DNA of 64,000 nt, taken from assembly GCF_015277895.1 (NCBI RefSeq), contig NZ_CP063815.1, forward strand, positions 2,542,001 to 2,606,000, written 5' to 3'. Shown here one piece after another: positions 1-64,000 of this stretch; within the stretch, counting starts at the first letter, position 1, and each line of letters starts with the position of its first letter. The notes below the pieces were generated by a model. That model was not told the DNA's origin. It made no database searches and saw only the letters and a program-made list of their open reading frames with translations. A program made the position numbers and the translations under genes. Origin of the DNA: Microbacterium abyssi. Its GTDB lineage: Bacteria > Actinomycetota > Actinomycetes > Actinomycetales > Microbacteriaceae.

Positions 1-2
1 AC

Positions 3-320
3 CACATCATTCCCAGCCTTTGCCAGTTCCCGCGCATAATGATGACTGCCTACGCGAAACGCGCCGAAAACGTCGGTGTGGCTTACAAACAAGATGCGAA
101 GCGCCATGACTCTCCAATTGCCCTCGCCAGCACACTATCGGCTGCCTGTGCCGTGACCCCGGAGCAAGCGGACGGCGTACTCGACGATGTGGCAGAGTTA
201 GCGCTGATGATCCGAACACTCGCCTGCACAGCGAACTCGCCCGTCACGCGACCTAGCAACGACGGGTCTCCGGACGCCAGAGCCTCCTTCGTTGCACTGG
301 CTTCGGCGAACGAGTCATGA
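3..320 (+). CDS. C-terminal fragment of an unassigned protein, possibly polysaccharide pyruvyl transferase-like
   Basis: The frame is open from the window edge to the TGA at 318-320, so the start lies outside. The visible 105 residues begin with a stretch reading HHIIPSL and then AYAKRAENVGV. That recalls the C-terminal substrate-side region of polysaccharide pyruvyl transferases, where an H-x-I-P-A/S-L segment is followed by Y-x-x-K. The remainder is an alanine-rich tail with no motif I recognise. The stop overlaps the ATG of the next gene (ATGA), so it is translated in one operon with the glycosyltransferase and pyruvyl transferase that follow. The family call is a guess from a short segment; the reading frame itself is well supported by the overlap. 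Confidence 0.55.
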   Translation, partial: HIIPSLCQFPRIMMTAYAKRAENVGVAYKQDAKRHDSPIALASTLSAACAVTPEQADGVLDDVAELALMIRTLACTANSPVTRPSNDGSPDARASFVALASANES

Positions 321-1234
321 TTCGCCGACTCTTGAGGTCGTTTGCTCAGCACGGACTCCGCGGCTCGGTGCGCCGCCTCCCACCGATCATGTTGCGTCGC
401 CTTGCTGCACGCGCGACAAGCAACGCCTTGCGGCTTCGTAATCGGTGGTCCAGAGAACGCATCACGGGAGACGGCGACGCGATCGTCTCATTGACCTCTT
501 ATGGTCCACGCATTCTGAAGGTCCATCTGACGATCGAGTCCATCGCGATGGGCTCCAGTCGCCCTAAGCGCGTCATCCTGTGGCTCGACGACGAACCCGC
601 GCTGTTGAGCCCTCCTCCAGGACTCCGTCGTCTGATTAACCGCGGGCTCGAACTTCGGCGCACCGAAGATCTTGGACCTCACAAGAAGTACTTTCCGGCG
701 CTGGAAACCGCGCTCACCGATCAGGTGCAAAGATTGGTGACTGCCGACGACGATGTTCTCTATCCACGATGGTGGCTCACTCACTTGATGGCGGCGGCTG
801 CTGCGGATCCCACCTCAATCGTCGCGTACCGAGCACGACAGATCCGCCTGTCAGAGGATGGCTTCGAGCCCTGGACCACTTGGCCGCTGTGCACCTCTGA
901 TAAACCATCTTTCCTGCACTTCGGAATCGGCGAAGCCGGCGTGGCATATCCGCGAGCGGTCTTGCGAGCTCTTCACGGGCGGGGCGCCGGGTTTCTTGTC
1001 ACCGCACCGCGCGTTGATGACATCTGGTTGAACTCAACGGCAATTGCGGCAGGGGCAGAAACGCGACAGGTGTTCCGAAAGCCGTTCCAGCCGTTGGCTC
1101 TCCCCGGTACGCAGAACGTTGCCCTCGCCCATTCGAATATTGCCGGTGGCGGCAATGACGAAGCACTTCGCAGCAACTACAGCGATGCTGCGTTTGCACG
1201 GCTGCGTGCCGCGCAGGCAGAGGAGCGAGAATGA
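317..1234 (+). CDS. GT-A-type glycosyltransferase of an EPS cluster
   Basis: This 305-residue protein has no membrane segment or signal peptide and should act in the cytoplasm, adding a sugar to the lipid-linked repeat unit. An early strand reads IVSLTSYGPR (about residues 55-64). It is followed by a nucleotide-sugar half with a VILWLDDEP strand and an acidic triplet in VTADDDVLYP (about residues 140-149), which is the expected metal-binding DxD position of GT-A enzymes. This sequence type is common in polysaccharide clusters but its donor cannot be read from sequence. Its start overlaps the previous stop by 4 bases and its end overlaps the next start by 4, so it sits in a tightly coupled operon. 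Confidence 0.75.
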   Translation: MIRRLLRSFAQHGLRGSVRRLPPIMLRRLAARATSNALRLRNRWSRERITGDGDAIVSLTSYGPRILKVHLTIESIAMGSSRPKRVILWLDDEPALLSPPPGLRRLINRGLELRRTEDLGPHKKYFPALETALTDQVQRLVTADDDVLYPRWWLTHLMAAAAADPTSIVAYRARQIRLSEDGFEPWTTWPLCTSDKPSFLHFGIGEAGVAYPRAVLRALHGRGAGFLVTAPRVDDIWLNSTAIAAGAETRQVFRKPFQPLALPGTQNVALAHSNIAGGGNDEALRSNYSDAAFARLRAAQAEERE

Positions 1235-2424
1235 CAGCTGGAAACAAGCGACCCGTCGCAATCGTCAGGACGCGACCGCTCGGACAGGGAAACTACGGCG
1301 GCATCCTGCAGGCCTACGCGCTTCAACAGGCGCTCGAGGAATTGGGCGCGGAACCGCGTACCGACTTGTCACCTGGTGTTGCGCGCGATGCACGTATCTC
1401 TAACCTCATCCGGAACATCAAGTCCGCAATCAGGATTGCGCTGACGAGAATGGGCGTGCCCAGGCACGTCAGCCGAGCGTGGGTTGAAGAAGCGATTCGA
1501 AAATCGCGTGACCAAGAGTTGATGCGGTTCGTCGCCGAAAATATCTCGACGGTGAGACTATATGGTGCGTCTGGCCGCGTTGACGAAGAGGAGTTGGCAC
1601 GCGCCGACCTGTTCGTCACTGGAAGCGATCAGGTCTGGCGCGCCCGGTTCGGCAGAGTGCCGACGTACCTGTTCGACTTCCTACGGGACGACGACACGCG
1701 CCCGCGCATCGCCTATGCGGCTTCGTTCGGCACGGACGAGAACGAATTCTCAGCGGATTTGGCCTCGCTCACGCGGCCTCTAGCCCAACGGCTCTCGGCG
1801 GCTTCAGTTCGCGAGACAGGGGGAATCGAGCTGGCGAGACGGCTATGGAACATTGAAGCTGAACACGTCGTAGATCCGACAATGCTGCTCAACGTCGATC
1901 GGTACTCAGCGCTAGCCGACAAGGCAATCGACCCGATCGGTGCGAAGCCACTCGTGACCTATGTCCTCGACAGACATCCCGCAACGCTCCAGTCGGTGAC
2001 CGCCGTTGCTGCGATATTGGGGTCCCAGCCGATGACATTAGCTCCGTCAGTCCCCGCTAGTTTCCGCGACTATCGCAGCGCGCCGCAACAGTACGCCCGC
2101 CCGAGCATCGAAGCCTGGCTCGGCGCCGTGCGTGACTCCGATTTCGTCGTGACGGACTCGTTTCATGGAACGGTCTTCGCATTGCTGTTCAATCGACCCT
2201 TTCTTTCGATCGCGAACAAGGAGCGCGGGGCTTCTCGGTTCGAAAGTCTGCTCCGTGTCGTCGGGCTAGAGGACCGCCTGGTGTTGCCCGGGTCGACGCC
2301 ATCCGTCGCCATAGTTGAGAATCCGATTGACTGGGAGGATGTCAACGCCAGAATTCGCGTCAGACAACAGCAATCCGTCGTCTTCCTGAAGAAGGCGATC
2401 GCGTCTGCATCCTTCGCGCGATAG
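1231..2424 (+). CDS. Polysaccharide pyruvyl transferase family protein
   Basis: The 397-residue product matches the polysaccharide pyruvyl transferase family (PF04230), which places ketal-linked pyruvate on sugar residues using phosphoenolpyruvate. The N-terminal glycine motif GNYGGILQAYALQQAL (about residues 14-29), the central VTGSDQVW, and the C-terminal VVTDSFHGTVFALLFNRPFL are the characteristic blocks of this family. Its length is typical. It overlaps the upstream glycosyltransferase by ATGA and is followed by an 84-base gap before the flippase. A rare TTA leucine codon near 2036 fits the slightly lower GC feel of the 1-5.4 kb segment. The acceptor sugar is unknown. Confidence 0.85.
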   Translation: MTAGNKRPVAIVRTRPLGQGNYGGILQAYALQQALEELGAEPRTDLSPGVARDARISNLIRNIKSAIRIALTRMGVPRHVSRAWVEEAIRKSRDQELMRFVAENISTVRLYGASGRVDEEELARADLFVTGSDQVWRARFGRVPTYLFDFLRDDDTRPRIAYAASFGTDENEFSADLASLTRPLAQRLSAASVRETGGIELARRLWNIEAEHVVDPTMLLNVDRYSALADKAIDPIGAKPLVTYVLDRHPATLQSVTAVAAILGSQPMTLAPSVPASFRDYRSAPQQYARPSIEAWLGAVRDSDFVVTDSFHGTVFALLFNRPFLSIANKERGASRFESLLRVVGLEDRLVLPGSTPSVAIVENPIDWEDVNARIRVRQQQSVVFLKKAIASASFAR

Positions 2425-2508
2425 TGTCCTAACCGACGGGATGCTCGCGAGATGTCTGTCTGATCGTGCTCCCGCCCCGCATTGCCCACCCCGGATAGAC
2501 TCCCCAAA

Positions 2509-3969
2509 GTGACTGACGCAATGATTCGGGGGGCCCGAGGCGGGGGTGTTGCGCTCGCCGGCCAGGCGGGCAAACTGCTCGTTCAGTTCTCCTCGATCGT
2601 CTTACTCTCACGCCTGCTATCACCAGAAGATTTCGGGCTCATTGCGATGGTCACTGCGTTCGTCGCACTCGGCGAGCTGATCCGAGATTTCGGGACAAGC
2701 GTCGTAGGTTTACAGCGCCAGAACCTTTCCCACCAGCAGGCATCAAACCTTTTCTGGCTAAGCCTCGGGCTCGGCTCCAGCGCTGCTTTGCTTCTGGTCG
2801 CGGCCACCCCGCTAGTTGCCCTTCTGTATGACGAGCCGCGTCTCTTCGCAGTGATGCCAGCGTTGGCCGTCGGGGTGATTTTGAACGCAGCGGCTTCGCA
2901 GCTTCAGGTCCAGCTGGCGCGCGCGCAACGCATTCCGCGTCTCGTCGCAGCAGATCTGACTGCGCAGGCGACAGGACTGGGCATAGCCATCGTCGGTGCG
3001 GTCATCGGGTGGGACTATTGGGCCCTCGTCGCCCAGGTGCTGACAGTGGCGTTGGTCGGTCTCGCATTGAGGTGGGTAGCGGCGCGCTGGGCGCCGAGTC
3101 GCCCGCGGGGCGGCAACGACAATCGCGCCATGATCGGAGACAGCTTCGCGTTCGGCCTCGCCCAGTTCCTCACGTACATCTCGCAGAACCTCGATACCGT
3201 GTCGATTGGCGCGCGGTGGGACGCGGCGAGCCTGGGAGGCTACACCCGCGCGTTTCAGCTACTCACTGCGCCGCTCAACTCCATCATCGGTCCGCTTACC
3301 CAGGTAGTCATCCCTACGGTGAATCACGCGCGCGACGAGGGCAGGTCCGCTGATTCCGTCCTCGTACGCTTGCAGTTCGTGCTCGGGCTCCCGGTCGTCT
3401 GGCTTTACGCGATGACCGCAGCTGTCGCAGACTGGCTCATTCCTTTGGCACTCGGCCCCGACTGGGACGCTGCCATCCCGATCTTCCAGATCCTCGCCGT
3501 CGGTGGCGTGGTGTGGACCTTCTCTCGCGTGAGCTATTGGGGGTTCATCGCCGCTAACCTGGGGCGCCAGCTTGTGTACTACAACCTCGTCACAAAGACG
3601 ATCGCGTCGCTCCTGATTCTGGGCGCGTCATTCATCAGCATCGAGGCGATCGCTTGGGCCGTCACGATCGGGTTGATCATCAGCTGGCCCATCAACCTCA
3701 TCTGGCTCGCCAAGACCGCCCAGCAAGACTCTTGGCGCTATTGGTGGAACGGTGTGCTGCTCGTCGTCGCCGCCGGATTCGGGTTCATCGCGGCAAGTGT
3801 CCTGTCGGGCCTTCTCAGCGATTGGCCCGATGGACTCGCATCCCTCTCTGGTGTCGCGGCTGGCACAATCACTTATCTCGGCATCGTTGTGATTCCGAGA
3901 ACTGGACGAAACGGACTCCGCAGCGCCGTTCGCATGCTGCCGACAATGTTCCGACGCGGCCGCGCCTAG
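2509..3969 (+). CDS. Wzx-type oligosaccharide flippase (MATE/PST superfamily)
   Basis: This is a multi-spanning membrane protein of about 486 residues with the N-terminal pattern of PST/Wzx flippases. It has GVALAGQAGKLLVQ, then ...VLLSRLLSPEDFGLIAMV, the family signature around the first two helices. About 12-14 hydrophobic segments follow. The role is to move the undecaprenyl-linked repeat unit across the membrane. An in-frame TTG at 2482 would add nine residues; I chose GTG 2509 because it sits directly before the conserved N-terminal region. No strong ribosome-binding site is visible for either. Its TAG stop lies in a CTAG shared with the convergent gene on the other strand. Confidence 0.85.
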   Translation: MTDAMIRGARGGGVALAGQAGKLLVQFSSIVLLSRLLSPEDFGLIAMVTAFVALGELIRDFGTSVVGLQRQNLSHQQASNLFWLSLGLGSSAALLLVAATPLVALLYDEPRLFAVMPALAVGVILNAAASQLQVQLARAQRIPRLVAADLTAQATGLGIAIVGAVIGWDYWALVAQVLTVALVGLALRWVAARWAPSRPRGGNDNRAMIGDSFAFGLAQFLTYISQNLDTVSIGARWDAASLGGYTRAFQLLTAPLNSIIGPLTQVVIPTVNHARDEGRSADSVLVRLQFVLGLPVVWLYAMTAAVADWLIPLALGPDWDAAIPIFQILAVGGVVWTFSRVSYWGFIAANLGRQLVYYNLVTKTIASLLILGASFISIEAIAWAVTIGLIISWPINLIWLAKTAQQDSWRYWWNGVLLVVAAGFGFIAASVLSGLLSDWPDGLASLSGVAAGTITYLGIVVIPRTGRNGLRSAVRMLPTMFRRGRA

Positions 3970-5414
3970 CGTCGGAACGTCCGTCCTATGCGCCGGACGA
4001 CCACACTCACTAGAGCTATGGGATCCTTCGCCGCGAGCTGCTGAGCTTTCACGATTCGCTGAACCAGCTTGTACCGCCGGGCAAGCGGAGCCATCCGACG
4101 GTCGAACGCTGCTAGTTGCGCCACCCGCACCGCTTCGACAAAGGCTGTGTGACTCTCTCGCGAATTCGCGAGCCGAACCCGCTGGGTGAGGCGACGCGCG
4201 AGCGATAATTTCGCGGGCAGAATGGTACGACGGACGGTCGGCGTACGCTCGTCGCGACGTCTCAAGTAATCGAAGCGATAGGGAATTTCGGTAACGCTCT
4301 GCCTGACCAGCGAAGCCTGAGACGCCACAATGTCACGGAGCGGAATCGTCTCCAGGTGGAGCCGCCCGGTCGTCCGCCCCTCCTCAAACAGCGGCAGCAG
4401 CCGCGCGTCGCGCACAAGGACGACGTTCGTCCCTCTTCCATCCGGGGTGTACCGCGGCAACCACGCATCGCCTAGCACGAGGTCAGCAGTCTCATTGAGG
4501 GCATCCTGCGTGAAATCGGAGAAGTTGCTCTTGAAGAATCCGAGCCCCCAGTCGGTGCCGAAGAGCTCGGTCTGCGGTACGACCTTCACCTGCTCGACGC
4601 CATTGATCACTCCGCAGAGCTCAGTGGAGTAGCGGTTCGCCGGCTCCCCCATGACCTTCTTGCGGAAGTCGATCGATCTCAAGGTGCCGGGCTGCACACC
4701 GCCGCGCCACGCGAGATACGCCGCGTAGTTTGCCGACTTCTGATGGCCGCACACCAGGCCGATCGTAAACACGATGCGTTCCTGGAACAGGGGCTCGATT
4801 CGCTGCAGGAGACGCAGCTCATAGATGAAGCTCGGAATTCCGACGACCGCGTATCGACCAGGTACTTCACGAATCTCCCGCAGAACGGCGCTCAGCTCGC
4901 CTGGGTAATACCGAGTCTTCGCCCCCGACCGCACCTGGTCGATCGTCCTCGAAACCTGATAGGTGAAGAGTTGCCCATCCGGGCCGCCGTCTCGTAGGTG
5001 GATGACACCATCGATGTCACCACGATCCATCAACTCGCACAACACCCATGTAGCGAGACCACCCGAGCTGCCCTCAGAACGAGTATCGGCCTCGGCGACC
5101 CAGCCCGCAAATGTGCCTACGTGGTAGCCGGCGATCGAATCGTGCTGGACGCCGTCCTGGTCCCCATAGCGCTCACGTGCGACCTCATCCTCGTTCGGAG
5201 CAACCCCACCGAACGCCGATACTTGCAACAACTCGCTGGAGGGACCGCGATAGTGCTCATCAAGGCCCACATACTCGTACTCACCGCGCTCATTGAGGCG
5301 CATCGACAAGCTGGGGTCAATCCCCGCGTAAACGCCACTGTTCGTCGACAGGCCTGCACCGATCACGCCGTCTAGCAACTGCCGCAGGTGTGTATCGTTC
5401 ACTCGTGATCTCAA
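3966..5414 (-). CDS. FrhB-like (coenzyme F420 hydrogenase beta-subunit family) protein without Fe-S cysteines
   Basis: The fold markers of the FrhB/FdhB family are clear: SEGSSGGLATWVLCELMDRG, a segment reading AVVGIPSFIYELRLLQ, TIGLVCGHQKS, and ETADLVLGDAWLP. Family members in polysaccharide clusters, often next to pyruvyl transferases, normally have N-terminal CxxCxxC clusters, a GIPC motif and paired cysteines before GDAW. Here the expected sites read IGAGLSTNSGVY, GIPSF and GLGFFKSNF, and only three cysteines remain in 482 residues. The protein probably no longer binds Fe-S clusters but may keep flavin or act structurally. Translation could start at TTG 5414, which overlaps the stop of a small leader ORF, or at GTG 5402. 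The stop shares CTAG with the flippase. Confidence 0.75.
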   Translation of the reverse strand: MRSRVNDTHLRQLLDGVIGAGLSTNSGVYAGIDPSLSMRLNERGEYEYVGLDEHYRGPSSELLQVSAFGGVAPNEDEVARERYGDQDGVQHDSIAGYHVGTFAGWVAEADTRSEGSSGGLATWVLCELMDRGDIDGVIHLRDGGPDGQLFTYQVSRTIDQVRSGAKTRYYPGELSAVLREIREVPGRYAVVGIPSFIYELRLLQRIEPLFQERIVFTIGLVCGHQKSANYAAYLAWRGGVQPGTLRSIDFRKKVMGEPANRYSTELCGVINGVEQVKVVPQTELFGTDWGLGFFKSNFSDFTQDALNETADLVLGDAWLPRYTPDGRGTNVVLVRDARLLPLFEEGRTTGRLHLETIPLRDIVASQASLVRQSVTEIPYRFDYLRRRDERTPTVRRTILPAKLSLARRLTQRVRLANSRESHTAFVEAVRVAQLAAFDRRMAPLARRYKLVQRIVKAQQLAAKDPIALVSVVVRRIGRTFRR

Positions 5415-5464
5415 CCTTGTCGAATCGCGGCCCCGCTCCGCGATCGGAGAGGAAGCAACCCCAT
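5411..5464 (-). promoter_or_regulatory. GGGG-loop leader element of the FrhB-like gene, with a 17-codon ORF
   Basis: On the minus strand a perfect 7-bp stem, ATCGCGG paired with CCGCGAT (plus-strand 5424-5430 and 5438-5444), displays the loop AGCGGGG. A start-like ATGGGG lies at 5464. It opens a 17-codon ORF whose TGA overlaps the TTG at 5414. The hairpin therefore lies inside the small ORF. The layout matches the other G-loop leaders in this window; whether the small ORF is translated is unknown. Confidence 0.45.
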
Positions 5465-5560
5465 GTCAACGCAGGTGCGCAACGATCCTTAGCCTAGATC
5501 CGGAAAGCCGCCGCGTTCGATTCAGGTCACTGCTCGGTCGACTCGGCCAGCTATCGTGGC

Positions 5561-7333
5561 ATGGTGACTTCCGCCTCAGCCCTCCGCCGACGTAAAGCGG
5601 GGCGCGTTACGGCATGGATCCTCGCCGGAGTTCTGCTCATCGCTGTGTGCGCGATCGCATGGATCGGCGTGCGCGGCTATCTCGCTTACCAGCACCTGAC
5701 GAACGCCCGCAGCGCTGCCAGCGACGCGGCATCCGTACTCTCCGACCCGGCTAAAGCTTCGGACCTCATCTCCACGATCTCCGCTGAAACGTCTGCGGCC
5801 CGAGAACTCACCAGCGACGTCGTCTGGCAGGCGGGCGAGCGCCTCCCCTGGGTTGGGCCACAGCTCGCCGCCGTATCCACCGTCGCCGACGCCCTCGACG
5901 ACGTCGCGTCTCAAGCGCTGACGCCGCTCGCCTCGGTCGCGGCATCCTTCTCGCTCGACAGCATCCGTCCGAAGGACGGCGCAATCGACCTCACCATCTT
6001 CGATGGTTTGCGTGAAGCCGCCAGCGCGAGCGCTTCGGGTCTGGGAACAGCGCGTTCGGCGATCGAGGGTATCCAGACCGCGCCTCTCGTCGGGCCGCTC
6101 CGAGAGGCGATTGACGAGGTCTCAGGCCTGCTCGCACAGGTGAGCGCCGGTGCGGACACCCTGAACCGCACGACGCAGTTGCTTCCGGCCATGCTCGGCG
6201 CCGATGGGCCGCGCGACTACCTCGTCGTCTTCCAGAACAATGCCGAATGGCGCTCGCTCGGAGGCATCGTCGGGGCGATGGTGCTCGTCCACACTGATGG
6301 CGGCAAGATGACGATCGGCGCACAGGCGTCGTCATCCGATTTCTCGAGGTACGACGACCCGGTCGTGCCGCTCACGGATGACGAACTGCGGCTCTTCGGC
6401 AAGCAGCCGGCCACATTCGTGCAGAACGTCACCCAGATTCCCGATTTCACGCGCGACGCACCGATCATCCAGGCCATGTGGGAGCGTGAGCGAGGCGCCA
6501 CCGTCGACGGCGTGCTCTCACTCGACCCCGTCGCGCTCTCTTATCTGCTCAACGCGACGGGGCCCGTCGAACTGCCGACAGGCGACGAGCTCACCAGCGA
6601 AAATGCCGTGCAGCTGCTGCTCAACGAGGTGTACCTGCGCTACGAGAATTCCGCACACCAGGACGCGTTCTTCGCCGCTGCGGCGGCCGCGGTGTTCTCG
6701 TCACTGACAGCCGGCGCCACCGAGCCAGCCGCTCTCGTCTCAGCGCTCGGCCGCGCCGGCGACGAGGACCGCCTGATGATCTGGAACGCCGCCGCCGAAG
6801 AGCAGAGCATCCTCGACGGGACGACGCTGCAGGGATCGCTCGCCTCGACCGATCCATCCTCAACGGAGTTCGGCGTCTACTTGAACGACGGCACGGCGTC
6901 GAAGATGGATTACTACATGGAAGCCGGCAGCGAGGCCGGCTGGTGCCATTCCGGCGAAGCGGCGCTGTCGGTCACGTTGCGTAACGCTGCCCCGCAGGAT
7001 GCAGCGTCGCTGCCCTCCTACCTCACAGGCGGTGGGCTGCACGGTGTCCCGCCCGGGAACGTCGAGACCGTGAGCTACATCTATCTTCCCGAGGGTGCCA
7101 CTCTGATCTCCACCGCCGCTGCGGATGCCGTCGAAAGCCCACGGCTCGGCGGCGGGACCGACGCCGACAGGCAGGTGCTGGTGTGGACGACGCGACTCGC
7201 CCCCGGGGAGGAAGCGAGCCTCGTCGTGCGTGTGAGCGCGCCGCGAACGGAGCAGATCGTTACACGGATGACACCGACTGTTCACGCTCAAAACGGAGAT
7301 ACGGTTGCGAGTCTCTGTGAAATGGCTGAATAA
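5561..7333 (+). CDS. DUF4012 domain membrane protein
   Basis: This 590-residue protein has one N-terminal membrane anchor (about residues 18-40, ILAGVLLIAVCAIAWIGV) and a large extracytoplasmic part. It matches the DUF4012 family of actinobacterial proteins. Typical blocks are the YLVVFQNNAEWRSLGGIVGAM segment (about residues 220-240) and the long helical N-terminal region rich in ALDDVASQA-type repeats. DUF4012 proteins are frequently found in or beside surface-polysaccharide clusters, but their function is not established. A 120-base leader without G-loop hairpins precedes it. It is followed by the LAXTG-anchored protein after 82 bases, so the two may form a surface module. Confidence 0.8.
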   Translation: MVTSASALRRRKAGRVTAWILAGVLLIAVCAIAWIGVRGYLAYQHLTNARSAASDAASVLSDPAKASDLISTISAETSAARELTSDVVWQAGERLPWVGPQLAAVSTVADALDDVASQALTPLASVAASFSLDSIRPKDGAIDLTIFDGLREAASASASGLGTARSAIEGIQTAPLVGPLREAIDEVSGLLAQVSAGADTLNRTTQLLPAMLGADGPRDYLVVFQNNAEWRSLGGIVGAMVLVHTDGGKMTIGAQASSSDFSRYDDPVVPLTDDELRLFGKQPATFVQNVTQIPDFTRDAPIIQAMWERERGATVDGVLSLDPVALSYLLNATGPVELPTGDELTSENAVQLLLNEVYLRYENSAHQDAFFAAAAAAVFSSLTAGATEPAALVSALGRAGDEDRLMIWNAAAEEQSILDGTTLQGSLASTDPSSTEFGVYLNDGTASKMDYYMEAGSEAGWCHSGEAALSVTLRNAAPQDAASLPSYLTGGGLHGVPPGNVETVSYIYLPEGATLISTAAADAVESPRLGGGTDADRQVLVWTTRLAPGEEASLVVRVSAPRTEQIVTRMTPTVHAQNGDTVASLCEMAE

Positions 7334-7415
7334 TGGCTAAGGAAATCCGTGGTCGCCAGGGGATGAATCTGTGCCCAGGCGAGTTTCGGAATACAGATAA
7401 TCCGGAGGGGACCTC

Positions 7416-7988
7416 ATGAAGCACACCATCACCAAGGCGGCGGCCGTCGCCGCGATCGTCGCCGGTGCGATGCTCGCCGTTCCGGCTGCAGCATCCGCAT
7501 ACACTCCCACCCCGAGCGGTACGGTCAGCACGTCGACCGTAGCCCCGGGCGGCACCTTCACCTTCGCGGTCGAGGCTGACGCGTTCGTCGCCGGCGAGAC
7601 CGTGACGATCACCATCACGGGTGAGAACGCCAGTGCAGCTGAGCTCGCGTTCGTGAAGTTCGTCGTTCAGACGGAGACCCTCGGCACCGCCACGGCGAAC
7701 GCGGAGGGCGGCCTGGATGGCGTTCAGATCACGTTGCCGGCCAACGCCACGGGCACGTACACGATCACCGCTACGTCGGCTTCGAACCCGGTCGGCGCTT
7801 CGGCGACCGTCACGGCCGCAGCCGCAGCAGCTCCCGGTGACGACGACGACCTCGCCACGACCGGTGCAGACAGCGAAGCGCTGCTCACCCTGTGGATCGG
7901 CGGCGGAGCCCTGCTCCTTGTCGGTGGTGGCATCGCGGTTGCCGGCGCTGTCCGCCGCAACAGGCAGCACGCCGACGCAGCAGCCTGA
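7416..7988 (+). CDS. Small LAXTG sortase-anchored surface protein
   Basis: This 190-residue secreted protein starts at an ATG with a good ribosome-binding site (GGAGG nine bases upstream). A signal peptide covers about residues 1-28, cut after AAASA. The central part is a beta-sandwich-like domain rich in Thr, Val and Ala (residues 30-135). The C-terminus is a complete wall-sorting signal: LATTG at 146-150, a hydrophobic helix (157-177), then RRNRQ. LAXTG is the motif associated with actinobacterial class E sortases. No sortase gene lies in this window. The protein is probably wall-linked; its ligand or partner is unknown. A strong terminator follows. Confidence 0.85.
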   Translation: MKHTITKAAAVAAIVAGAMLAVPAAASAYTPTPSGTVSTSTVAPGGTFTFAVEADAFVAGETVTITITGENASAAELAFVKFVVQTETLGTATANAEGGLDGVQITLPANATGTYTITATSASNPVGASATVTAAAAAAPGDDDDLATTGADSEALLTLWIGGGALLLVGGGIAVAGAVRRNRQHADAAA

Positions 7989-8001
7989 CACACAGTTCCA
8001 A

Positions 8002-8041
8002 GACGAAGGCCGCAGCTCCGAGCGGAGTTGCGGCCTTCGTC
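8002..8041 (+). terminator. Rho-independent-type terminator after the LAXTG protein
   Basis: An 18-bp inverted repeat (8002-8019 and 8024-8041) has a single G-T wobble and a four-base loop GAGC. It lies 13 bases after the stop codon. There is no long T tract, which is common in high-GC actinobacteria. It separates the DUF4012/LAXTG pair from the long leader of the sugar transferase. Confidence 0.8.
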
Positions 8042-8230
8042 GTCTGTGTCGGCTTCGTCCGCTCCTCCGCGCTCAATTGCCCCGCGAAGGGCCGCTCCAT
8101 GGCCCGCGATGGGCGCTCGATGGCCCTTGGAACGGGCCACTCAACGAACATTCAGAAATCTGTCGCTTTTCTCTACCCATCACGTTCGGGTTCCGCTAGT
8201 GTGAGCGATATCCGAACTGCCTGGCAGTGA

Positions 8231-8373
8231 GCGTCGACTGGGAACGACGCGCACATCGTGATTTGGGATCACGGGTCAAGCGACATCACAAGGGGTTGTG
8301 ATGACGGATGCCCCGCACGTATGGGACGTGCGGTACTGGGGATGAAACTGGGGAAGCAATGTCGCACTGGGGT
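8231..8373 (+). promoter_or_regulatory. Four-hairpin G-loop leader of the initiating sugar transferase gene
   Basis: Four successive perfect hairpins each expose G-runs. They are GCGTCG/CGACGC (8231-8236, 8245-8250) with loop ACTGGGAA; CGTGAT/ATCACG (8257-8262, 8268-8273) with loop TTGGG; CATCACAA/TTGTGATG (8284-8291, 8296-8303) with loop GGGG; and CCGCACGT/ACGTGCGG (8313-8320, 8326-8333) with loop ATGGG. Three unpaired TGGGG boxes follow at 8337-8341, 8349-8353 and 8368-8372. The arrangement resembles RNAs that titrate or receive an RNA-binding protein, as in CsrA/Rsm systems. No such protein is visible here, and CsrA is not generally known from actinobacteria. Confidence 0.6.
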
Positions 8374-8409
8374 ATGCGTACATGCGCCGCTCGGGGTGTT
8401 CGGGCATGA
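8359..8409 (+). CDS. Putative 16-residue leader peptide MSHWG-1
   Basis: The small ORF encodes MSHWGMRTCAARGVRA and ends in a TGA that overlaps an ATG of the sugar transferase gene (ATGA at 8406). It has a GGGGAAG ribosome-binding-like sequence upstream. A second ORF of exactly the same length, also starting MSHWG, lies at 10653-10703 in the next long leader. Translation could couple to the downstream gene or be sensed by the ribosome. The shared 15-base start could instead be conserved as RNA or DNA, so coding status is uncertain. Confidence 0.4.
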   Translation: MSHWGMRTCAARGVRA

Positions 8410-9935
8410 CGTCCGTAGAGAACGCTCTGAGCATTACGCGCGAGGAATCGGCCGTGATCTCGGCGACCGTTCCGCGCGTCCGGGTCGAGACGACCACGGC
8501 GTCAATGCCGCGCGTCTCGGCGACGCTGGAGCACCGTCTGCACTGGGAACGGGCGCACCGCGTCCACCTCGGTCTTACGGACGCTACCGTGATCGTGATC
8601 GCCATAGGCATCACGGCCGGCATCCAGCTTCATCTAGGTGAACCGCCCGCGAATGTCGCGACGCGAAGTGCCCTTCTCGCAGCTGCCTGGTTCGCCATGC
8701 TGCTCGTGATGCGCACTCACGACGCGGCACTTTTTCGTTCGAGCGCAGACGAGTACAGAGGCATCGTGCATGCCTCCGGCCTCGCCATCGGAATGATGGC
8801 GGTCGTTGCCGTTCTTCTCGACTGGGACTCGACGCGGCTCACCGTGCTCATCACCCTCCCCTCCGGCCTGCTCGGCCTGCTGATGAGTCGGTGGTCGTGG
8901 CGGCGTTGGCTGAGCAACCAACGCCGCCATGGCCGACTCACATCGCGCACCCTCGTGGTCGGCAACCGCGACGAAGTCGAGTATGTGGCCGCAGCTCTCG
9001 AGCCGATCGGCATGGCCGGTTATCAGGTGGTGGGCGCCACTCTGCTCGACGGAAACGCCCGTGAACTCGACCTCGGCGGCACGACGGTACCGGTACTGGG
9101 CAACCTCGAGACCGTCGCGCAGGTCGCGGCCGAACTCAAGGCCGACACGATCGTCGTCGCCGGTCATCCAGAGTGCGACCCGGACTTCGTCAAACGGCTC
9201 GGCTGGGAACTCGAAGGAACCGCCGCGGAGCTGGTGCTCTCGAATCGCCTCGCTGATGTCGCAGGGCCCAGGCTGTCATTCTCGCCAGTCGAGGGACTGC
9301 CGCTGATCAAGGTTCAGATACCGACCTACGAAGGTGGCCGGCACGTCCTCAAGCGCGCCCTCGACATCGTCGTGTCAGCTCTTGCGCTGATTCCGATCAT
9401 CGCGGTGACACCGGTGCTCGCGCTGCTGATCAAATTGGATTCTCCCGGTCCCGTGTTCTTCTTCCAAGAACGCGTGGGCCGGGATGGGAAGCCCTTCCAG
9501 ATGGTGAAGTTCCGGTCCATGCACGCGGATGCCGAGCAGAAGCTCGCCGCACTGCAGGCGGCGAATGAAGGGGCCGGACTGCTATTCAAGATGAAGGACG
9601 ATCCACGCGTCACCCGCATCGGGAGGGTGCTGCGCAAGCTGTCACTCGACGAGCTGCCACAGTTCTGGAACGTCTTCGCCGGTGAGATGAGTGTCGTCGG
9701 ACCTCGCCCGCCGCTGCCGAGCGAAGTCAGCGACTACGACGGCACTGTCTCGCGTCGTCTGTACATCAAGCCGGGCATCACCGGCCTCTGGCAGATCTCG
9801 GGCCGCAGCGACCTGAGCTGGGATGAGAGCATCCGCCTCGACCTGCGCTATGTGGAGAACTGGTCGGTCATCACCGACCTGCAGATCATGTGGCGCACGG
9901 CCAGGGTGATGGTCGCGCCGAAGGGGGCCTATTGA
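8406..9935 (+). CDS. Polyprenyl glycosylphosphotransferase, WcaJ-like initiating sugar transferase
   Basis: This integral membrane enzyme transfers a sugar-1-phosphate from a nucleotide sugar to undecaprenyl phosphate, the first step of repeat-unit assembly. The N-terminal half has four membrane segments and a CoA-binding-like Rossmann region (TLVVGNRDEVEYVAAAL). The C-terminal catalytic domain (PF02397) is complete: KRALDIVVSALALIP, SPGPVFFFQERVGRDGKPF, KLSLDELPQFWNV, SVVGPRPPLPSE and KPGITGLWQISGRS. Length (509 residues) is typical. ATG 8382 would add eight residues. I prefer 8406 because the leader-peptide stop overlaps it and a GGGGTG sequence lies seven bases upstream. The long G-loop leader suggests post-transcriptional control of this committed step. 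Confidence 0.88.
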   Translation: MTSVENALSITREESAVISATVPRVRVETTTASMPRVSATLEHRLHWERAHRVHLGLTDATVIVIAIGITAGIQLHLGEPPANVATRSALLAAAWFAMLLVMRTHDAALFRSSADEYRGIVHASGLAIGMMAVVAVLLDWDSTRLTVLITLPSGLLGLLMSRWSWRRWLSNQRRHGRLTSRTLVVGNRDEVEYVAAALEPIGMAGYQVVGATLLDGNARELDLGGTTVPVLGNLETVAQVAAELKADTIVVAGHPECDPDFVKRLGWELEGTAAELVLSNRLADVAGPRLSFSPVEGLPLIKVQIPTYEGGRHVLKRALDIVVSALALIPIIAVTPVLALLIKLDSPGPVFFFQERVGRDGKPFQMVKFRSMHADAEQKLAALQAANEGAGLLFKMKDDPRVTRIGRVLRKLSLDELPQFWNVFAGEMSVVGPRPPLPSEVSDYDGTVSRRLYIKPGITGLWQISGRSDLSWDESIRLDLRYVENWSVITDLQIMWRTARVMVAPKGAY

Positions 9936-9960
9936 TCATCGCTTCAACACGCTGAAGATC

Positions 9961-10028
9961 GCGCCATCGGGGCGCCGGCGGATGGGGATCCGCTGCGAGA
10001 GACAGAAGATCTGGGGAGTTCATGGGGA
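9961..10028 (+). promoter_or_regulatory. G-loop leader element of the cytidylyltransferase gene
   Basis: In this intercistronic stretch a 5-bp stem GCGCC/GGCGC (9961-9965, 9971-9975) with loop ATCGG is followed by the perfect 6-bp hairpin GCGGAT/ATCCGC (9978-9983, 9988-9993) with a pure GGGG loop. Two TGGGGA boxes follow, at 10012-10017, where it also serves as the ribosome-binding site, and at 10023-10028, overlapping the ATG itself. A protein bound to these boxes would block initiation directly; that is inference. Confidence 0.5.
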
Positions 10029-10465
10029 CACGCATCGGGTATGCCGCGGGAGCGTTCGACCTGTTCCACGTAGGGCATCTGAACATTCTTCGCCATGCCC
10101 GAGAGCACTGCGATGTGCTGATCGCCGGCGTCGTGAGTGATGAGATGCTGCGGACCGTCAAGGGCATCGAACCGGTCGTTCCGGCCGCCGAGCGCGCCGA
10201 GATCGTACGCCACATCGACTTCGTCGACGATGTCTACATCGAGACGAGACCGGCGAAGACCGATGCATGGCGTGACGTGCATTTCACGCACTTCTTCAAG
10301 GGTGATGACTGGCGAGGCACCGAGAAGGGGATGCTCCTCGAGCAGGAGCTGGCACGGGTCGGCGTTGAAGTCGTCTATTTTCCGTACACCGCGCACACGT
10401 CGAGCACCGCCCTGCGGCGAGCTCTTGACGCGCTCAACACGCCCGGCACGGCGGTGGCGCGGTGA
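10022..10465 (+). CDS. TagD-like cytidylyltransferase (glycerol-3-phosphate type family)
   Basis: This 147-residue nucleotidyltransferase joins CMP to a phosphorylated alcohol, giving a CDP-alcohol. It has the family markers GAFDLFHVGHL (HxGH, residues 11-21), a substrate-side lysine in DEMLRTVKG, GDDWRGTEKG, and the C-terminal HTSSTALRR that corresponds to the RTxxISTT-type motif. Length is normal for TagD. The exact substrate (glycerol phosphate or another polyol phosphate) cannot be told. The CDP-alcohol phosphatidyltransferase at 20918 would be a logical consumer of its product. It follows the sugar transferase by 86 bases that hold G-loop hairpins, so it is probably co-transcribed but separately controlled. 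Confidence 0.85.
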   Translation: MGTRIGYAAGAFDLFHVGHLNILRHAREHCDVLIAGVVSDEMLRTVKGIEPVVPAAERAEIVRHIDFVDDVYIETRPAKTDAWRDVHFTHFFKGDDWRGTEKGMLLEQELARVGVEVVYFPYTAHTSSTALRRALDALNTPGTAVAR

Positions 10466-10528
10466 GACGCCTGTCAACCCGCGCACCGCTGAGGAGCCCG
10501 AGCGCATCATTCGGGCCAATTGAAGACT

Positions 10529-10667
10529 GCGGATGCCGTAGGGGACGCGCATCCGCTCCGTGATCTGGGGGTCACGGCAGGCAGCGCCGAGGGGTCGGCG
10601 TTGTCATCACGGTCGGCCGTTGACAACGGCCGACCTGGGGAAATGGGGAGATATGTCGCACTGGGGT
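10529..10667 (+). promoter_or_regulatory. G-loop leader of the WcaI-like glycosyltransferase gene
   Basis: The first hairpin is GCGGATGC/GCATCCGC (10529-10536, 10549-10556) extended by CGT/ACG, with loop AGGGG. Next come CCGTGA/TCACGG (10558-10563, 10572-10577) with loop TCTGGGGG, and CGCCGA/TCGGCG (10585-10590, 10595-10600) with loop GGGG. An 11-bp stem (10611-10621, 10625-10635) with loop GAC follows. TGGGG boxes lie at 10636, 10644 and 10662. It parallels the leader at 8231-8373, including the shared 15-mer ATGTCGCACTGGGGT at 10653-10667. Confidence 0.6.
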
Positions 10668-10703
10668 TTGGACACATCGAAAATTCGTGGAGCTTCGCAA
10701 TGA
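10653..10703 (+). CDS. Putative 16-residue leader peptide MSHWG-2
   Basis: The ORF encodes MSHWGLDTSKIRGASQ. It has the same length as the ORF at 8359-8409, with matching M-S-H-W-G, T, R and G positions. The Arg and Gly codons differ only synonymously (CGT against CGG, GGA against GGT). Its TGA overlaps an ATG at 10700, again as ATGA. Outside the first 15 bases the two ORFs match at only about half of the positions, so shared length and phase argue for translation. Two copies are thin evidence. Confidence 0.4.
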   Translation: MSHWGLDTSKIRGASQ

Positions 10704-10834
10704 CCTCTGCAGGGGGAGTCGCAAAGCAGATCTGCGGCGGCAGGAGAGGCACTGCCGCCGCACCACGAGCCCCGCGCGCGGTGCCCGACACTGTCGTGGT
10801 GCCGCGCGCAGCCCCGACACCGAGAGCGCGGTGA
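10700..10834 (+). CDS. Possible 44-residue Arg/Ala-rich small ORF in the leader
   Basis: This ORF begins at the ATG overlapping the stop of the MSHWG-2 peptide and ends four bases before the ATG of the glycosyltransferase gene. The product starts MTSAGGVAKQICGG and continues rich in Arg, Pro and Ala with no recognisable domain. Its position suggests stepwise translational coupling from peptide to small ORF to enzyme. It could equally be a chance open frame in GC-rich leader DNA. Confidence 0.25.
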   Translation: MTSAGGVAKQICGGRRGTAAAPRAPRAVPDTVVVPRAAPTPRAR

Positions 10835-10838
10835 GGAA

Positions 10839-12062
10839 ATGACGACCGCGTCGCCGGATCGCTCGGTACTCTTCGTGGGCGTCAACTATGCTCCCGAGCC
10901 GACCGGGATCAGTCCTTATACGACGGGCATGGCAGAAGGTCTCGCTCAGCGCGGACATCACGTCCGCGTGATCACGTCGTACCCGCACTACCCGTGGTGG
11001 CGGGTGCCTGACGATCACGCCACGCTGCCGCCGGACGGGGACGTCAATGGTGTGCGAGTCACGCGCATGCGGCACTACATCCCGCGGCACCCGAACAGCC
11101 TCCGCCGCGCCCGGTTCGAAGTGTCCTTCGGCCTGCGCGCGCTGTTCACCCGCTGGGGCAGGCCGAGCGTGATCGTCGTGGTCTCCCCCGCTCTGCTGGC
11201 GTCGCGGGTGGTCGTTTTGCGTGCGCGCCTTCAGCGCATCCCTGTCGTCACCTGGGTCCAGGACATCTACACGCTCGGCGTCGGACAGGCGTCCGACGGA
11301 CGAGGAAGCCGTGCGATCGCGCGCGTCGAGCGCAGCCTCGCCGACGCCGCCGCGCGCGTCGTGGTGATCCACGATCGGTTCCGCGGCATGTTCCTCGACG
11401 GCGTGGGAACATCCACGCCGATCGATGTCGTGCGGAACTGGTCTCACGTGCCCGACGTAGGCGATTCGAATCGCGCCGCGACCCGTGCTCGCCTTGGATG
11501 GGCTGACGACGAGATCATCGTGCTGCACGCGGGGGCGATGGGGGCCAAGCAGGGGCTCGAGAACGTCGTGTACGCCGCACGGGAGGCCACCCGCCGCGGG
11601 TCACGAGTCCGGTTCGTGCTGCTCGGCGACGGCAACCAGCGGCAGCACCTGGAGTCTCTCGGAGACGACCCGAGTCTGCAGTTCGTGGACCCGCTGCCGG
11701 ACGACGAGTTCTACGACGCGTTGGCAGCTGCAGATGTGCTCCTCGCGAACGAGCGGCCCGGTCTGACGGAGATGTCCGTGCCGAGCAAGCTCACCACGTA
11801 CTTCGCAACCGGCCTTCCGGTCGTGGCCGCGGTCGACGCGTCCAGCACGACTCACGATGAGATCGTCGCGTCAGGTGCCGGACCGATCGTGCCCGCCGGA
11901 GACCCGGTTGCTCTTGTCGACGCGATCGAGACGCTGGCCGACCAGCCCGCGACCGCGGCCGAACATGGGGCCGCGGGGCGCGCGTACCGAGCCGCCCATC
12001 TGACACCGGATGCCGCCGTGGACGCATTCGAACGGACGCTGGCGAGTGCAGCCGGAGCCTGA
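10839..12062 (+). CDS. GT4 glycosyltransferase, colanic-acid WcaI-like
   Basis: The 407-residue enzyme has the GT-B layout of family 4. Its N-terminus, FVGVNYAPEPTGISPYTTGMAEGLAQRGH, is the hallmark of WcaI-type transferases. SYPHYPWWRVP and VTWVQDIYTLGVGQ follow in the acceptor domain. The C-terminal donor domain shows VLHAGAMGAKQGLENVVYAA and a late E-x7-E-like region around ANERPGLTEMSVPSKL. It should transfer a sugar from a nucleotide donor to the lipid-linked oligosaccharide on the cytoplasmic face. It is convergent with the ligase gene that follows, separated by 21 bases. A very long G-loop leader precedes it. Confidence 0.85.
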   Translation: MTTASPDRSVLFVGVNYAPEPTGISPYTTGMAEGLAQRGHHVRVITSYPHYPWWRVPDDHATLPPDGDVNGVRVTRMRHYIPRHPNSLRRARFEVSFGLRALFTRWGRPSVIVVVSPALLASRVVVLRARLQRIPVVTWVQDIYTLGVGQASDGRGSRAIARVERSLADAAARVVVIHDRFRGMFLDGVGTSTPIDVVRNWSHVPDVGDSNRAATRARLGWADDEIIVLHAGAMGAKQGLENVVYAAREATRRGSRVRFVLLGDGNQRQHLESLGDDPSLQFVDPLPDDEFYDALAAADVLLANERPGLTEMSVPSKLTTYFATGLPVVAAVDASSTTHDEIVASGAGPIVPAGDPVALVDAIETLADQPATAAEHGAAGRAYRAAHLTPDAAVDAFERTLASAAGA

Positions 12063-12083
12063 AGCGCGATAGGTTGCTCGTCG

Positions 12084-13424
12084 CTAGCTGTTCGCGCTCT
12101 CCGGCTCAGGCAGGTGGCTGACGATCGACTTCTGCTTGCCGCGCACGTGCGGGATGACGTCGACGATCTCGGCGGCGACAGGCAGTGAGCCGTGGAACTC
12201 CTCGGAGAGGTCGGCGAGGGCGCCGGATAGGTCGTCGAGGGTGACATTCGACCCGCTGGGGACCACCTTCAGCACGAGGGAGAAGTCCTCCATCTGATGG
12301 ATTTGGTACTGGCGAATCGCCGGATGCTTCGAGAAGGCTGAAGCAAAGCTGTAGATGCTCACCAGCCCCTGCCGCGTGCGGATCACATCGTTGCTCCGCC
12401 CCAGCAACGAGAGCAGCACGGGAAACGGACGTCCGCAGGCACACGGCTCCGGATCGATCACACCGACGTCCCCCAGCCGGTAGCGGAGCATCGGCTGCGC
12501 TCTGTTGAGCAGATCCGTCACGACGATCTCGCCAGGCTCTCCATCGGGCACGGCGCGCCCTGATTCATCGACCACCTCGAGCAGCTTATGGTCCGCCTGG
12601 ATGTGCATACCGCGCCGACGCTCGCACTGTCCCGCGATCAGAGAGACTTCCGCCGCACGGTAGGTCTCATAGATCGGCGCACGGAGGATGCGTTCGACAT
12701 CAGCCGCCTGCGCCCGTGTCAGGGGCGCGGCTGTGGACGAGATGGCGCGCAGCGGCGGCACCTGCCACCCGTTGCGCTCCACCGCCAGCGCGAACTCATG
12801 CAGGGAATGCGCGTAGCCCCACAGCATCCTGGGTCTGATCCGTCTGATGGCGTTGGCGAAATAACGCAGGTCGGCTTCGTCCATCGCGCCGGCGTCAACG
12901 TTCACCTTGCGGGTCGGCCACCAGAAGGCGGTGTTCGCGGCCTGCCGGATGCCTTTCCACGGCAGGCGTTCGACGCTCGCCGAGTTGTCCGACGGGTCCA
13001 CACCCCACCACTCCATGAGACGCCAGGTGAGAGTCGCCGGACGCACCGAGAAATCCTTCAGCACCTTCAGCGGCAGACCTGTACTCCCGCCGGTGCGGGC
13101 GACCATCGTGCGCCGCACCCCGCTGTCCCTCGCAAGAATCTCGTCGTAGTGGTCGCGTAGGTCCTCCTTCTCGAGGACAGGGATCCGCTCGAACACAGCC
13201 GGATCCGTGAGATCCTCGGACAGCAACGCGCCGATCCGCTCGCGATACCACGGTGACTTCGCGGCGGCGTAGCGAGCGAGCTCGGCGGCATCCGCGCGCT
13301 GTCGCGTGAGGAGCTCCCCCCGGCTCGACCTGTCCGCCGCGCGAGAGAGGCTGAGAAAGGAGCGGTACGCGGCACCGCCCACGATTCCTACCTTGGCGTC
13401 GAATACCCTGCGTCGAAGACTCAC
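12084..13424 (-). CDS. Phenylacetate-CoA ligase-like protein, CapK family
   Basis: This 446-residue adenylate-forming protein resembles PaaK/CapK proteins found in capsule and EPS clusters. The ATP loop reads ARTGGSTGLPLKV, followed by the substrate-binding segment ISSTAAPLTRAQAADVERIL and a C-terminal ML RYRLGDVG block with CACGRPFP. These proteins are thought to activate an acid as an adenylate or CoA ester; a role in supplying an acyl decoration is inference. GTG 13424 was chosen because it has GGAG seven bases upstream and begins the conserved N-terminus. A longer open frame upstream has shadow composition. It lies 47 bases downstream of the giant FN3 protein gene on the same strand. Confidence 0.8.
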   Translation of the reverse strand: MSLRRRVFDAKVGIVGGAAYRSFLSLSRAADRSSRGELLTRQRADAAELARYAAAKSPWYRERIGALLSEDLTDPAVFERIPVLEKEDLRDHYDEILARDSGVRRTMVARTGGSTGLPLKVLKDFSVRPATLTWRLMEWWGVDPSDNSASVERLPWKGIRQAANTAFWWPTRKVNVDAGAMDEADLRYFANAIRRIRPRMLWGYAHSLHEFALAVERNGWQVPPLRAISSTAAPLTRAQAADVERILRAPIYETYRAAEVSLIAGQCERRRGMHIQADHKLLEVVDESGRAVPDGEPGEIVVTDLLNRAQPMLRYRLGDVGVIDPEPCACGRPFPVLLSLLGRSNDVIRTRQGLVSIYSFASAFSKHPAIRQYQIHQMEDFSLVLKVVPSGSNVTLDDLSGALADLSEEFHGSLPVAAEIVDVIPHVRGKQKSIVSHLPEPESANS

Positions 13425-13471
13425 GCGGACTCCGTTTCTCTCATGGCGATCTCTCCCCGCGATCACTGCTC

Positions 13472-16400
13472 TCACTGCGCCGGGGTGAAGGTGAGGACGA
13501 GGGTGGGGCGGTACGAGGTGTTGCTGGCCTCGGAGGACCACAACCGCACGTTGTCGGACCCGCTGCTGGAGAACCGCAGCGTCTGCTGAGTGCCCAGCGC
13601 ACCGGCCAGCGCACCCGCCGACAGCGACGCCGCATACGCGGTGTTCGTCGCCGGTGTCGCGCCCAGAGAACCGAGCACCGCACCCTCCGACGTCGGACGG
13701 TTCGACCACGTCACACCCGACTCCGACCACGCGCCCGAGACCAGATGCACCACATGCAGATCCGCCGACGACGCCGTCGGATCCGTCGAGGTCCGCACCT
13801 GCAGCTCCGCTCCCGTCAGCACCATCCCCGCCGGAGCATCCGGCAGATCGAACGACAAGAACGACTGAACCGGCGACGTGCCACCCCGCGACGACAACTG
13901 CGTGTTCGCACCGTAGTTCGAGTTCGGCATCACCCCGAACACCATCGCATCATCCACCACAGGCACATCCACCGTCACCGGCTCTCCCGAGCCGACCACA
14001 GCACCAGACACCTCCGCAGACGCCGCACTGGCATTCCCGGCCGCATCCACAGCCACCACCCGGTAGAACCACGTCCCCACCGGACGACCCGCATCCGTGA
14101 ACGACAACGCCGTCACATCAGCGACCTTCGACGCCTCCGACACCGCAAACCCGGCCGACGAACCACGGTGCACCTGGTAACCCACCACACCGACATCGTC
14201 CGTCGACGCCGACCACGACACCACCACACCCGAACCCACCACCGACGCCGCCACACCAGACGGCACCGACGGCGCCACCACATCCACCACCGGCTCAGAG
14301 CCCGGGGTGAAGGTGAGGACGAGGGTGGGGCGGTACGAGGTGTTGCTGGCCTCGGAGGACCACAACCGCACGTTGTCGGACCCGCTGCTGGAGAACCGCA
14401 GCGTCTGCTGAGTGCCCAGCGCACCGGCCAGCGCACCCGCCGACAGCGACGCCGCATACGCGGTGTTCGTCGCCGGTGTCGCGCCCAGAGAACCGAGCAC
14501 CGCACCCTCCGACGTCGGACGGTTCGACCACGTCACACCCGACTCCGACCACGCGCCCGAGACCAGATGCACCACATGCAGATCCGCCGACGACGCCGTC
14601 GGATCCGTCGAGGTCCGCACCTGCAGCTCCGCTCCCGTCAGCACCATCCCCGCCGGAGCATCCGGCAGATCGAACGACAAGAACGACTGAACCGGCGACG
14701 TGCCACCCCGCGACGACAACTGCGTGTTCGCACCGTAGTTCGAGTTCGGCATCACCCCGAACACCATCGCATCATCCACCACAGGCACATCCACCATCAC
14801 CGGCTCTCCCGAGCCGACCACAGCACCAGACACCTCCGCAGACGCCGCACTGGCATTCCCGGCCGCATCCACAGCCACCACCCGGTAGAACCACGTCCCC
14901 ACCGGACGACCCGCATCCGTGAACGACAACGCCGTCACATCAGCGACCTTCGACGCCTCCGACACCGCAAACCCGGCCGACGAACCACGGTGCACCTGGT
15001 AACCCACCACACCGACATCGTCCGTCGACGCCGACCACGACACCACCACACCCGAACCCACCACCGACGCCGCCACACCAGACGGCACCGACGGCGCCAC
15101 CACATCCACCACGGATGCCTGCGCGGCATCCGAGGCCGGACCGGTGTTGCCCGCGGCATCGATCGCGACGACCCGGTAGTACCAGGTTCCACTCGGTGCG
15201 GCATCCAGGTAGGACACGTCGGTCACCTGGGCGATCCTGTTCTCCGGTGAGACAACGAAGTCGGCGGAGGTACCGCGGAACACCCAGTACGCCGTGACGG
15301 CGACGTCGTCGCTGGCAGGCTGCCAGCCGACGGTCACCCCTGAGGCTCCGGGCAGCGCTGCGACCCCGGCCACGAGCGACGGCGCAGACGTGTCGGCGAC
15401 GATCGCCTCGGCGGTATCCGACGGGAGGCTGACGTTGCCCGCACCGTCAACCGCCACCACCCGATAGAACCAGGTGCCGGCAGGGACGGATTCCTCGGTG
15501 GCGGTGAGCCCGGTGACCTCGTCCACCATGAGCTCTGCCGAGACCTCGAAGTCGGCCGTCGCTCCGCGGTACACGCGGTAGCCCGTGACGCCCACGTCAT
15601 CGGTGGATGCCGCCCACGACACGTCTGCGGTGGCGCCGTTCACATCCACCGTGACATCGGCGGGCGCGGACGGACCCGACGCATCTGCGATGACCGCTTC
15701 GATCGCGGTCGACGGGACACTGACGTTACCCGCCGCATCGACGGCCGTGACTCGGTAGAACCAGTTTCCGGCAGGGCGACCGCCGTCAAGATAGGTCGTC
15801 TCCGTCACGGTGGCCAGCAGCGAACCGGCCGTCAGCGGGAAGTCAGCGCTCGAGCCGCGATGCACCTGATAGCCGGTGACCCCGACATCATCGCCTGCCG
15901 CGCTCCACGACAGCGACACATCCGTTGCATCGACAGCGGTGGCGAGATCGCCCGGCGTGGACGGAGCGGTGTCGTCGATGTCCAGCACCTCGACGGTCGC
16001 TTCGTTGGATGCCGCGCTCGCGTTGCCGGCGGCATCCACTGCGATGACCAGGTAGTGCCACGTTCCGGGTGCGAGACCGGAGTCGGTGAAGCTCGTCTCC
16101 GTGGCAGTGCCGACCCGAGTGTCCTCGGATGGGCTGAAGCCCGCTGTCGCACTACGGTGGACCTCGTACCCCGCCACGGCGACGTCATCCGAGGATGCCG
16201 ACCAGCTGAGTTGCACGTCCTCCCCCGCCGCCGCGGCGGCGAGCCCGGCCGGCGCCGTCGGCGCCGTCGTGTCGGGGATGATGACCTCGGCGGACGCCGA
16301 AGGCGCACCGGCGTTTCCTGCGGCATCGACGGCGATCACGCGGTAGTACCACGGACCCGCTGTCGCACTCTCATCGGTGTACGTCGTGCCGGTCGCGTCA

Positions 16401-19400
16401 GCGATCTTCGTCGCCTCCGAAGCCGAGAAGTCCGCCGACTGCCCCCTATGCACCTGGTAGCCCGTCACCGCCACATCGTCGGTCGCGCCGCTCCAAGACA
16501 GATCGACCGATCCGTCCACGAGAAGAGCCGTCACCGCGGGCGCGGTGGGCCCGGTGACGTCGGGTACCGACACCTCCGCCGATTCGGACGCGAGGCTCGC
16601 GTTGCCGGTCGGGTCCACCGCGAGAACGCGATAGAACACCGTGCCCGCAGGGCGATCAGCGTCCGTGAACGAGACCGACGTGCTCTCACCGATCTTCGTG
16701 GCCGCAGACGTCTCGAATCCCGTGGCCGAGCCTCGATGGATCTCGTAGCGGTCGACGGCGACGTCGTCGCTCGCCGCGGCCCACGTCAGCGAGACGTCAT
16801 TGCCGGCTGTCGTGGCGGTGAGGTCCACCGGCACGGTCGGCGCGGTCACGTCCGCGATCTCAGCGGATGCCACCTCGGACGGCGGGCTGGTGTTCCCTGT
16901 CGCGTCGAGAGCGACGATGCGGTAGTACCAGGTGCCCGGCGTGAGTCCGATGTCGGTGTAAGAGGTTGCGGTCACGCTCGCGATCTTGGCGTCATCGGTG
17001 ACGGCGAAGTCCGGGCTCGATCCGCGGTAGACGTCGTATCCGGTGACTTCGAGGTCATCGTCGGACGCGGTCCAGGTGAGCGCGATCTCCGGGTCACCGC
17101 CCGTGATCGCTGTCACACCCGTAGGGGTGGTCGGAGCCGTCACGTCCGGAACGATGGCCTCCGCGGTCTGTGAGGCGTCGCTCGTGTTGCCGGCGGCATC
17201 CACCACCACGATCCGGTAGTACGCCGTCGCAGCGGGGCGGCCGGCGTCGAGATACGACGTCTCCGTGATGGTCGCGATCCGCGTGTCGGCCGACGGCTCG
17301 AAGTCATCGGTCTCGCCGCGGTGCACCTCGTAGGCGGTCACGGCGACGTCGTCCGTCGCCGCCGACCACGACAGCGCCACGGAGTTCTCGTCGACCACCG
17401 CGACGAGATCGTCGGGCGTGGTCGGCGCCGTCGTGTCGGGTACGTCGATCTCCACCGCATCGGATGGCGCACCGACCTTGTCGCCCGGCCCGACGGCCAC
17501 GACACGGTAGTAGACCACGCCCGGTGCGACGGACTCGTCCGCGAAGGTGAGCTCTTCGCTGGTTCCGATCAGCGTGTCCTCCGTGACCGCGAAGTCGGCT
17601 TCGGTACCGCGGTAGATGCGATACTCCTGCACCCCGAACCCGCTGTCGGCGGCCTCCCACGTGAGCTCCACGCCGCCCGCCGCGGTGGCCGCGTTGACCG
17701 CCGCCGGCGCCGCCGGCACATCCGCACCCGTCACGCCCATCTCGTAATGCGAGGCAGCCTTCGCCACGGACATCGACTGTGCGTACACCGCGAACTCATC
17801 GATCACACCGTCGAAGTAGTTGCTCGATGGCTGGTTCGGCCAGCCGCCGACGTTCCCGCCTCCCAGGCGCCAGTAGCCGACGCCCGTCTCGGCACCCGTG
17901 ACACCGCTCTGGGCGACCTGCTGGCCGTCGACGATCAGCTTGCGTCCCGAGCTGTCGATCACTGCGGCGACGTGGTGCCAGACCCCGTCATTATAGGAGT
18001 CGGCGGAGGTCACGACGGCTGCAGACCCGATCCAGGATCCCCAGACCAGGCGACCATCGTCGGTCATATAGAGGTGCTTGTCGTAGGCGGAGCCGTCGCC
18101 CGTGGGCGTGTTCTCGAAGCCGAAGATCTTGCCACCGGCATCCGTGGTCGTCTTGAACCACGCCTCGGCGGTGAACACGGAGCTGGGCGACAGCGACTGC
18201 GAGGTCGCGACCGTTCCCGAGGAATCTCCGGAGGTGCGCACAGCTGCGTTCTCCGGCAGCACGCCGGCGACTCCGCGCTCGGCGTCGGTTCCGTAGTCAC
18301 CGGGACGGAGCGCGAACAGCGACGAGTCCTCTGCGGGGCCGCTCGTCTCGTCGAACCGCCAGTACAGCTCGGGGTCATCGTTGAAGACGGTCGCGCCGTA
18401 CTGATCGGTCGGAACGGTGTTGGTTTCCAGCGTCCGTCCCGAGGCCTGGTAGAGCGCGGCGACGTCGACTCGGCCGATCGCCGTCGGATAGATCGCCACC
18501 TCGTCGATGAGGCCGGAGAAGAAGTTGCTCGAGGGGCGGCTGGGCCAGGAGCTCAACTGGTCGCCTCCTGCCCGCCAGATGCCCCAGTAGTCCTGCGCGT
18601 TCGTCACGCCGTTCGACGCCACGGGCACGCCGTCGACGTACAGCTTCATGCCGCTCGACCCCTGCGTTCCAACGAGATAGTGCCAGTCGCCGTCGTTGAG
18701 CCCGGTCTGCGATGAGAGCGTCACGGTCGAGCCGTTGTACACGCCGAAGAGCACCCGACCGTCGTTCGTCATATACAGGTGACGGTCGTAGCTCCCGCTC
18801 AGACGCGAGTCGTTCGTGCCCGTGTTCGGACGCCCGTTGCCGAAGCCGACGATCTTTCCGCCCCGGTTCGTGGTGGTCTTCACCCAAGCCGAAACAGTGT
18901 AGGTCGAAGGTCCAGGACGGAGGATCTCGCTTCGGATGTAGTCGTTGCTGCCGTCGAAGCTGTACGCCGTCGTGTTGGTCGCATCCGCGCTGTCGCCGAG
19001 CACCTGCGAGGCGCCGTCGGTGAGCAGGCCGTTGATGGCATCCGATCTCGTCGATCCTGCCGACTCATCGACCACCCACGAGCCGACAGCGGCGCCCGAC
19101 CATGCCGCCTCCGGCTGAAGCGCGCGAACGACGCGCCCGTAGTCGTCGGCGGGGGCGACGGCACGAGCCGAGCTCGGCGCCGATTGCCCGGAGGTGTTCG
19201 TGCCGTCGGATGCTGTGACGCGATAGGTGTAGTTGGTTCCCGGAGTCACCGCCGAGTCGACGAAGCTGACCTGCGGGCGTTCCCACCACAGCGACTTGGC
19301 GGTGCCCTGCCAGATCGGCGCGGAGGCACCCGCCCGGTACACGCTGTAGGTGAGTCGGTCGTCGTCGGGATCCACGACCGTGCGGAAATGCACCTGGATG

Positions 19401-20734
19401 GTGCCGTCGCTCGTGGCCTCGGCGCTGACGACCGGCGTGGGCGGCGCACCCGTGTCATCGGGGCCGAAGCGGGTGAGCCCCTGCTGCTCGTGCCCGTTGA
19501 TGCGCGTGAACTCGCCGCCGGACCACAGGTACTCCTTGCCCGTCGTCTTTCCGGTGACGACGGTCAGCCCGCGAGGACCGATCCCCTCGCCGTTGCCGTC
19601 GTTGCCCAGCGGCAGCCAGCCGAAGAACTCCATCGTCTCGGTGCTCTGTGCGCCGAAGTATCGGCGGATGCCGTCGGCAAAGGCGTTGATGCCGGCGCAG
19701 TCGTGGTGGTGGCTGGCCGAGTAGATCGTTCCTCCGCGGACGAGCAGATCCTGGACGGCACCGAGACACGTGTCCCGCCAGACCTGGTCACCCGTGTCCC
19801 ACGAGAACGCGGCTTTGCCGTCGAAGACGCCGCCTCCGCTACCCTCGTTGCCGATGTAGAAACGTCCGTCACCGCCGTCGACGATGGTCTTCGTGACCGA
19901 CGTGTCGGGGATGAACCCGGAGGCGTACGTACGGAGGACGTCTCCACCAGCGCCGTTCGGACCGCTCGCGCCGGAGACCATGGCGATCGAATGCGAGAAG
20001 ACCCCGTTGATCTCGAACAAGTCACCGCCGACGACGACCTTCGCGCCGTCCGGCGACACTTCGACGGCCCTGGCCTGAGCCACGGAGGACGGCAGGTTGG
20101 TGCGGGTGCGGACCGCGTTGGCCGTCCAGTCCAGTAGAGCGCCGGAGGTCGCGTTGAACGCGGCGAACGCTCTGCGCTCCGCGGATCCGACGGAGTTGAA
20201 CAGGCCGCCGGCGTAGAGACTGTTTCCGTGGACGGCCAGTGCCGTCACTGTGGAGCTGGGCAGCGGTGCGCGGAACGGCAGCACTGTGCAGGTCTCGATG
20301 TTCAGGGCCGCGATCCGAGCGACGTTCACGCCGCCGACGTTGGAGAAGTTGCCGCCGATGTACACCACCGACTCGTCCTCGCTCGCCTCCACCGCGCGCA
20401 CCGTGGGCGTGCCGCCCGAGAGTCCCATGCTGAACTGGCACTGATCCGGCACCCCGGTCTCGCCATTGAGGATCACCAGCGCGTTCTGGGACAGCGGTGT
20501 ACCGGGCTGTCCTGCGGGTGGTCTCACCTGCGAGAAGGTGCCGCCGGCGACGACCTTCCCGTTGGCTGCTCCGATCGCCCAGACGGTGCCGTTGGTCTGC
20601 CAGGTAGGCAGGTCTTCGGCGCTGAAGTCGACGCCCGACGACAACGCTGCTGCCGGTGTCGGTGGCTGCACTACGAGCAGACCCATGACCACTGCCGCGA
20701 CCGCAAAGGCGGCCGTCAAGTTGCGTGCGCGCAC
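13472..20734 (-). CDS. Giant secreted protein with propeller-like, LamG, FN3 and DNRLRE domains
   Basis: The 2420-residue product has a signal peptide (about residues 1-31, ending PAAAL). It then has a repeat region typical of beta-propellers (VWAIGAANGKVVAGGTFSQV, VVYIGGNFSNVGG), about residues 35-430. One FN3 domain, two LamG/concanavalin-type domains (about 540-1010) with YTVSAWVKTTTNRGG-type strands, and a string of about ten FN3 repeats with YRVVAVDAAGN ends follow. The C-terminal part alternates FN3 and DNRLRE (CBM96-like) domains, duplicated almost exactly. There is no LPXTG signal or terminal membrane helix. It probably binds polysaccharide outside the cell. GTG start; CTGGGGAATT lies just upstream. 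Confidence 0.85.
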   Translation of the reverse strand: MRARNLTAAFAVAAVVMGLLVVQPPTPAAALSSGVDFSAEDLPTWQTNGTVWAIGAANGKVVAGGTFSQVRPPAGQPGTPLSQNALVILNGETGVPDQCQFSMGLSGGTPTVRAVEASEDESVVYIGGNFSNVGGVNVARIAALNIETCTVLPFRAPLPSSTVTALAVHGNSLYAGGLFNSVGSAERRAFAAFNATSGALLDWTANAVRTRTNLPSSVAQARAVEVSPDGAKVVVGGDLFEINGVFSHSIAMVSGASGPNGAGGDVLRTYASGFIPDTSVTKTIVDGGDGRFYIGNEGSGGGVFDGKAAFSWDTGDQVWRDTCLGAVQDLLVRGGTIYSASHHHDCAGINAFADGIRRYFGAQSTETMEFFGWLPLGNDGNGEGIGPRGLTVVTGKTTGKEYLWSGGEFTRINGHEQQGLTRFGPDDTGAPPTPVVSAEATSDGTIQVHFRTVVDPDDDRLTYSVYRAGASAPIWQGTAKSLWWERPQVSFVDSAVTPGTNYTYRVTASDGTNTSGQSAPSSARAVAPADDYGRVVRALQPEAAWSGAAVGSWVVDESAGSTRSDAINGLLTDGASQVLGDSADATNTTAYSFDGSNDYIRSEILRPGPSTYTVSAWVKTTTNRGGKIVGFGNGRPNTGTNDSRLSGSYDRHLYMTNDGRVLFGVYNGSTVTLSSQTGLNDGDWHYLVGTQGSSGMKLYVDGVPVASNGVTNAQDYWGIWRAGGDQLSSWPSRPSSNFFSGLIDEVAIYPTAIGRVDVAALYQASGRTLETNTVPTDQYGATVFNDDPELYWRFDETSGPAEDSSLFALRPGDYGTDAERGVAGVLPENAAVRTSGDSSGTVATSQSLSPSSVFTAEAWFKTTTDAGGKIFGFENTPTGDGSAYDKHLYMTDDGRLVWGSWIGSAAVVTSADSYNDGVWHHVAAVIDSSGRKLIVDGQQVAQSGVTGAETGVGYWRLGGGNVGGWPNQPSSNYFDGVIDEFAVYAQSMSVAKAASHYEMGVTGADVPAAPAAVNAATAAGGVELTWEAADSGFGVQEYRIYRGTEADFAVTEDTLIGTSEELTFADESVAPGVVYYRVVAVGPGDKVGAPSDAVEIDVPDTTAPTTPDDLVAVVDENSVALSWSAATDDVAVTAYEVHRGETDDFEPSADTRIATITETSYLDAGRPAATAYYRIVVVDAAGNTSDASQTAEAIVPDVTAPTTPTGVTAITGGDPEIALTWTASDDDLEVTGYDVYRGSSPDFAVTDDAKIASVTATSYTDIGLTPGTWYYRIVALDATGNTSPPSEVASAEIADVTAPTVPVDLTATTAGNDVSLTWAAASDDVAVDRYEIHRGSATGFETSAATKIGESTSVSFTDADRPAGTVFYRVLAVDPTGNASLASESAEVSVPDVTGPTAPAVTALLVDGSVDLSWSGATDDVAVTGYQVHRGQSADFSASEATKIADATGTTYTDESATAGPWYYRVIAVDAAGNAGAPSASAEVIIPDTTAPTAPAGLAAAAAGEDVQLSWSASSDDVAVAGYEVHRSATAGFSPSEDTRVGTATETSFTDSGLAPGTWHYLVIAVDAAGNASAASNEATVEVLDIDDTAPSTPGDLATAVDATDVSLSWSAAGDDVGVTGYQVHRGSSADFPLTAGSLLATVTETTYLDGGRPAGNWFYRVTAVDAAGNVSVPSTAIEAVIADASGPSAPADVTVDVNGATADVSWAASTDDVGVTGYRVYRGATADFEVSAELMVDEVTGLTATEESVPAGTWFYRVVAVDGAGNVSLPSDTAEAIVADTSAPSLVAGVAALPGASGVTVGWQPASDDVAVTAYWVFRGTSADFVVSPENRIAQVTDVSYLDAAPSGTWYYRVVAIDAAGNTGPASDAAQASVVDVVAPSVPSGVAASVVGSGVVVSWSASTDDVGVVGYQVHRGSSAGFAVSEASKVADVTALSFTDAGRPVGTWFYRVVAVDAAGNASAASAEVSGAVVGSGEPVMVDVPVVDDAMVFGVMPNSNYGANTQLSSRGGTSPVQSFLSFDLPDAPAGMVLTGAELQVRTSTDPTASSADLHVVHLVSGAWSESGVTWSNRPTSEGAVLGSLGATPATNTAYAASLSAGALAGALGTQQTLRFSSSGSDNVRLWSSEASNTSYRPTLVLTFTPGSEPVVDVVAPSVPSGVAASVVGSGVVVSWSASTDDVGVVGYQVHRGSSAGFAVSEASKVADVTALSFTDAGRPVGTWFYRVVAVDAAGNASAASAEVSGAVVGSGEPVTVDVPVVDDAMVFGVMPNSNYGANTQLSSRGGTSPVQSFLSFDLPDAPAGMVLTGAELQVRTSTDPTASSADLHVVHLVSGAWSESGVTWSNRPTSEGAVLGSLGATPATNTAYAASLSAGALAGALGTQQTLRFSSSGSDNVRLWSSEASNTSYRPTLVLTFTPAQ
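13480..14290. repeat. Direct repeat, copy 1 of an 822-bp tandem duplication
   Basis: This 811-base copy matches 14302-15112 with an offset of 822 bases (274 codons). The only difference I found is G at 13974 against A at 14796, which changes Thr to Met. Each unit encodes one FN3 plus one DNRLRE domain, so the duplication keeps frame. Near identity means a recent duplication, or ongoing gene conversion. Confidence 0.9.
14302..15112. repeat. Direct repeat, copy 2 of the 822-bp tandem duplication
   Basis: This second copy is separated from copy 1 by 11 bases that encode the G-S-E-P linker. Upstream FN3 repeats in the same gene are clearly diverged from this unit, so only the last FN3-DNRLRE pair has been copied. 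Repeat number may vary between strains or collapse in short-read assemblies. Confidence 0.9.
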
Positions 20735-20822
20735 AATTCCCCAGAGTGCTCAGTCGCCGCGGACGGCGTACTCCCCATTTGACCCGCAAACGTTGCGGGG
20801 AGACGCTCTCCCACAAGCATCT
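20732..20822 (-). promoter_or_regulatory. G-box leader of the giant FN3 protein gene
   Basis: On the minus strand the stem AGATGC/GCGTCT (plus 20817-20822 and 20801-20806, one wobble) has loop TTGTGGGAGA. Then CCCGCAA/TTGCGGG (20793-20799, 20783-20789) has a three-base loop. TGGGGA boxes follow at 20778-20772 and 20743-20738, the latter 4-9 bases before the GTG start. The first box is part of ATGGGGAGT, which opens a 20-codon ORF running across the gene start in another frame. Confidence 0.4.
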
Positions 20823-20917
20823 CGTCGTTAGACTCTCACGCAACATACACCCGAGGCAGTCGTCACCGCCACACCCAAGATCGAAGGTGTCCGATCGACA
20901 CCACCGAGGAGCAGCCC

Positions 20918-21619
20918 ATGTCGTTCACTGAGGCACTGCAGTCGCTGCGTCTGGCCCAGAAGTCCAGCAGGGGCGTGTCGCTCTACTCGCGCTGGCTGAA
21001 TCGCCCGCTGGGCAGGGTGTTCGCCGCCGGCGCGGCGACCCTCGGCATCAGCCCCAACGTGGTGACGCTGTTATCTGCGCTCGCCACCGCCGCCGGACTG
21101 GTGCTGCTCGTGCTGGCGCCGGTCTCACTCGTGACCGGCATCGGTGTCGCCGCACTGCTGGTGATCGGATTCGCCCTGGACTCGGCGGACGGTCAGGTGG
21201 CCCGCCTCACGGGGGCGAGCTCTCCGGCTGGTGAGTGGCTGGACCACGTCGTCGACGCCGGGAAGATGGTCGCCGTGCACGCCGGCGTGCTCATCGCACT
21301 GTGGCGGCACGACGCCGAACCGGGCTGGCTCGCCGTCGCGCTCGCATATCAGTTCGTCTCGGTGGCGTTCTTCGCCGCGCTGACGCTCTTCCCGCTGCTG
21401 CGCCGTGGCGAGGCGACAGCTCCCGCAGCGGCGCCGTCGACGGTGCGAGCGGTGGCGCTCCTGCCCGCCGATTACGGCATCCTGGCACTCGCCTTCGTCC
21501 TGTGGGGAATGCCGTCGGCGTTCCTCGCCGTCTATACGGCGCTGTTCGCCGCGACGACGCTGATCGCGGCGGCGCTCAGCGTGAAGTGGTTCCGGCAGCT
21601 GTCGGCTTCACCGCGCTGA
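20918..21619 (+). CDS. CDP-alcohol phosphatidyltransferase family membrane protein
   Basis: The 233-residue integral membrane enzyme carries the full CDP-alcohol phosphotransferase signature: D-x2-DG-x2-AR-x8-G-x3-D-x3-D. It reads LDSADGQVARLTGASSPAG followed by EWLDHVVD (about residues 86-112). Such enzymes displace CMP from a CDP-alcohol to make a phosphodiester. About six membrane helices are visible. In this setting it may use the product of the TagD-like cytidylyltransferase rather than make a housekeeping phospholipid; that is inference. The ATG has AGGAG ten bases upstream. The gene is divergent from the giant FN3 protein and convergent, 13 bases apart, with the hexapeptide acyltransferase. 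Confidence 0.85.
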   Translation: MSFTEALQSLRLAQKSSRGVSLYSRWLNRPLGRVFAAGAATLGISPNVVTLLSALATAAGLVLLVLAPVSLVTGIGVAALLVIGFALDSADGQVARLTGASSPAGEWLDHVVDAGKMVAVHAGVLIALWRHDAEPGWLAVALAYQFVSVAFFAALTLFPLLRRGEATAPAAAPSTVRAVALLPADYGILALAFVLWGMPSAFLAVYTALFAATTLIAAALSVKWFRQLSASPR

Positions 21620-21632
21620 ACTCCGCCTCGCC

Positions 21633-22325
21633 TCAGAAACCGGCCGGGATCGTGCGGTCTTCATGCGGAACGTAGACGTCCCTGGTCGCGCCGACCGTGC
21701 GATCGAACCACCGCCCCTCGACCGCGGTCTTGAAGCGTGCGGGCACTCCCGCCCACAGTCCTTGATCGGAGCGTTCCGCATCGGTGAGAACGGAGCCTGC
21801 CGCCAGCACCGACCGGGACGGCAATCGGGCGCCGCCCAGCAGAAGGCACTTCGCCCCGATGAACGAGCGCTCGCCTATCACCACGGGGTACGCGGTCTGC
21901 GCATCCCTGGTCAGATCGATGCTGTGCGTCAGCACCTGCGAGCCGAACCCCGCGACGGCGGAGAACGCGCCGACGATCAGGGATCCTGAACAATCCATAC
22001 CGTGCCGGCTGGTCACATAGCCGTGCTCGCCGATCTCCAGACGCGCACTCCCGGGTATCCGCGAGTACGCGGCGTGCGCGCTGATGATGTTGTTCCGGCC
22101 GATCGAGGCGTGCTCGAACAGCAGAACCTCCCGCATGCCCTTGATGACGTTGAACCGGTTGATGCGCGCATGCGGCGCCATCTCGAACGACCGCACCTTC
22201 CAGACGAGGTTCGATCGCGCGGTGGCCTCGCGTGCGATCCGGTGACCGCAGGCAGTCAGCAGGCGGTTCTTGATTCGGGATGCCGGCAGCAGCCAGAGTG
22301 CCAGCAGAATCAGATGTCTCATCAT
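21633..22325 (-). CDS. Left-handed beta-helix (hexapeptide) acyltransferase
   Basis: The 230-residue protein shows hexapeptide-type turns through the middle and C-terminal part (ASIGRNNIISAHAAY, LEIGEHGYVTS, VIGERSFIGAKCLLLGGARLPSRSVLAAGSVL). This is the pattern of WbbJ/LacA-type O-acetyltransferases using acetyl-CoA. A likely catalytic histidine lies in VLTHSIDL. A short hydrophobic N-terminus (LILLALWLLPASRI) may attach it to the membrane. It overlaps the flippase gene stop by four bases (ATGA), so the two are translationally coupled. It probably decorates the repeat unit before export. Confidence 0.82.
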   Translation of the reverse strand: MMRHLILLALWLLPASRIKNRLLTACGHRIAREATARSNLVWKVRSFEMAPHARINRFNVIKGMREVLLFEHASIGRNNIISAHAAYSRIPGSARLEIGEHGYVTSRHGMDCSGSLIVGAFSAVAGFGSQVLTHSIDLTRDAQTAYPVVIGERSFIGAKCLLLGGARLPSRSVLAAGSVLTDAERSDQGLWAGVPARFKTAVEGRWFDRTVGATRDVYVPHEDRTIPAGF

Positions 22326-23584
22326 GAGCCCTTCACTTCCGTCGTTTCAGCGACATGCCGCGTGCGGACGGCGACGACCAGCTCGTACGCCGCCCGAGCG
22401 AGCAGCCCGGTCAGCAGACCGACGAACGCACCGACGAGACCGAACATCAGCGCGCCGATGACCACCAGCGGCAGTCCGACGGTCACGCTGATGAGCGTTC
22501 CCCTGGCGACAGCATCCAGCCTGCCGAAGGCCGCGAGCACCGCACGCGCCAGAATCGATTCCCATACGTTCAGACCGACGAACACCGACATGAGAACCAT
22601 GACGGCGTAATCGGGCTGCACCTGACCGGCGCCCAGCCAGGCGAAGAGCCAGGGGGCCACCATCAGCACCGCCCCGGCGAGCGCCACGCAGAAGACGGCG
22701 CCGGCGAGCAGTGCCTGCCGCGCTCGACGCATCGTCACCGAGGGTTCGAGTCGGGGCACGTACCCCTGCACCACCGACACCACTGGACCCAGGGCGATGC
22801 TGAGCTGGCGCTGCAGCTTGTCCACGAGCGCATAGGTCGGTTGGATCCCCGGTACCAGAAGCGAGATCAGCACCAACGGCAGGGCGGCATAAGCCGAGGT
22901 ACCAACGCCGGAACCCACACCGTGGCGCTGCGCGACGATGACCTCACGCACGGAACGCCGACTTGTCGCGACCGCCGGACCCCGGCGAAGCACCCACCAT
23001 GAGGTCGCAGCGAACCCGATGAGCATCCCGCCGAGCATGCACAGCGGCCCGGCGATCACGGCTGCGCCGTTGACGAGAAACACGATCCCGGCCGCCGTGC
23101 CGAGCACCCGCGGCAGAGTCTCGAACGCGAGATAGACCCACGGTGCGCGGCGCCCGACGAAGTACCAGTCGGCGGTGAATCCGACCGCGGCGGCAGACAG
23201 GCATCCGGCGACGGCGAGGAGCGGATGAGACGGCGCGACCAGCGCGGCCAGCCCACAGCCGACGGCCGCGACCGGCGCGAAGAGCACGAGCCGCGTTCGC
23301 AGCGAATCCACGAACTCCGCACGCGCCGCGGACGCGTCGGCGCGCGCGATCATCGCCGGCCCGGTGTGCCCCCACCCGAAATAGATGAGCACGGCGGCGA
23401 CAGCGCCGACAGCCTGCCCGACCGCGATGGACCCCCACGCCTGTTGTCCGCCGGACTCGAGCATCGCGGGAATCAGCAGTAGAGACGAGGCCGCGAGCAG
23501 CGCGACCGACAGGCCGAAACCGATCAGGCGCCCGCCTCCGCGCAGCACGGCCGCTCCGGAAGATCGCACAGAAACACCCGTCAT
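22322..23584 (-). CDS. Second Wzx-like polysaccharide flippase
   Basis: This 420-residue protein is almost entirely hydrophobic, with about 12 predicted membrane helices. Its N-terminus, RGGGRLIGFGLSVALLAASSLLLIPAML, is like other PST-family exporters. It is divergent in sequence from the flippase at 2509, so the locus holds two flippases and may export two polymers or two repeat-unit forms. The ATG at 23584 has AGGGGA seven bases upstream inside a G-loop leader. It is divergent from the acyltransferase gene at 23777, and both leaders in that intergenic region contain G-loop hairpins. Confidence 0.78.
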   Translation of the reverse strand: MTGVSVRSSGAAVLRGGGRLIGFGLSVALLAASSLLLIPAMLESGGQQAWGSIAVGQAVGAVAAVLIYFGWGHTGPAMIARADASAARAEFVDSLRTRLVLFAPVAAVGCGLAALVAPSHPLLAVAGCLSAAAVGFTADWYFVGRRAPWVYLAFETLPRVLGTAAGIVFLVNGAAVIAGPLCMLGGMLIGFAATSWWVLRRGPAVATSRRSVREVIVAQRHGVGSGVGTSAYAALPLVLISLLVPGIQPTYALVDKLQRQLSIALGPVVSVVQGYVPRLEPSVTMRRARQALLAGAVFCVALAGAVLMVAPWLFAWLGAGQVQPDYAVMVLMSVFVGLNVWESILARAVLAAFGRLDAVARGTLISVTVGLPLVVIGALMFGLVGAFVGLLTGLLARAAYELVVAVRTRHVAETTEVKGS

Positions 23585-23613
23585 GCTGTCCCCTCTCGCC
23601 GCCCCAGTCCGGC
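23585..23613 (-). promoter_or_regulatory. G-loop leader of the second flippase gene
   Basis: On the minus strand a 4-bp stem GCCG/CGGC (plus 23610-23613 and 23598-23601) has loop GACTGGGG, with the G-run again abutting the 3' stem. The ribosome-binding site GAGAGGGGAC follows directly. The stem is short, so the call relies on its similarity to the longer elements. Confidence 0.35.
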
Positions 23614-23666
23614 TGTGCCATACACCGTATCCGATTCTCGTTCCGCGAGAGAGAGCGAAAATGTGG

Positions 23667-23694
23667 TTGCGCCGTGCAGTGATTCCCCTATGAT
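23667..23694 (+). promoter_or_regulatory. Putative sigma-70-type promoter of the AT3/SGNH gene
   Basis: TTGCGC (23667-23672) and TATGAT (23689-23694) are separated by 16 bases. Transcription would start near 23701 and give a leader of about 76 bases that contains the G-loop element. The -10 box is a good match, the -35 a fair one. Confidence 0.45.
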
Positions 23695-23707
23695 CACACT
23701 TGAGAGA

Positions 23708-23776
23708 CGAGCGCCGTCCATGTGGACGTCATTGTGGGGATGACCGCCGGCGCTCGCCCTGGGGACGGAGACGGCC
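23708..23776 (+). promoter_or_regulatory. G-loop leader element of the AT3/double-SGNH gene
   Basis: A 9-bp stem CGAGCGCCG/CGGCGCTCG (23708-23716, 23748-23756) encloses two inner hairpins. One is CGTCC/GGACG, and the other is GTCAT/ATGAC (23728-23732, 23740-23744) with loop TGTGGGG. A TGGGGA box at 23760-23765 precedes GGAG and the ATG at 23777. The long outer stem makes a three-way junction possible. Confidence 0.5.
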
Positions 23777-26458
23777 ATGCTGGGAATGGCTTCGCGCTCA
23801 CGCATGCCGCGTGCGCACAGGGCCGTTTTCCGCGCCGATGTGCAGGGCCTGCGGATGGTCGCCGTCGTGGCCGTCATCCTGGATCACCTGCTGCACTGGC
23901 CCGCCGGAGGCTTCGTCGGCGTCGACATCTTCTTCGTGATCTCCGGTTTCCTCATCACCGGCCTACTGCTTCGCGAGCACGAGCGAACCGGCACCATTTC
24001 GTTCTCGGGGTTCTACCGACGGAGGATCAAACGCATCCTTCCAGCCGCGACGTTGGTGGTGATCCTGACCGTCGCCGCGAGCTACCTGCTGCTGAGCAGG
24101 GTGCGCGCCACGGACACCTTCTGGGACGGCGTATGGGCATCGCTCTTCTCAGCGAACTGGAACTACGCCGCGGAGGGCACCGACTACTTCCAGCCCGATG
24201 TCGCTGTCTCACCCCTGCAGCACTACTGGTCGCTGTCGGTCGAGGAGCAGTTCTACTTCGTCTGGCCGTGGCTGATGCTGCTGATCCTGTGGCTCGGCGC
24301 CAAGGCCCGTGCAGGCAGCTCGTCCCGGTCCTCCGTCTCGGTGCAGCTGGCGATCATTGCGATCATCGTCGGCTCATTCGTCTGGTCGATGTGGGAAACG
24401 GCCGCCTCACCCACTTGGGCTTACTTCTCCACGTTCTCCCGAGCGTGGGAACTGGGCATCGGCGCCGCCATCGCCGTGTTCGCGAAGTCGTGCGCGCGCA
24501 TTCCTGACGAGTGGCGGCCGGCGCTCGGGTGGCTGGGTCTGGTGGGAATCGGCATCTCCCTCTTCGTCGTCACCCCCGAGAGAACCTTCCCCGCTCCGTG
24601 GGGGCTCCTGCCCGTTCTGGCGACGGCGCTGGTCATCATCGCCGGGACCGGAGGCGAGCAGCGATTCCTCTGGCCGCTCACCAACCGTGTCTCCACGTAT
24701 GTCGGCGATGTCTCCTATTCACTGTACCTGTGGCATTGGCCGGTCATCGTTCTGATGTCGACGTACCTTCCGCTCGACACGGTGCCCAATCAGGCGATCG
24801 CGATAGCGGTCATCATCGGATGCTCCATCGGCTCCTACCATCTCGTCGAGAACCCGATCCGCAACTCAAGCTGGCTGGACGGACGCGTGAAGGCCACCTT
24901 CCGCAACCCCCGCGGATGGCGGCATCGTGGGCCGGTTCCGAAGCTCGTCGCCCTTTCGCTGACGTCGGTGGTCACGGTCGGCACGGTGGCATGGGCGCTG
25001 ATTCCGCAGGAGCCCCGCACTCCGATCAGCCCTCCGGAAGTCGTTTTCCTCGGGGATTCCTACACGGCCGGCATCGGCAGTGACGGCCCCGACTGGCCGA
25101 CTTCGGTCTCGGAGGAACTCGGCTGGAACGCCGTCAACCTCGCCGCCGGCGGCACGGGCTACGTCACCGAGGCCGGGGTCGAGGGGTGCGGAAAGGAGCA
25201 CTGCGGCGCATATCTCGAGCAGTCGGAGGCGATCACCGACGAGCCCGACATCATCGTCGTCGCGGGCGGCCGCAACGACCCCGCGGAGAGCATCGAGGCC
25301 GCCGCGCTGAAGCTGTTCACGTCCCTGCGGGACGCGCACCCGGACGCTACCGTCATCGCGCTTTCTCCCTGGGCGGATGACGACCCTCTGAACGAGGCGT
25401 TCACGGCGAAGTCTGCGGCGGTGCAGAAAGCCGCCGCAGGCGCGGATGTCATCTATGTCGACACGGGGCAGCCTTTCGTCGGGCACGCAGATCTCATCTC
25501 GTCAGACGGGGTCCATCCCAACGCCGCCGGGTACACGAAACTATCCCTCCTCCTCGCCCCGATGCTGGCCGAGGCGACAGGTCACTCCCCCACCGGAGTC
25601 GGGTCGCCGTCCGCGACCTCGGCGACCGAACGGCAGGATCAGGTGCGTGAAGCGCTGCGCGCGAAGGAATGGCCCGAGCTCACTCCGGCGGTCGACGAAC
25701 TCGGTGACGACGCGCGAGTGCCGGAGTGGGTGACCGATCACTGCCTCGACGTCGATGACAGCAACGCCGACGGCTGCGCGTACGGCGACGAGGGAGCCGA
25801 GCTCATCGCGCTTCTGGGCGATTCACACGCCATCAGCTACATGCCGACGCTGCGTGAAGCGTTTCCCGATCAGCGCATCCAGTCGCTGACATTGCAGCAG
25901 TGCCCCGCCGCGCCGGTCGCGGTCCAAGTGCGCACGTCCCAGGGCTCGTCGCCCTACCCGGAATGCGATGATCATCGGGCCTGGACGATGAAGTGGATCG
26001 GGACGCACAAGCCCCAGACGGTCGTGATCGTCGACACCTGGGATACTCCTACGCGGATGCCGGGCGAAGACACGGTCGACAAACTGCGCGAATACAAGTC
26101 TGCGCTGACCGATCTCGTCGGCCGTCTCACCGAGATGGGGTCGCAGGTCGTCGTCCTCGCATCCCCGCCTCCCGGGGAGAACCTCGTGGACTGCAAGACG
26201 CCGGCGAGCACACCGGGGGACTGCCTGCGGACGATGCCACGCAGCTATTCCGAGTGGACCAAGGCCACAGAGGACGCCGTCGCCGAAAGCGACGCCGCAG
26301 ACGCCCACTTCGTCAGAACCGACGCCTGGTTCTGCGCGACCGGAAGCTGCCCGGCCTTCGTCGCCGGCGTCGCGACCTTCGCTGACGGCAACCATCTGAC
26401 CGACGCCGCAGCCCGTGCGCTCGGCCCCCTTCTCGTACAGGCACTTTCCACGCAATAA
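23777..26458 (+). CDS. Acyltransferase-3 (OafA-like) fused to two SGNH domains
   Basis: The 893-residue protein has an N-terminal AT3 membrane domain: FRADVQGLRMVAVVAVILDHL, FVGVDIFFVISGFLITGLL, FYRRRIKRILPAAT, and HYWSLSVEEQFYFVWPW (about residues 15-370). Two extracytoplasmic SGNH units follow. The first starts at VVFLGDSYTAGIGSDG (about 420) and ends at SSDGVHPNAAGY. The second starts at IALLGDSHAISYMPTL (about 680) and ends at FADGNHLTDAAA. Related AT3-SGNH proteins usually have one SGNH domain and about 650-700 residues. It probably moves acyl groups onto the exported polysaccharide. Start ATG is supported by GGGGACGGAG upstream. Confidence 0.85.
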   Translation: MLGMASRSRMPRAHRAVFRADVQGLRMVAVVAVILDHLLHWPAGGFVGVDIFFVISGFLITGLLLREHERTGTISFSGFYRRRIKRILPAATLVVILTVAASYLLLSRVRATDTFWDGVWASLFSANWNYAAEGTDYFQPDVAVSPLQHYWSLSVEEQFYFVWPWLMLLILWLGAKARAGSSSRSSVSVQLAIIAIIVGSFVWSMWETAASPTWAYFSTFSRAWELGIGAAIAVFAKSCARIPDEWRPALGWLGLVGIGISLFVVTPERTFPAPWGLLPVLATALVIIAGTGGEQRFLWPLTNRVSTYVGDVSYSLYLWHWPVIVLMSTYLPLDTVPNQAIAIAVIIGCSIGSYHLVENPIRNSSWLDGRVKATFRNPRGWRHRGPVPKLVALSLTSVVTVGTVAWALIPQEPRTPISPPEVVFLGDSYTAGIGSDGPDWPTSVSEELGWNAVNLAAGGTGYVTEAGVEGCGKEHCGAYLEQSEAITDEPDIIVVAGGRNDPAESIEAAALKLFTSLRDAHPDATVIALSPWADDDPLNEAFTAKSAAVQKAAAGADVIYVDTGQPFVGHADLISSDGVHPNAAGYTKLSLLLAPMLAEATGHSPTGVGSPSATSATERQDQVREALRAKEWPELTPAVDELGDDARVPEWVTDHCLDVDDSNADGCAYGDEGAELIALLGDSHAISYMPTLREAFPDQRIQSLTLQQCPAAPVAVQVRTSQGSSPYPECDDHRAWTMKWIGTHKPQTVVIVDTWDTPTRMPGEDTVDKLREYKSALTDLVGRLTEMGSQVVVLASPPPGENLVDCKTPASTPGDCLRTMPRSYSEWTKATEDAVAESDAADAHFVRTDAWFCATGSCPAFVAGVATFADGNHLTDAAARALGPLLVQALSTQ

Positions 26459-26482
26459 ATCCACGTCGACAAAGGAGACACA

Positions 26483-27517
26483 TTGACCAAGCGCGCGCTG
26501 ATCACCGGCATCACAGGGCAGGACGGTTCGTACCTCGCCGAGCTTCTGCTGTCCAAAGGCTACGAGGTGCACGGAGTCATCCGTCGAGCCTCGACGTTCA
26601 ACACCGCCAGGATCGACCATCTGTACGTCGACCCGCACGAACCGAGCGCTCGTCTCTTCCTGCACTACGGGGACCTCAGCGACGGCACGAGGCTCGCAAC
26701 CCTGCTCGCGAGCATCGACCCCGACGAGGTCTACAACCTCGGTGCACAGTCGCATGTGCGGGTCTCGTTCGACGAGCCGGAGCACACCGCCGACACGACG
26801 GGCACCGGCACGATCCGGATGCTCGAGGCCGTGCGCCTGTCCGGCATCAAGACCCGGTTCTATCAGGCGTCGTCTTCCGAGCTCTACGGCGCGACCCCGC
26901 CACCCCAGAACGAGAACACGCCGTTCTATCCTCGGTCTCCGTACGGCGCGGCGAAACTGTATAGCTACTGGATCACCAAGAACTATCGGGAGGCATACGG
27001 GATCTTCGCCGTCAACGGCATCCTCTTCAACCATGAGTCGCCCCGCCGCGGTGAGACTTTCGTGACCAGGAAGATCACTCGCGCGGTCGCACGCATCCAG
27101 GCCGGGCTGCAGGACGACCTCTATCTCGGCAACCTGGACTCGGTCCGTGACTGGGGATACGCTCCGGAGTATGTGGAGGGCATGTGGCGCATGCTGCAGG
27201 TGGACGAACCCACCGACTACGTTCTCGCCACCGGCGTTGGCTATACGATCAGGGACTTCCTGGACGCGTCCTTCGGCCACGTCGGCTTGGATTGGCAGAA
27301 GTACGTGAAGTTCGACGAGCGCTACCTCCGCCCGACCGAGGTCGATGCGCTCATCGGTGACTCGTCGAAGGCCCGAGAACGCCTGGGGTGGACGCCGACG
27401 GTCGACGGCGCCGCGCTGGCGCGGATCATGGTCGACGCGGACGTCGAAGCGCTCACCTGTGAGGGACGACCATGGATCGACAAAGTGTCGGCGATCCCGT
27501 CGTGGGAGATGGTATGA
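26483..27517 (+). CDS. gmd: GDP-mannose 4,6-dehydratase
   Basis: The 344-residue short-chain dehydrogenase converts GDP-D-mannose to GDP-4-keto-6-deoxy-D-mannose. It has the nucleotide-binding [15 protein letters not shown] (residues 8-22), the Gmd-typical [18 protein letters not shown], the catalytic SSSELYGAT and YGAAK (Y-x3-K), and [17 protein letters not shown]. It starts at TTG with a perfect AAAGGAG nine bases upstream, which decides the start. Its stop overlaps the ATG of fcl. No G-loop element precedes it, unlike most genes of the locus. The pair shows that the polymer probably contains L-fucose or a related 6-deoxyhexose. Confidence 0.95.
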
Positions 27518-28491
27518 GCTCCGACACGCTGTCCTACACTCCGGCATCCCTTGATCGCGATGCTCCGTTCTATGTCGCCGGTCACCGTGGGCTCGTCGGA
27601 TCGGCGATCTGGCGCCGGCTGCAGGCGGGCGGGTTCACGAACGTCTTCGGTGCGACGTCGTCCGAGCTCGATCTCAAGGACCGGGATGCCGTCTTCGCAT
27701 ACCTCGGCGAGACGAAGCCGCGCTACCTCGTCCTCGCAGCAGCGAAGGTGGGCGGCATCCTGGCCAACAGCACGTACCCGGTCGATTTCCTGAGCGACAA
27801 CGTGCGCATCCAGACCAACGTCCTCGACGCGGCGCTGGCGAACGACGTGGAACGGGTGATGTTCCTCGGTTCGTCATGCATCTATCCCAAGCATGCCGAG
27901 CAGCCCATACGGGAGGACTCGCTTCTCACCGGTCACCTCGAGCCGACCAACGACGCGTACGCCATTGCCAAGATCACGGGCATCCTGCACGTGCAGGCGG
28001 TGCGCCGGCAGTACGGTCTGCCGTGGATCTCTGCGATGCCGACCAATCTCTACGGTCCGAACGACAACTTCTCCAAGAACGGCTCGCACGTGCTGCCGGC
28101 GCTCATCCGGCGATATGACGAAGCCACCTCATCCGGCGCCGAGCTGGTGACGAACTGGGGCAGCGGGATGCCGCGACGTGAGTTCCTGCACTCCGACGAT
28201 ATGGCGGATGCTGTTCTGCACCTGCTCGAGAACTACGACGGCCCCGACCAGGTCAACGTCGGCACCGGAGCAGACATCACCATCAGGGAGATCGCCGCGG
28301 TCATCGCCGATGCCGTCGGGTTCACGGGTGAGACGGCGTGGGACACGAGTAAGCCCGACGGCACGCCCCAGAAGCTGCTGGACGTATCGAAACTGGCCGA
28401 GACGGGCTGGTCTGCGCGCATTGGCTTGAGCGAAGGCATCGATCGGACGGTGGCTTGGTATCGCGATCACAAAGACGAGGTTCGGGAGTAA
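27514..28491 (+). CDS. fcl: GDP-L-fucose synthase
   Basis: The 325-residue epimerase-reductase turns the Gmd product into GDP-L-fucose with NADPH. It shows [11 protein letters not shown] (glycine motif), the family-typical [33 protein letters not shown], and YAIAKITG (Y-x3-K), then [11 protein letters not shown]. The ATG overlaps the gmd stop in ATGA and a longer upstream reading is unnecessary. Its last 25 bases overlap the convergent polymerase gene, so the two transcripts can pair over their ends. Confidence 0.95.
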
Positions 28492-29954
28492 TCGGGCGGT
28501 GACGCATCCCGATCGCGTCCCGCGATCAGAGCGATCGACACGATCGTGATCGCGAGGGCGCCCGTCGCCTGCAGCAGCGAGCCGCGCATCAGGATCGTCA
28601 TGTACACCGGCAGGATGGCACCGGCGATGGCCCACACGCCGCCCGTCGCGAACGCGGGGATCATCCGCGTGTCCATCGCCCGCAGCGCGACGCCCAGAGC
28701 GACGAACACGATCACAACTGCGATGATCCCGCCGTTCACGAGCGCCTCCGCCCACATCGGCGCCGAGAGGTTGTCGAAGGAGTAGCCCCGGTACTCGGCG
28801 AGCATGATGCCCGTGTCGGTGGGTTTGTCCGGCCAGATCGCGCGGGGAACGAAGAAGAGCAGGCTGCCCATCGCCTGACGAGCCGGCTGCACGAGTCCGT
28901 CGATCCAGTACGACAGCGCATTCGCGATCTGCCAGAACGCGTCGTAGTCGGGATTGGACAGGTACTCCTCGAAGAAGCCCGCGCGCGACACCGTGCCGTT
29001 CTCGCTGCGGAACACATCGGCGATGGGAAAGAGGGCGAGGAAGCCCGCGATGCCGGCGAGCATCGTGACCCTGGCACGCATAGGAGTGGCCACCGCTCCC
29101 GCGAACACTGCGAGGGCGAAGGCGACCGTTCCGAACGTGTACCGAGCGCTCGCCACCGGGTTCACGATCATCAACAGCAGCACGGCCGCCACGATCGCCC
29201 CTCCGAGCGCCCACCGCCTGTTCGCGAGTGTCCGGGCGGTGCGGCTCAGCTGGGCCAAGCCGCCGGTCGCCACCAGCAGCGGGTATATCGCCCCCGCATA
29301 GAAGATCGAACGCATGGCGGGGTCTGGCCAGGCCGCCGACCGTGCGGCCTGCGCGCCTTCACGGCTGCCGAGCGAACCGGCCAGCCCCACTCTCGAGACG
29401 AAATAGGCGCCGATCAGGACGCCGGCGAGCGCGAGCGCGAGCGTGCGAGCCGGGTGGACGGGGCGCACCTTGAGCGGGGCCTCCCGCGCATTCCGTCCCT
29501 CGCGGAGGATCCAGAGGAACCGCCCCACCTCGTAGCAGACCAGCCCGAGGGCGACGATCGATGCGGTCGGGAGGTCCATGCCGGGGTCGACCCCCGGGGT
29601 CGTGGTCGAGGTCAGACCGGAGAGGATCTGCGCGGTTGGAGCGATGCCCATGAAGATGTACGCGAACACCCACAGGAAGTAGTCGAACAGCCGGGGGATG
29701 CCGCTCACCCACAGGAGCGAGACGCGCACTCCCGCCCACACCATGATGATCAGGGTGACGATCCATCCATCACTCCGCGGCGCGGACGGGACGTACACGA
29801 GAAGCGTCGCGGGCAGGGCGACCGACAGCACCGCGATCGACGTGACGAGCAGAACCCAGCGGACCTCCGGACGAAGATCCGACCGCCCGGGACGCTGCGA
29901 TGCGTCATCCTCGGCTGGTTGCTGTCCGGAGGAGATCGTCCTGGGGTGACTCAT
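28467..29954 (-). CDS. Wzy-like polysaccharide polymerase / O-antigen polymerase family protein
   Basis: This 495-residue protein has about 11-12 membrane helices and one large central periplasmic loop (about residues 300-380, containing SENGTVSRAGFFEEYLSNPDYDAFWQIANALSYWIDG and LFFVPRAIWPDKPTD). This is the layout of Wzy polymerases, and the FVPRAIWPDKP block is often seen in oligosaccharide repeat-unit polymerases. It would join repeat units on the outer face of the membrane. No closer match is clear. It is divergent from the Wzz/BY-kinase gene, with the two promoter regions overlapping around 29980-30015. Confidence 0.7.
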   Translation of the reverse strand: MSHPRTISSGQQPAEDDASQRPGRSDLRPEVRWVLLVTSIAVLSVALPATLLVYVPSAPRSDGWIVTLIIMVWAGVRVSLLWVSGIPRLFDYFLWVFAYIFMGIAPTAQILSGLTSTTTPGVDPGMDLPTASIVALGLVCYEVGRFLWILREGRNAREAPLKVRPVHPARTLALALAGVLIGAYFVSRVGLAGSLGSREGAQAARSAAWPDPAMRSIFYAGAIYPLLVATGGLAQLSRTARTLANRRWALGGAIVAAVLLLMIVNPVASARYTFGTVAFALAVFAGAVATPMRARVTMLAGIAGFLALFPIADVFRSENGTVSRAGFFEEYLSNPDYDAFWQIANALSYWIDGLVQPARQAMGSLLFFVPRAIWPDKPTDTGIMLAEYRGYSFDNLSAPMWAEALVNGGIIAVVIVFVALGVALRAMDTRMIPAFATGGVWAIAGAILPVYMTILMRGSLLQATGALAITIVSIALIAGRDRDASPPDYSRTSSL

Positions 29955-29980
29955 GTGTGAATCCGATCGAACAGCATCCG

Positions 29981-30009
29981 CTGGAAGAGACCTCTGCCGC
30001 TGTTACTAT
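29981..30009 (+). promoter_or_regulatory. Putative promoter of the Wzz/BY-kinase gene
   Basis: CTGGAA (29981-29986) and TACTAT (30004-30009) lie 17 bases apart. The minus strand over the same place offers TATGAT, so the divergent polymerase gene could share the region. The call is moderate because the -35 is imperfect. Confidence 0.35.
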
Positions 30010-30015
30010 CATATC

Positions 30016-30071
30016 CGGAGTGGGGCGCACGACTGGGCAATGGGGACCCTTCTTCACGATCGGGGAGGGTC
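30016..30071 (+). promoter_or_regulatory. G-box leader of the Wzz/BY-kinase gene
   Basis: Three G-runs occur (GTGGGGC at 30020, ATGGGGAC at 30040, TCGGGGAG at 30060). GACCCT (30045-30050) pairs perfectly with AGGGTC (30066-30071), leaving a loop that ends in CGGGG and hiding part of the ribosome-binding site. ATGGGGACC at 30040 opens a 17-codon ORF that overlaps the gene start in another frame. Confidence 0.45.
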
Positions 30072-31634
30072 ATGCAGTCCAACAATCTGCTGAAGCTGAT
30101 TCGCTACCACTGGGCCGCGATTCTCATCTGCGTCCAGCTCGGAGTGCTTCTCGGCGCGGCCATGGCCATTGTCACTCCGCGCGAGTACACCGCTCATGCC
30201 GACGTCTTCGTCCAGGTCTCCGGTGGAAGCAGCACCAGCGATGTCGCTGCGGCGACGAATTACTCCCAGCAGCAGGCGCGCAATTTCAGCGCCGTCGCGA
30301 CGCGTGAGATCGTTCTGCAGTCGGTCATCGACGACCTCGGACTCGATACCACAGTCCCGCAGCTGCGCACGCAGGTGAGCACAGTGGTGCCGCTGAATTC
30401 GACGATGATCACCATCTCAGGAACCGACCAATCTGCCGACACGGCGGCCGACATCGCCAATTCCGTGGCCGCGGCGCTGACCGCGGTCGTCCCGCAGCTG
30501 ACACCGGAGGTCGTCGGGGAATCCACCGTGCGCATGCAGATCATCGAGAGCGCGAATCCGCCGTCGAACCCATCCTCCCCCAACGTTCCTCTGATGCTCG
30601 CGCTCGGGCTGCTTGCCGGGCTGGTGGCCGCAGCGATCGTCGTAGCGATCCGCGCGGCCGTTGGAACCCGCGTCCACTCTGCGGAGCAGGTGGCCGCGAT
30701 CACCGGCGCCGCGATCATCGGCACGATCGCCTTCGATAAGACGGCCCGCGACGAGACGGTCCCCGTCGCCGAAGGCGCCTGGTCGCGACGCGCAGAGGAG
30801 TATCGACAGCTGCGAACGAACCTGCGCTATCTGCAGCCCGATACCGAACACAAGGTCTTCGTGGTCACGTCATCGGTTCCCGGCGAGGGCAAGAGCACGA
30901 CCACCGTCAACATGGCCGCCGCGTTGGCGGCGTCCGGTCTGCGAGTTGGGCTCATCGAAGCCGATCTGCGTCGGCCGTCGCTCGCAGATCTACTGGACAT
31001 GACCCCCGGGGCGGGGTTCGCCGGCGTCCTCACCGATGAAGTCTCGCTCGATGAGGCCTTTCAGAGTTGGGGCTCCGATGGTCTGCAGGTTCTGCTGGCC
31101 GGTGACACACCGCCCAACCCGAGCGAGCTCATCGAATCGGCGCGGGGAGCCGAGATCCTCCAGCAGATACGTCAGTCGTTCGATGTGACGATCATCGACA
31201 GCCCGCCGCTGACTGCCGTCTCCGATGCGGCTGCACTGACGCGGCAGCTCGGCGGTGCGGTGCTCGTCGTCGGCTCCCGGCGTGTGCGCGTCCGCGAACT
31301 GCGCCGAGCGGTGGAGCGGCTATCCACCATCGGCGTTCAGATCGAGGGAATCGTGATGAACTTCGCCGCAGTCTCCCGGGCCGACCGGTACGAGTACGGG
31401 TACATTCCGTCGACGAAGACGGAGCCTGCCAGGGGCACACCTGCGCCGTCAGCGACGACCGAGGCGGAGACCGAGACCGAGACCGAGGCTCCGTCGACGC
31501 GAACCGGCAACGACCGACCGGCGCACGACGCTACGCGGCGGCCCGTCAACCCCGGGCGCAGCGCTGAGCCGCCGCGGCACATCTTTCCCGGTCGTGCCGC
31601 CGGGGCGATGAATGCGAACGAGAACCCGGCCTAG
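30072..31634 (+). CDS. Polysaccharide co-polymerase with BY-type tyrosine autokinase (Wzz-Wzc-like)
   Basis: The 520-residue protein combines the Wzz chain-length domain with a bacterial tyrosine kinase, as in Wzc. Two membrane helices (about residues 15-37 and 175-197) flank the extracytoplasmic part, and a proline-rich segment follows the motif PSSPNVPLMLALGLLAG. The kinase has Walker A SSVPGEGKSTTTVNMA, Walker A' GLIEADLRRPS and Walker B VTIIDSPPLT. Tyrosines cluster in DRYEYGY, followed by a low-complexity T/E-rich tail. It controls polymer length by phosphorylation cycling. Its stop overlaps the GTG of the phosphatase gene by one base (TAGTG). Confidence 0.92.
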   Translation: MQSNNLLKLIRYHWAAILICVQLGVLLGAAMAIVTPREYTAHADVFVQVSGGSSTSDVAAATNYSQQQARNFSAVATREIVLQSVIDDLGLDTTVPQLRTQVSTVVPLNSTMITISGTDQSADTAADIANSVAAALTAVVPQLTPEVVGESTVRMQIIESANPPSNPSSPNVPLMLALGLLAGLVAAAIVVAIRAAVGTRVHSAEQVAAITGAAIIGTIAFDKTARDETVPVAEGAWSRRAEEYRQLRTNLRYLQPDTEHKVFVVTSSVPGEGKSTTTVNMAAALAASGLRVGLIEADLRRPSLADLLDMTPGAGFAGVLTDEVSLDEAFQSWGSDGLQVLLAGDTPPNPSELIESARGAEILQQIRQSFDVTIIDSPPLTAVSDAAALTRQLGGAVLVVGSRRVRVRELRRAVERLSTIGVQIEGIVMNFAAVSRADRYEYGYIPSTKTEPARGTPAPSATTEAETETETEAPSTRTGNDRPAHDATRRPVNPGRSAEPPRHIFPGRAAGAMNANENPA

Positions 31635-32212
31635 TGGCCGTCGCAGCGCTCTCCGCACCGGAGATTCTGTTCGTCTGCACGGCCAACGTCTGCCGTTCTC
31701 CCTACATGGAGTACAAACTTCGCGCCATGCTCGCCGCGCGCAGTTCGGCAGAAGTGTCCATCGGCTCGGCGGGCACGCGCGCGCTCCAAGGGCACGAGAT
31801 GGCGGCGCCCTTGTCGCAACGGCTGCGCGACCGCGGGACCGATCCGTCGGGCTTCCGAGCTGTGCCCCTGCGCCGAGAGATGCTGGAGAGCGCCGCCATC
31901 GTAGTGACCGCCACGCGTGAGCATCGCCGCCAGGTGGTGCAGCACAGTCACGCGGCCGCGGATCGTACTTTCACACTGGCTCAGCTGGCGCGACTGCTCG
32001 GCGCCGCACCCGCAGATGCGTCCGCCTCGGGGTCGGTGGCGGAGCTTGTGATCGCTGCGCACGGCGCCCGCGGAAAAGCGTCAGAGACGTCGCCCGCTTT
32101 CGACGACCTGGATGATCCGTGGCGTCGTTCCCCGCGAATCTACCGCCGGGTCGCGGATCGTATCGATGACCTGCTGATCCCGATGGCGGCCCGCCTGGCC
32201 GGTCGACGCTGA
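31634..32212 (+). CDS. Low-molecular-weight protein-tyrosine phosphatase (Wzb-like)
   Basis: The 192-residue phosphatase has the catalytic P-loop CTANVCRS (C15 to R21) near the N-terminus and the acid/base region DDLDDPWRRS (about residues 155-165). The gene starts with GTG immediately after the BY-kinase stop, so the partner kinase is almost certainly its substrate. Together they set the phosphorylation state that governs EPS polymerisation. Slightly longer than classical LMW-PTPs because of an Ala-rich insert around residues 110-135. Confidence 0.92.
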   Translation: MAVAALSAPEILFVCTANVCRSPYMEYKLRAMLAARSSAEVSIGSAGTRALQGHEMAAPLSQRLRDRGTDPSGFRAVPLRREMLESAAIVVTATREHRRQVVQHSHAAADRTFTLAQLARLLGAAPADASASGSVAELVIAAHGARGKASETSPAFDDLDDPWRRSPRIYRRVADRIDDLLIPMAARLAGRR

Positions 32213-32239
32213 GCTCGAACGACCAGGCGGGTGCCGCCG

Positions 32240-34249
32240 TCACTTGCCGGTGACGGCGTAGTACTGCAGGTCCTGCACCTTCGGGGTGTCGACGACTTCA
32301 TACGGCGAATCGGCGGTCCTCACCGCCGCGCCTGCGCGAATGATCTTCGCCTGAACCGATCCCACCTTCAGCGGGGCCGTGAACGCGGATACCCCGGCGG
32401 GGGCGTCGAACCTCGTGGTCGAACCGCCGACGGTGATCTCGACGGTCGCCGGCGCGGTGAGGAACACGAGCGCCTCGGCGGTGTCGCGCACGTCGCCCTT
32501 GCTGCCGCTCAGGCTCGGCTGGATCGGTTCGTGCTCCACCGACGACACCGCGCTCGCGAACTGCACGCGATGGGTGAGGAACAGCTGATCCTCCGTGATC
32601 CTCGGAGCCGTCCCGGTGTGGTACCAGTCGGAGTAGTAGCGACTGATCTCCAGGTACGCGCTGCCGTGCGCCATGGACGGCGCGAACTGGGTGGACTCGC
32701 TGTAGTCGTTCCAGGTGACCATCTGGACGTACTCGACGTCGTCGCGGATGGCTTTGCTCCATGCGGCGCGGAGAGCTTCGGTATTTCCTGCTTCGGCGTA
32801 GGCGCCGAGACGGGGCCGCATGTCCTGCGGTGCAACCGGTTCCATCCAGTCCTTGCCGTACTCCTCCGCCTGGTCGTCGTACACCGGAAGCTTGTTGATG
32901 ACGCGAGGGTTGCGTTCGCCCCAGTTGCCGAAGCTGTCCGAGAACGGCGCGAACGCCGTCATGTTCGCGTCGCTAGCCGCGAGGAACACGGCCTGGAACG
33001 ATACCGGCACGTCGTACTTCGTCTCGAGCAGGCTGATGATCTCCTTCCACCACGCTGCACCGGGACCCTCTGCCTTGAAGGAGGAGAGCAGGTAATCGGC
33101 GCCGACCTTCATAGCCGCGGGACTCTCGTAGAGGGTTGCCAACGACGACGCCACCTGCGCGGGACTCAGTCGTGAGATGCTCGTCGTTCCGTCGACCATC
33201 GGAATGATGTCGAAGTTCTCGAGCTCCCCGGCGGCGAACAGGTTCACCGTCGTCTCCCAGTTCAGGCCGGAGACGCTCATGACGTTGACGAAGAAGCCGT
33301 CGATGCCCGCGGACTTCGCCTGACGGATCTCGGTACGCAGATTGTCAACCTGCCACGTCGGCGATGTCGATGCCCCGACCGGAACCGGTCGGTCGCGGAG
33401 GAGACCGCCGTATGCCGCGTGAGCACCGCCCTCACCGTCGACGGTGAGATAGTTGCGCGTGTAGTAATCGGTCTCGGTGGGCTTGTTATCCAGCGACAGC
33501 GGGTACGGCGGGAAGTAGACGGCCAGCACCTTCTTGTCGCCCGACGAAGAGGTGGCCGGCGGCGTCGGCTCCGGCTTGGTCGGCTGCGGCTCGCTCGGCT
33601 GCGAGGGAACCGATGCAGGATCACCGCCCTCGACCTGGAGAACGAGCTGAGGAGCGCGTGGGCCGGCCCCCACATAGGTCGTGCCGACGGCTCCCTGTGA
33701 ATACTGCAGGCGGAAGGCGAATGGGGCGTCGGTGGACAGCGCGCTGAGGTCGCGCAGCGGGACGGTGATGGTCTCGCCGGCACGCGCCTGCGGCGTCGTG
33801 CTGTTGAGCTGAGCCGTGCTGTCAGCCGGCCGATTCTCATGCGTGAGAGTCTGCTCCTGCCACGAAGTGGATGCCGCGTGCACGGTCACGCCGGGCTCGG
33901 TCGCGGCACTGGTCGCCACACGCAACACGAGCTTGGCGCTGACGATGGATTGGCCTTTCAGCGCAGCGCCGTCGAACTTCAGGTATGTCCGGTCCTGCTT
34001 CGCGGTCATGCTGAGGTACGGCAGCATCTCGTGCGTGGCCGTGGGCTTGCGAGACGTCGTCCACGTCGATTCAGTGGCCGTGAGCGTGACTTCGCTCGTC
34101 GCCGCGTTCGCCTCAGCGGCGTCCGCCAGAGGAGATGCGGGGAGGATGACGCCCAGAACGAGGGCGAATGCTGCCAGCACGGCGAGATGTACGGCGCGCG
34201 GCTTTCGTGAGATGGGATCGTGCGTGTGGGTACGGGGAGGGGTATCCAT
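32240..34249 (-). CDS. Secreted GH71-like glucanase with N-terminal DNRLRE-type domain
   Basis: The 669-residue protein has a signal peptide (about residues 1-45, ADAAEA). An N-terminal DNRLRE/CBM96-like beta-sandwich (TWTTSRKPTATHEMLPYLS to PQLVLQVEG) follows, then a Pro/Thr linker, and then a catalytic domain with VLAVYFPPYPLS, AGIDGFFVNVM and MVTWNDYSESTQF. The last block corresponds to the WNDYGES motif of GH71 alpha-1,3-glucanases. A C-terminal beta domain closes it. It probably cuts an alpha-glucan or the local EPS outside the cell. ATG 34249 was preferred over GTG 34294 because it gives a normal signal peptide. It is convergent with the phosphatase gene. Confidence 0.75.
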   Translation of the reverse strand: MDTPPRTHTHDPISRKPRAVHLAVLAAFALVLGVILPASPLADAAEANAATSEVTLTATESTWTTSRKPTATHEMLPYLSMTAKQDRTYLKFDGAALKGQSIVSAKLVLRVATSAATEPGVTVHAASTSWQEQTLTHENRPADSTAQLNSTTPQARAGETITVPLRDLSALSTDAPFAFRLQYSQGAVGTTYVGAGPRAPQLVLQVEGGDPASVPSQPSEPQPTKPEPTPPATSSSGDKKVLAVYFPPYPLSLDNKPTETDYYTRNYLTVDGEGGAHAAYGGLLRDRPVPVGASTSPTWQVDNLRTEIRQAKSAGIDGFFVNVMSVSGLNWETTVNLFAAGELENFDIIPMVDGTTSISRLSPAQVASSLATLYESPAAMKVGADYLLSSFKAEGPGAAWWKEIISLLETKYDVPVSFQAVFLAASDANMTAFAPFSDSFGNWGERNPRVINKLPVYDDQAEEYGKDWMEPVAPQDMRPRLGAYAEAGNTEALRAAWSKAIRDDVEYVQMVTWNDYSESTQFAPSMAHGSAYLEISRYYSDWYHTGTAPRITEDQLFLTHRVQFASAVSSVEHEPIQPSLSGSKGDVRDTAEALVFLTAPATVEITVGGSTTRFDAPAGVSAFTAPLKVGSVQAKIIRAGAAVRTADSPYEVVDTPKVQDLQYYAVTGK

Positions 34250-34301
34250 GGGGCCTTTCGGGTCCGCGTTCGGCGATCTCCGATGCTCGCGCACCGGTAC
34301 T

Positions 34302-34351
34302 CTCCCCCAAGAAGCTTACCGAGTATAACGTTTTGGCTACGCATAGGCCAA
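34302..34351 (-). promoter_or_regulatory. Putative promoter and weak G-loop hairpin of the GH71-like gene
   Basis: On the minus strand TTGGCC (plus 34346-34351) and TATACT (34322-34327) are 18 bases apart, a good sigma-70-like pair. The first transcribed bases can form CTTC/GGAG (34311-34314, 34302-34305, one wobble) with loop TTGGG. The hairpin is too weak to stand alone but follows the pattern seen elsewhere. Confidence 0.4.
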
Positions 34352-34360
34352 TCCCCGCGT

Positions 34361-35485
34361 TCAGGGGTGCGCCGAATACAGCTTCTCCAGTTCGTCGACG
34401 ACAGTCGACATACTCCTGTACTGCAAAACGGCATCTCGCCCTCGACGGCCCGCTTCGCGGGCCGCGACCGGGTCCGCGAGGAGAGCGGCGATGGCGGACT
34501 TCAGCGACTCCGGATGAGGGTCGACGACAGCGCCGGCACGATGCTCGGCGATGAAGCCAGCCAATCCGCACGACTTTGTGACGACCACCGGCAGTCCGAC
34601 GGACATGGCTTCCAGAACCGACATCGGATACGGCTCATTCACGCTCGGGAGCACGTAGATAGCGGCCTCCCTCATGCGCGCCAGCGTGGCATCCGGCGCG
34701 AGAGCGCCCTCCCACTTGACCTGATCACCGACCGCGGCCGTTTCGATGAGACGCGATACGTCCTCGCCGACTCCCTCGTCGGGGCCCACGAGACGGAACC
34801 GCGTTGCAGGGAAGTCAGCGGCCAGTTCGATCGCCACCTGCGCGAACATCAGGGGGTTCTTGCGCGGCGCCAGCCTGGCGAGGTAGAGCACCTCGCTCCG
34901 TTCCGGCCGCACGCGATCCTCGTCGGCATCGCCGGTCGTCGGCACGCCGTTCGTCAACGGCGCGAGTCGCGCGCCGCCGCGGCTGACCACCTCGAGAGAT
35001 CGCCGCTCTTCCGGAGTGAGATACGTGACCGCAGTCGCGTCGCGCAACGCCTGCCGCGTCACAGCCGCGTCCAGCGGAGCGGCGAGCGGATTCGACGACT
35101 CGTCGATCATTCCGTGCGTCTGCAACACGGTACGCACGCCCGCTCGCTGCGCCAGGCGCGCCGCGGGCAACGTGACCATGTCCCGCGCCGCGTGCACATG
35201 AACGATGTCGAACTCGCCCAGGTGCGATCGCAGCCCGCGCAGCAGCCCGGGCGACCACAGTCCGGCGAACCCAGCGCCGGGCAGGACGGTGCGAGCGGGG
35301 AAGAGGCGGGCGGGAATGCCTTCGATCTCCGCGGGAGGCGTGCCGTCATAACCGCGGAATCCACCCGCGAGCACGACATCGTGGCCGCGTGCGGCGAGCG
35401 CTCGGAGCTGGTTTACCGCGACACGAACCGGACCGCCGTACTCCCCGTGCGGGCTGACCAGCGTCACCACGCCAAGTATCTTCAC
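34361..35485 (-). CDS. GT4 family glycosyltransferase
   Basis: This 374-residue retaining glycosyltransferase has the GT-B fold. The N-terminus reads GVVTLVSPHGEYGGPVRVAVNQLRALAARGH, and VLQTHGMIDE follows in the acceptor half. The donor half contains LYLARLAPRKNPLMFAQVA and the E-x7-E region PSVNEPYPMSVLEAMSVGLPVV. It should extend the lipid-linked oligosaccharide. GTG 35485 overlaps the TGA of the acetyltransferase gene (GTGA), which fixes the start; the longer open frame reads into the neighbouring gene out of phase. The two genes form a coupled pair. Confidence 0.88.
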   Translation of the reverse strand: MKILGVVTLVSPHGEYGGPVRVAVNQLRALAARGHDVVLAGGFRGYDGTPPAEIEGIPARLFPARTVLPGAGFAGLWSPGLLRGLRSHLGEFDIVHVHAARDMVTLPAARLAQRAGVRTVLQTHGMIDESSNPLAAPLDAAVTRQALRDATAVTYLTPEERRSLEVVSRGGARLAPLTNGVPTTGDADEDRVRPERSEVLYLARLAPRKNPLMFAQVAIELAADFPATRFRLVGPDEGVGEDVSRLIETAAVGDQVKWEGALAPDATLARMREAAIYVLPSVNEPYPMSVLEAMSVGLPVVVTKSCGLAGFIAEHRAGAVVDPHPESLKSAIAALLADPVAAREAGRRGRDAVLQYRSMSTVVDELEKLYSAHP

Positions 35486-36033
35486 GGTGCCACCGACACC
35501 TGCGCCCGCGGCGCGAGAACGATCGCACCGGCATCGACGTCCCTCGTGACGAGCGCCGTGGCGCCAACGATCGCATCGGCTCCGACGGTGACACCGCGCA
35601 GGACCGTCGCTCTCGCGGCGATCCACGCTCCGTCTTCGACGTGGATCGGTGCGTTGTCGAATTCGAACGACGGGGAACGGTGGTCGTGGCTTCCCGTGCA
35701 GAGGAATGCCGCCTGTGAGACGCAGACGTCGCTGCCGATGCTGATCGGCTCGAGGTTGAGCAGCCAGACCCGTTCGCCGATCCAAGAGTCGTCACCGATC
35801 TCGAGCTTCCAAGGCCAGTGAACGCGCACCCCAGCACGGAGATTGACGCCCGTGCCGATCGTGGCGCCGAAGCTCCTCAGCACGGCGACCCGAACACGAG
35901 GAGGAACGAACCACGGCATCACCAGCAGGCTCGAAGCCAGTTGCCATGCCGCCTGCCACAGCAGGTTGCGCCCCTTGTCGTAGCCTGTGCCTTCAAACTT
36001 CCCCAGCCTGCGCCTCGTCCCCATATTGGGCAT
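35482..36033 (-). CDS. WcaF-like hexapeptide O-acetyltransferase
   Basis: The 183-residue protein matches colanic-acid WcaF acetyltransferases. It has KFEGTGYDKGRNLLWQAAW at the N-terminus and then the left-handed beta-helix with IGTGVNLRAGVRVHWPWKLEIGDDSWIGERV. LCTGSHDHRSPSF contains the likely catalytic histidine. It would add acetyl groups to a sugar before flipping. ATG 36033 and ATG 36024 are both possible. The second lies in ATGGGGACG, the same start-codon context as the cytidylyltransferase gene. Divergent from the lipoprotein gene with only about 34 bases between starts, so promoters must overlap the coding ends. Confidence 0.85.
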   Translation of the reverse strand: MPNMGTRRRLGKFEGTGYDKGRNLLWQAAWQLASSLLVMPWFVPPRVRVAVLRSFGATIGTGVNLRAGVRVHWPWKLEIGDDSWIGERVWLLNLEPISIGSDVCVSQAAFLCTGSHDHRSPSFEFDNAPIHVEDGAWIAARATVLRGVTVGADAIVGATALVTRDVDAGAIVLAPRAQVSVAP

Positions 36034-36067
36034 ACTACTGGACCCCGTGATCTGCGACACTGGCTCC

Positions 36068-36436
36068 ATGATCACGTCACGAGCGGCAGGAAGACTGCTG
36101 TTGATCGCCGCCGCATCATTGGTGCTGAGCGGTTGTTTCGGCGACGCGACGCCTGCCCCGCAGGAGTCGGCGTCGACGGTCAAGACCATCGATGAACTGC
36201 AGGACTCAGAGGTTCAGCTCGCCGTGGGAGAGACACTCGGTGTCGACACGCTGGGACAGGACTCGTCCGTGTACGACGCAATGATCCTCGACGGCAGCAT
36301 CGCCGCGTATCAACCCTCGCGAGACGGAACCCAGATCCGAATCGAGGCCGTTGCCGCCGGAACGACCGATGTGCTGCTCGGCGACCCTGACGAAAGCGTC
36401 GACGAGGTGTCGTTCACACTCACAGTCACTAAGTAG
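36068..36436 (+). CDS. Small lipoprotein of unknown function
   Basis: The 122-residue protein starts with a lipoprotein signal: RAAGRLLLIAAASLVLSGC, with the lipobox LSGC at about residues 20-23. The mature part is acidic and rich in Val, Asp and Thr, and ends in an immunoglobulin-like strand (VSFTLTVTK). No family is recognised. ATG 36068 is chosen since it begins the signal peptide; a longer frame upstream overlaps the acetyltransferase gene. It is divergent from the acetyltransferase and is the last gene before a gene-free stretch. Confidence 0.75.
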   Translation: MITSRAAGRLLLIAAASLVLSGCFGDATPAPQESASTVKTIDELQDSEVQLAVGETLGVDTLGQDSSVYDAMILDGSIAAYQPSRDGTQIRIEAVAAGTTDVLLGDPDESVDEVSFTLTVTK

Positions 36437-36675
36437 CCGTACGCACCGACGTCGATCTGCGCCGGAGACCGTGAGCAGCTGGCCGGAGGCGCCTCGATCG
36501 CCGTGATGACATCTCGGCACCCGGTGCCGTGATCTCGGTGATGCTTCCTCCTCGACCGCTGGTGCTGATGGATCGCGGGAGCTGCGTTCAGACCGATCGC
36601 ATCCTGCTAGCCAACAGCGTCCGGCCAGCGGCCGACCGCGGCGACGCGCGCCTCGCGCGAAGCCAACAAACCCAC

Positions 36676-36799
36676 GTCTTTTCTCCCCCAGGGTCCCCAA
36701 ACCCTGCCCTCTGGAACGCCGAAGAGACCCCCCTAGCCAAGGTCCAACGACGTTTCAGTCGAACCTGCCTCGAACGCTCGGATCACGCTCGGAACAAGT
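36676..36799 (-). ncRNA. Candidate G-loop small RNA without a downstream gene
   Basis: Reading the minus strand from about 36799, a hairpin GGACC/GGTCT (plus 36741-36745, 36725-36729, one G-T pair) has loop TTGGCTAGGGG. A second perfect hairpin CAGGGT/ACCCTG (36701-36706, 36689-36694) has loop TTGGGG, followed by CTGGGGGAG. The loops have the same 3'-G-run placement as the EPS gene leaders. No minus-strand gene starts within 600 bases downstream, so a stand-alone RNA is possible. Existence of the transcript is untested. Confidence 0.35.
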
Positions 36800-36805
36800 G
36801 CGGTA

Positions 36806-36835
36806 AGCATAAGCGCGCGTTCGAGTTCCGTACAA
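36806..36835 (-). promoter_or_regulatory. Putative promoter driving the candidate small RNA
   Basis: On the minus strand TTGTAC (plus 36830-36835) and TATGCT (36806-36811) are separated by 18 bases, a reasonable sigma-70-like arrangement. It points into the G-loop region and not toward glmM, whose 3' end is at 36934. Confidence 0.4.
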
Positions 36836-36933
36836 GATTCTGTCAGCGGTTCGTTATCGTTCCGTGACGTTGCGTTCACGGCACAGACAGCGCCTTGTGG
36901 CCTACGCTACGCGATTCGCCTGGTCAGCTCGGG

Positions 36934-38292
36934 TTAAAGCGCGAGTCGCTCCTTGACGACGCCCGCGAGCTTCTCGGCGTAGGACTGCGCCGACTCAGCA
37001 TCCGCCGCCTCGACCATGACTCGCACGAGCTGCTCGGTACCCGACTTGCGCAGCAGCACCCGCCCGGTGGTTCCGAGCTCGGCCTCCACAGCGGCGACGG
37101 CGTCCTGCACGCCCTCGTCGTCGGCGCAGCGATCCTTGTCGACGTCGCGCACGTTGATCAGCACCTGCGGGTACACCGTCATCACCGACGCCAGCTCGGC
37201 GAGCGACTTCTTCTTGTGCGCCATCTCGGCGACCAGGTGAAGGCCGGTGAGCACGCCGTCGCCGGTGGTCGCGAACTCGCTCATGATCACATGGCCCGAC
37301 TGCTCGCCGCCCAGCGCGAAGCCGTTCGCGCTCATGTCCTCGAGCACGTAGCGGTCGCCGACGGCGGTCTGGCGGACCGTGATCCCGTGGTCGCGCATCG
37401 CCTTGTGCAGCCCGAGGTTGCTCATGACGGTCGCGACCAGGGTGTCCTCCGTGAGGTGGCCGCGCTCCTTCATGGCCACTGCGAGGATCGCCATGATCTG
37501 GTCGCCGTCGACGACGTTTCCGTCGGCGTCGACGGCGAGGCAGCGATCGGCGTCGCCGTCATGCGCGATTCCCACATCCGCACCGAGACGCACGACGGCA
37601 TCTGCGAGGTTGTCCAGGTGCGTCGACCCGACGCCGTCATTGATGTTGACGCCGTCCGGATCTGCGCCGATCACGGTGACGGTGGCGCCGGCATCCTTGA
37701 AGGTCTCCGGAGACACGCCGGACGCCGCGCCATGCGCGCAGTCGAGGACGACGTGGATGCCGTCGAGCTGGTGCGGCAACGAGCCCAGCAGGTGCAGCTT
37801 GTAGCGGTCCTCGGCGTCGGAGAAGCGCTGGATGCGTCCGACTCCGGAACCGGTGGGGAGGAACTTCTCCCCCGACATCGCGGCTTCGATGCGCTGCTCG
37901 ACCACGTCGGGGAGCTTCACGCCGCCGCGGGCGAAGATCTTGATCCCGTTGTCCGGTGCCGGGTTGTGCGATGCAGACACCATGACGCCGAAGTCGGCGT
38001 CGTGGTCACCGACGAGGAACGCCAGGGCCGGAGTGGGGATGACACCGGCGTCGAGGACGTCGACGCCGGACGCTGCGAGGCCCGCCGAGACGGCGGCCAC
38101 GAGGAACTCACCGGAGAGGCGCGGGTCACGGGCGACGACTGCGGACGGTCGCTTGCCCTCGGCCCTGCGAGCCTCTGCGGTACGGCCCTGGCCCAGGACG
38201 ACGGCAGTCGCCTGGGCCAGGGTGAGCGCGAGATCGGCGGTGAGGATGCCGTTGGCAAGCCCTCGCACGCCGTCCGTGCCGAAAAGCGGCAT
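36934..38292 (-). CDS. glmM: Phosphoglucosamine mutase
   Basis: The 452-residue enzyme interconverts glucosamine-6-phosphate and glucosamine-1-phosphate for UDP-GlcNAc and hence peptidoglycan. The N-terminus [12 protein letters not shown], the phosphoserine loop [15 protein letters not shown], the metal site [14 protein letters not shown] and the sugar loop ALGGEQSGH are all present. The C-terminal phosphate-binding region reads [15 protein letters not shown]. Length is standard. It follows rpsI by 14 bases on the same strand, giving the common actinobacterial order rplM-rpsI-glmM. Confidence 0.97.
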
Positions 38293-38306
38293 CGGGGCCT
38301 GAGCCC

Positions 38307-38792
38307 TTAGCGCTTCGAGTACTGAGGCGCCTTGCGGGCCTTCTTGAGACCGGCCTTCTTGCGCTCGATGACGCGGGCGTCACGGGAGAGGAAGCCAGCC
38401 TTCTTGAGCGTCGCGCGGTTGTTCTCGACGTCGATGCCGTTGAGAGCGCGAGCGATGCCGAGACGCAGCGCGCCGGCCTGGCCCGAGTCGCCGCCACCGG
38501 AGATGCGCGCGATGACGTCGTACGCACCCTCGAGGTTCAGCACCTTGAACGGGTCGTTGATCAGCTGCTGGTGCAGCTTGTTCGGGAAGTAGTCCTCGAG
38601 CGCACGGCCGTTGACCGTGATGGTGCCCGAGCCGGGGACCACGCGCACGCGGGCGATGGCCTGCTTGCGGCGACCGACGGCCGCACCGGAGACGTTCAGC
38701 ACCGGACGGGGAGCCGTCTCGGTCGCTGCTGCGCCCTCGGGGGTGGAGGTCGAGTAGTTCTGCGGGGTTTCGGTGGTTTCGATGTCAGCCAC
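38307..38792 (-). CDS. rpsI: 30S ribosomal protein S9
   Basis: The 161-residue protein has the S9 core: [24 protein letters not shown] and [19 protein letters not shown], and it ends in the basic tail [12 protein letters not shown] that reaches the P-site tRNA. An actinobacterial acidic N-terminal extension of about 30 residues precedes the core. It lies 26 bases downstream of rplM and is co-transcribed with it. Confidence 0.98.
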
Positions 38793-38818
38793 GAGTATGT
38801 CCTTAGTCGTTGCGGCGC

Positions 38819-39265
38819 TTACTGGGCGACCTGGTCGAGGGTGTACGGCTGCGGCTGCTGAGCGGCGTGCGGGTGTTCGGCACCGACGTACACCTTGAGC
38901 TTGGACAGCTGCTGACGGCCCAGGCTGTTCTTGGGGAGCATGCCGCGGACGGCCTTCTCGACAGCGCGGATGGGGTTCTTCTCGAGGAGCTCCTCGTAGG
39001 AGACCTTCGACAGGCCGCCCGGGTAGCCGGAGTGACGGTAGGCCATCTTCTTCTGGAGCTTCTGGCCGGTCAGGGCAACCTTGTCGGCGTTGACGATGAC
39101 GACGAAGTCGCCGGTGTCGACGTGGTTCGCGAAGGTCGGCTTGTGCTTGCCACGGAGGATCGCGGCGGCGTGCGAGGCCAGGCGACCGAGCACGACGTCA
39201 GTGGCGTCGATGACGATCCAGTCACGCTGGACCTCACCGGTCTTCGGGGTGTATGTGCGCGTCAC
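38819..39265 (-). CDS. rplM: 50S ribosomal protein L13
   Basis: The 148-residue product is a canonical L13: [51 protein letters not shown] and the final [18 protein letters not shown]. It heads the rplM-rpsI-glmM operon. The roughly 170 bases upstream, up to the acyltransferase stop at 39436, contain no gene; ribosomal promoter elements are likely there but none stands out. Confidence 0.98.
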
Positions 39266-39435
39266 AATAGTGCTGCTTTCTTGATCGAACGGAGAGGTTC
39301 GTGAATCCCACTCCGGGGTGGTTCTTCGTCTATCGACTCGAACACGCCAGTGGAGGGCTCACGTTCGCGGCACTCGGCAGTCGAGTACCAAAGAGACAGC
39401 CTACGGCATCCCGGGCGCGTGCGCGAATCGGCGGG

Positions 39436-41322
39436 CTACTCCGGGAACGGGACGTGCGGGGCACGGCCCGTCGGCGCCTTCTCGAAGTCCTTCTCCGCGC
39501 GGATACGGTCCTTCTCGATGCGCTCGAGCGCGGACTCGACGGATGCCGCGAAGACCTCTCCCCCGGCCTCGCCGGGATGGATGCCGTCACCGGCGAGCAG
39601 GTCCTGATGAGGTGCGATGGCGCCAGACCAGTCCGCGACCCACACATGACGGTGGCTGTCGGCGAATGCCTCGAGGTCGGCGTTCACCCCGGGGATCCAG
39701 TCGCGTGGGGCATGCGCATTGACGAGGATGAGATTGCGGTTCTTGCCCGCAATCTGCGACATCTGGTCGAGCACCTCCCGGTCGACCGGGCCGTTGGTGC
39801 CGAGCCCCACGACGACGTTCTTGCGCAGCTGGCCGTTCGCCTCGAGCGCGCTGAGGATGTCGGGACCCGCCCAGATCGACCGCGACACTTCCGCGTCGAC
39901 GGCTATGCCGGGGAAATCCTCGAGCAGCGAGGGCGCCGAGGCGAGCATCACCGAGTCGCCGACCGCGGTGATCTCGGAGCCGTCGGGAATCGTGATCGCC
40001 TCGGTGGTCGGCTCGGGACTCGGGCTCGGAGGCGGCGTCTTCGCGGCTTCGAGCGCGTCCTCGCCTCGGTTGATCGCCGCGACCGCGGTCGTCGTGTGGG
40101 GAGCATTCACCACGGCCGCCGCCGTGCCTCCGATCGCCACCGCCGCGACGGCCAGGGCCGTGATGCCGGCGAACCTGCTGACGGGCCCGCCGGCGATCCG
40201 CCGGCCGAGCGCGCGCAGCGCATGGCGGAACCCGTACCTGCGGAACGGCAGCTCGACGAGGCGATACGACACGGCCGCCGCGCCCACCGAGATCACCAGC
40301 GAAAGGCCACCGGCCCACACCGGGACACCGGCCTCCGGCCCGAATCCCTGCGTGCCGACGAGCACCAGCACGAGCACCGGCCAGTGCCACAGATAAATGC
40401 CGTACGAGCGGTCCCCGATCCACTTCACGGGCGCGACGTCCATGCCGCGCCCGAACCACGACCCCGGCCACACGCCGGCGAAGACGGCGAGCACCGAGCC
40501 GAAGGTGGCCAGCAGCAGCATTCCGGGGAAGGTCGCGGCATCCGCGGTCTCCGGGAAAGACGCTGCCACCACGATCGCCGCGATGCCCGCCACGCCGGCA
40601 AGCAGCGTCCCGACCTGCATCGACCGCGACCGCATCCATGCCCTGTCCGGCATATTCGCGACGGCGAACGCCAGCGCGATGCCAAGCAGGATGCCGAACG
40701 CGTGCGCATCGGTGCCGAAGTAGGCTCGCGTCACCTCGCCGCCGGCGACGAGCTGCGCCATCCACCATGCCGAACCGCCCGCCGCGACCAGTATGAGGGC
40801 GACGCGCGTCCAGCGTCCGGGGATCAGCAGCACGAGCGGCAGCAGCAGCGGCCAGAGCACGTAGAACTGCTCCTCGACGGCGAGCGACCAGAAGTTGCGG
40901 AACAGCTCGGGAGCCGTCGCGGCGAAGTAGTCGGTTCCATCGGCGACCGCGAGCCAGTTGTAGCTGAATGTCGCAGCGCCCAGCACCTGTCGTCCCATGC
41001 CGACCAGCAGGTCGCCGCCGAGCAGCCAGGCGACCGTCGCGCACACCGTGACAACCACGGCGAGCGCGGGCAGCAGACGACGCGCGCGCCGCCGCCAGAA
41101 GTCGACGAGACGGCGCGGCGAACCGAGCCGTCCGAGCCGCGACGGCCGCATGAGCAGCGAGGTGATGAGGAATCCGCTGATCACGAAGAACACGTCGACG
41201 CCGACGAATCCGCCGAGCAGCGGAGAGCCGGGGAACAGGTGGTAGACGACCACGAGGGTGACCGCGATCGCTCGCAGACCGTCGAGGCCCGCGAACCGCG
41301 TGGGAGTCGTCTGATTCAGCAT
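39436..41322 (-). CDS. AT3 (OafA-like) acyltransferase with one SGNH domain
   Basis: The 628-residue membrane protein starts with the AT3 domain: FAGLDGLRAIAVTLVVVYHL, FVGVDVFFVISGFLITSLLM, WRRRARRLLPALAVV and NFWSLAVEEQFYVLWPL. A C-terminal extracytoplasmic SGNH domain has TAVGDSVMLASAPSL and GDGIHPGEAGG. It probably O-acylates cell-wall or surface sugars. ATG 41322 starts at the conserved region; the longer frame up to 41385 adds residues of shadow composition. Unlike the relative at 23777 it has the usual single SGNH unit and no G-loop leader. It is divergent from truA. Confidence 0.87.
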   Translation of the reverse strand: MLNQTTPTRFAGLDGLRAIAVTLVVVYHLFPGSPLLGGFVGVDVFFVISGFLITSLLMRPSRLGRLGSPRRLVDFWRRRARRLLPALAVVVTVCATVAWLLGGDLLVGMGRQVLGAATFSYNWLAVADGTDYFAATAPELFRNFWSLAVEEQFYVLWPLLLPLVLLIPGRWTRVALILVAAGGSAWWMAQLVAGGEVTRAYFGTDAHAFGILLGIALAFAVANMPDRAWMRSRSMQVGTLLAGVAGIAAIVVAASFPETADAATFPGMLLLATFGSVLAVFAGVWPGSWFGRGMDVAPVKWIGDRSYGIYLWHWPVLVLVLVGTQGFGPEAGVPVWAGGLSLVISVGAAAVSYRLVELPFRRYGFRHALRALGRRIAGGPVSRFAGITALAVAAVAIGGTAAAVVNAPHTTTAVAAINRGEDALEAAKTPPPSPSPEPTTEAITIPDGSEITAVGDSVMLASAPSLLEDFPGIAVDAEVSRSIWAGPDILSALEANGQLRKNVVVGLGTNGPVDREVLDQMSQIAGKNRNLILVNAHAPRDWIPGVNADLEAFADSHRHVWVADWSGAIAPHQDLLAGDGIHPGEAGGEVFAASVESALERIEKDRIRAEKDFEKAPTGRAPHVPFPE

Positions 41323-41407
41323 CTTGGAGAAATCGCGCACCGGCACCCGTCGGCAGGTCACTGCCCGGAAGCCGGGAGAAGTCAAAGCTCCAGCTTAGGC
41401 TGGTCGG

Positions 41408-42250
41408 GTGAGAATCCGCCTGGACATCGCCTATGACGGCACCCACTTCCGCGGCTGGGCGAAACAGCCAGGTCTGCGCACTGTGCAGGGCACCCTCGAG
41501 GCCGCCCTGGCGCGGATCGTCGGCTCGGACGTGCAGTTCGTCGTCGCCGGCAGAACGGATGCCGGGGTCCACGCCGCAGGCCAGGTCGCGCACGTCGACC
41601 TCGACGATGCGCAGTGGGCCCGGATCCAGGCGCGCCACGGTCGCGCTGCATCCGACCCCGCGGGGTCGATCGCCGCACGGATGCGCGGAGTGCTCGGCGC
41701 CTACCCCGACGTCACAGTGCACCGCTCTTCCCTCGCGGCGGAGGGCTTCGACGCGCGATTCTCGGCCATCTGGCGGCGTTACCGATACCGTCTCGCCGAT
41801 GACGTGGCCGGCTTCGATCCGGCGCGCAGGCTCGACACCACCAGCATCCGCGGCGAACTCGACGTCCTGGCGATGGATGCCGCGGCGCAATCCCTGATCG
41901 GCCTGCATGACTTCGCCGCCTACTGCAAGGCGCGCGAGGAGGCCACCACGATCCGCACCCTGCTCGATTACCGGTGGCAGCGGGATGCCGACGGCGTCCT
42001 CGTCGCCCAGGTCAAGGCCGATGCGTTCTGCCACAGCATGGTCCGCGCGCTCGTCGGTGCGTGCGCTGCTGTCGGCGAGCAGCGGCTCGACGTCGCAGAC
42101 CTCGTCGTGCTGCGAGACGCCCTGCGGCGCACCAGCGAGTTCAAGGTGCTCGCCGCGCGCGGGCTGACGCTCACCGAGGTCGGCTATCCGGCCGACGAGC
42201 TGCTCGCGCAGCGTGCCGAGCAGACCAGGGCGCGCCGCGACTCGGAGTAG
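41408..42250 (+). CDS. truA: tRNA pseudouridine synthase A
   Basis: The 280-residue enzyme makes pseudouridine at tRNA positions 38-40. It has the N-terminal RIRLDIAYDGTHFRGWAKQPG, the catalytic aspartate in VAGRTDAGVHAAGQVAHVD, and the C-terminal FCHSMVRALVGACAAVGEQR. It starts at GTG, with only about 85 bases to the divergent acyltransferase start. Length is typical for actinobacterial TruA, which carries a small insert after residue 75. Confidence 0.97.
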   Translation: MRIRLDIAYDGTHFRGWAKQPGLRTVQGTLEAALARIVGSDVQFVVAGRTDAGVHAAGQVAHVDLDDAQWARIQARHGRAASDPAGSIAARMRGVLGAYPDVTVHRSSLAAEGFDARFSAIWRRYRYRLADDVAGFDPARRLDTTSIRGELDVLAMDAAAQSLIGLHDFAAYCKAREEATTIRTLLDYRWQRDADGVLVAQVKADAFCHSMVRALVGACAAVGEQRLDVADLVVLRDALRRTSEFKVLAARGLTLTEVGYPADELLAQRAEQTRARRDSE

Positions 42251-42312
42251 CGCGTTCACCCGCTCCTCGCAGTTTCGTCACCCACGACTCAGGTGTGCGC
42301 AGTAGCGTTGCG

Positions 42313-42984
42313 ATGATGAAGGTCATCTCGTACAACCTGCGCAAGCATCGTGCTGCGACGGAGCTCGAGGAGCTCGTCGACGAGCACGAGCCCGACCTGC
42401 TGTGCCTGCAGGAATGCGACGTGGCGGCGCTGCCCGACGAGATCAGCGGGCTGGCGCTGGCGGATGCCACGCAGGGCAACCGGCTCGGGCTCGCGGTGTA
42501 CTACCGGACCAACACGTTCCGTCTGAAGGACATCCGCACCATCGGGCTCAAGAAGTCCCTGCACGACATCATGCTCAGGCCCGCGCACGAGCGCGTGCTC
42601 GGTGTGCGACTGCAGGACATCGACAACGGCCAGGAGCTGATCGTGGCATCCTTCCACGCCGCGCCGCTGACAGCGCTGAATTCGCTGCGGCGCAACCAGA
42701 TCCGGGCGGCACTGACCGAACTCGAGTCGATGGGTCCGGGTTTGCCCGTGCTCATGGTCGGCGACTACAACTACCCCGTCTTCAAGGAGAACCTCGGTCA
42801 GAACGTGCGCGACCATGGCTACACGCTGACCCTCAGCGACGAGCGCACGTACACGCGGTACCGGGTCTTCAAGGGGCACTACGACTTCGCGACGTCGGAC
42901 GGGTTCCGGATCGACCGCATCCAGACGCTGCCGCAGCGTTCCAGCGATCATCGCCCGATCCTCGTGACCGCGGCGATCGACTGA
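42313..42984 (+). CDS. Endonuclease/exonuclease/phosphatase family protein
   Basis: This 223-residue protein shows the EEP fold motifs: VISYNLRKH at the start, LLCLQECD with the metal-binding glutamate, LMVGDYNYP (usually GDFN), and the C-terminal RSSDHRPILVTA with the catalytic Asp-His pair. It may be a phosphodiesterase or phosphatase acting on nucleic acids or phospholipids; the substrate is not readable. Two adjacent ATG codons (42313 and 42316) are possible starts. It is convergent with metI, 24 bases apart. Confidence 0.85.
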   Translation: MMKVISYNLRKHRAATELEELVDEHEPDLLCLQECDVAALPDEISGLALADATQGNRLGLAVYYRTNTFRLKDIRTIGLKKSLHDIMLRPAHERVLGVRLQDIDNGQELIVASFHAAPLTALNSLRRNQIRAALTELESMGPGLPVLMVGDYNYPVFKENLGQNVRDHGYTLTLSDERTYTRYRVFKGHYDFATSDGFRIDRIQTLPQRSSDHRPILVTAAID

Positions 42985-43008
42985 GACCGCCGAGCAGCAG
43001 AGGCCCGT

Positions 43009-43686
43009 CTACCGTCGCAGGATGCGCTGGGCGAGCCAGTTGCCGAAGATTTGGCCGACCTGCACGATCACGATGATAATCGCCACCGTGACCCAGGTGG
43101 CCTCCTGGTTGAACTGCTGGTAGCCGTAGATGATGGCGAAGTTGCCGAGCCCGCCGCCGCCGATGTAGCCGGCCATGGCCGACATGTCGACGACCGCGAT
43201 GAACATGAACGTGTAGCCGAGGATCAGGGGCGCGAGCGCCTCCGGGATCACGACGCCGAACAGGATCGACAGCCGCTTCGCGCCGATCGCGAGCGCGGCC
43301 TCGACGATCCCCGGATCGACGGCCACAAGGTTCTGCTCGACGACCCGCCCGATCACGACGGCGGCCATGATCGTCATCGGCACGATCGCCGCCTCAGTGC
43401 CGAGCGTCGTGCCGGCGATGGCTTTCGTGACGGGGCCTACGGCGGTAAGGAAGATGATGAACGGAATCGGCCGGATGACGTTGATCACCAGGTTCAGCAC
43501 GTTGAACACGACCCGGTTCGCGAACAGGTTGCCGGGGCGCGTCGCGTACAGCGCGGCGCCGATCAGCAGACCGGCGACCCCGCCGATCAGCAGCGTGACC
43601 GCCACCATATAGACGGTCTCCTGGACCGACTCCCACAGCACCGGTGCCAGCGACGCCCAGTCGGTGGCCGTGCGCACGCCGATCAT
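43009..43686 (-). CDS. metI: Methionine ABC transporter permease
   Basis: The 225-residue protein has five to six membrane helices. The coupling loop EAALAIGAKRLSILFGVVIPEALAPLI carries the EAA motif, followed by the MetI-typical VVDMSAMAGYIGGGGLG. It imports D- or L-methionine with MetN and MetQ. Its start overlaps the metN stop by four bases, so the order is metQ-metN-metI. Confidence 0.93.
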   Translation of the reverse strand: MIGVRTATDWASLAPVLWESVQETVYMVAVTLLIGGVAGLLIGAALYATRPGNLFANRVVFNVLNLVINVIRPIPFIIFLTAVGPVTKAIAGTTLGTEAAIVPMTIMAAVVIGRVVEQNLVAVDPGIVEAALAIGAKRLSILFGVVIPEALAPLILGYTFMFIAVVDMSAMAGYIGGGGLGNFAIIYGYQQFNQEATWVTVAIIIVIVQVGQIFGNWLAQRILRR

Positions 43687-44735
43687 GCCAGCACCTCCGT
43701 CTTCGTGCGGGCCGAGAGTTCGCCGACGACCTCCGCGACGGCATCCGCCTCTGCCTGCACCCGGTAGGTGAGCGTCCCGAGCTGGCGCCCCCGGATGTCC
43801 GTGACGCCGCCGAAGACGACAGCCCTGCGCACACCGTGGCGCTCGAAGACCTCATCGACGTTCTCACTCGTGAACTCGTTCACGTCGACGCTGATGAGCG
43901 TGCCGCCGCCGGTGCGGAGAGCATCCAGGGTCTCGCCCGTCGGCACGCCCTGCGTGACGGCGGCGACGAAGCGCTCGGTGAGCTCGGCGCGCGGATGCGC
44001 GAAGACCCGGTAGGTGTCGCCGCTGTCGACGACGCGGCCGCCGTCCATGACGACGACCTGGTCGCACAGCTCGTGGACGACGGAGATCTGGTGTGTGATG
44101 ACGACGATCGTGATGCCGAGCTCGCGGTTGATCCGCTTGAGGAGGGCGAGCACCTCGCCGGTGGTCTGCGGGTCGAGGGCGCTGGTGGCCTCGTCGGCGA
44201 GGAGGAGCTCGGGGTTCGCGGCGATGGCGCGGGCGATGCCGACGCGCTGCTTCTGCCCTCCGGACAGCGAACGCGGGAACCGGGCGGCCTTGTCGCCGAT
44301 ACCGACGAAGTCGAGCAGCTCGGCGACACGAGGGCCGATGTCGGCCTTCTTCCAGCCCGCGACCTTCAGCGGGTACGCGACGTTGCCGCGCACGGTGCGC
44401 GAGGTGAACAGATTGAACTGCTGGAAGATCATGCCGATCCGGCCTCGGAGCGCGCGCAGCTGACCCTCCGAGGCCCTCCCGACGTCCGTTCCGAGGACGG
44501 TCACGGTGCCGCCGGAGGGCTTCTCGAGCCCGTTGATCAGTCGGACCAGGGTGGACTTCCCCGCTCCCGAGTATCCGATGACGCCGACGATGGAGCCCTG
44601 CCGGACTTCCAGGTCGACGTCTTCGAGGGCGTCGACGACGGGTCCCCTGCGCGTTCCGGGGAACGCCTTGGAGACGTGATCGAACGAGATGATGCTGTTC
44701 GGTCCGCTCGCGCGGGACCCGTCGTCGTGCATCAC
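43683..44735 (-). CDS. metN: Methionine ABC transporter ATP-binding protein
   Basis: The 350-residue ATPase has Walker A VIGYSGAGKSTLVRLINGLE, the signature LSGGQKQRVGIARAIA, Walker B ELLLADEATSALDP and the H-loop VVITHQ. The C-terminal NIL domain (about residues 270-345) is the methionine-sensing domain of this family. It lies 13 bases after metQ and overlaps metI. Confidence 0.95.
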   Translation of the reverse strand: MMHDDGSRASGPNSIISFDHVSKAFPGTRRGPVVDALEDVDLEVRQGSIVGVIGYSGAGKSTLVRLINGLEKPSGGTVTVLGTDVGRASEGQLRALRGRIGMIFQQFNLFTSRTVRGNVAYPLKVAGWKKADIGPRVAELLDFVGIGDKAARFPRSLSGGQKQRVGIARAIAANPELLLADEATSALDPQTTGEVLALLKRINRELGITIVVITHQISVVHELCDQVVVMDGGRVVDSGDTYRVFAHPRAELTERFVAAVTQGVPTGETLDALRTGGGTLISVDVNEFTSENVDEVFERHGVRRAVVFGGVTDIRGRQLGTLTYRVQAEADAVAEVVGELSARTKTEVLA

Positions 44736-44748
44736 TGCTTCAGGTGCT

Positions 44749-45663
44749 TCAGTTCTGCGCGCGCAGCTGATCTTCGAGATCAGTCAGCTCGGCCTGCAGG
44801 TCCTCGGCGGTCCAGTCGCCCTTGAACTGCAGGTTGCCCTGATTCAGCTCGGTGACGGCCGCTTCGACCTCGGTGGAGTGATAAGCGTCGATGATCTTCT
44901 GCCAGCGCGGGTCGTCCTGGTTCTCTTCCTTCACGACGAAGGCGTTGATGTAGGGCGCGAGCTCGGGGTTGTCGAGGTCTTCCTTGAAGATGATCAGGTC
45001 GTCGCCGAGGCCGCCCTTCTGCGCCTGGGTGTTGTTGACGACCGCGGCCTGGGCGCTGCCGTCCTTGAGCGCTGCGACGGTCTGGTTCGTGTCGACGGCG
45101 AGGATCTCGACCTTACTGGAGGTGATGTCCGCCTCGGACGAGAACGCGTTGCCGCCGTCCTCGAGCTCGAGGAGCCCTGCGCTCTGCAGGTTCAGCAGTG
45201 CGCGGGCGAGGTTGGTGGGGTTGTTCGGGATCGCGACGGTCGTGCCGTCGGGGATGCTGTCGGTGTCGGTGAACTCCTCCGAGTACAGCGCGAGCGGGTA
45301 GACGGCGGTGGCGCCGACCGGCACGAGGGTGCCGCCGTTGTTGACGTTGAAGTCGGAGAGGAAGATCAGGTGCTGGAACAGGTTGATGTCGGCTTCGCCG
45401 TCCTGCACGGCCTGGTTCAGTTGCACGCCGTCGGTGATGGTGCGGACTTCGAGGTCGATGCCTTCGTCGGCGAGCTTGTCCTTGAGGATCGTCCAGTGCG
45501 CTTCGGTGCCGTCATCCGCGACCAGGACGAGCTTGCTGTCATCGCCGCCGGTCTCGTTGTCACCGCCGCCAGCGCAGGCCGCCATCGACAGGGTCATGGC
45601 ACCGGCGGCCAGGATGCCGAGGACGGACAGGAGCTTCTTCTTCGCAGGGGAGGTGTTCTTCAC
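44749..45663 (-). CDS. metQ: MetQ/NlpA-family methionine-binding lipoprotein
   Basis: The 304-residue substrate-binding protein starts with a lipoprotein signal whose lipobox is SMAAC (cysteine at about residue 31). NlpA-family blocks follow: ILKDKLADEGIDLEVRTI, LNQAVQDGEADINLFQHLIFL and AIPNNPTNLARALLNLQSAGLL. It captures methionine outside the membrane for MetN-MetI. GTG is the only in-frame start near the signal peptide and no ribosome-binding site is clear. The 86 bases upstream contain no recognisable SAM riboswitch. Confidence 0.94.
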   Translation of the reverse strand: MKNTSPAKKKLLSVLGILAAGAMTLSMAACAGGGDNETGGDDSKLVLVADDGTEAHWTILKDKLADEGIDLEVRTITDGVQLNQAVQDGEADINLFQHLIFLSDFNVNNGGTLVPVGATAVYPLALYSEEFTDTDSIPDGTTVAIPNNPTNLARALLNLQSAGLLELEDGGNAFSSEADITSSKVEILAVDTNQTVAALKDGSAQAAVVNNTQAQKGGLGDDLIIFKEDLDNPELAPYINAFVVKEENQDDPRWQKIIDAYHSTEVEAAVTELNQGNLQFKGDWTAEDLQAELTDLEDQLRAQN

Positions 45664-45749
45664 GAAAGCGAGTGAATCACGTGCGGCGCGAGCGGCCGAT
45701 TCGAGCGGTAACGGCGCGTAACTTCCGCCGGCTCAGCGCTCCCGCCGGG

Positions 45750-46217
45750 TCAGCGTTCGACGAGGATGCCGTCCTCGTCGGCGTACAGGTGCTGGCCGAC
45801 CCGGAACACCACTCCCCCGAACTCGACGTCGACATCGACCTCCCCGGCACCGAGCTTGGCGCTCTTGCGCGGGTTGGTGCCGAGCGCCTTGACGCCGAGC
45901 TCGAGCCCGCCGATCGCAACGCTGTCGCGGATCGCGCCGTGGATCACGACACCCGCCCAGCCATTGGCGACGGCCGATTCGGCGATCAGGTCGCCCATCA
46001 GCGCGGTGTTCAGGGACCCGTCGCCGTCGATCACGAGCACGGCGCCGTCGCCGGGGGTGGCGAGCGTGGCCTTGACGAGCGCGTTGTCCTCGAAGCAGCG
46101 GACGGTGCGGATCGGACCGTCGAACGCCGAGCGTGCGCCGAACGAGCGGAACTGCAACGACACCGACTGGAGGTCGTCGCCGAATTCGTCGTAGAGGTCC
46201 GCGGTGGCTGTGGTCAT
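45750..46217 (-). CDS. rraA: RraA family protein (ribonuclease activity regulator)
   Basis: The 155-residue protein matches Rra[15 protein letters not shown] at the start, [40 protein letters not shown] and [14 protein letters not shown]. In E. coli RraA inhibits RNase E. In actinobacteria the same fold may instead act as a 4-hydroxy-4-methyl-2-oxoglutarate aldolase-like enzyme, so the role is uncertain. ATG 46217 starts the conserved protein; the longer open frame is not supported. Confidence 0.88.
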
Positions 46218-46339
46218 GCGGCCATCCTGGCATGCGCGCATCGGCTGCCTCCAGCTCGGAGGTGGCGCTTCGTGCCGCTGTCGCCGCCTCCGAGCGGCAG
46301 CAGGCGACACCTGCCGAGCAACGGCGACACCGCGAGGAA

Positions 46340-46354
46340 TACCCCTAGGGGGTA
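46340..46354. promoter_or_regulatory. CsoR-like copper operator
   Basis: The near-palindrome TACCCCTAGGGGGTA lies 56 bases before the copper chaperone ATG. It has the C-run/G-run form of CsoR boxes that repress copper-efflux genes until Cu(I) binds the repressor. No csoR gene is in the window. The assignment rests on motif shape and on the genes it precedes. Confidence 0.6.
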
Positions 46355-46410
46355 CTCTGTTATGGTCGAAGCAACACCGAGCGACGACATCCGATCGAAG
46401 GGAACGCGAG

Positions 46411-46620
46411 ATGAGCACCACCGAATACCAGGTGACCGGCATGACCTGCGGACACTGCGAGATGTCCGTGCGCGAAGAGGTCGCCCAGATCGCGGGCGTC
46501 GACGGCATCGATGTCAGCGCTCAGACCGGCAGGCTCGTCGTGACGGCATCCGCCCCTGTCTCCGACGCCGACGTGCTCGCAGCGGTGGGCGAAGCCGGAT
46601 ACTCGGCCGTCCGCGCCTGA
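46411..46620 (+). CDS. copZ: CopZ-like copper chaperone (HMA domain)
   Basis: The 69-residue protein is a single heavy-metal-associated domain with the metal-binding MTCGHC (residues 11-16) and the usual ferredoxin-like ending [10 protein letters not shown]. It delivers Cu(I) to the CopA ATPase encoded seven bases downstream. GAAGGGA eight bases before the ATG is the ribosome-binding site. Control by the CsoR-like palindrome upstream is likely. Confidence 0.92.
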
Positions 46621-46627
46621 GAGAACC

Positions 46628-48838
46628 ATGACCAGCGTCGAACTCGAGATCGGCGGCATGACGTGCGCGTCGTGCGCCACGCGAATCGAGCGCAAGCTGA
46701 ACAAGCTCGATGGCATTGCCGCGACCGTCAACTACGCCACTGAGAAGGCGAAGGTCAGCGCGCCGGCGGGGTTCGACGCGAGCCTTCTCATCGCCGAAGT
46801 CGAGAAGGCCGGATACTCCGCGCAGTTCCCCGCTTCGGAGAAGACAGCCCCCGAGCACGCCGAAGACCCCGAACTCACGAGCCTGCGCCGGCGCCTGATC
46901 ATCTCGATCCTCCTCACGGTGCCGGTGGTCCTCATGGCTATGGTCCCGGCACTGCAGTTCACCTACTGGCAGTGGGCATCTCTCACGCTCGCGGCACCGG
47001 TGATCGTGTGGGGCGCATGGCCGTTCCACAGGGCGGCGTGGACGAATCTGCGCCACGGTGCGGCCACCATGGACACCCTCATCTCGATGGGCACTCTCGC
47101 CGCCTTCGGCTGGTCGCTGTACGCGCTCTTCTTCGGCACGGCAGGGATGCCGGGCATGACGCACCCGTTCGAATTCACGCTGTCGCGCTCCGATGGCGCC
47201 GCGAACATCTACCTCGAGGTGGGCGCCGGGGTGACGACCTTCATCCTCGCCGGCCGCTACTTCGAGAAGCGCGCCAAGCGCCAGGCCGGCGCCGCCCTGC
47301 GTGCATTGCTCGAGCTCGGCGCGAAGGACGTCTCGGTGCTGCGCGACGGCACCGAGACGAAGATCCCGGTGGAGGATCTTCGGGTCGGCGATGACTTCGT
47401 CGTGCGGCCGGGCGAGAAGATCGCGACCGACGGCGTCGTGGTGTCGGGGCATTCCGCGGTCGACGCGTCGATGCTCACCGGGGAGTCCGTGCCCGTCGAA
47501 GTCGGCGAAGGGGATGCCGTCACCGGAGCGACCGTGAATGCCAGCGGACGGCTGGTGGTCCGCGCGACCAGGATCGGCTCGGACACGCAGCTCGCGCAGA
47601 TGGCGAAGCTCGTCGAGGAGGCGCAGACCGGCAAGGCCGATGTCCAGCGCCTCGCCGACCGGATCTCCGGCGTCTTCGTGCCGATCGTGCTCGTGATCGC
47701 TCTGGCGGCGCTGGTGGGCTGGCTCGTCGCCGGGTTCCCGGTGTCGGCCGCGTTCACCGCCGCCGTCGCCGTGCTCGTCATCGCCTGCCCGTGCGCGCTG
47801 GGCCTGGCGACGCCGACGGCCCTGCTGGTCGGCACGGGCCGAGGCGCGCAACTGGGCATCCTCATCAAGGGCCCCGAAGTCCTGGAGTCGACGCGCAAGG
47901 TCGACACGGTCGTGCTCGACAAGACCGGCACTGTCACGACGGGCCGCATGGCACTCGTCGACGTCATCCCCGAGGACGGAGTGGATGCTGCCGAGCTGCT
48001 GCGCCTGGCCGGGGCGATCGAGCATGCGTCCGAGCATCCGATCGCCCAGGCGATCGCGTCTCGTGTCGCCGGCGCGATGCCCGCCGTCGAGGATTTCGCG
48101 AGCATCGAGGGCAAGGGCGTGCAGGGCATCGTCGAAGGGCACAGCATCGTCGTCGGGCGCGAGACGCTGCTCGCAGACTGGGGCCTCGCGCTGTCGCCCG
48201 CGGTTGCCGCCGCCAAGGCTCGCGCCGAGGCAGAGGGCAAGACGGTCGTCGCGGCCGGCTGGGACGGCGCCGCGCGCGGCATCCTCGTCGTGGCCGACAC
48301 CGTCAAGCCGACCAGCGCCGAGGCGATCCGCGCGCTGCGCGCGCTGGGACTGACGCCGATCCTGCTCACGGGCGACAACGAGGCGGCCGCGCGCCACATC
48401 GCGGCCGAAATCGGCATCGACGAGGTGATCGCCGAGGTCCTGCCGCAGGAGAAGGTCGCGGTCGTCAATCGCCTGCAATCCGACGGAAAGGTCGTCGCGA
48501 TGGTCGGCGACGGCGTGAACGATGCGCCGGCGCTGGCTCAGGCCGACCTGGGGCTGGCGATGGGCACCGGCACGGACGTCGCGATCGAGGCATCCGACAT
48601 AGCGCTCGTGCGCGGTGATCTGCGCAGCGCGGTCGACGCGATCCGGTTGTCGCGGAAGACGCTCGGCACCATCAGGTCGAACCTGTTCTGGGCGTTCGCG
48701 TACAACGTCGCCGCGATCCCGATCGCCGCGCTCGGGATGCTGAACCCGATGCTCGCGGGCGCGGCGATGGCGCTGTCGAGCGTTTTCGTCGTCGGCAACA
48801 GTCTGCGGCTGCGGGGGTTCCGGAGCTCGATGGGCTGA
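46628..48838 (+). CDS. copA: Copper-translocating P1B-type ATPase
   Basis: The 736-residue pump exports Cu(I). One N-terminal HMA domain has [14 protein letters not shown] (residues 9-22). Membrane helices follow, with the ion-path motif [10 protein letters not shown], the phosphorylation motif [12 protein letters not shown], the P1B-specific HP in ASEHPIAQ and the hinge [16 protein letters not shown]. All catalytic residues are present. It forms an operon with copZ. No terminator with a clear stem follows; a 111-base gap separates it from the kinase gene. Confidence 0.97.
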
Positions 48839-48949
48839 TCGGTTATGCAGTTCCCGGTCGCCATGTCAAGGCCGGGGACGGCCGTGAGCTCGGCGTTCTA
48901 GGTTCACCGGTATGCGCGGTTCCCGACCGTGCGATGCAAAGGGTGATCC

Positions 48950-50245
48950 ATGGAGACGATCGACGAGCTGACAACCGCGGCCCTGCTCGATGGCAGGTAC
49001 CGGGTCGGGGAGTGCATCGGGCGTGGCGGAACGGCAGTGGTGTACCGCGCGGAGGATGTGGTTCTCGGACGGACGGTCGCTCTCAAGGTGCTGAGGACCG
49101 CGGACGACGCACTGACCGATCTGCAGCGCATCCAGAGCGAGACCGCAGTCGTGGCGTCGCTGAACCACCCGACGCTGGTTACGCTGTACGACGCGAGACT
49201 GGATCCGGAGCATACCCGGTACATGGCGATGGAATTCATCGACGGGCCGACGCTCGCGACGCGGCTGCAACACGGTCCCCTGCCCGGTACTGAGGCGGCG
49301 GACCTCGCCCGAGACCTCGCCGAAGCACTTCACGTGGTGCATCAGGCGGGCATCATCCACCGTGACGTGAAGCCGTCGAATGTGCTGTTGGGGCCACCGC
49401 TTCGGCCTGGAAGCACCTGGGCTGCGAAGCTCACGGACTTCGGCATCGCGTGCGGCCTCGACGATGCACGGCGCACGGCACCCGGCATCGCCATCGGAAC
49501 CGCGGCCTACATGGCTCCGGAGCAGGTCAGGTCGTCCGAACTCACTCCGGCAGCGGATGTGTACTCGCTCGGGCTCGTGCTCCTGGAGGCGCTCACGGGC
49601 GAGTCGGCGTTCCCAGTGCGCGGCGGGGTGCAGACCGCGATCCGCCGGCTCTCCGATCCGCCGGTGGTCCCTGATTCGCTCGGCGCGGACTGGGTCGCAC
49701 TGCTCACCCGGATGACACGGATGACGCCGGAGGAGCGACCTTCGGCGCACGAGGTCGCCTGCGCGGCGTACGCGCTGCGCGACGACCGTTCGCCGAATGA
49801 TGTGCCCTCTCGAAGGCAGGCGGTTCTCGCCCCGGCGGCCGAGGACGTGACCGGACCTACTCAGGAGATCGACTCTCCCGATGCGCGATCGGCACTCCGA
49901 AGGTCAGGACGGCGGATGCGGGTCGGTGCGCTGAGCGTGATGTGCGCGACAGCGGCATCCATGATCGTCCTCGGCGGAGTGTGGGGTTCGGCCGGCCCGG
50001 CCGAGTCACCCGGCCGCGCCGTGACGCGTACTCCGATCATCTCCGAATCCGAGCCGCCCGCGGCCGAGACGGACACCTCGGAGGATCCGGCGACCGTGAA
50101 CGACGAAGACTCGTCGACCGGCGACCGGAGCACGGCCGGCACGCCGGAGTCCGATACGGGCCCAGCGAAGGACAACCCCAACAAGGGACCTGGGAACAAT
50201 TCGGGGAAAGAGAAGGGTCCGCCGGACGACGGCAAGAAGAATTGA
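48950..50245 (+). CDS. Membrane-anchored Ser/Thr protein kinase
   Basis: The 431-residue protein has a full PknB-type kinase domain (about residues 14-275): glycine loop IGRGGTAVVYRAED, lysine in VALKVL, catalytic HRDVKPSNVLL, DFG in LTDFGIA and APE-like MAPEQ. A linker leads to one membrane helix (about 325-345, LSVMCATAASMIVLGGVW). A short disordered Glu/Ser/Asp/Pro tail lies outside, and there are no PASTA repeats. It therefore probably does not sense muropeptides as PknB does. Targets are unknown. The 111-base leader includes one GGCC/GGCC stem with loop GGGGAC, too weak to group with the EPS leaders. Confidence 0.92.
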   Translation: METIDELTTAALLDGRYRVGECIGRGGTAVVYRAEDVVLGRTVALKVLRTADDALTDLQRIQSETAVVASLNHPTLVTLYDARLDPEHTRYMAMEFIDGPTLATRLQHGPLPGTEAADLARDLAEALHVVHQAGIIHRDVKPSNVLLGPPLRPGSTWAAKLTDFGIACGLDDARRTAPGIAIGTAAYMAPEQVRSSELTPAADVYSLGLVLLEALTGESAFPVRGGVQTAIRRLSDPPVVPDSLGADWVALLTRMTRMTPEERPSAHEVACAAYALRDDRSPNDVPSRRQAVLAPAAEDVTGPTQEIDSPDARSALRRSGRRMRVGALSVMCATAASMIVLGGVWGSAGPAESPGRAVTRTPIISESEPPAAETDTSEDPATVNDEDSSTGDRSTAGTPESDTGPAKDNPNKGPGNNSGKEKGPPDDGKKN

Positions 50246-50270
50246 CCCGCTGAGGCGCGTCGATGACCAG

Positions 50271-51266
50271 TCAGGCCGGACGGACGCGGAGCACGACGTT
50301 GCCGACCTTGCGGCCGGTGTCGACGTAGCGGTGCGCGTGGACGATATCGGCGAGGTCGTAGCCGCGATCGATCACGGGCCGGAACTGCCCCGCATCGGTG
50401 AGTGCAGACAGCTCCGCGAGGTCAGCCGCGGCAGGGCTGCCGACGTTCCCGGTGACGAGCTTGCCCGTCCGGCGACTCTGTCCGCGGGCGCGCAGCATCC
50501 CCGGCAGATCGTTGATCACCAGCAGCAGCGTTCCGCCGGGGTTGATGGAGTGTTCGACCCTTGTGAAGGGCGCGTTGCCGACGCAGTCGACGATCACGTC
50601 CCATGTGCGGCCGTCGGCGGTGAAGTCCTCGCGGGTGTAGTCGATGGCCTCATCGGCGCCGAGCGCGGTGACCAGGGCAGTGTTCTTCCCGCTGGTCACG
50701 GCGCTGACGTGGGCGCCGCGCTGCGCCGCGAGTTGGATGGCTGCTGTGCCGACTGCACCGGATGCTCCGTTGACGAGAACCGTGGTGCCGGGCGTGATGA
50801 TGACGTTCTTGAAGAAGCCATACGCCGTGAATCCGCCGAAGACCAGCGCGATCGCCTCGTCGAGCGGCAGCGTGCTGGGTGCCAGGGCGATGGGCCCGTC
50901 GGCGGGCATGCGGAGGTACTCGGCGTGGCCGCCGAATGCGGCACCCGGAAGCGCGATCACCCTGTCTCCCGGGGCGAACGAACTGACCCCGGGGCCGACG
51001 GCGTCGATCACCCCCGCGGCATCCATGCCGAGGACACGGCGGCGCGGCCGGAGGATGCCGAGGCCGGCTGCCGCGAGGAATCCGAGCCCTCGTGGAACAT
51101 CCCGGGCGCGCGAGCGGTGGTCGGCGATGCTCACGGTGCTGGCGTGCACGCGGATGACGACCTCGCCGGCCTTCGGGACGGGGATCGGGAGCTGCTCCAG
51201 GTGCACGACCTCGGGCGGTCCGAAGCGGCGGTGCACGGCGGCTGTCATGGTGGCGTTCGTGGTCAC
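50271..51266 (-). CDS. NADP-dependent zinc-type alcohol dehydrogenase/quinone oxidoreductase
   Basis: The 331-residue MDR-superfamily enzyme reads AAVHRRFGPPEVVHLEQLPIPVPKAGEVVIRVHASTV at its N-terminus. It has the NADP-binding VLVNGASGAVGTAAIQLAAQRGAHV (AxxGxxG) in the middle. The catalytic zinc cysteine of classical ADHs is not seen, which suggests quinone or enone reduction. GTG 51266 and ATG 51248 are both possible starts. A 16-base perfect palindrome just upstream may be an operator. Confidence 0.87.
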   Translation of the reverse strand: MTTNATMTAAVHRRFGPPEVVHLEQLPIPVPKAGEVVIRVHASTVSIADHRSRARDVPRGLGFLAAAGLGILRPRRRVLGMDAAGVIDAVGPGVSSFAPGDRVIALPGAAFGGHAEYLRMPADGPIALAPSTLPLDEAIALVFGGFTAYGFFKNVIITPGTTVLVNGASGAVGTAAIQLAAQRGAHVSAVTSGKNTALVTALGADEAIDYTREDFTADGRTWDVIVDCVGNAPFTRVEHSINPGGTLLLVINDLPGMLRARGQSRRTGKLVTGNVGSPAAADLAELSALTDAGQFRPVIDRGYDLADIVHAHRYVDTGRKVGNVVLRVRPA

Positions 51267-51300
51267 GAGCCCATGCTCGCAGTCCGGGGCGCTCAGGACA

Positions 51301-51316
51301 TCGGCCGATCGGCCGA
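51301..51316. promoter_or_regulatory. 16-bp perfect palindrome upstream of the oxidoreductase gene
   Basis: TCGGCCGATCGGCCGA reads the same on both strands and is also a direct repeat of TCGGCCGA. It lies 35-50 bases before the oxidoreductase start. This is the position and form of an operator for a TetR- or MarR-type repressor, but no regulator gene is adjacent. Confidence 0.4.
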
Positions 51317-51332
51317 AAGATCCGAATACGAC

Positions 51333-51355
51333 AAAACCCGCGGAGAACCGAGGGT
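51333..51355 (-). terminator. Terminator of the tRNA-Thr/tRNA-Met transcript
   Basis: On the minus strand the stem ACCC-x-CGG/CCG-x-GGGT (plus 51348-51355 and 51336-51343) with a four-base loop is followed by a TTTT run. It starts about ten bases beyond the tRNA-Met 3' end. Confidence 0.7.
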
Positions 51356-51364
51356 CTTGATCTG

Positions 51365-51438
51365 TAGCAGGAGCGGGGCTTGAACCCGCGACCTCACGAT
51401 TATGAGTCGTGCGCTCTCACCAACTGAGCTACCCTGCC
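51365..51438 (-). tRNA. tRNA-Met (CAT), elongator type
   Basis: The 74-base cloverleaf starts GGCAGGGTAGCTCAG, has the anticodon loop CTCATAA (anticodon CAT), the T-loop GGTTCAAGC, and an acceptor stem that closes with two wobble pairs. Elongator identity is inferred from the G1-U72-type closure and absence of initiator features. A tRNA-Ile2 with modified CAT is less likely. Confidence 0.9.
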
Positions 51439-51472
51439 GCACTGCGATCCACTCGCCAGAGCAGATGCTGCG

Positions 51473-51544
51473 AGCCCCGAGTCAGGATTGAACTGACGAC
51501 CCCTTCCTTACCATGGAAGTGCTCTGCCACTGAGCTATCGGGGC
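51473..51544 (-). tRNA. tRNA-Thr (GGT)
   Basis: The 72-base tRNA starts GCCCCGATAGCTCAG and has the anticodon arm CTTCC-ATGGTAA-GGAAG (anticodon GGT) and the T-arm with GTTCAAT. The acceptor stem GCCCCGA pairs perfectly with TCGGGGC. It lies 34 bases upstream of tRNA-Met on the same strand and is probably co-transcribed. Confidence 0.95.
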
Positions 51545-51594
51545 GTTGTCACCCGTGAAGGCAACCACACGAGAATACCATCACTTCGGCGTTC

Positions 51595-52839
51595 TCACGA
51601 AACCGGGGAGACCCCGTCGTACCTCCCGGCATTGGACTGCAGCCAGGGAAGCGGGTTGATGGTCGAGCCGTTCACGATCAGCTCGAAATGCAGGTGCGCA
51701 CCGTACGAACGACCGGTGTTGCCGACCTTGCCCACGACGTCGCCGACCTTGACGGTCTGCCCGGTGGAGACCTGCAGCGAGCCGTACTGCATGTGCGAGT
51801 AATGGCTCGTGATCAGCTTGCCGTCGATGACGTGATCGATGTAGACGGTGACGCCGTAGTTGCCACCCGACTCGGTGGCGATACGGACGGTTCCGTCGGC
51901 GATCGCCTGAACCGGGGCGCCGGCGCCGGGGACGAGGTCGATGCCCTCGTGCATTCCGGTGTCGCGCATGCCGTAGCCCGAGCTCATCGCCACGCCGACG
52001 ACGAACGGCCACTGGATCGACGCATCGGGATCGTTCGTATACACCGCGTTCGAGTACTTGATGCCCTGCTCGGTGGCGAGATCGATGAGCGATGCCGTCG
52101 AGAAGCTCTCCGAGCGGTGCATCGTGTCGTTCTGCACATCGCCTGACGCGACGTAGGCCTGGATCTCCTCGTCGGACACCGGGGACTCCGTCGCCTTGGC
52201 GCCTGCCACGAGTGACATCGACGTCTGCGGCTGCACTCCCTGCGCCGCGGCGACGGCTTCGGCGGGGAGCGTCATCGACACGGCGAGCAGACCCGCGATG
52301 CCCATGATCCCCACCGTGGCGCCGGTCGCCACCAGCTTGCGGCGCACCCGGCTTCTGCGCGGCGCGGTGTGCACGGCGGTGGCAGCCGTCGGAAGCTTCT
52401 GCTCGAAGATCGGGGTGTCCGCCTGCGGGACGGACGGTGCGCCAGCGACGGCGCGGAACGCACGGGATGCTGCGGTGAAGGCATCCGCACCGGACTCGGT
52501 CGCGGCCGGCTCGGGCTTGACCTTCTTGCCGGACGAAGGCTCGGCGGCAGCTTCCGCGACCGTCTCCACGACGATCTCGGTGGCCGCGACGACCGTTTTC
52601 GCCATGTCGACGACGACGGGATCCGCAGCGATCTCCGGCTCGGCGGTCTCGGTCTCGTCCGCGTTCGGTGCCGCGACGGGCTCAACGGCGCGCTGGCGCT
52701 CGCGCAGCGCCCTGCGAGAGAGCGGGGCCGCGGGCACATCCGCGGGAGCTGCGGGAGAGGCGACTTCGATGCTCAGCGGGGTCGCGAAATCCTCGGTCCG
52801 GCGACGGCTGGAACGACGCGTGCGCGCGGGCTCAGCCAT
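51595..52839 (-). CDS. M23 family metallopeptidase (LytM-type)
   Basis: The protein has a long Ala/Glu-rich cytoplasmic part, one membrane or signal segment (LVATGATVGIMGIAGLLAVSM), and a C-terminal LytM domain. Zinc ligands lie in GMHEGIDLVPG and SYGAHLHFELI (HxH). It cuts or remodels peptidoglycan cross-links outside the membrane, or binds them if regulatory. ATG 52839 is a reasonable start; TTG 52884 is also open. Neither has a clear ribosome-binding site. Direct repeats upstream may be an MtrA-type site. Confidence 0.88.
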   Translation of the reverse strand: MAEPARTRRSSRRRTEDFATPLSIEVASPAAPADVPAAPLSRRALRERQRAVEPVAAPNADETETAEPEIAADPVVVDMAKTVVAATEIVVETVAEAAAEPSSGKKVKPEPAATESGADAFTAASRAFRAVAGAPSVPQADTPIFEQKLPTAATAVHTAPRRSRVRRKLVATGATVGIMGIAGLLAVSMTLPAEAVAAAQGVQPQTSMSLVAGAKATESPVSDEEIQAYVASGDVQNDTMHRSESFSTASLIDLATEQGIKYSNAVYTNDPDASIQWPFVVGVAMSSGYGMRDTGMHEGIDLVPGAGAPVQAIADGTVRIATESGGNYGVTVYIDHVIDGKLITSHYSHMQYGSLQVSTGQTVKVGDVVGKVGNTGRSYGAHLHFELIVNGSTINPLPWLQSNAGRYDGVSPVS

Positions 52840-52906
52840 AGGGGAATCGAAGGGCAAAACGGTATCTCTCGGGTGACTCGTCAAGCGGGGGGCGACTTCA
52901 TCTTCG

Positions 52907-52924
52907 GGTGACGAAGGTAACGAA
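52907..52924. promoter_or_regulatory. Direct repeat resembling an MtrA-type binding site
   Basis: GGTGACGAA (52907-52915) is followed directly by GGTAACGAA (52916-52924). MtrA response regulators of actinobacteria recognise tandem GTNAC-type half-sites in front of cell-wall hydrolase genes. The gene here encodes an M23 peptidase, which fits, but the spacing and identity of the regulator are not established. Confidence 0.3.
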
Positions 52925-52973
52925 CAGATAAACCCTACCCTGCGGGCGCTGAGAATGCCATGTACACGGCCGT

Positions 52974-53783
52974 CTAAATCTGATCGTCGAGAACGGCCGA
53001 GAGCCGAGCGTGCAGGTCGGCTCCGGCAGCGATCAGCATCGGTCGGGCGGATGCGGTGTCGAGCCGTGTCACGACCCCGCCGGCTTCGGCCACGAGAAGA
53101 GCGCCGGCGGCGAAGTCCCAGGGCTTCAGTCCCCGTTCGAAATACCCGTCGAGCCGCCCTGCTGCGACGTAGGCGAGGTCGAGGGCCGCCGCCCCCATCC
53201 GCCGCAGATCACGGGCGAGCGGCATGACCTGCCGGATCGTCGCGAGGTCGCCGTCGTGTGTGGACGGATCGTATCCGAACCCGGTCGCCAGCAATGCACC
53301 GGCCGGGTTGGTAGCCGTGACGGCGAGGCGCTGCGCGCCCAGCCAGGCTCCGCCGCCACGCGACGCGGTGAACAACTCGCCGAGCACCGGGGCGTGGACG
53401 GCGCCGGCGAGTCCGACCCAGGTGTCGGGGTCTGCGCTGCCCTGCACCGCCGCGATGCTGACGTTGTACGCCGGAATGCCGTACGCGTAGTTCACGGTGC
53501 CGTCGATCGGATCGACCACCCAGGTGATGCCCGTCGACGTCTCCGCGGCGCCGGATTCCTCGCCGAGGAAGCCGTCTCCGGGACGCTCCGCACTCAGCCG
53601 CGTCCGGATCAGGTCTTCCACGTCGCGATCCGCCTCGGTGACGATGTCAGCGAGGGTCGTCTTCGTCGCCGCGAGCAGGACTCCTGCGGTCCGACGGCGA
53701 AGCGCGAGATCACCTGCCTCGCGGGCGATGTCAGCGGCGAGGTGCCTCAGCTGTTCGGCATCAGCCGTTACGGCCGTCGTCAC
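52974..53783 (-). CDS. Inositol monophosphatase family protein
   Basis: The 269-residue Mg-dependent phosphatase has DIVTEADRDVEDLIR, GEESGAAET (metal-binding Glu), the DPIDGTVNYAYGIPAYNVSIA signature and the C-terminal LKPWDFAAGALLVAEAGG. It may dephosphorylate inositol phosphate or histidinol phosphate; both types occur in actinobacteria and sequence alone does not decide. The GTG start overlaps the stop of the upstream membrane protein gene by four bases. Confidence 0.92.
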   Translation of the reverse strand: MTTAVTADAEQLRHLAADIAREAGDLALRRRTAGVLLAATKTTLADIVTEADRDVEDLIRTRLSAERPGDGFLGEESGAAETSTGITWVVDPIDGTVNYAYGIPAYNVSIAAVQGSADPDTWVGLAGAVHAPVLGELFTASRGGGAWLGAQRLAVTATNPAGALLATGFGYDPSTHDGDLATIRQVMPLARDLRRMGAAALDLAYVAAGRLDGYFERGLKPWDFAAGALLVAEAGGVVTRLDTASARPMLIAAGADLHARLSAVLDDQI

Positions 53784-54994
53784 TGACGCGGTGCCGGAGG
53801 CGGAGGCGGGAACGCGCCGGGCGCCGGACGCGTCGGCGCCTGCGGGGCGGCCGGCTCATCGGCCGGAGAGCCGGGACCGCTGGGCACCGGCGGCACATGC
53901 GCTGCCGGAGCGGCTGGCTCGGCATCCCCCGCCTCGCCATCCGCTGATCCCGCGGACTCGTCAGGAACGGTCGGCACCTCGGGCGCTGCCGGAGCCTCAG
54001 GAGCGTGGGATCCGGACGCGTCGCCGGGGATGCCGTCGTGAGCGGCAGGCGCCCCGGCGGGCGGCACCGGGAATCCGTCCGGCCCGATCGGCGCGTCCGG
54101 CGAGGAGATGAGGCCCGTCTGCGGGTGCTGCTGGGCAGCGGCAGACTGTGTGGCTGTCTGCCCCTGCTGAGGCAGCGCCGGGAACGACGACGCCTGGCCG
54201 TAGCCCGTCTGCTGCGAGGTGGGAACGCCGGTGTAGTAGGCGTTCCAGTCCGGCGAGCCGTCGGGCATGATCGGCAACGGCGTCACACCGTCGGCGTAGG
54301 TCGGCCACTGCTGCGCAGCGGGAGCCGCGGCCACGGCGTAGCCCTGCGGAGCGCCGGCGTGCGCGCGCTTCTTCGGTGCGAACAGCGCGTTCAACAACGG
54401 GATCAGGGTCGTGCCGACGGCGGTCAGGATCGCGAGTGCGACGACGATGCGCCAGTAGAGGTCGCCGTAGGTGAACGTGTCGGGGAACGTCAGGTAAAAC
54501 ACGAGCATCGCCACCAGCAGCACGAGCATCACGATCGTGACGTAGAAGATGACCTGCGTGAACGTCGTCACATACCGGCGGGTCGCCGGGACGAACAGGC
54601 GCACGTGGAGGAGCGCCAGCTGCAGGACCCCGATGATGACCAGCAGCAGGAAGAACCGCCCCACCCCGCCGGTGTACTCGTACTCGTCATCCGGAAGCCA
54701 GATCTTGATGGCGCCCGCGATCAGTGCGACGATCCACGTGATCATGCTCGCCAGCGCCAGCCAGTCCGGACGCCGCGGCGCGAGCCCGGCCTCGAGGATC
54801 GCGATGCCGGCGAATGCCGCGAGCAGCAGGATCGTGAGGAACGCACGGCCGATGATGCCGTCCTGATCGCCGACGAGAACCCAGACCACGCAGACCAGGG
54901 CGGCCGCGATCAGCGCGCCGATCGCGATCCAGATCGCTCCGCGGATCAGCAGCGATGCGTTCGTCTTCGCTCCTGCTTCATTGACCTCTGACAT
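53780..54994 (-). CDS. Membrane protein with a long Pro/Ala-rich C-terminal tail
   Basis: The 404-residue protein has six hydrophobic helices in the first 215 residues (IAIGALIAAALVCVVWVLVG, AFLTILLLAAFAGIAILEAGL, and so on). A disordered, Pro/Gln/Ala-rich cytoplasmic tail follows with a PLPIMPDGSPDWNAYYTG segment. No enzyme motif is seen. The tail may be an interaction platform. It is translationally coupled to the inositol-phosphatase-like gene. The family is not recognised. Confidence 0.8.
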   Translation of the reverse strand: MSEVNEAGAKTNASLLIRGAIWIAIGALIAAALVCVVWVLVGDQDGIIGRAFLTILLLAAFAGIAILEAGLAPRRPDWLALASMITWIVALIAGAIKIWLPDDEYEYTGGVGRFFLLLVIIGVLQLALLHVRLFVPATRRYVTTFTQVIFYVTIVMLVLLVAMLVFYLTFPDTFTYGDLYWRIVVALAILTAVGTTLIPLLNALFAPKKRAHAGAPQGYAVAAAPAAQQWPTYADGVTPLPIMPDGSPDWNAYYTGVPTSQQTGYGQASSFPALPQQGQTATQSAAAQQHPQTGLISSPDAPIGPDGFPVPPAGAPAAHDGIPGDASGSHAPEAPAAPEVPTVPDESAGSADGEAGDAEPAAPAAHVPPVPSGPGSPADEPAAPQAPTRPAPGAFPPPPPAPRQ

Positions 54995-55078
54995 GGTGTC
55001 CCCTCTTCGGCCGTTGATGCTCTCATCCTCGCACGCAGGGACGACTTCGCACCGGGCTTCGCCCGAATTGTGGGGAAC

Positions 55079-55876
55079 TCAGCGAGCCTTCTTCGCGGAT
55101 GCCGCGGCGAACCCGGCGACTCGGGCCTTGGCATCCGCGGTGTCGAAGGCGGCGCCGATCGACCGTGCCTCCTCGTCGAGCTGTTCAGCGAACGAGCGCG
55201 AGGGCTGCGAGCGCACGAGTCGCTTGGCCTGGCCGTAGGCACCCGCGGCGCCGGCGAGCCAGAATCGGGCGACCTCCTCGGCGCGTGCGCGCACGAGGTC
55301 GGCCTCGTCCGCGGCATCCTGACCGCCGACGACCTCGGCGACCAGGCCCCACTCGAGAGCCTCCGCGGCGGTGAGCAGGCGGTCCTGCAGCACGAGCTGA
55401 AGCGCACGGCGGCTTCCGACGGCACCCGCGAGCTGGGCCGAGACCGACAGATCGGGGGTGAGCCCGATGTTCGCGTAGAGGCTGCCGAGCTTGGAACGGC
55501 CGCCGACGACGGCGTAGTCGGTGCTGAGCAGGATGCCGAGACCGCCGCCCGCGGTCGTGCCGTGAGCTGCGGCGACCACCGGGATCGCCGACTCGGTGAG
55601 CGAGCGGATGCCTTCATTGATGACGCCTGCGAGTTCGGTGAGCGGCGCTCCGTCCCCCATCGTGGAGGCCATCTCGAGGACGTCTCCGCCCGCACAGAAC
55701 GAGGGCCCGGCCGCATCCAGGAGGATGGCGCGCACGTCGTCTCGGGAAGTCGCCTCGGCCGTGGCATCCCGCCATGCATGCGCGAGATCCGCGTTGAAGG
55801 CGTTCAGGCGGGTCGGGCGGTTCAATGTGAGGCGCGCGAGACCCTCATCGACCGAGAACAGGATGGCATCGCTCAT
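55079..55876 (-). CDS. Enoyl-CoA hydratase/isomerase family protein
   Basis: The 265-residue crotonase-fold protein contains LARLTLNRPTRLNAFNADL, the oxyanion-hole segment DAAGPSFCAGGDVLEMAS, and PVVAAAHGTTAGGGLGILLSTDYAVV. The Glu pair of classical hydratases is not obvious at the second site, so isomerase or thioesterase activity is also possible. ATG 55876 is chosen over 55882 because GAAGGAG lies six bases before it. Confidence 0.9.
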   Translation of the reverse strand: MSDAILFSVDEGLARLTLNRPTRLNAFNADLAHAWRDATAEATSRDDVRAILLDAAGPSFCAGGDVLEMASTMGDGAPLTELAGVINEGIRSLTESAIPVVAAAHGTTAGGGLGILLSTDYAVVGGRSKLGSLYANIGLTPDLSVSAQLAGAVGSRRALQLVLQDRLLTAAEALEWGLVAEVVGGQDAADEADLVRARAEEVARFWLAGAAGAYGQAKRLVRSQPSRSFAEQLDEEARSIGAAFDTADAKARVAGFAAASAKKAR

Positions 55877-55926
55877 GGGCATCTCCTTCGAAGCGCGGAC
55901 TTCGCCAGCCTAGCGAGCCCGTGCAG

Positions 55927-56421
55927 TCAATCCGTGTCCTCTTGTACGCGTGCGACAAAGCGCTCCATGCGGCGACGGGTGCCGTCCAGTCGCATGTCCA
56001 CCTGCCCGGCGGCGCGCACCTCGTTCGGAGCGAGCGGATGCGCGAGCCGCACGTTCTCGTGGCAGGAGAGGTCGGCGCACATGTAGGTGCCGACGCTGTC
56101 GCCGCGATGCCCGGCCGCGCCGGCCTTGCGCGCGGCGAATAGCGCGACCTGGCTGCCGGGCTGCATCGTGTGGCAGATGTTGCACATGCCGTTGCGGCTC
56201 CTGCCCGGGTCACTGGCGCGCAGAACGATCCCCACGACGCCGTTATCGGTCTCGACGACGATGCACCCGCGTTTGCTGGATGCCGGATCCCGCCAGGCCA
56301 GGAAATCGTGGAAGTCCCAGTCGACGAGGATGAAGTCGTGCGGCATCTCGATCATCCGCAGCTCGTCTTCGCCGGCGTTGATGAACGCCGCGCGGACGTC
56401 GGACTCGGTGAGCGCTCGCAT
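55927..56421 (-). CDS. FBP-domain zinc-finger protein (EF-G-binding type)
   Basis: The 164-residue protein carries the FBP C-terminal treble-clef zinc finger also seen in FusB-like EF-G-binding proteins. It has CNICHTMQPGSQVALFAARKAG and then YMCADLSCHENVR (C-x2-C and C-x4-C, about residues 80-122). Actinobacterial homologues are often annotated as fibronectin-binding, which is a historical label. It may act on the ribosome or EF-G. It stands alone between the enoyl-CoA hydratase and symporter genes. Confidence 0.85.
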   Translation of the reverse strand: MRALTESDVRAAFINAGEDELRMIEMPHDFILVDWDFHDFLAWRDPASSKRGCIVVETDNGVVGIVLRASDPGRSRNGMCNICHTMQPGSQVALFAARKAGAAGHRGDSVGTYMCADLSCHENVRLAHPLAPNEVRAAGQVDMRLDGTRRRMERFVARVQEDTD

Positions 56422-56430
56422 CGCGCCAGT

Positions 56431-57315
56431 CTATGAACTCGTCACGGAGGCGCGCTCGCGGTCGCGGCTCCGATCGCGGATGAGGAAGCCGAAGCCGAAC
56501 GCGACGAAGAACATCAGCACGCCGTAGACCGCGGCTGGCAGGCTCAGCTCGACCGAGCCGAGGACGGTCTGCGCGATCACGATGGCGAGTGTGGCGTTGT
56601 GGATGCCGATCTCGAACGATGACGCGATCGCCTGGCGCCGACCGATCTTCAGCAGCCGCGGCACGGTGTACCCGACCGCGAGGCTGATCAGGCAGAAGAC
56701 GATCGTGATCAGGGCGAGAGTGGCGAAGTTCTCGATCAGCAGCGCCCAGTTGGATGCCACGGCACCCGCGATCACGATGACGAGGATGATGACGCTCGCG
56801 ATCCGCACGGGGCGGTCCATGCCGTCAGCGAACTTCGGCCAGAACCGACGGATGAGCATGCCGAGCGCGACCGGCAGCAGCACGATCGCGAAGACCTCGA
56901 GGGCCTTCGACCACTGCAGTCCCAACTGATCATCGAACGGGTTGAAATACATGATCGCGAAGTTCGTGATCAGAGGCAGCGTGATCACTGCGATGACGGA
57001 GTTCACGGCGGTGAGTGAGATGTTCAGCGCGATGTCGCCGCGGAACAGGTGGCTGTAGAGGTTCGCCGTCGTGCCGCCGGGCGAGGCGGCGAGCATCATC
57101 ATGCCGACAGCGAGCACGGGCGGAAGCTGGAACAGCAGCACGAGCCCGAAGCAGATCGCCGGCAGCAGCAGAAGCTGGCACGCGAGGGCGACGAGCACGG
57201 CTTTCGGCTGCTTGAGCACGCGCGCGAAGTCGGCGAGGGTGAGGCTCAGGCCGAGGCCGAGCATGATGATGCCGAGGGCGACGGGCAATCCGATGGTGGT
57301 CAACGCTGATCCCAT
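56431..57315 (-). CDS. Bile acid:sodium symporter (BASS) family transporter
   Basis: The 294-residue membrane protein has nine to ten helices and the BASS features AVGMMMLAASPGGTTANLYSHLFRGDIALNISLTAVNS and FEIGIHNATLAIVIAQTVLG. Prokaryotic members transport small organic acids with sodium; the substrate is unknown. The start at 57315 fits the first helix. Upstream lies a gene-free stretch with two strong hairpins. Confidence 0.9.
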   Translation of the reverse strand: MGSALTTIGLPVALGIIMLGLGLSLTLADFARVLKQPKAVLVALACQLLLLPAICFGLVLLFQLPPVLAVGMMMLAASPGGTTANLYSHLFRGDIALNISLTAVNSVIAVITLPLITNFAIMYFNPFDDQLGLQWSKALEVFAIVLLPVALGMLIRRFWPKFADGMDRPVRIASVIILVIVIAGAVASNWALLIENFATLALITIVFCLISLAVGYTVPRLLKIGRRQAIASSFEIGIHNATLAIVIAQTVLGSVELSLPAAVYGVLMFFVAFGFGFLIRDRSRDRERASVTSS

Positions 57316-57428
57316 GGTGCTCAGTGTGGCGGATACCGGGCCGCGGCGTCATGCATGCGAGGTGCGCGTGTCTTCCCGGTTCCCGCGAGACCGGCGAGAT
57401 CGGCGGAGCACGGTGAACGCACAGATGA

Positions 57429-57463
57429 CCCCCTCGCCGGCCTGGGGGAGCCAAGCGAGGGGG
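57429..57463. other. Strong hairpin with a TGGGGGA apical loop in a gene-free stretch
   Basis: CCCCCTCGC (57429-57437) pairs perfectly with GCGAGGGGG (57455-57463). Inside it, GGC/GCC closes the apical loop CTGGGGGA on the plus strand. It may be a terminator. The loop resembles the EPS leader boxes, but there is no plus-strand gene downstream. The rest of 57316-57653 holds no convincing gene. Confidence 0.4.
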
Positions 57464-57653
57464 CCACTGAATGCCGTCGCCGCCTAGCGATCTGGGAAAT
57501 CTACACAGCGGCGGACGGCCCTTTCACGAGACGCAAGGCTGGACGCCCCTCCGCAACCGTGCCCCGTGGAGTTCAACGCTATGGCGGCGAGAACAAGGCC
57601 GTCGAGCCATTGCACTCAAGGTCCGAGACGTGCTAGCCCTGCTTGATAACCGT

Positions 57654-57684
57654 CTGAGGGCCCCCGCTGTGCGGAGGCCCTCAG
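57654..57684 (-). terminator. Terminator after tRNA-Tyr
   Basis: CTGAGGGCC (57654-57662) pairs with GGCCCTCAG (57676-57684), with a further CGC/GCG pairing inside. It begins seven bases beyond the CCA end of the tRNA on the minus strand. No T tract is present. Confidence 0.65.
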
Positions 57685-57690
57685 GACATG

Positions 57691-57775
57691 TGGTGGCAAG
57701 TGAGGGATTCGAACCCCCGAATGCAATGCAGGCTGATTTACAGTCAGCTCCCTTTGGCCGCTTGGGTAACTTGCC
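57691..57775 (-). tRNA. tRNA-Tyr (GTA)
   Basis: The 85-base gene encodes the long-variable-arm tRNA-Tyr. It starts GGCAAGTTACCCAAGCGG, has the anticodon arm CTGA-CTGTAAA-TCAG (anticodon GTA) and GGTTCGAAT in the T-arm. The acceptor stem GGCAAGT/ACTTGCC is perfect and the CCA end is encoded at 57691-57693. Confidence 0.95.
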
Positions 57776-57862
57776 AAGTGCACACCCGTCCAGCTTGTAC
57801 AGCCAACCGGGGGCGCGAGTATCAATCATACCTGCCGAGCGCAGGTGCAAGAAATCGAAACG

Positions 57863-58780
57863 TCAGCTGCCGTGCACGCCGCGTTCGCCTCTCTCGAGCG
57901 ACTCCGGGGTGCGCAGCAGGCCGCCCTCCGCACGGCACGTCGCGGCCGCGACCTGCATGGCCCGATCGAGCAGTCGCCGCCACAGCTCCCCGGTCTCCGG
58001 GCGGCCCCCGACGAGCCCCTCGGCGACTCCCGCCAGCGTCGCATCCCCGGCGCCGACCGTGTCGACGATGGGCCCGGGAAGCTCCGAGATCGGAGCGGTG
58101 AAGACACCGGCATCCGCCTCGAGGGTCGCGCCATCCTTGCCCGCAGTCGCGAGCACGGCCTGGGCGCCGGCTTCGCGAAGATGCGCACGCAGGGCGTCGA
58201 GGTCTCCGTCGTACAGGAGCGAGGCATCGTCCGAGCCGACCTTGACGATCGCGGCATCCGCGGCCATCCGCTCGAAGCCGCGCACGAACTCGGCGCGATC
58301 GCTGAGCATTCCAGCGCGCGGGTTCGGGTCGATCGCGACCCTGGCGCCCGCGAGGGCGTCGATCACGGCATCCACCTCGACGGGATCGTCGAACGGGAAG
58401 CAGCTGATCACCGCCAGATCGGCGTCGGCGATCGCCTGCCGCGCCTCCTCGCCGTATTGGATGCTGCGCCGCTGAGCCGCCTCGTTGAAGACGTACGTGG
58501 GCTCGCCGTGCGCGTCGCGCTGCACGATCGCCCGGGAGGATCCGTGCGGCGCCGCACTCGAGATCAGCCGCACGTCGTGATCGGCGAGGTACTCGCGGAT
58601 GTGCGAGCCGGCCTCGTCGTCGCCGACCATCGCGATCAGGGTGCTCGGGATGCCGAGACGCCGCAGTCCCACCGCGACGTTCAGCGCCGCGCCGCCGACG
58701 AGCTCGCGCACACCGCCGGCGTCGTGGATCTCATCGATGAGGGCATCGCCGATGATCACGGCGCGAAGTGTGTGCGGCAT
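57863..58780 (-). CDS. PfkB family carbohydrate kinase
   Basis: The 305-residue ribokinase-type enzyme has the N-terminal glycine patch GGVRELVGGAALNVAVGLRRLG and the C-terminal active-site motif VDTVGAGDATLAGVAEG with its catalytic aspartate. It phosphorylates a sugar or nucleoside; the substrate is not clear. ATG 58780 has GAGGGG directly upstream and begins the conserved fold; the ORF could extend to 58798. Confidence 0.9.
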   Translation of the reverse strand: MPHTLRAVIIGDALIDEIHDAGGVRELVGGAALNVAVGLRRLGIPSTLIAMVGDDEAGSHIREYLADHDVRLISSAAPHGSSRAIVQRDAHGEPTYVFNEAAQRRSIQYGEEARQAIADADLAVISCFPFDDPVEVDAVIDALAGARVAIDPNPRAGMLSDRAEFVRGFERMAADAAIVKVGSDDASLLYDGDLDALRAHLREAGAQAVLATAGKDGATLEADAGVFTAPISELPGPIVDTVGAGDATLAGVAEGLVGGRPETGELWRRLLDRAMQVAAATCRAEGGLLRTPESLERGERGVHGS

Positions 58781-58817
58781 CCCCTCATTCTGTCGCACGG
58801 CGCGCTACGTTGTCGGC

Positions 58818-59411
58818 ATGAGGACTCCTCGCACGGGCATGGCGGCCGCAGCGTTCCTTCTCGCGGCAGCGCTCACGGGGTGTACCGGGGCCCCGCCCGA
58901 GGAAACGCCCACGGCTGAGACTCCCGTAGCGTCGGAGAGCCCGTCGCCGACGGCATCCGACTCACCCGAGCCGAGTGAGACGCCGTCGGCCGCACTCATC
59001 CCGATCCCGGAGGACTGCCGCGCGATCCTGTCGGACGATGTGCTCGCACAGCTTGAGGACGTGCCCCTGAACGATCCCGCCGTCGGCCCCTCCGGCATCC
59101 AGCCCGACGGATCGCTGCTGTGCATCTGGCGCGACCCGCGCGCAGACACGACCGCGCTCATCACGAAGATCTCGCACCTGAACCGCGGTCCGGCGCTCGA
59201 CATGCTGAACGATCTCGCCGATGACGAGGGCTTCACGTGCTTCACGCCGGACGAGGGCACCCGCTGCGAGAAGACGTGGGAGAACGAGATGTACCCGGTC
59301 ACCGACGGACGGACGCTGTTCTGGCGGGACGACGTGATGATCGACACGAGCTACTCGAACCTCGCGCCGAGCGGCTACACCTCGAGCATCGTGGCGAGCC
59401 TGTTCGACTAG
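58818..59411 (+). CDS. Lipoprotein of unknown function
   Basis: The 197-residue protein starts with a lipoprotein signal (MAAAAFLLAAALTGC, lipobox LTGC at about residues 19-22). A Pro/Ser/Thr/Glu-rich linker follows, then a globular domain with four cysteines (EDCRAIL, LLCIW, FTCFT, TRCEK) that may form two disulfides. No family is recognised. It is divergent from the PfkB gene with 37 bases between starts. Confidence 0.82.
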   Translation: MRTPRTGMAAAAFLLAAALTGCTGAPPEETPTAETPVASESPSPTASDSPEPSETPSAALIPIPEDCRAILSDDVLAQLEDVPLNDPAVGPSGIQPDGSLLCIWRDPRADTTALITKISHLNRGPALDMLNDLADDEGFTCFTPDEGTRCEKTWENEMYPVTDGRTLFWRDDVMIDTSYSNLAPSGYTSSIVASLFD

Positions 59412-59502
59412 TGGGCTGATTTCCTGCGGCAGGGGTCGCAAGCGGCGGCCACCACGCCGATCAGGCAGCCAGATGCGACCCCTCGTCCGATCCAGCGACG
59501 AC

Positions 59503-59538
59503 GAAGGCCCCGCACCTCCGAAGAGGGGCGGGGCCTTC
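59503..59538. terminator. Bidirectional terminator between the lipoprotein and rpoC
   Basis: GAAGGCCCCGC (59503-59513) and GCGGGGCCTTC (59528-59538) form a perfect 11-bp stem with a 14-base loop. It lies 12 bases beyond the rpoC stop and about 90 bases after the lipoprotein gene, so it can end both convergent transcripts. Confidence 0.85.
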
Positions 59539-59549
59539 GATCAGCTATC

Positions 59550-63425
<3,876 letters not shown>

Positions 63426-63481
63426 TAGTTCTCCTGTGTCTCAATAAATTTCTGTGATCAGACGCTGGGCGAAGCCGCGCG

Positions 63482-64000
<519 letters not shown>

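Follow-up and report, generated by a model that had tools for sequence, protein, structure and literature searches.

Conserved GGG-loop leader RNAs of exopolysaccharide genes in Microbacterium and a candidate small RNA with complementary loops

We consider it likely that the leaders of exopolysaccharide (EPS) genes in Microbacterium abyssi act as receivers of a small RNA (sRNA) that works in trans. The window, that is the whole stretch of DNA that was analysed, covers 64 kb of a genome of 3.27 Mb. Its EPS leaders hold CUGGGGA tags, and a candidate sRNA has loops complementary to them, which makes it probable that the two RNAs pair and that slime production is controlled in this way. The preliminary description of this DNA had left the binder of the leaders without a name. 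The best candidate partner is now a trans-acting sRNA with UCCCCAR loops, and the GGGG-loop leaders gain both a concrete partner and a mechanism that can be tested.

The strong enrichment of GGG-loop hairpins and TGGGGA boxes in EPS leaders, on which that description was built, was confirmed, as was the presence of these elements on EPS genes. Within the leaders it listed, eight hairpins have a perfect stem of 6 bp or more and a 4-8 nt loop containing GGG; the whole window holds 20 such hairpins on both strands, the other 12 lying outside these leaders. The leaders at 20732-20822, 23585-23613 and 30016-30071 carry boxes, but their hairpins are imperfect, short or long-looped; one box, in 20732-20822, is by eye able to pair with CTCCCC upstream. 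The perfect-stem scan detected ATCGCGG-AGCGGGG-CCGCGAT before an FrhB/FdhB-domain gene (5424..5444, minus strand) and, on the plus strand, GCGGAT-GGGG-ATCCGC in the leader of a cytidylyltransferase-like gene (9978..9993), CCGTGA-TCTGGGGG-TCACGG (10558..10577) and CGCCGA-GGGG-TCGGCG (10585..10600). The acyltransferase leader has, by eye, an outer stem CGAGCGCCG/CGGCGCTCG (23708..23756, plus strand), inside which the hairpin scan finds GTCAT-TGTGGGG-ATGAC (23728-23744). The eight leader intervals, 807 nt in total and mostly slightly wider than those first drawn, contain 8 hairpins with a stem of at least 5 bp and a loop ending in GGG, against a mean of 0.20 (maximum 2) in 300 dinucleotide shuffles and an expectation of 0.11 derived from 340 kb of this genome, both strands included; these ratios are inflated because the intervals were chosen for their striking look. 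An independent test is offered by conservation in relatives.

That test was made on the leader of the EPS-initiating sugar transferase. The structured leader RNA extends over 8209..8405 (plus strand, as are all the features of this leader) in an alignment of 27 Microbacterium leaders; its 5' end is placed by inference, behind a putative -10 element TAGTGT (8197..8202) which reads TANNNT in 24/24 rows reaching the site, of 27 aligned. Four hairpins follow one another: HP1, GCGTCG-ACTGGGAA-CGACGC (8231..8250), and HP2, CGTGAT-TTGGG-ATCACG (8257..8273), whose GGG is kept in 27/27 leaders; HP3, CATCACAA-GGGG-TTGTGATG (8284..8303), whose GGGG is kept in 26/27; and HP4, CCGCACGT-ATGGG-ACGTGCGG (8313..8333), whose GGG is kept in 19/27 and whose stem is changed on both sides in 7/8 pairs. 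A G-quadruplex reading was set aside, HP4 being without its G-tract in 8/27 leaders. Over the 44 pairs of the structure (alignment A1), the covariation score is 0.286 against 0.141 in shuffled alignments, none of 500 shuffles reaching it, and slid controls give at most 0.077. The aligned leaders can form 87.9% of 1128 pair cells, and 29/44 pairs are changed on both sides (shuffled mean 15.0); the M. abyssi leader itself fits 28/44 pairs. The claim of a conserved RNA structure is borne out by these compensatory stem changes, with loops and boxes kept. Downstream of HP4 come box 1, CTGGGGA (8336..8342), complementary to the sRNA loop UCCCCAG, with GGGG in 27/27 leaders (CTGGGG in 25/27, TTGGGG in 2/27), and box 2, CTGGGGA (8348..8354), the ribosome-binding site of a leader peptide.

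The ORF of this peptide, MSHWGMRTCAARGVRA* (8359..8409), is missing from the preliminary description; it contains box 3 (CTGGGG, 8367-8372), and its stop TGA overlaps the ATG at 8406. It is in frame in 27/27 leaders with M[S/T/A]HWG preserved; the invariant TGTCGCACTGGGG is protein-coding rather than a pure RNA motif. The sugar transferase (Bac_transf by Pfam) occupies 8406..9935 on the plus strand, with its start set by conservation: the sequences suggest that 8406, rather than 8382, is likely the true start. A second leader-peptide ORF, MSHWGLDTSKIRGASQ* (10653..10703, plus strand), resembles the sugar-transferase leader of the relative G036. Two boxes, CTGGGGAAATGGGGA (10635..10649), lie at its ribosome-binding site, and it overlaps the start of a 44-aa ORF (10700-10834) which precedes the glycosyltransferase at 10839.

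CTGGGGA, the exact reverse complement of the sRNA loop UCCCCAG, is the most over-represented of 685 7-mers in the EPS leaders (6 against 0.024 expected). It is also found at the ribosome-binding sites of the cytidylyltransferase-like gene starting at 10022 (10011..10017, plus strand) and of a 2420-aa protein with CBM96, laminin-G and fn3 domains (20738..20744, minus strand), and upstream of the acyltransferase start at 23777 (23759..23765, plus strand); the leader of the Wzc-like gene starting at 30072 has TGGGGA (30041..30046, plus strand) next to a hairpin GACCCT/AGGGTC with a long loop. The 3.27 Mb genome has 12 doublets TGGGGA-N0-30-TGGGGA, 7 of them in the 64-kb window and 6 of these 7 in listed leaders, against two copies of the reversed control pattern genome-wide. 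The seventh (about 36000-36023, minus strand) apparently coincides, by eye, with the first codons of a hexapeptide-transferase gene. Single motifs are not enriched over the window as a whole, with 30 TGGGGA against 25.3 expected and 33 CTGGGG against 33.6. CTGGGGA-N2-12-RTG has 88 matches genome-wide against 56 for the reversed control; the 7-mer alone is therefore insufficient to pick out targets. A script check covered 30 of the 88 places and flgN: two of the 30 (L294 and L306) pass a strict filter for possible gene starts, and L288, L291 and others are narrow misses.

The candidate sRNA gene, about 150 nt long, lies about 156 kb downstream of the window end (G000:C1:2761954-2762101, minus strand). 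The loops of its predicted fold, which consists of two internal hairpins and a terminator-like one, read UCCCCAG, UCCCCAG and GUCCCCAAU (UCCCCAA); two loops are exactly complementary to the CUGGGGA tags, and the third is complementary. The gene is presumably transcribed, and a promoter-like CTGACA-18-TACCAT lies at its start (1 found against 0.1 in shuffles); the terminal stem is strong but without a T-run, and a terminator scan finds no terminator. The structure was taken from model-based alignments because RNAalifold on a gapped MAFFT alignment gave a poor consensus. In an alignment fitted to the model, one of whose 51 rows is a spurious antisense, the covariation score is 0.366 against 0.140 shuffled (0/500 shuffles reach it; slid controls give at most 0.075), 88.9% of 1990 cells are paired and 33/42 pairs are changed on both sides against 21.2 in shuffles. 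Folding z-scores are -5.4 for the M. abyssi copy and -4.5 for that of the relative G118. The stems vary while the loops are fixed: the majority share in stem columns before the terminal hairpin is 0.64, and CCCC is retained in 49/50, 50/50 and 50/50 sRNAs in loops 1, 2 and 3. Over 514 kb of the M. abyssi genome, model R2 finds the sRNA and two weak matches, one on its other strand and one at 57419-57527 of the window (minus strand, E 0.034), both taken as chance.

The sRNA occurs together with the leader. A first model, in whose construction M. abyssi was the only one of the 24 genomes of the leader alignment, matches all 24 of them and 35/95 other genomes of the genus (59/119 altogether). A refined model matches 70/119, with no match in the other 49 among the 26 candidates scored per genome; several of these 49 still carry TGGGG boxes upstream of the gene. 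Across the family, an R2 search matches 4/299 genomes, all of the same genus, and absence elsewhere is weak evidence because ten candidates were scored per genome. The excess of TGGGGA doublets over the control is larger in sRNA-positive genomes (10.7 against 6.0, p = 6e-4, 65 against 44 genomes). Furthermore, loop type follows box type in part, in a count in which the opposite strand of the sRNA itself was masked and kinship was not corrected for: 83 C and 5 T boxes were counted in the 37 genomes whose first two loops are UCCCCAG only, 20 T and 11 C in the 12 with mixed loops, and 9 T and 9 C in the 5 with UCCCCAA only. In this last class the 9 C-type boxes out of 18 imply an A-C mismatch, which counts against pairing. 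Predicted duplex energies of UCCCCAG with five boxes range from -11.2 to -13.2 kcal/mol, and all 20 loop-box combinations from -9.1 to -17.0 kcal/mol. In the predicted folds the sRNA loops are 0.84-1.0 unpaired; the three boxes of the M. abyssi sugar-transferase leader are just 0.23-0.48 unpaired, which again counts against pairing.

How the two RNAs would act can be sketched as follows. In the cell, the sRNA loops would pair with all three CUGGGG boxes in the leader of the sugar transferase, and likewise with boxes ahead of other EPS genes. One of these boxes serves the leader peptide as ribosome-binding site, and the stop of this peptide overlaps the start of the enzyme gene; we infer that translation of the two is coupled. 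The paired sRNA would keep the ribosome from the leader peptide and, at other boxes, from gene starts, and this repression would act on EPS initiation, chain-length control and decoration at once, lowering all three. Weaker loop-loop contacts, probably made by the GGG loops of the leader hairpins, would help to hold both RNAs together. These loops (UGGG, GGGG) are complementary to those of the sRNA over 4-5 bases only, and their conservation is therefore unexplained by simple pairing.

This short match is also what favours, among the alternatives, an unnamed protein recognizing GGG in the hairpin loops, with the C-rich sRNA being incidental or protein-bound as well. Varying stems with fixed loops in HP1-HP3 are the signature of a loop-binding protein, and covariation tests are silent on what binds; under such a reading, however, the 7-nt complementarity of the sRNA loops and the presence of the sRNA in 24/24 leader genomes would be a coincidence, and we regard it as unlikely. 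CsrA is the only protein partner that was looked at. Somewhat less probable still is a control acting in cis, with the leader as an attenuator whose peptide (MSHWG...) or G-rich boxes would serve as ribosome standby sites, and with no RNA in trans. The peptide conserved in frame in all 27 leaders, its stop overlapping the gene start, and the position of boxes at ribosome-binding sites would agree with it, but it leaves unexplained both a separate RNA with three complementary loops and the fixed hairpin loops well upstream of the peptide; a standby site would, moreover, be expected to favour GGAGG over GGGG.

The third alternative, suggested by the analogy in the preliminary description, is that the leaders are bound by CsrA, itself balanced by FliW; it appears very improbable to us. 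CsrA had not been expected in actinobacteria; csrA is in fact present in this genome, together with fliW and flagellin genes, and in the flagellin leader a perfect hairpin with a CGGA loop occurs together with CACGGAGGA ahead of the start, which we take to be canonical CsrA features. G-rich motifs presented in loops at ribosome-binding sites resemble Csr/Rsm targets, and csrA-positive genomes of the genus have a somewhat larger box excess (11.5 against 8.0, p = 0.056). Within sRNA-positive genomes, however, csrA is no significant predictor of the box excess (13.1 against 9.7, p = 0.13), and 48/70 sRNA-bearing genomes are without a match to PF02599 (csrA). The same holds for 8/24 leader genomes, and CsrA as the general binder was therefore rejected on its phylogenetic distribution. 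CsrA targets carry ANGGA in a hairpin loop and at the Shine-Dalgarno sequence; this motif was not found in the leader loops (GGGG, UGGG, CUGGGA), HP3 having GGGG followed by T, without GGA, whereas the flagellin leader has CGGA. Finally, a DNA-level element such as a protein-binding DNA repeat, or chance G-richness, with which the lack of window-wide enrichment of single TGGGGA and CTGGGG would agree, can hardly be entertained in view of the compensatory changes in stems of changing sequence, of the G-runs lying on the sense strand and of 8 hairpins where 0.1-0.2 are expected.

Concerning known systems, the earlier statement that no named RNA family is recognizable stands: the sole Rfam match between 5000 and 37000 at E <=10 is mir-341 (E 0.47), at chance level and away from the listed leaders, and Rfam 15 covariance models gave only chance-level matches below gathering scores for leader or sRNA. 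The window also holds three tRNAs by Rfam. Neither RNA is described in the titles or opening abstracts of the literature searched. LoaP/RfaH antitermination and ANTAR were set aside on architecture: RfaH/LoaP-type elements, which are conserved hairpins heading polysaccharide genes, act on transcription elongation of long operons, whereas the present leaders have several hairpins each and boxes at ribosome-binding sites. Gram-positive C-rich sRNAs such as CsRNAs and RsaE also aim C-rich single-stranded loops at the Shine-Dalgarno sequence; they differ from our sRNA in phylum and architecture, and it has no Rfam match.

The Csr/Rsm system, with its CsrB/RsmZ sponges, likewise involves G-rich loop motifs at ribosome-binding sites of EPS genes and can exert control through a coupled short upstream ORF. 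Here, the loops are not ANGGA, csrA is not found in many genomes with the element, and the partner found is a complementary RNA. More tentatively, and with rather less than even confidence, we envisage a two-RNA module in which the three-loop sRNA would dock on a dedicated receiver leader through several loop-loop and loop-box contacts at once, switching whole EPS clusters (perhaps also the flagellar flgN) in Microbacterium, and whose tuning, in some species, would fall to a further RNA, G-rich and sponge-like, encoded beside the EPS leader. Compared with CsrA/RsmZ, such a module would be an RNA-only analogue in which stems drift and loops are fixed on both sides.

The closest resemblance is to 6C RNA, whose hairpin loops have six or more C. 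Membership of our sRNA in this family was rejected, as RF01066 has no match among the 150 scored of 1011 candidates in its own genome, none at E <=0.5 in 14 loci (the sRNA is present in six) and none even at E <=10 in five sRNA loci. A C-rich loop in the terminator-like hairpin and complementarity to the boxes are present in it, and it may pair with G-tracts at ribosome-binding sites in the 6C manner. 6C (B11 in mycobacteria) is, like the sRNA here, a short structured actinobacterial sRNA with C-rich hairpin loops, one of them in the terminator hairpin, reported in S. coelicolor and C. glutamicum too (PMC9569102). B11 affects a surface phenotype in M. abscessus (PMC10470900) and represses LOS genes in M. 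marinum, where mutations are reported to show that the C-rich terminator loop pairs with G-tracts near their ribosome-binding sites (PMC12395582), the mechanism that we propose here. The loops of B11 have six and nine C, and the authors of that work found that computation predicts targets inaccurately in GC-rich mycobacteria (PMC12395582). The loops UCCCCAG/UCCCCAA have four C against six to nine in B11, with six or seven in loop 1 of some G118-type copies. The account of B11 consulted (PMC12395582) names G-tracts near ribosome-binding sites and no structured targets; here, the targets are arrays of covarying GGG-loop hairpins with an overlapping leader peptide. If our reading is true, surface control by C-rich-loop sRNAs, known from mycobacteria, also reaches EPS in a second group of actinobacteria, where the targets themselves are conserved RNAs with several hairpins, and such receivers could allow targets to be found from sequence.

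The genome is a single contig of 3.27 Mb containing the window (G000:C1:2542001-2606000), whose EPS cluster extends from 5 to 36 kb: Pfam assigns to this cluster a sugar transferase, a cytidylyltransferase-like protein, a glycosyltransferase, an acyltransferase, a Wzc-like protein and a phosphatase, while flippase-, polymerase- and gmd/fcl-like genes were assigned by eye only. By a scan of the window, 20 hairpins have a perfect stem of 6 bp or more and a loop of 4-8 nt containing GGG. They include the eight which a preliminary description had placed at the leaders of EPS genes, and seven of these eight lie within 2.4 kb, in sense orientation to EPS genes. The observation made there is confirmed: the eight leader intervals, chosen post hoc, hold 8 hairpins (stem of at least 5, loop ending in GGG), against 0.11 expected from the same genome and 0.20 in shuffles. 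Seven of the genome's 12 TGGGGA doublets fall in the window. A perfect hairpin, CAGGGT-TTGGGG-ACCCTG, is found at 36689-36706 (minus strand), where some 450 nt lack an obvious gene. Elsewhere in the genome, between apparently convergent genes and adjoining a strong terminator-like stem, one can notice the hairpin GTCGCT..GCGT-GGGG-ACGC..AGCGAC with CTGGGGATGCGTGGGGA (stretch L034:2600-2830; G000:C1:about 97600-97830).

The sugar transferase (nearest named relatives: Microbacterium sp. Bi121 and M. aerolatum, 85%, M. murale, 82%, and M. ihumii, 77%, which points to Microbacterium as the genus) has homologues in 113 of 119 genus genomes (E <= 1e-60), and we aligned 27 of the leaders, which contain hairpins HP1 to HP4 followed by three boxes. 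GGG is kept in 27/27 leaders in HP1 and in HP2 and in 19/27 in HP4, GGGG in 26/27 in HP3 and in 27/27 in the three boxes, while the HP1 stems vary from GGATGCTGCT/AGCAGCATCC (genome G076) to CACCGT/ACGGTG (G060) around a constant G-run. Counted on a structure of 44 pairs drawn from one sequence, that of G060, two-sided changes occur at 29 pairs against 15.0 in shuffles, and covariation is 0.286 against 0.141 in shuffles and at most 0.077 with slid partners. The proposed conserved RNA structure with varying stems and fixed loops thus holds. In Bi121 and in leaders resembling that of G060 its outer stems stand out clearly; the leader of our genome accommodates only 28 of the 44 pairs, which we think is partly due to misalignment. 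No CTGGGGA box was found in the 390 nt examined at another sugar transferase of this genome (2536264-2537553).

The best-conserved stretch of the leader, ATG-(T/A/G)CG-CAC-TGG-GG, is the start of a short ORF, in frame in 27/27 leaders. It encodes M[S/T/A]HWG plus 11-12 residues, and its TGA shares bases with the sugar-transferase ATG: with the ORF at 8359-8409 of the window, the likely start of the enzyme is 8406. CTGGGGA at 8348 is the ribosome-binding site of this peptide. The leader-peptide ORF recurs at 10653-10703, where it overlaps a 44-aa ORF ahead of the glycosyltransferase (10839); the leader together with the start region therefore resembles a portable module. This 44-aa ORF (10700-10834) opens MTS, as sugar transferases do, and is apparently a remnant N-terminus travelling with the module.

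Upstream of the EPS leader, on the opposite strand, five relatives (G118, G025, G067, G031 and G013) carry a transcript-like unit with UCCCCAA loops. In our genome an outlying locus at G000:C1:2761954-2762101 (minus strand), about 156 kb beyond the window, has this architecture with UCCCCAG loops; one of the five TGGGGA doublets outside the window (2762039) is the opposite strand of this putative small-RNA (sRNA) gene. A model built from these six sequences matches 59 of the 119 genus genomes, including all 24 of them that are in the leader alignment, and a second, built from 50 matches, 70 of them; a family-wide search of low sensitivity matched 4 of 299 genomes, all 4 within the genus. In the predicted fold an outer stem encloses two hairpins with C-loops and is followed by a long hairpin that bears the third. 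Covariation is strong, 0.366 against 0.140, with two-sided change at 33 of 42 pairs, and CCCC is present in the first, second and third loop of 49, 50 and 50 of 50 sequences respectively.

Three sRNA loops stand opposite three leader boxes. Of the 685 7-mers in the leaders, the top-ranking one is CTGGGGA, which is complementary to UCCCCAG; predicted duplexes of UCCCCAG with five boxes range from -11.2 to -13.2 kcal/mol, and those of all 20 loop-box combinations from -9.1 to -17.0 kcal/mol. We tabulated loops and boxes for the 54 genomes with both parts, a few of them without countable boxes. Where the first two loops are of the G type only (UCCCCAG; 37 genomes) the boxes are 83 C, 5 T and 6 other, where they are of the A type only (UCCCCAA; 5 genomes) 9 T, 9 C and 2 other, and where loops are mixed (12 genomes) 20 T, 11 C and 8 other. 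The G-only and A-only genomes differ in box type (Fisher p = 1.9e-5, without phylogenetic correction), which is supportive but not decisive, since half the boxes of A-only genomes fail to match. The presence of the sRNA is also associated with an excess of TGGGGA doublets (p = 6e-4).

The genome has 88 sites with CTGGGGA 2-12 nt before RTG; the control pattern has 56. Each of the five such sites in the window (8348, 10011, 10635, 20744 on the minus strand, and 23759) marks the start of a leader peptide or of a gene in the EPS region. Outside it, the start of flgN (PF05130, E 1.1e-17), preceded by CTGGGGGATGCTGGGGAAGGGATTATG (stretch L038:9796-9830, minus strand), carries one too; if real, this site would put motility under the same regulator as EPS, but a single site may be chance. 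The most likely mechanism, by analogy with the mycobacterial sRNA B11, is repression through pairing of the C-loop sRNA to boxes in ribosome-binding sites; a block at the leader peptide would pass to the enzyme via translational coupling. We propose that the GGG-loop hairpins make weak multivalent kissing contacts with the sRNA; the main alternative is that a loop-binding protein recognises them.

The preliminary description had set CsrA aside on the ground that actinobacteria are not generally known to have it. This reason fails here: the genome has csrA (2498717; PF02599, E 3.9e-18), directly following a flagellar gene read by eye as flhA, a FliW match (2468617) and flagellin genes (2474302 and 2469441), and the flagellin leader has a perfect hairpin, GAAGCCCA-CGGA-TGGGCTTC, then CACGGAGGA 5' of the ATG (L038:12240-12300; G000:C1:about 2474240-2474300). 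These are textbook features of a CsrA target, and the leader looks like a canonical one, in an actinobacterium that has both csrA and fliW. Yet we detected csrA in only 57 of 198 genomes searched, and PF02599 has no match in 8 of the 24 genus genomes of the leader alignment. TGGGGA doublets exceed the reversed control whether csrA is matched or not: they number 14.1 against 6.1 in genus genomes lacking a match (n=85) and 18.2 against 6.6 in those having one (n=24), a weak difference between groups (p = 0.06); among sRNA-positive genomes csrA is no significant predictor of the excess (p = 0.13).

The start of the sRNA gene carries a promoter-like site, CTGACA-18-TACCAT, and TACCAT recurs in many relatives examined. 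The downstream gene of the same orientation (stretch L037:10533-10955), which has no match in Pfam, shows by eye, in the copies examined, an apparent -10-like site of its own a few bases 5' of its ATG; we therefore take the sRNA to be a separate transcription unit, read-through between the two being possible. Many genus genomes have two or three sRNA matches, some differing in loop letters (UCCCCAG or UCCCCAA) and a few being weak matches antisense to a copy. In G067, G118, G025 and G031 (stretches L191, L189, L190 and L194) the interval from the sRNA to the EPS leader holds a second, G-rich RNA-like unit, possibly a sponge, with TTTGGGGA boxes, a TAATAT promoter-like site and a strong terminator-like stem; units similar by eye occur in G079, G054 and G047. 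A palindrome, TGTCCCCC-NNNN-GGGGGACA (changes allowed), adjoins 15 of 70 sRNA stretches, 13 times upstream (e.g. L244, L274, L276) and twice downstream (L246, L247), and four of 70 leader regions (G047, G079, G118, G054) also contain it; in G118 one copy separates the sRNA from the divergent G-rich unit. It is a probable transcription-factor operator; neither the window nor L037 was found to contain it.

Neither the leader RNA nor the sRNA has a match in Rfam 15. The regulatory principle, a C-loop sRNA acting on G-rich boxes at ribosome-binding sites, is already known: B11 is reported to repress LOS genes in M. marinum, as supported by loop and compensatory mutations (PMC12395582), and B11-type repression is reported for eccB4 in M. 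abscessus (PMC10470900). As far as literature listings go, what is new is the sRNA family together with its built-in receiver leader, whose GGG-loop hairpins are without counterpart in the descriptions of B11 examined.
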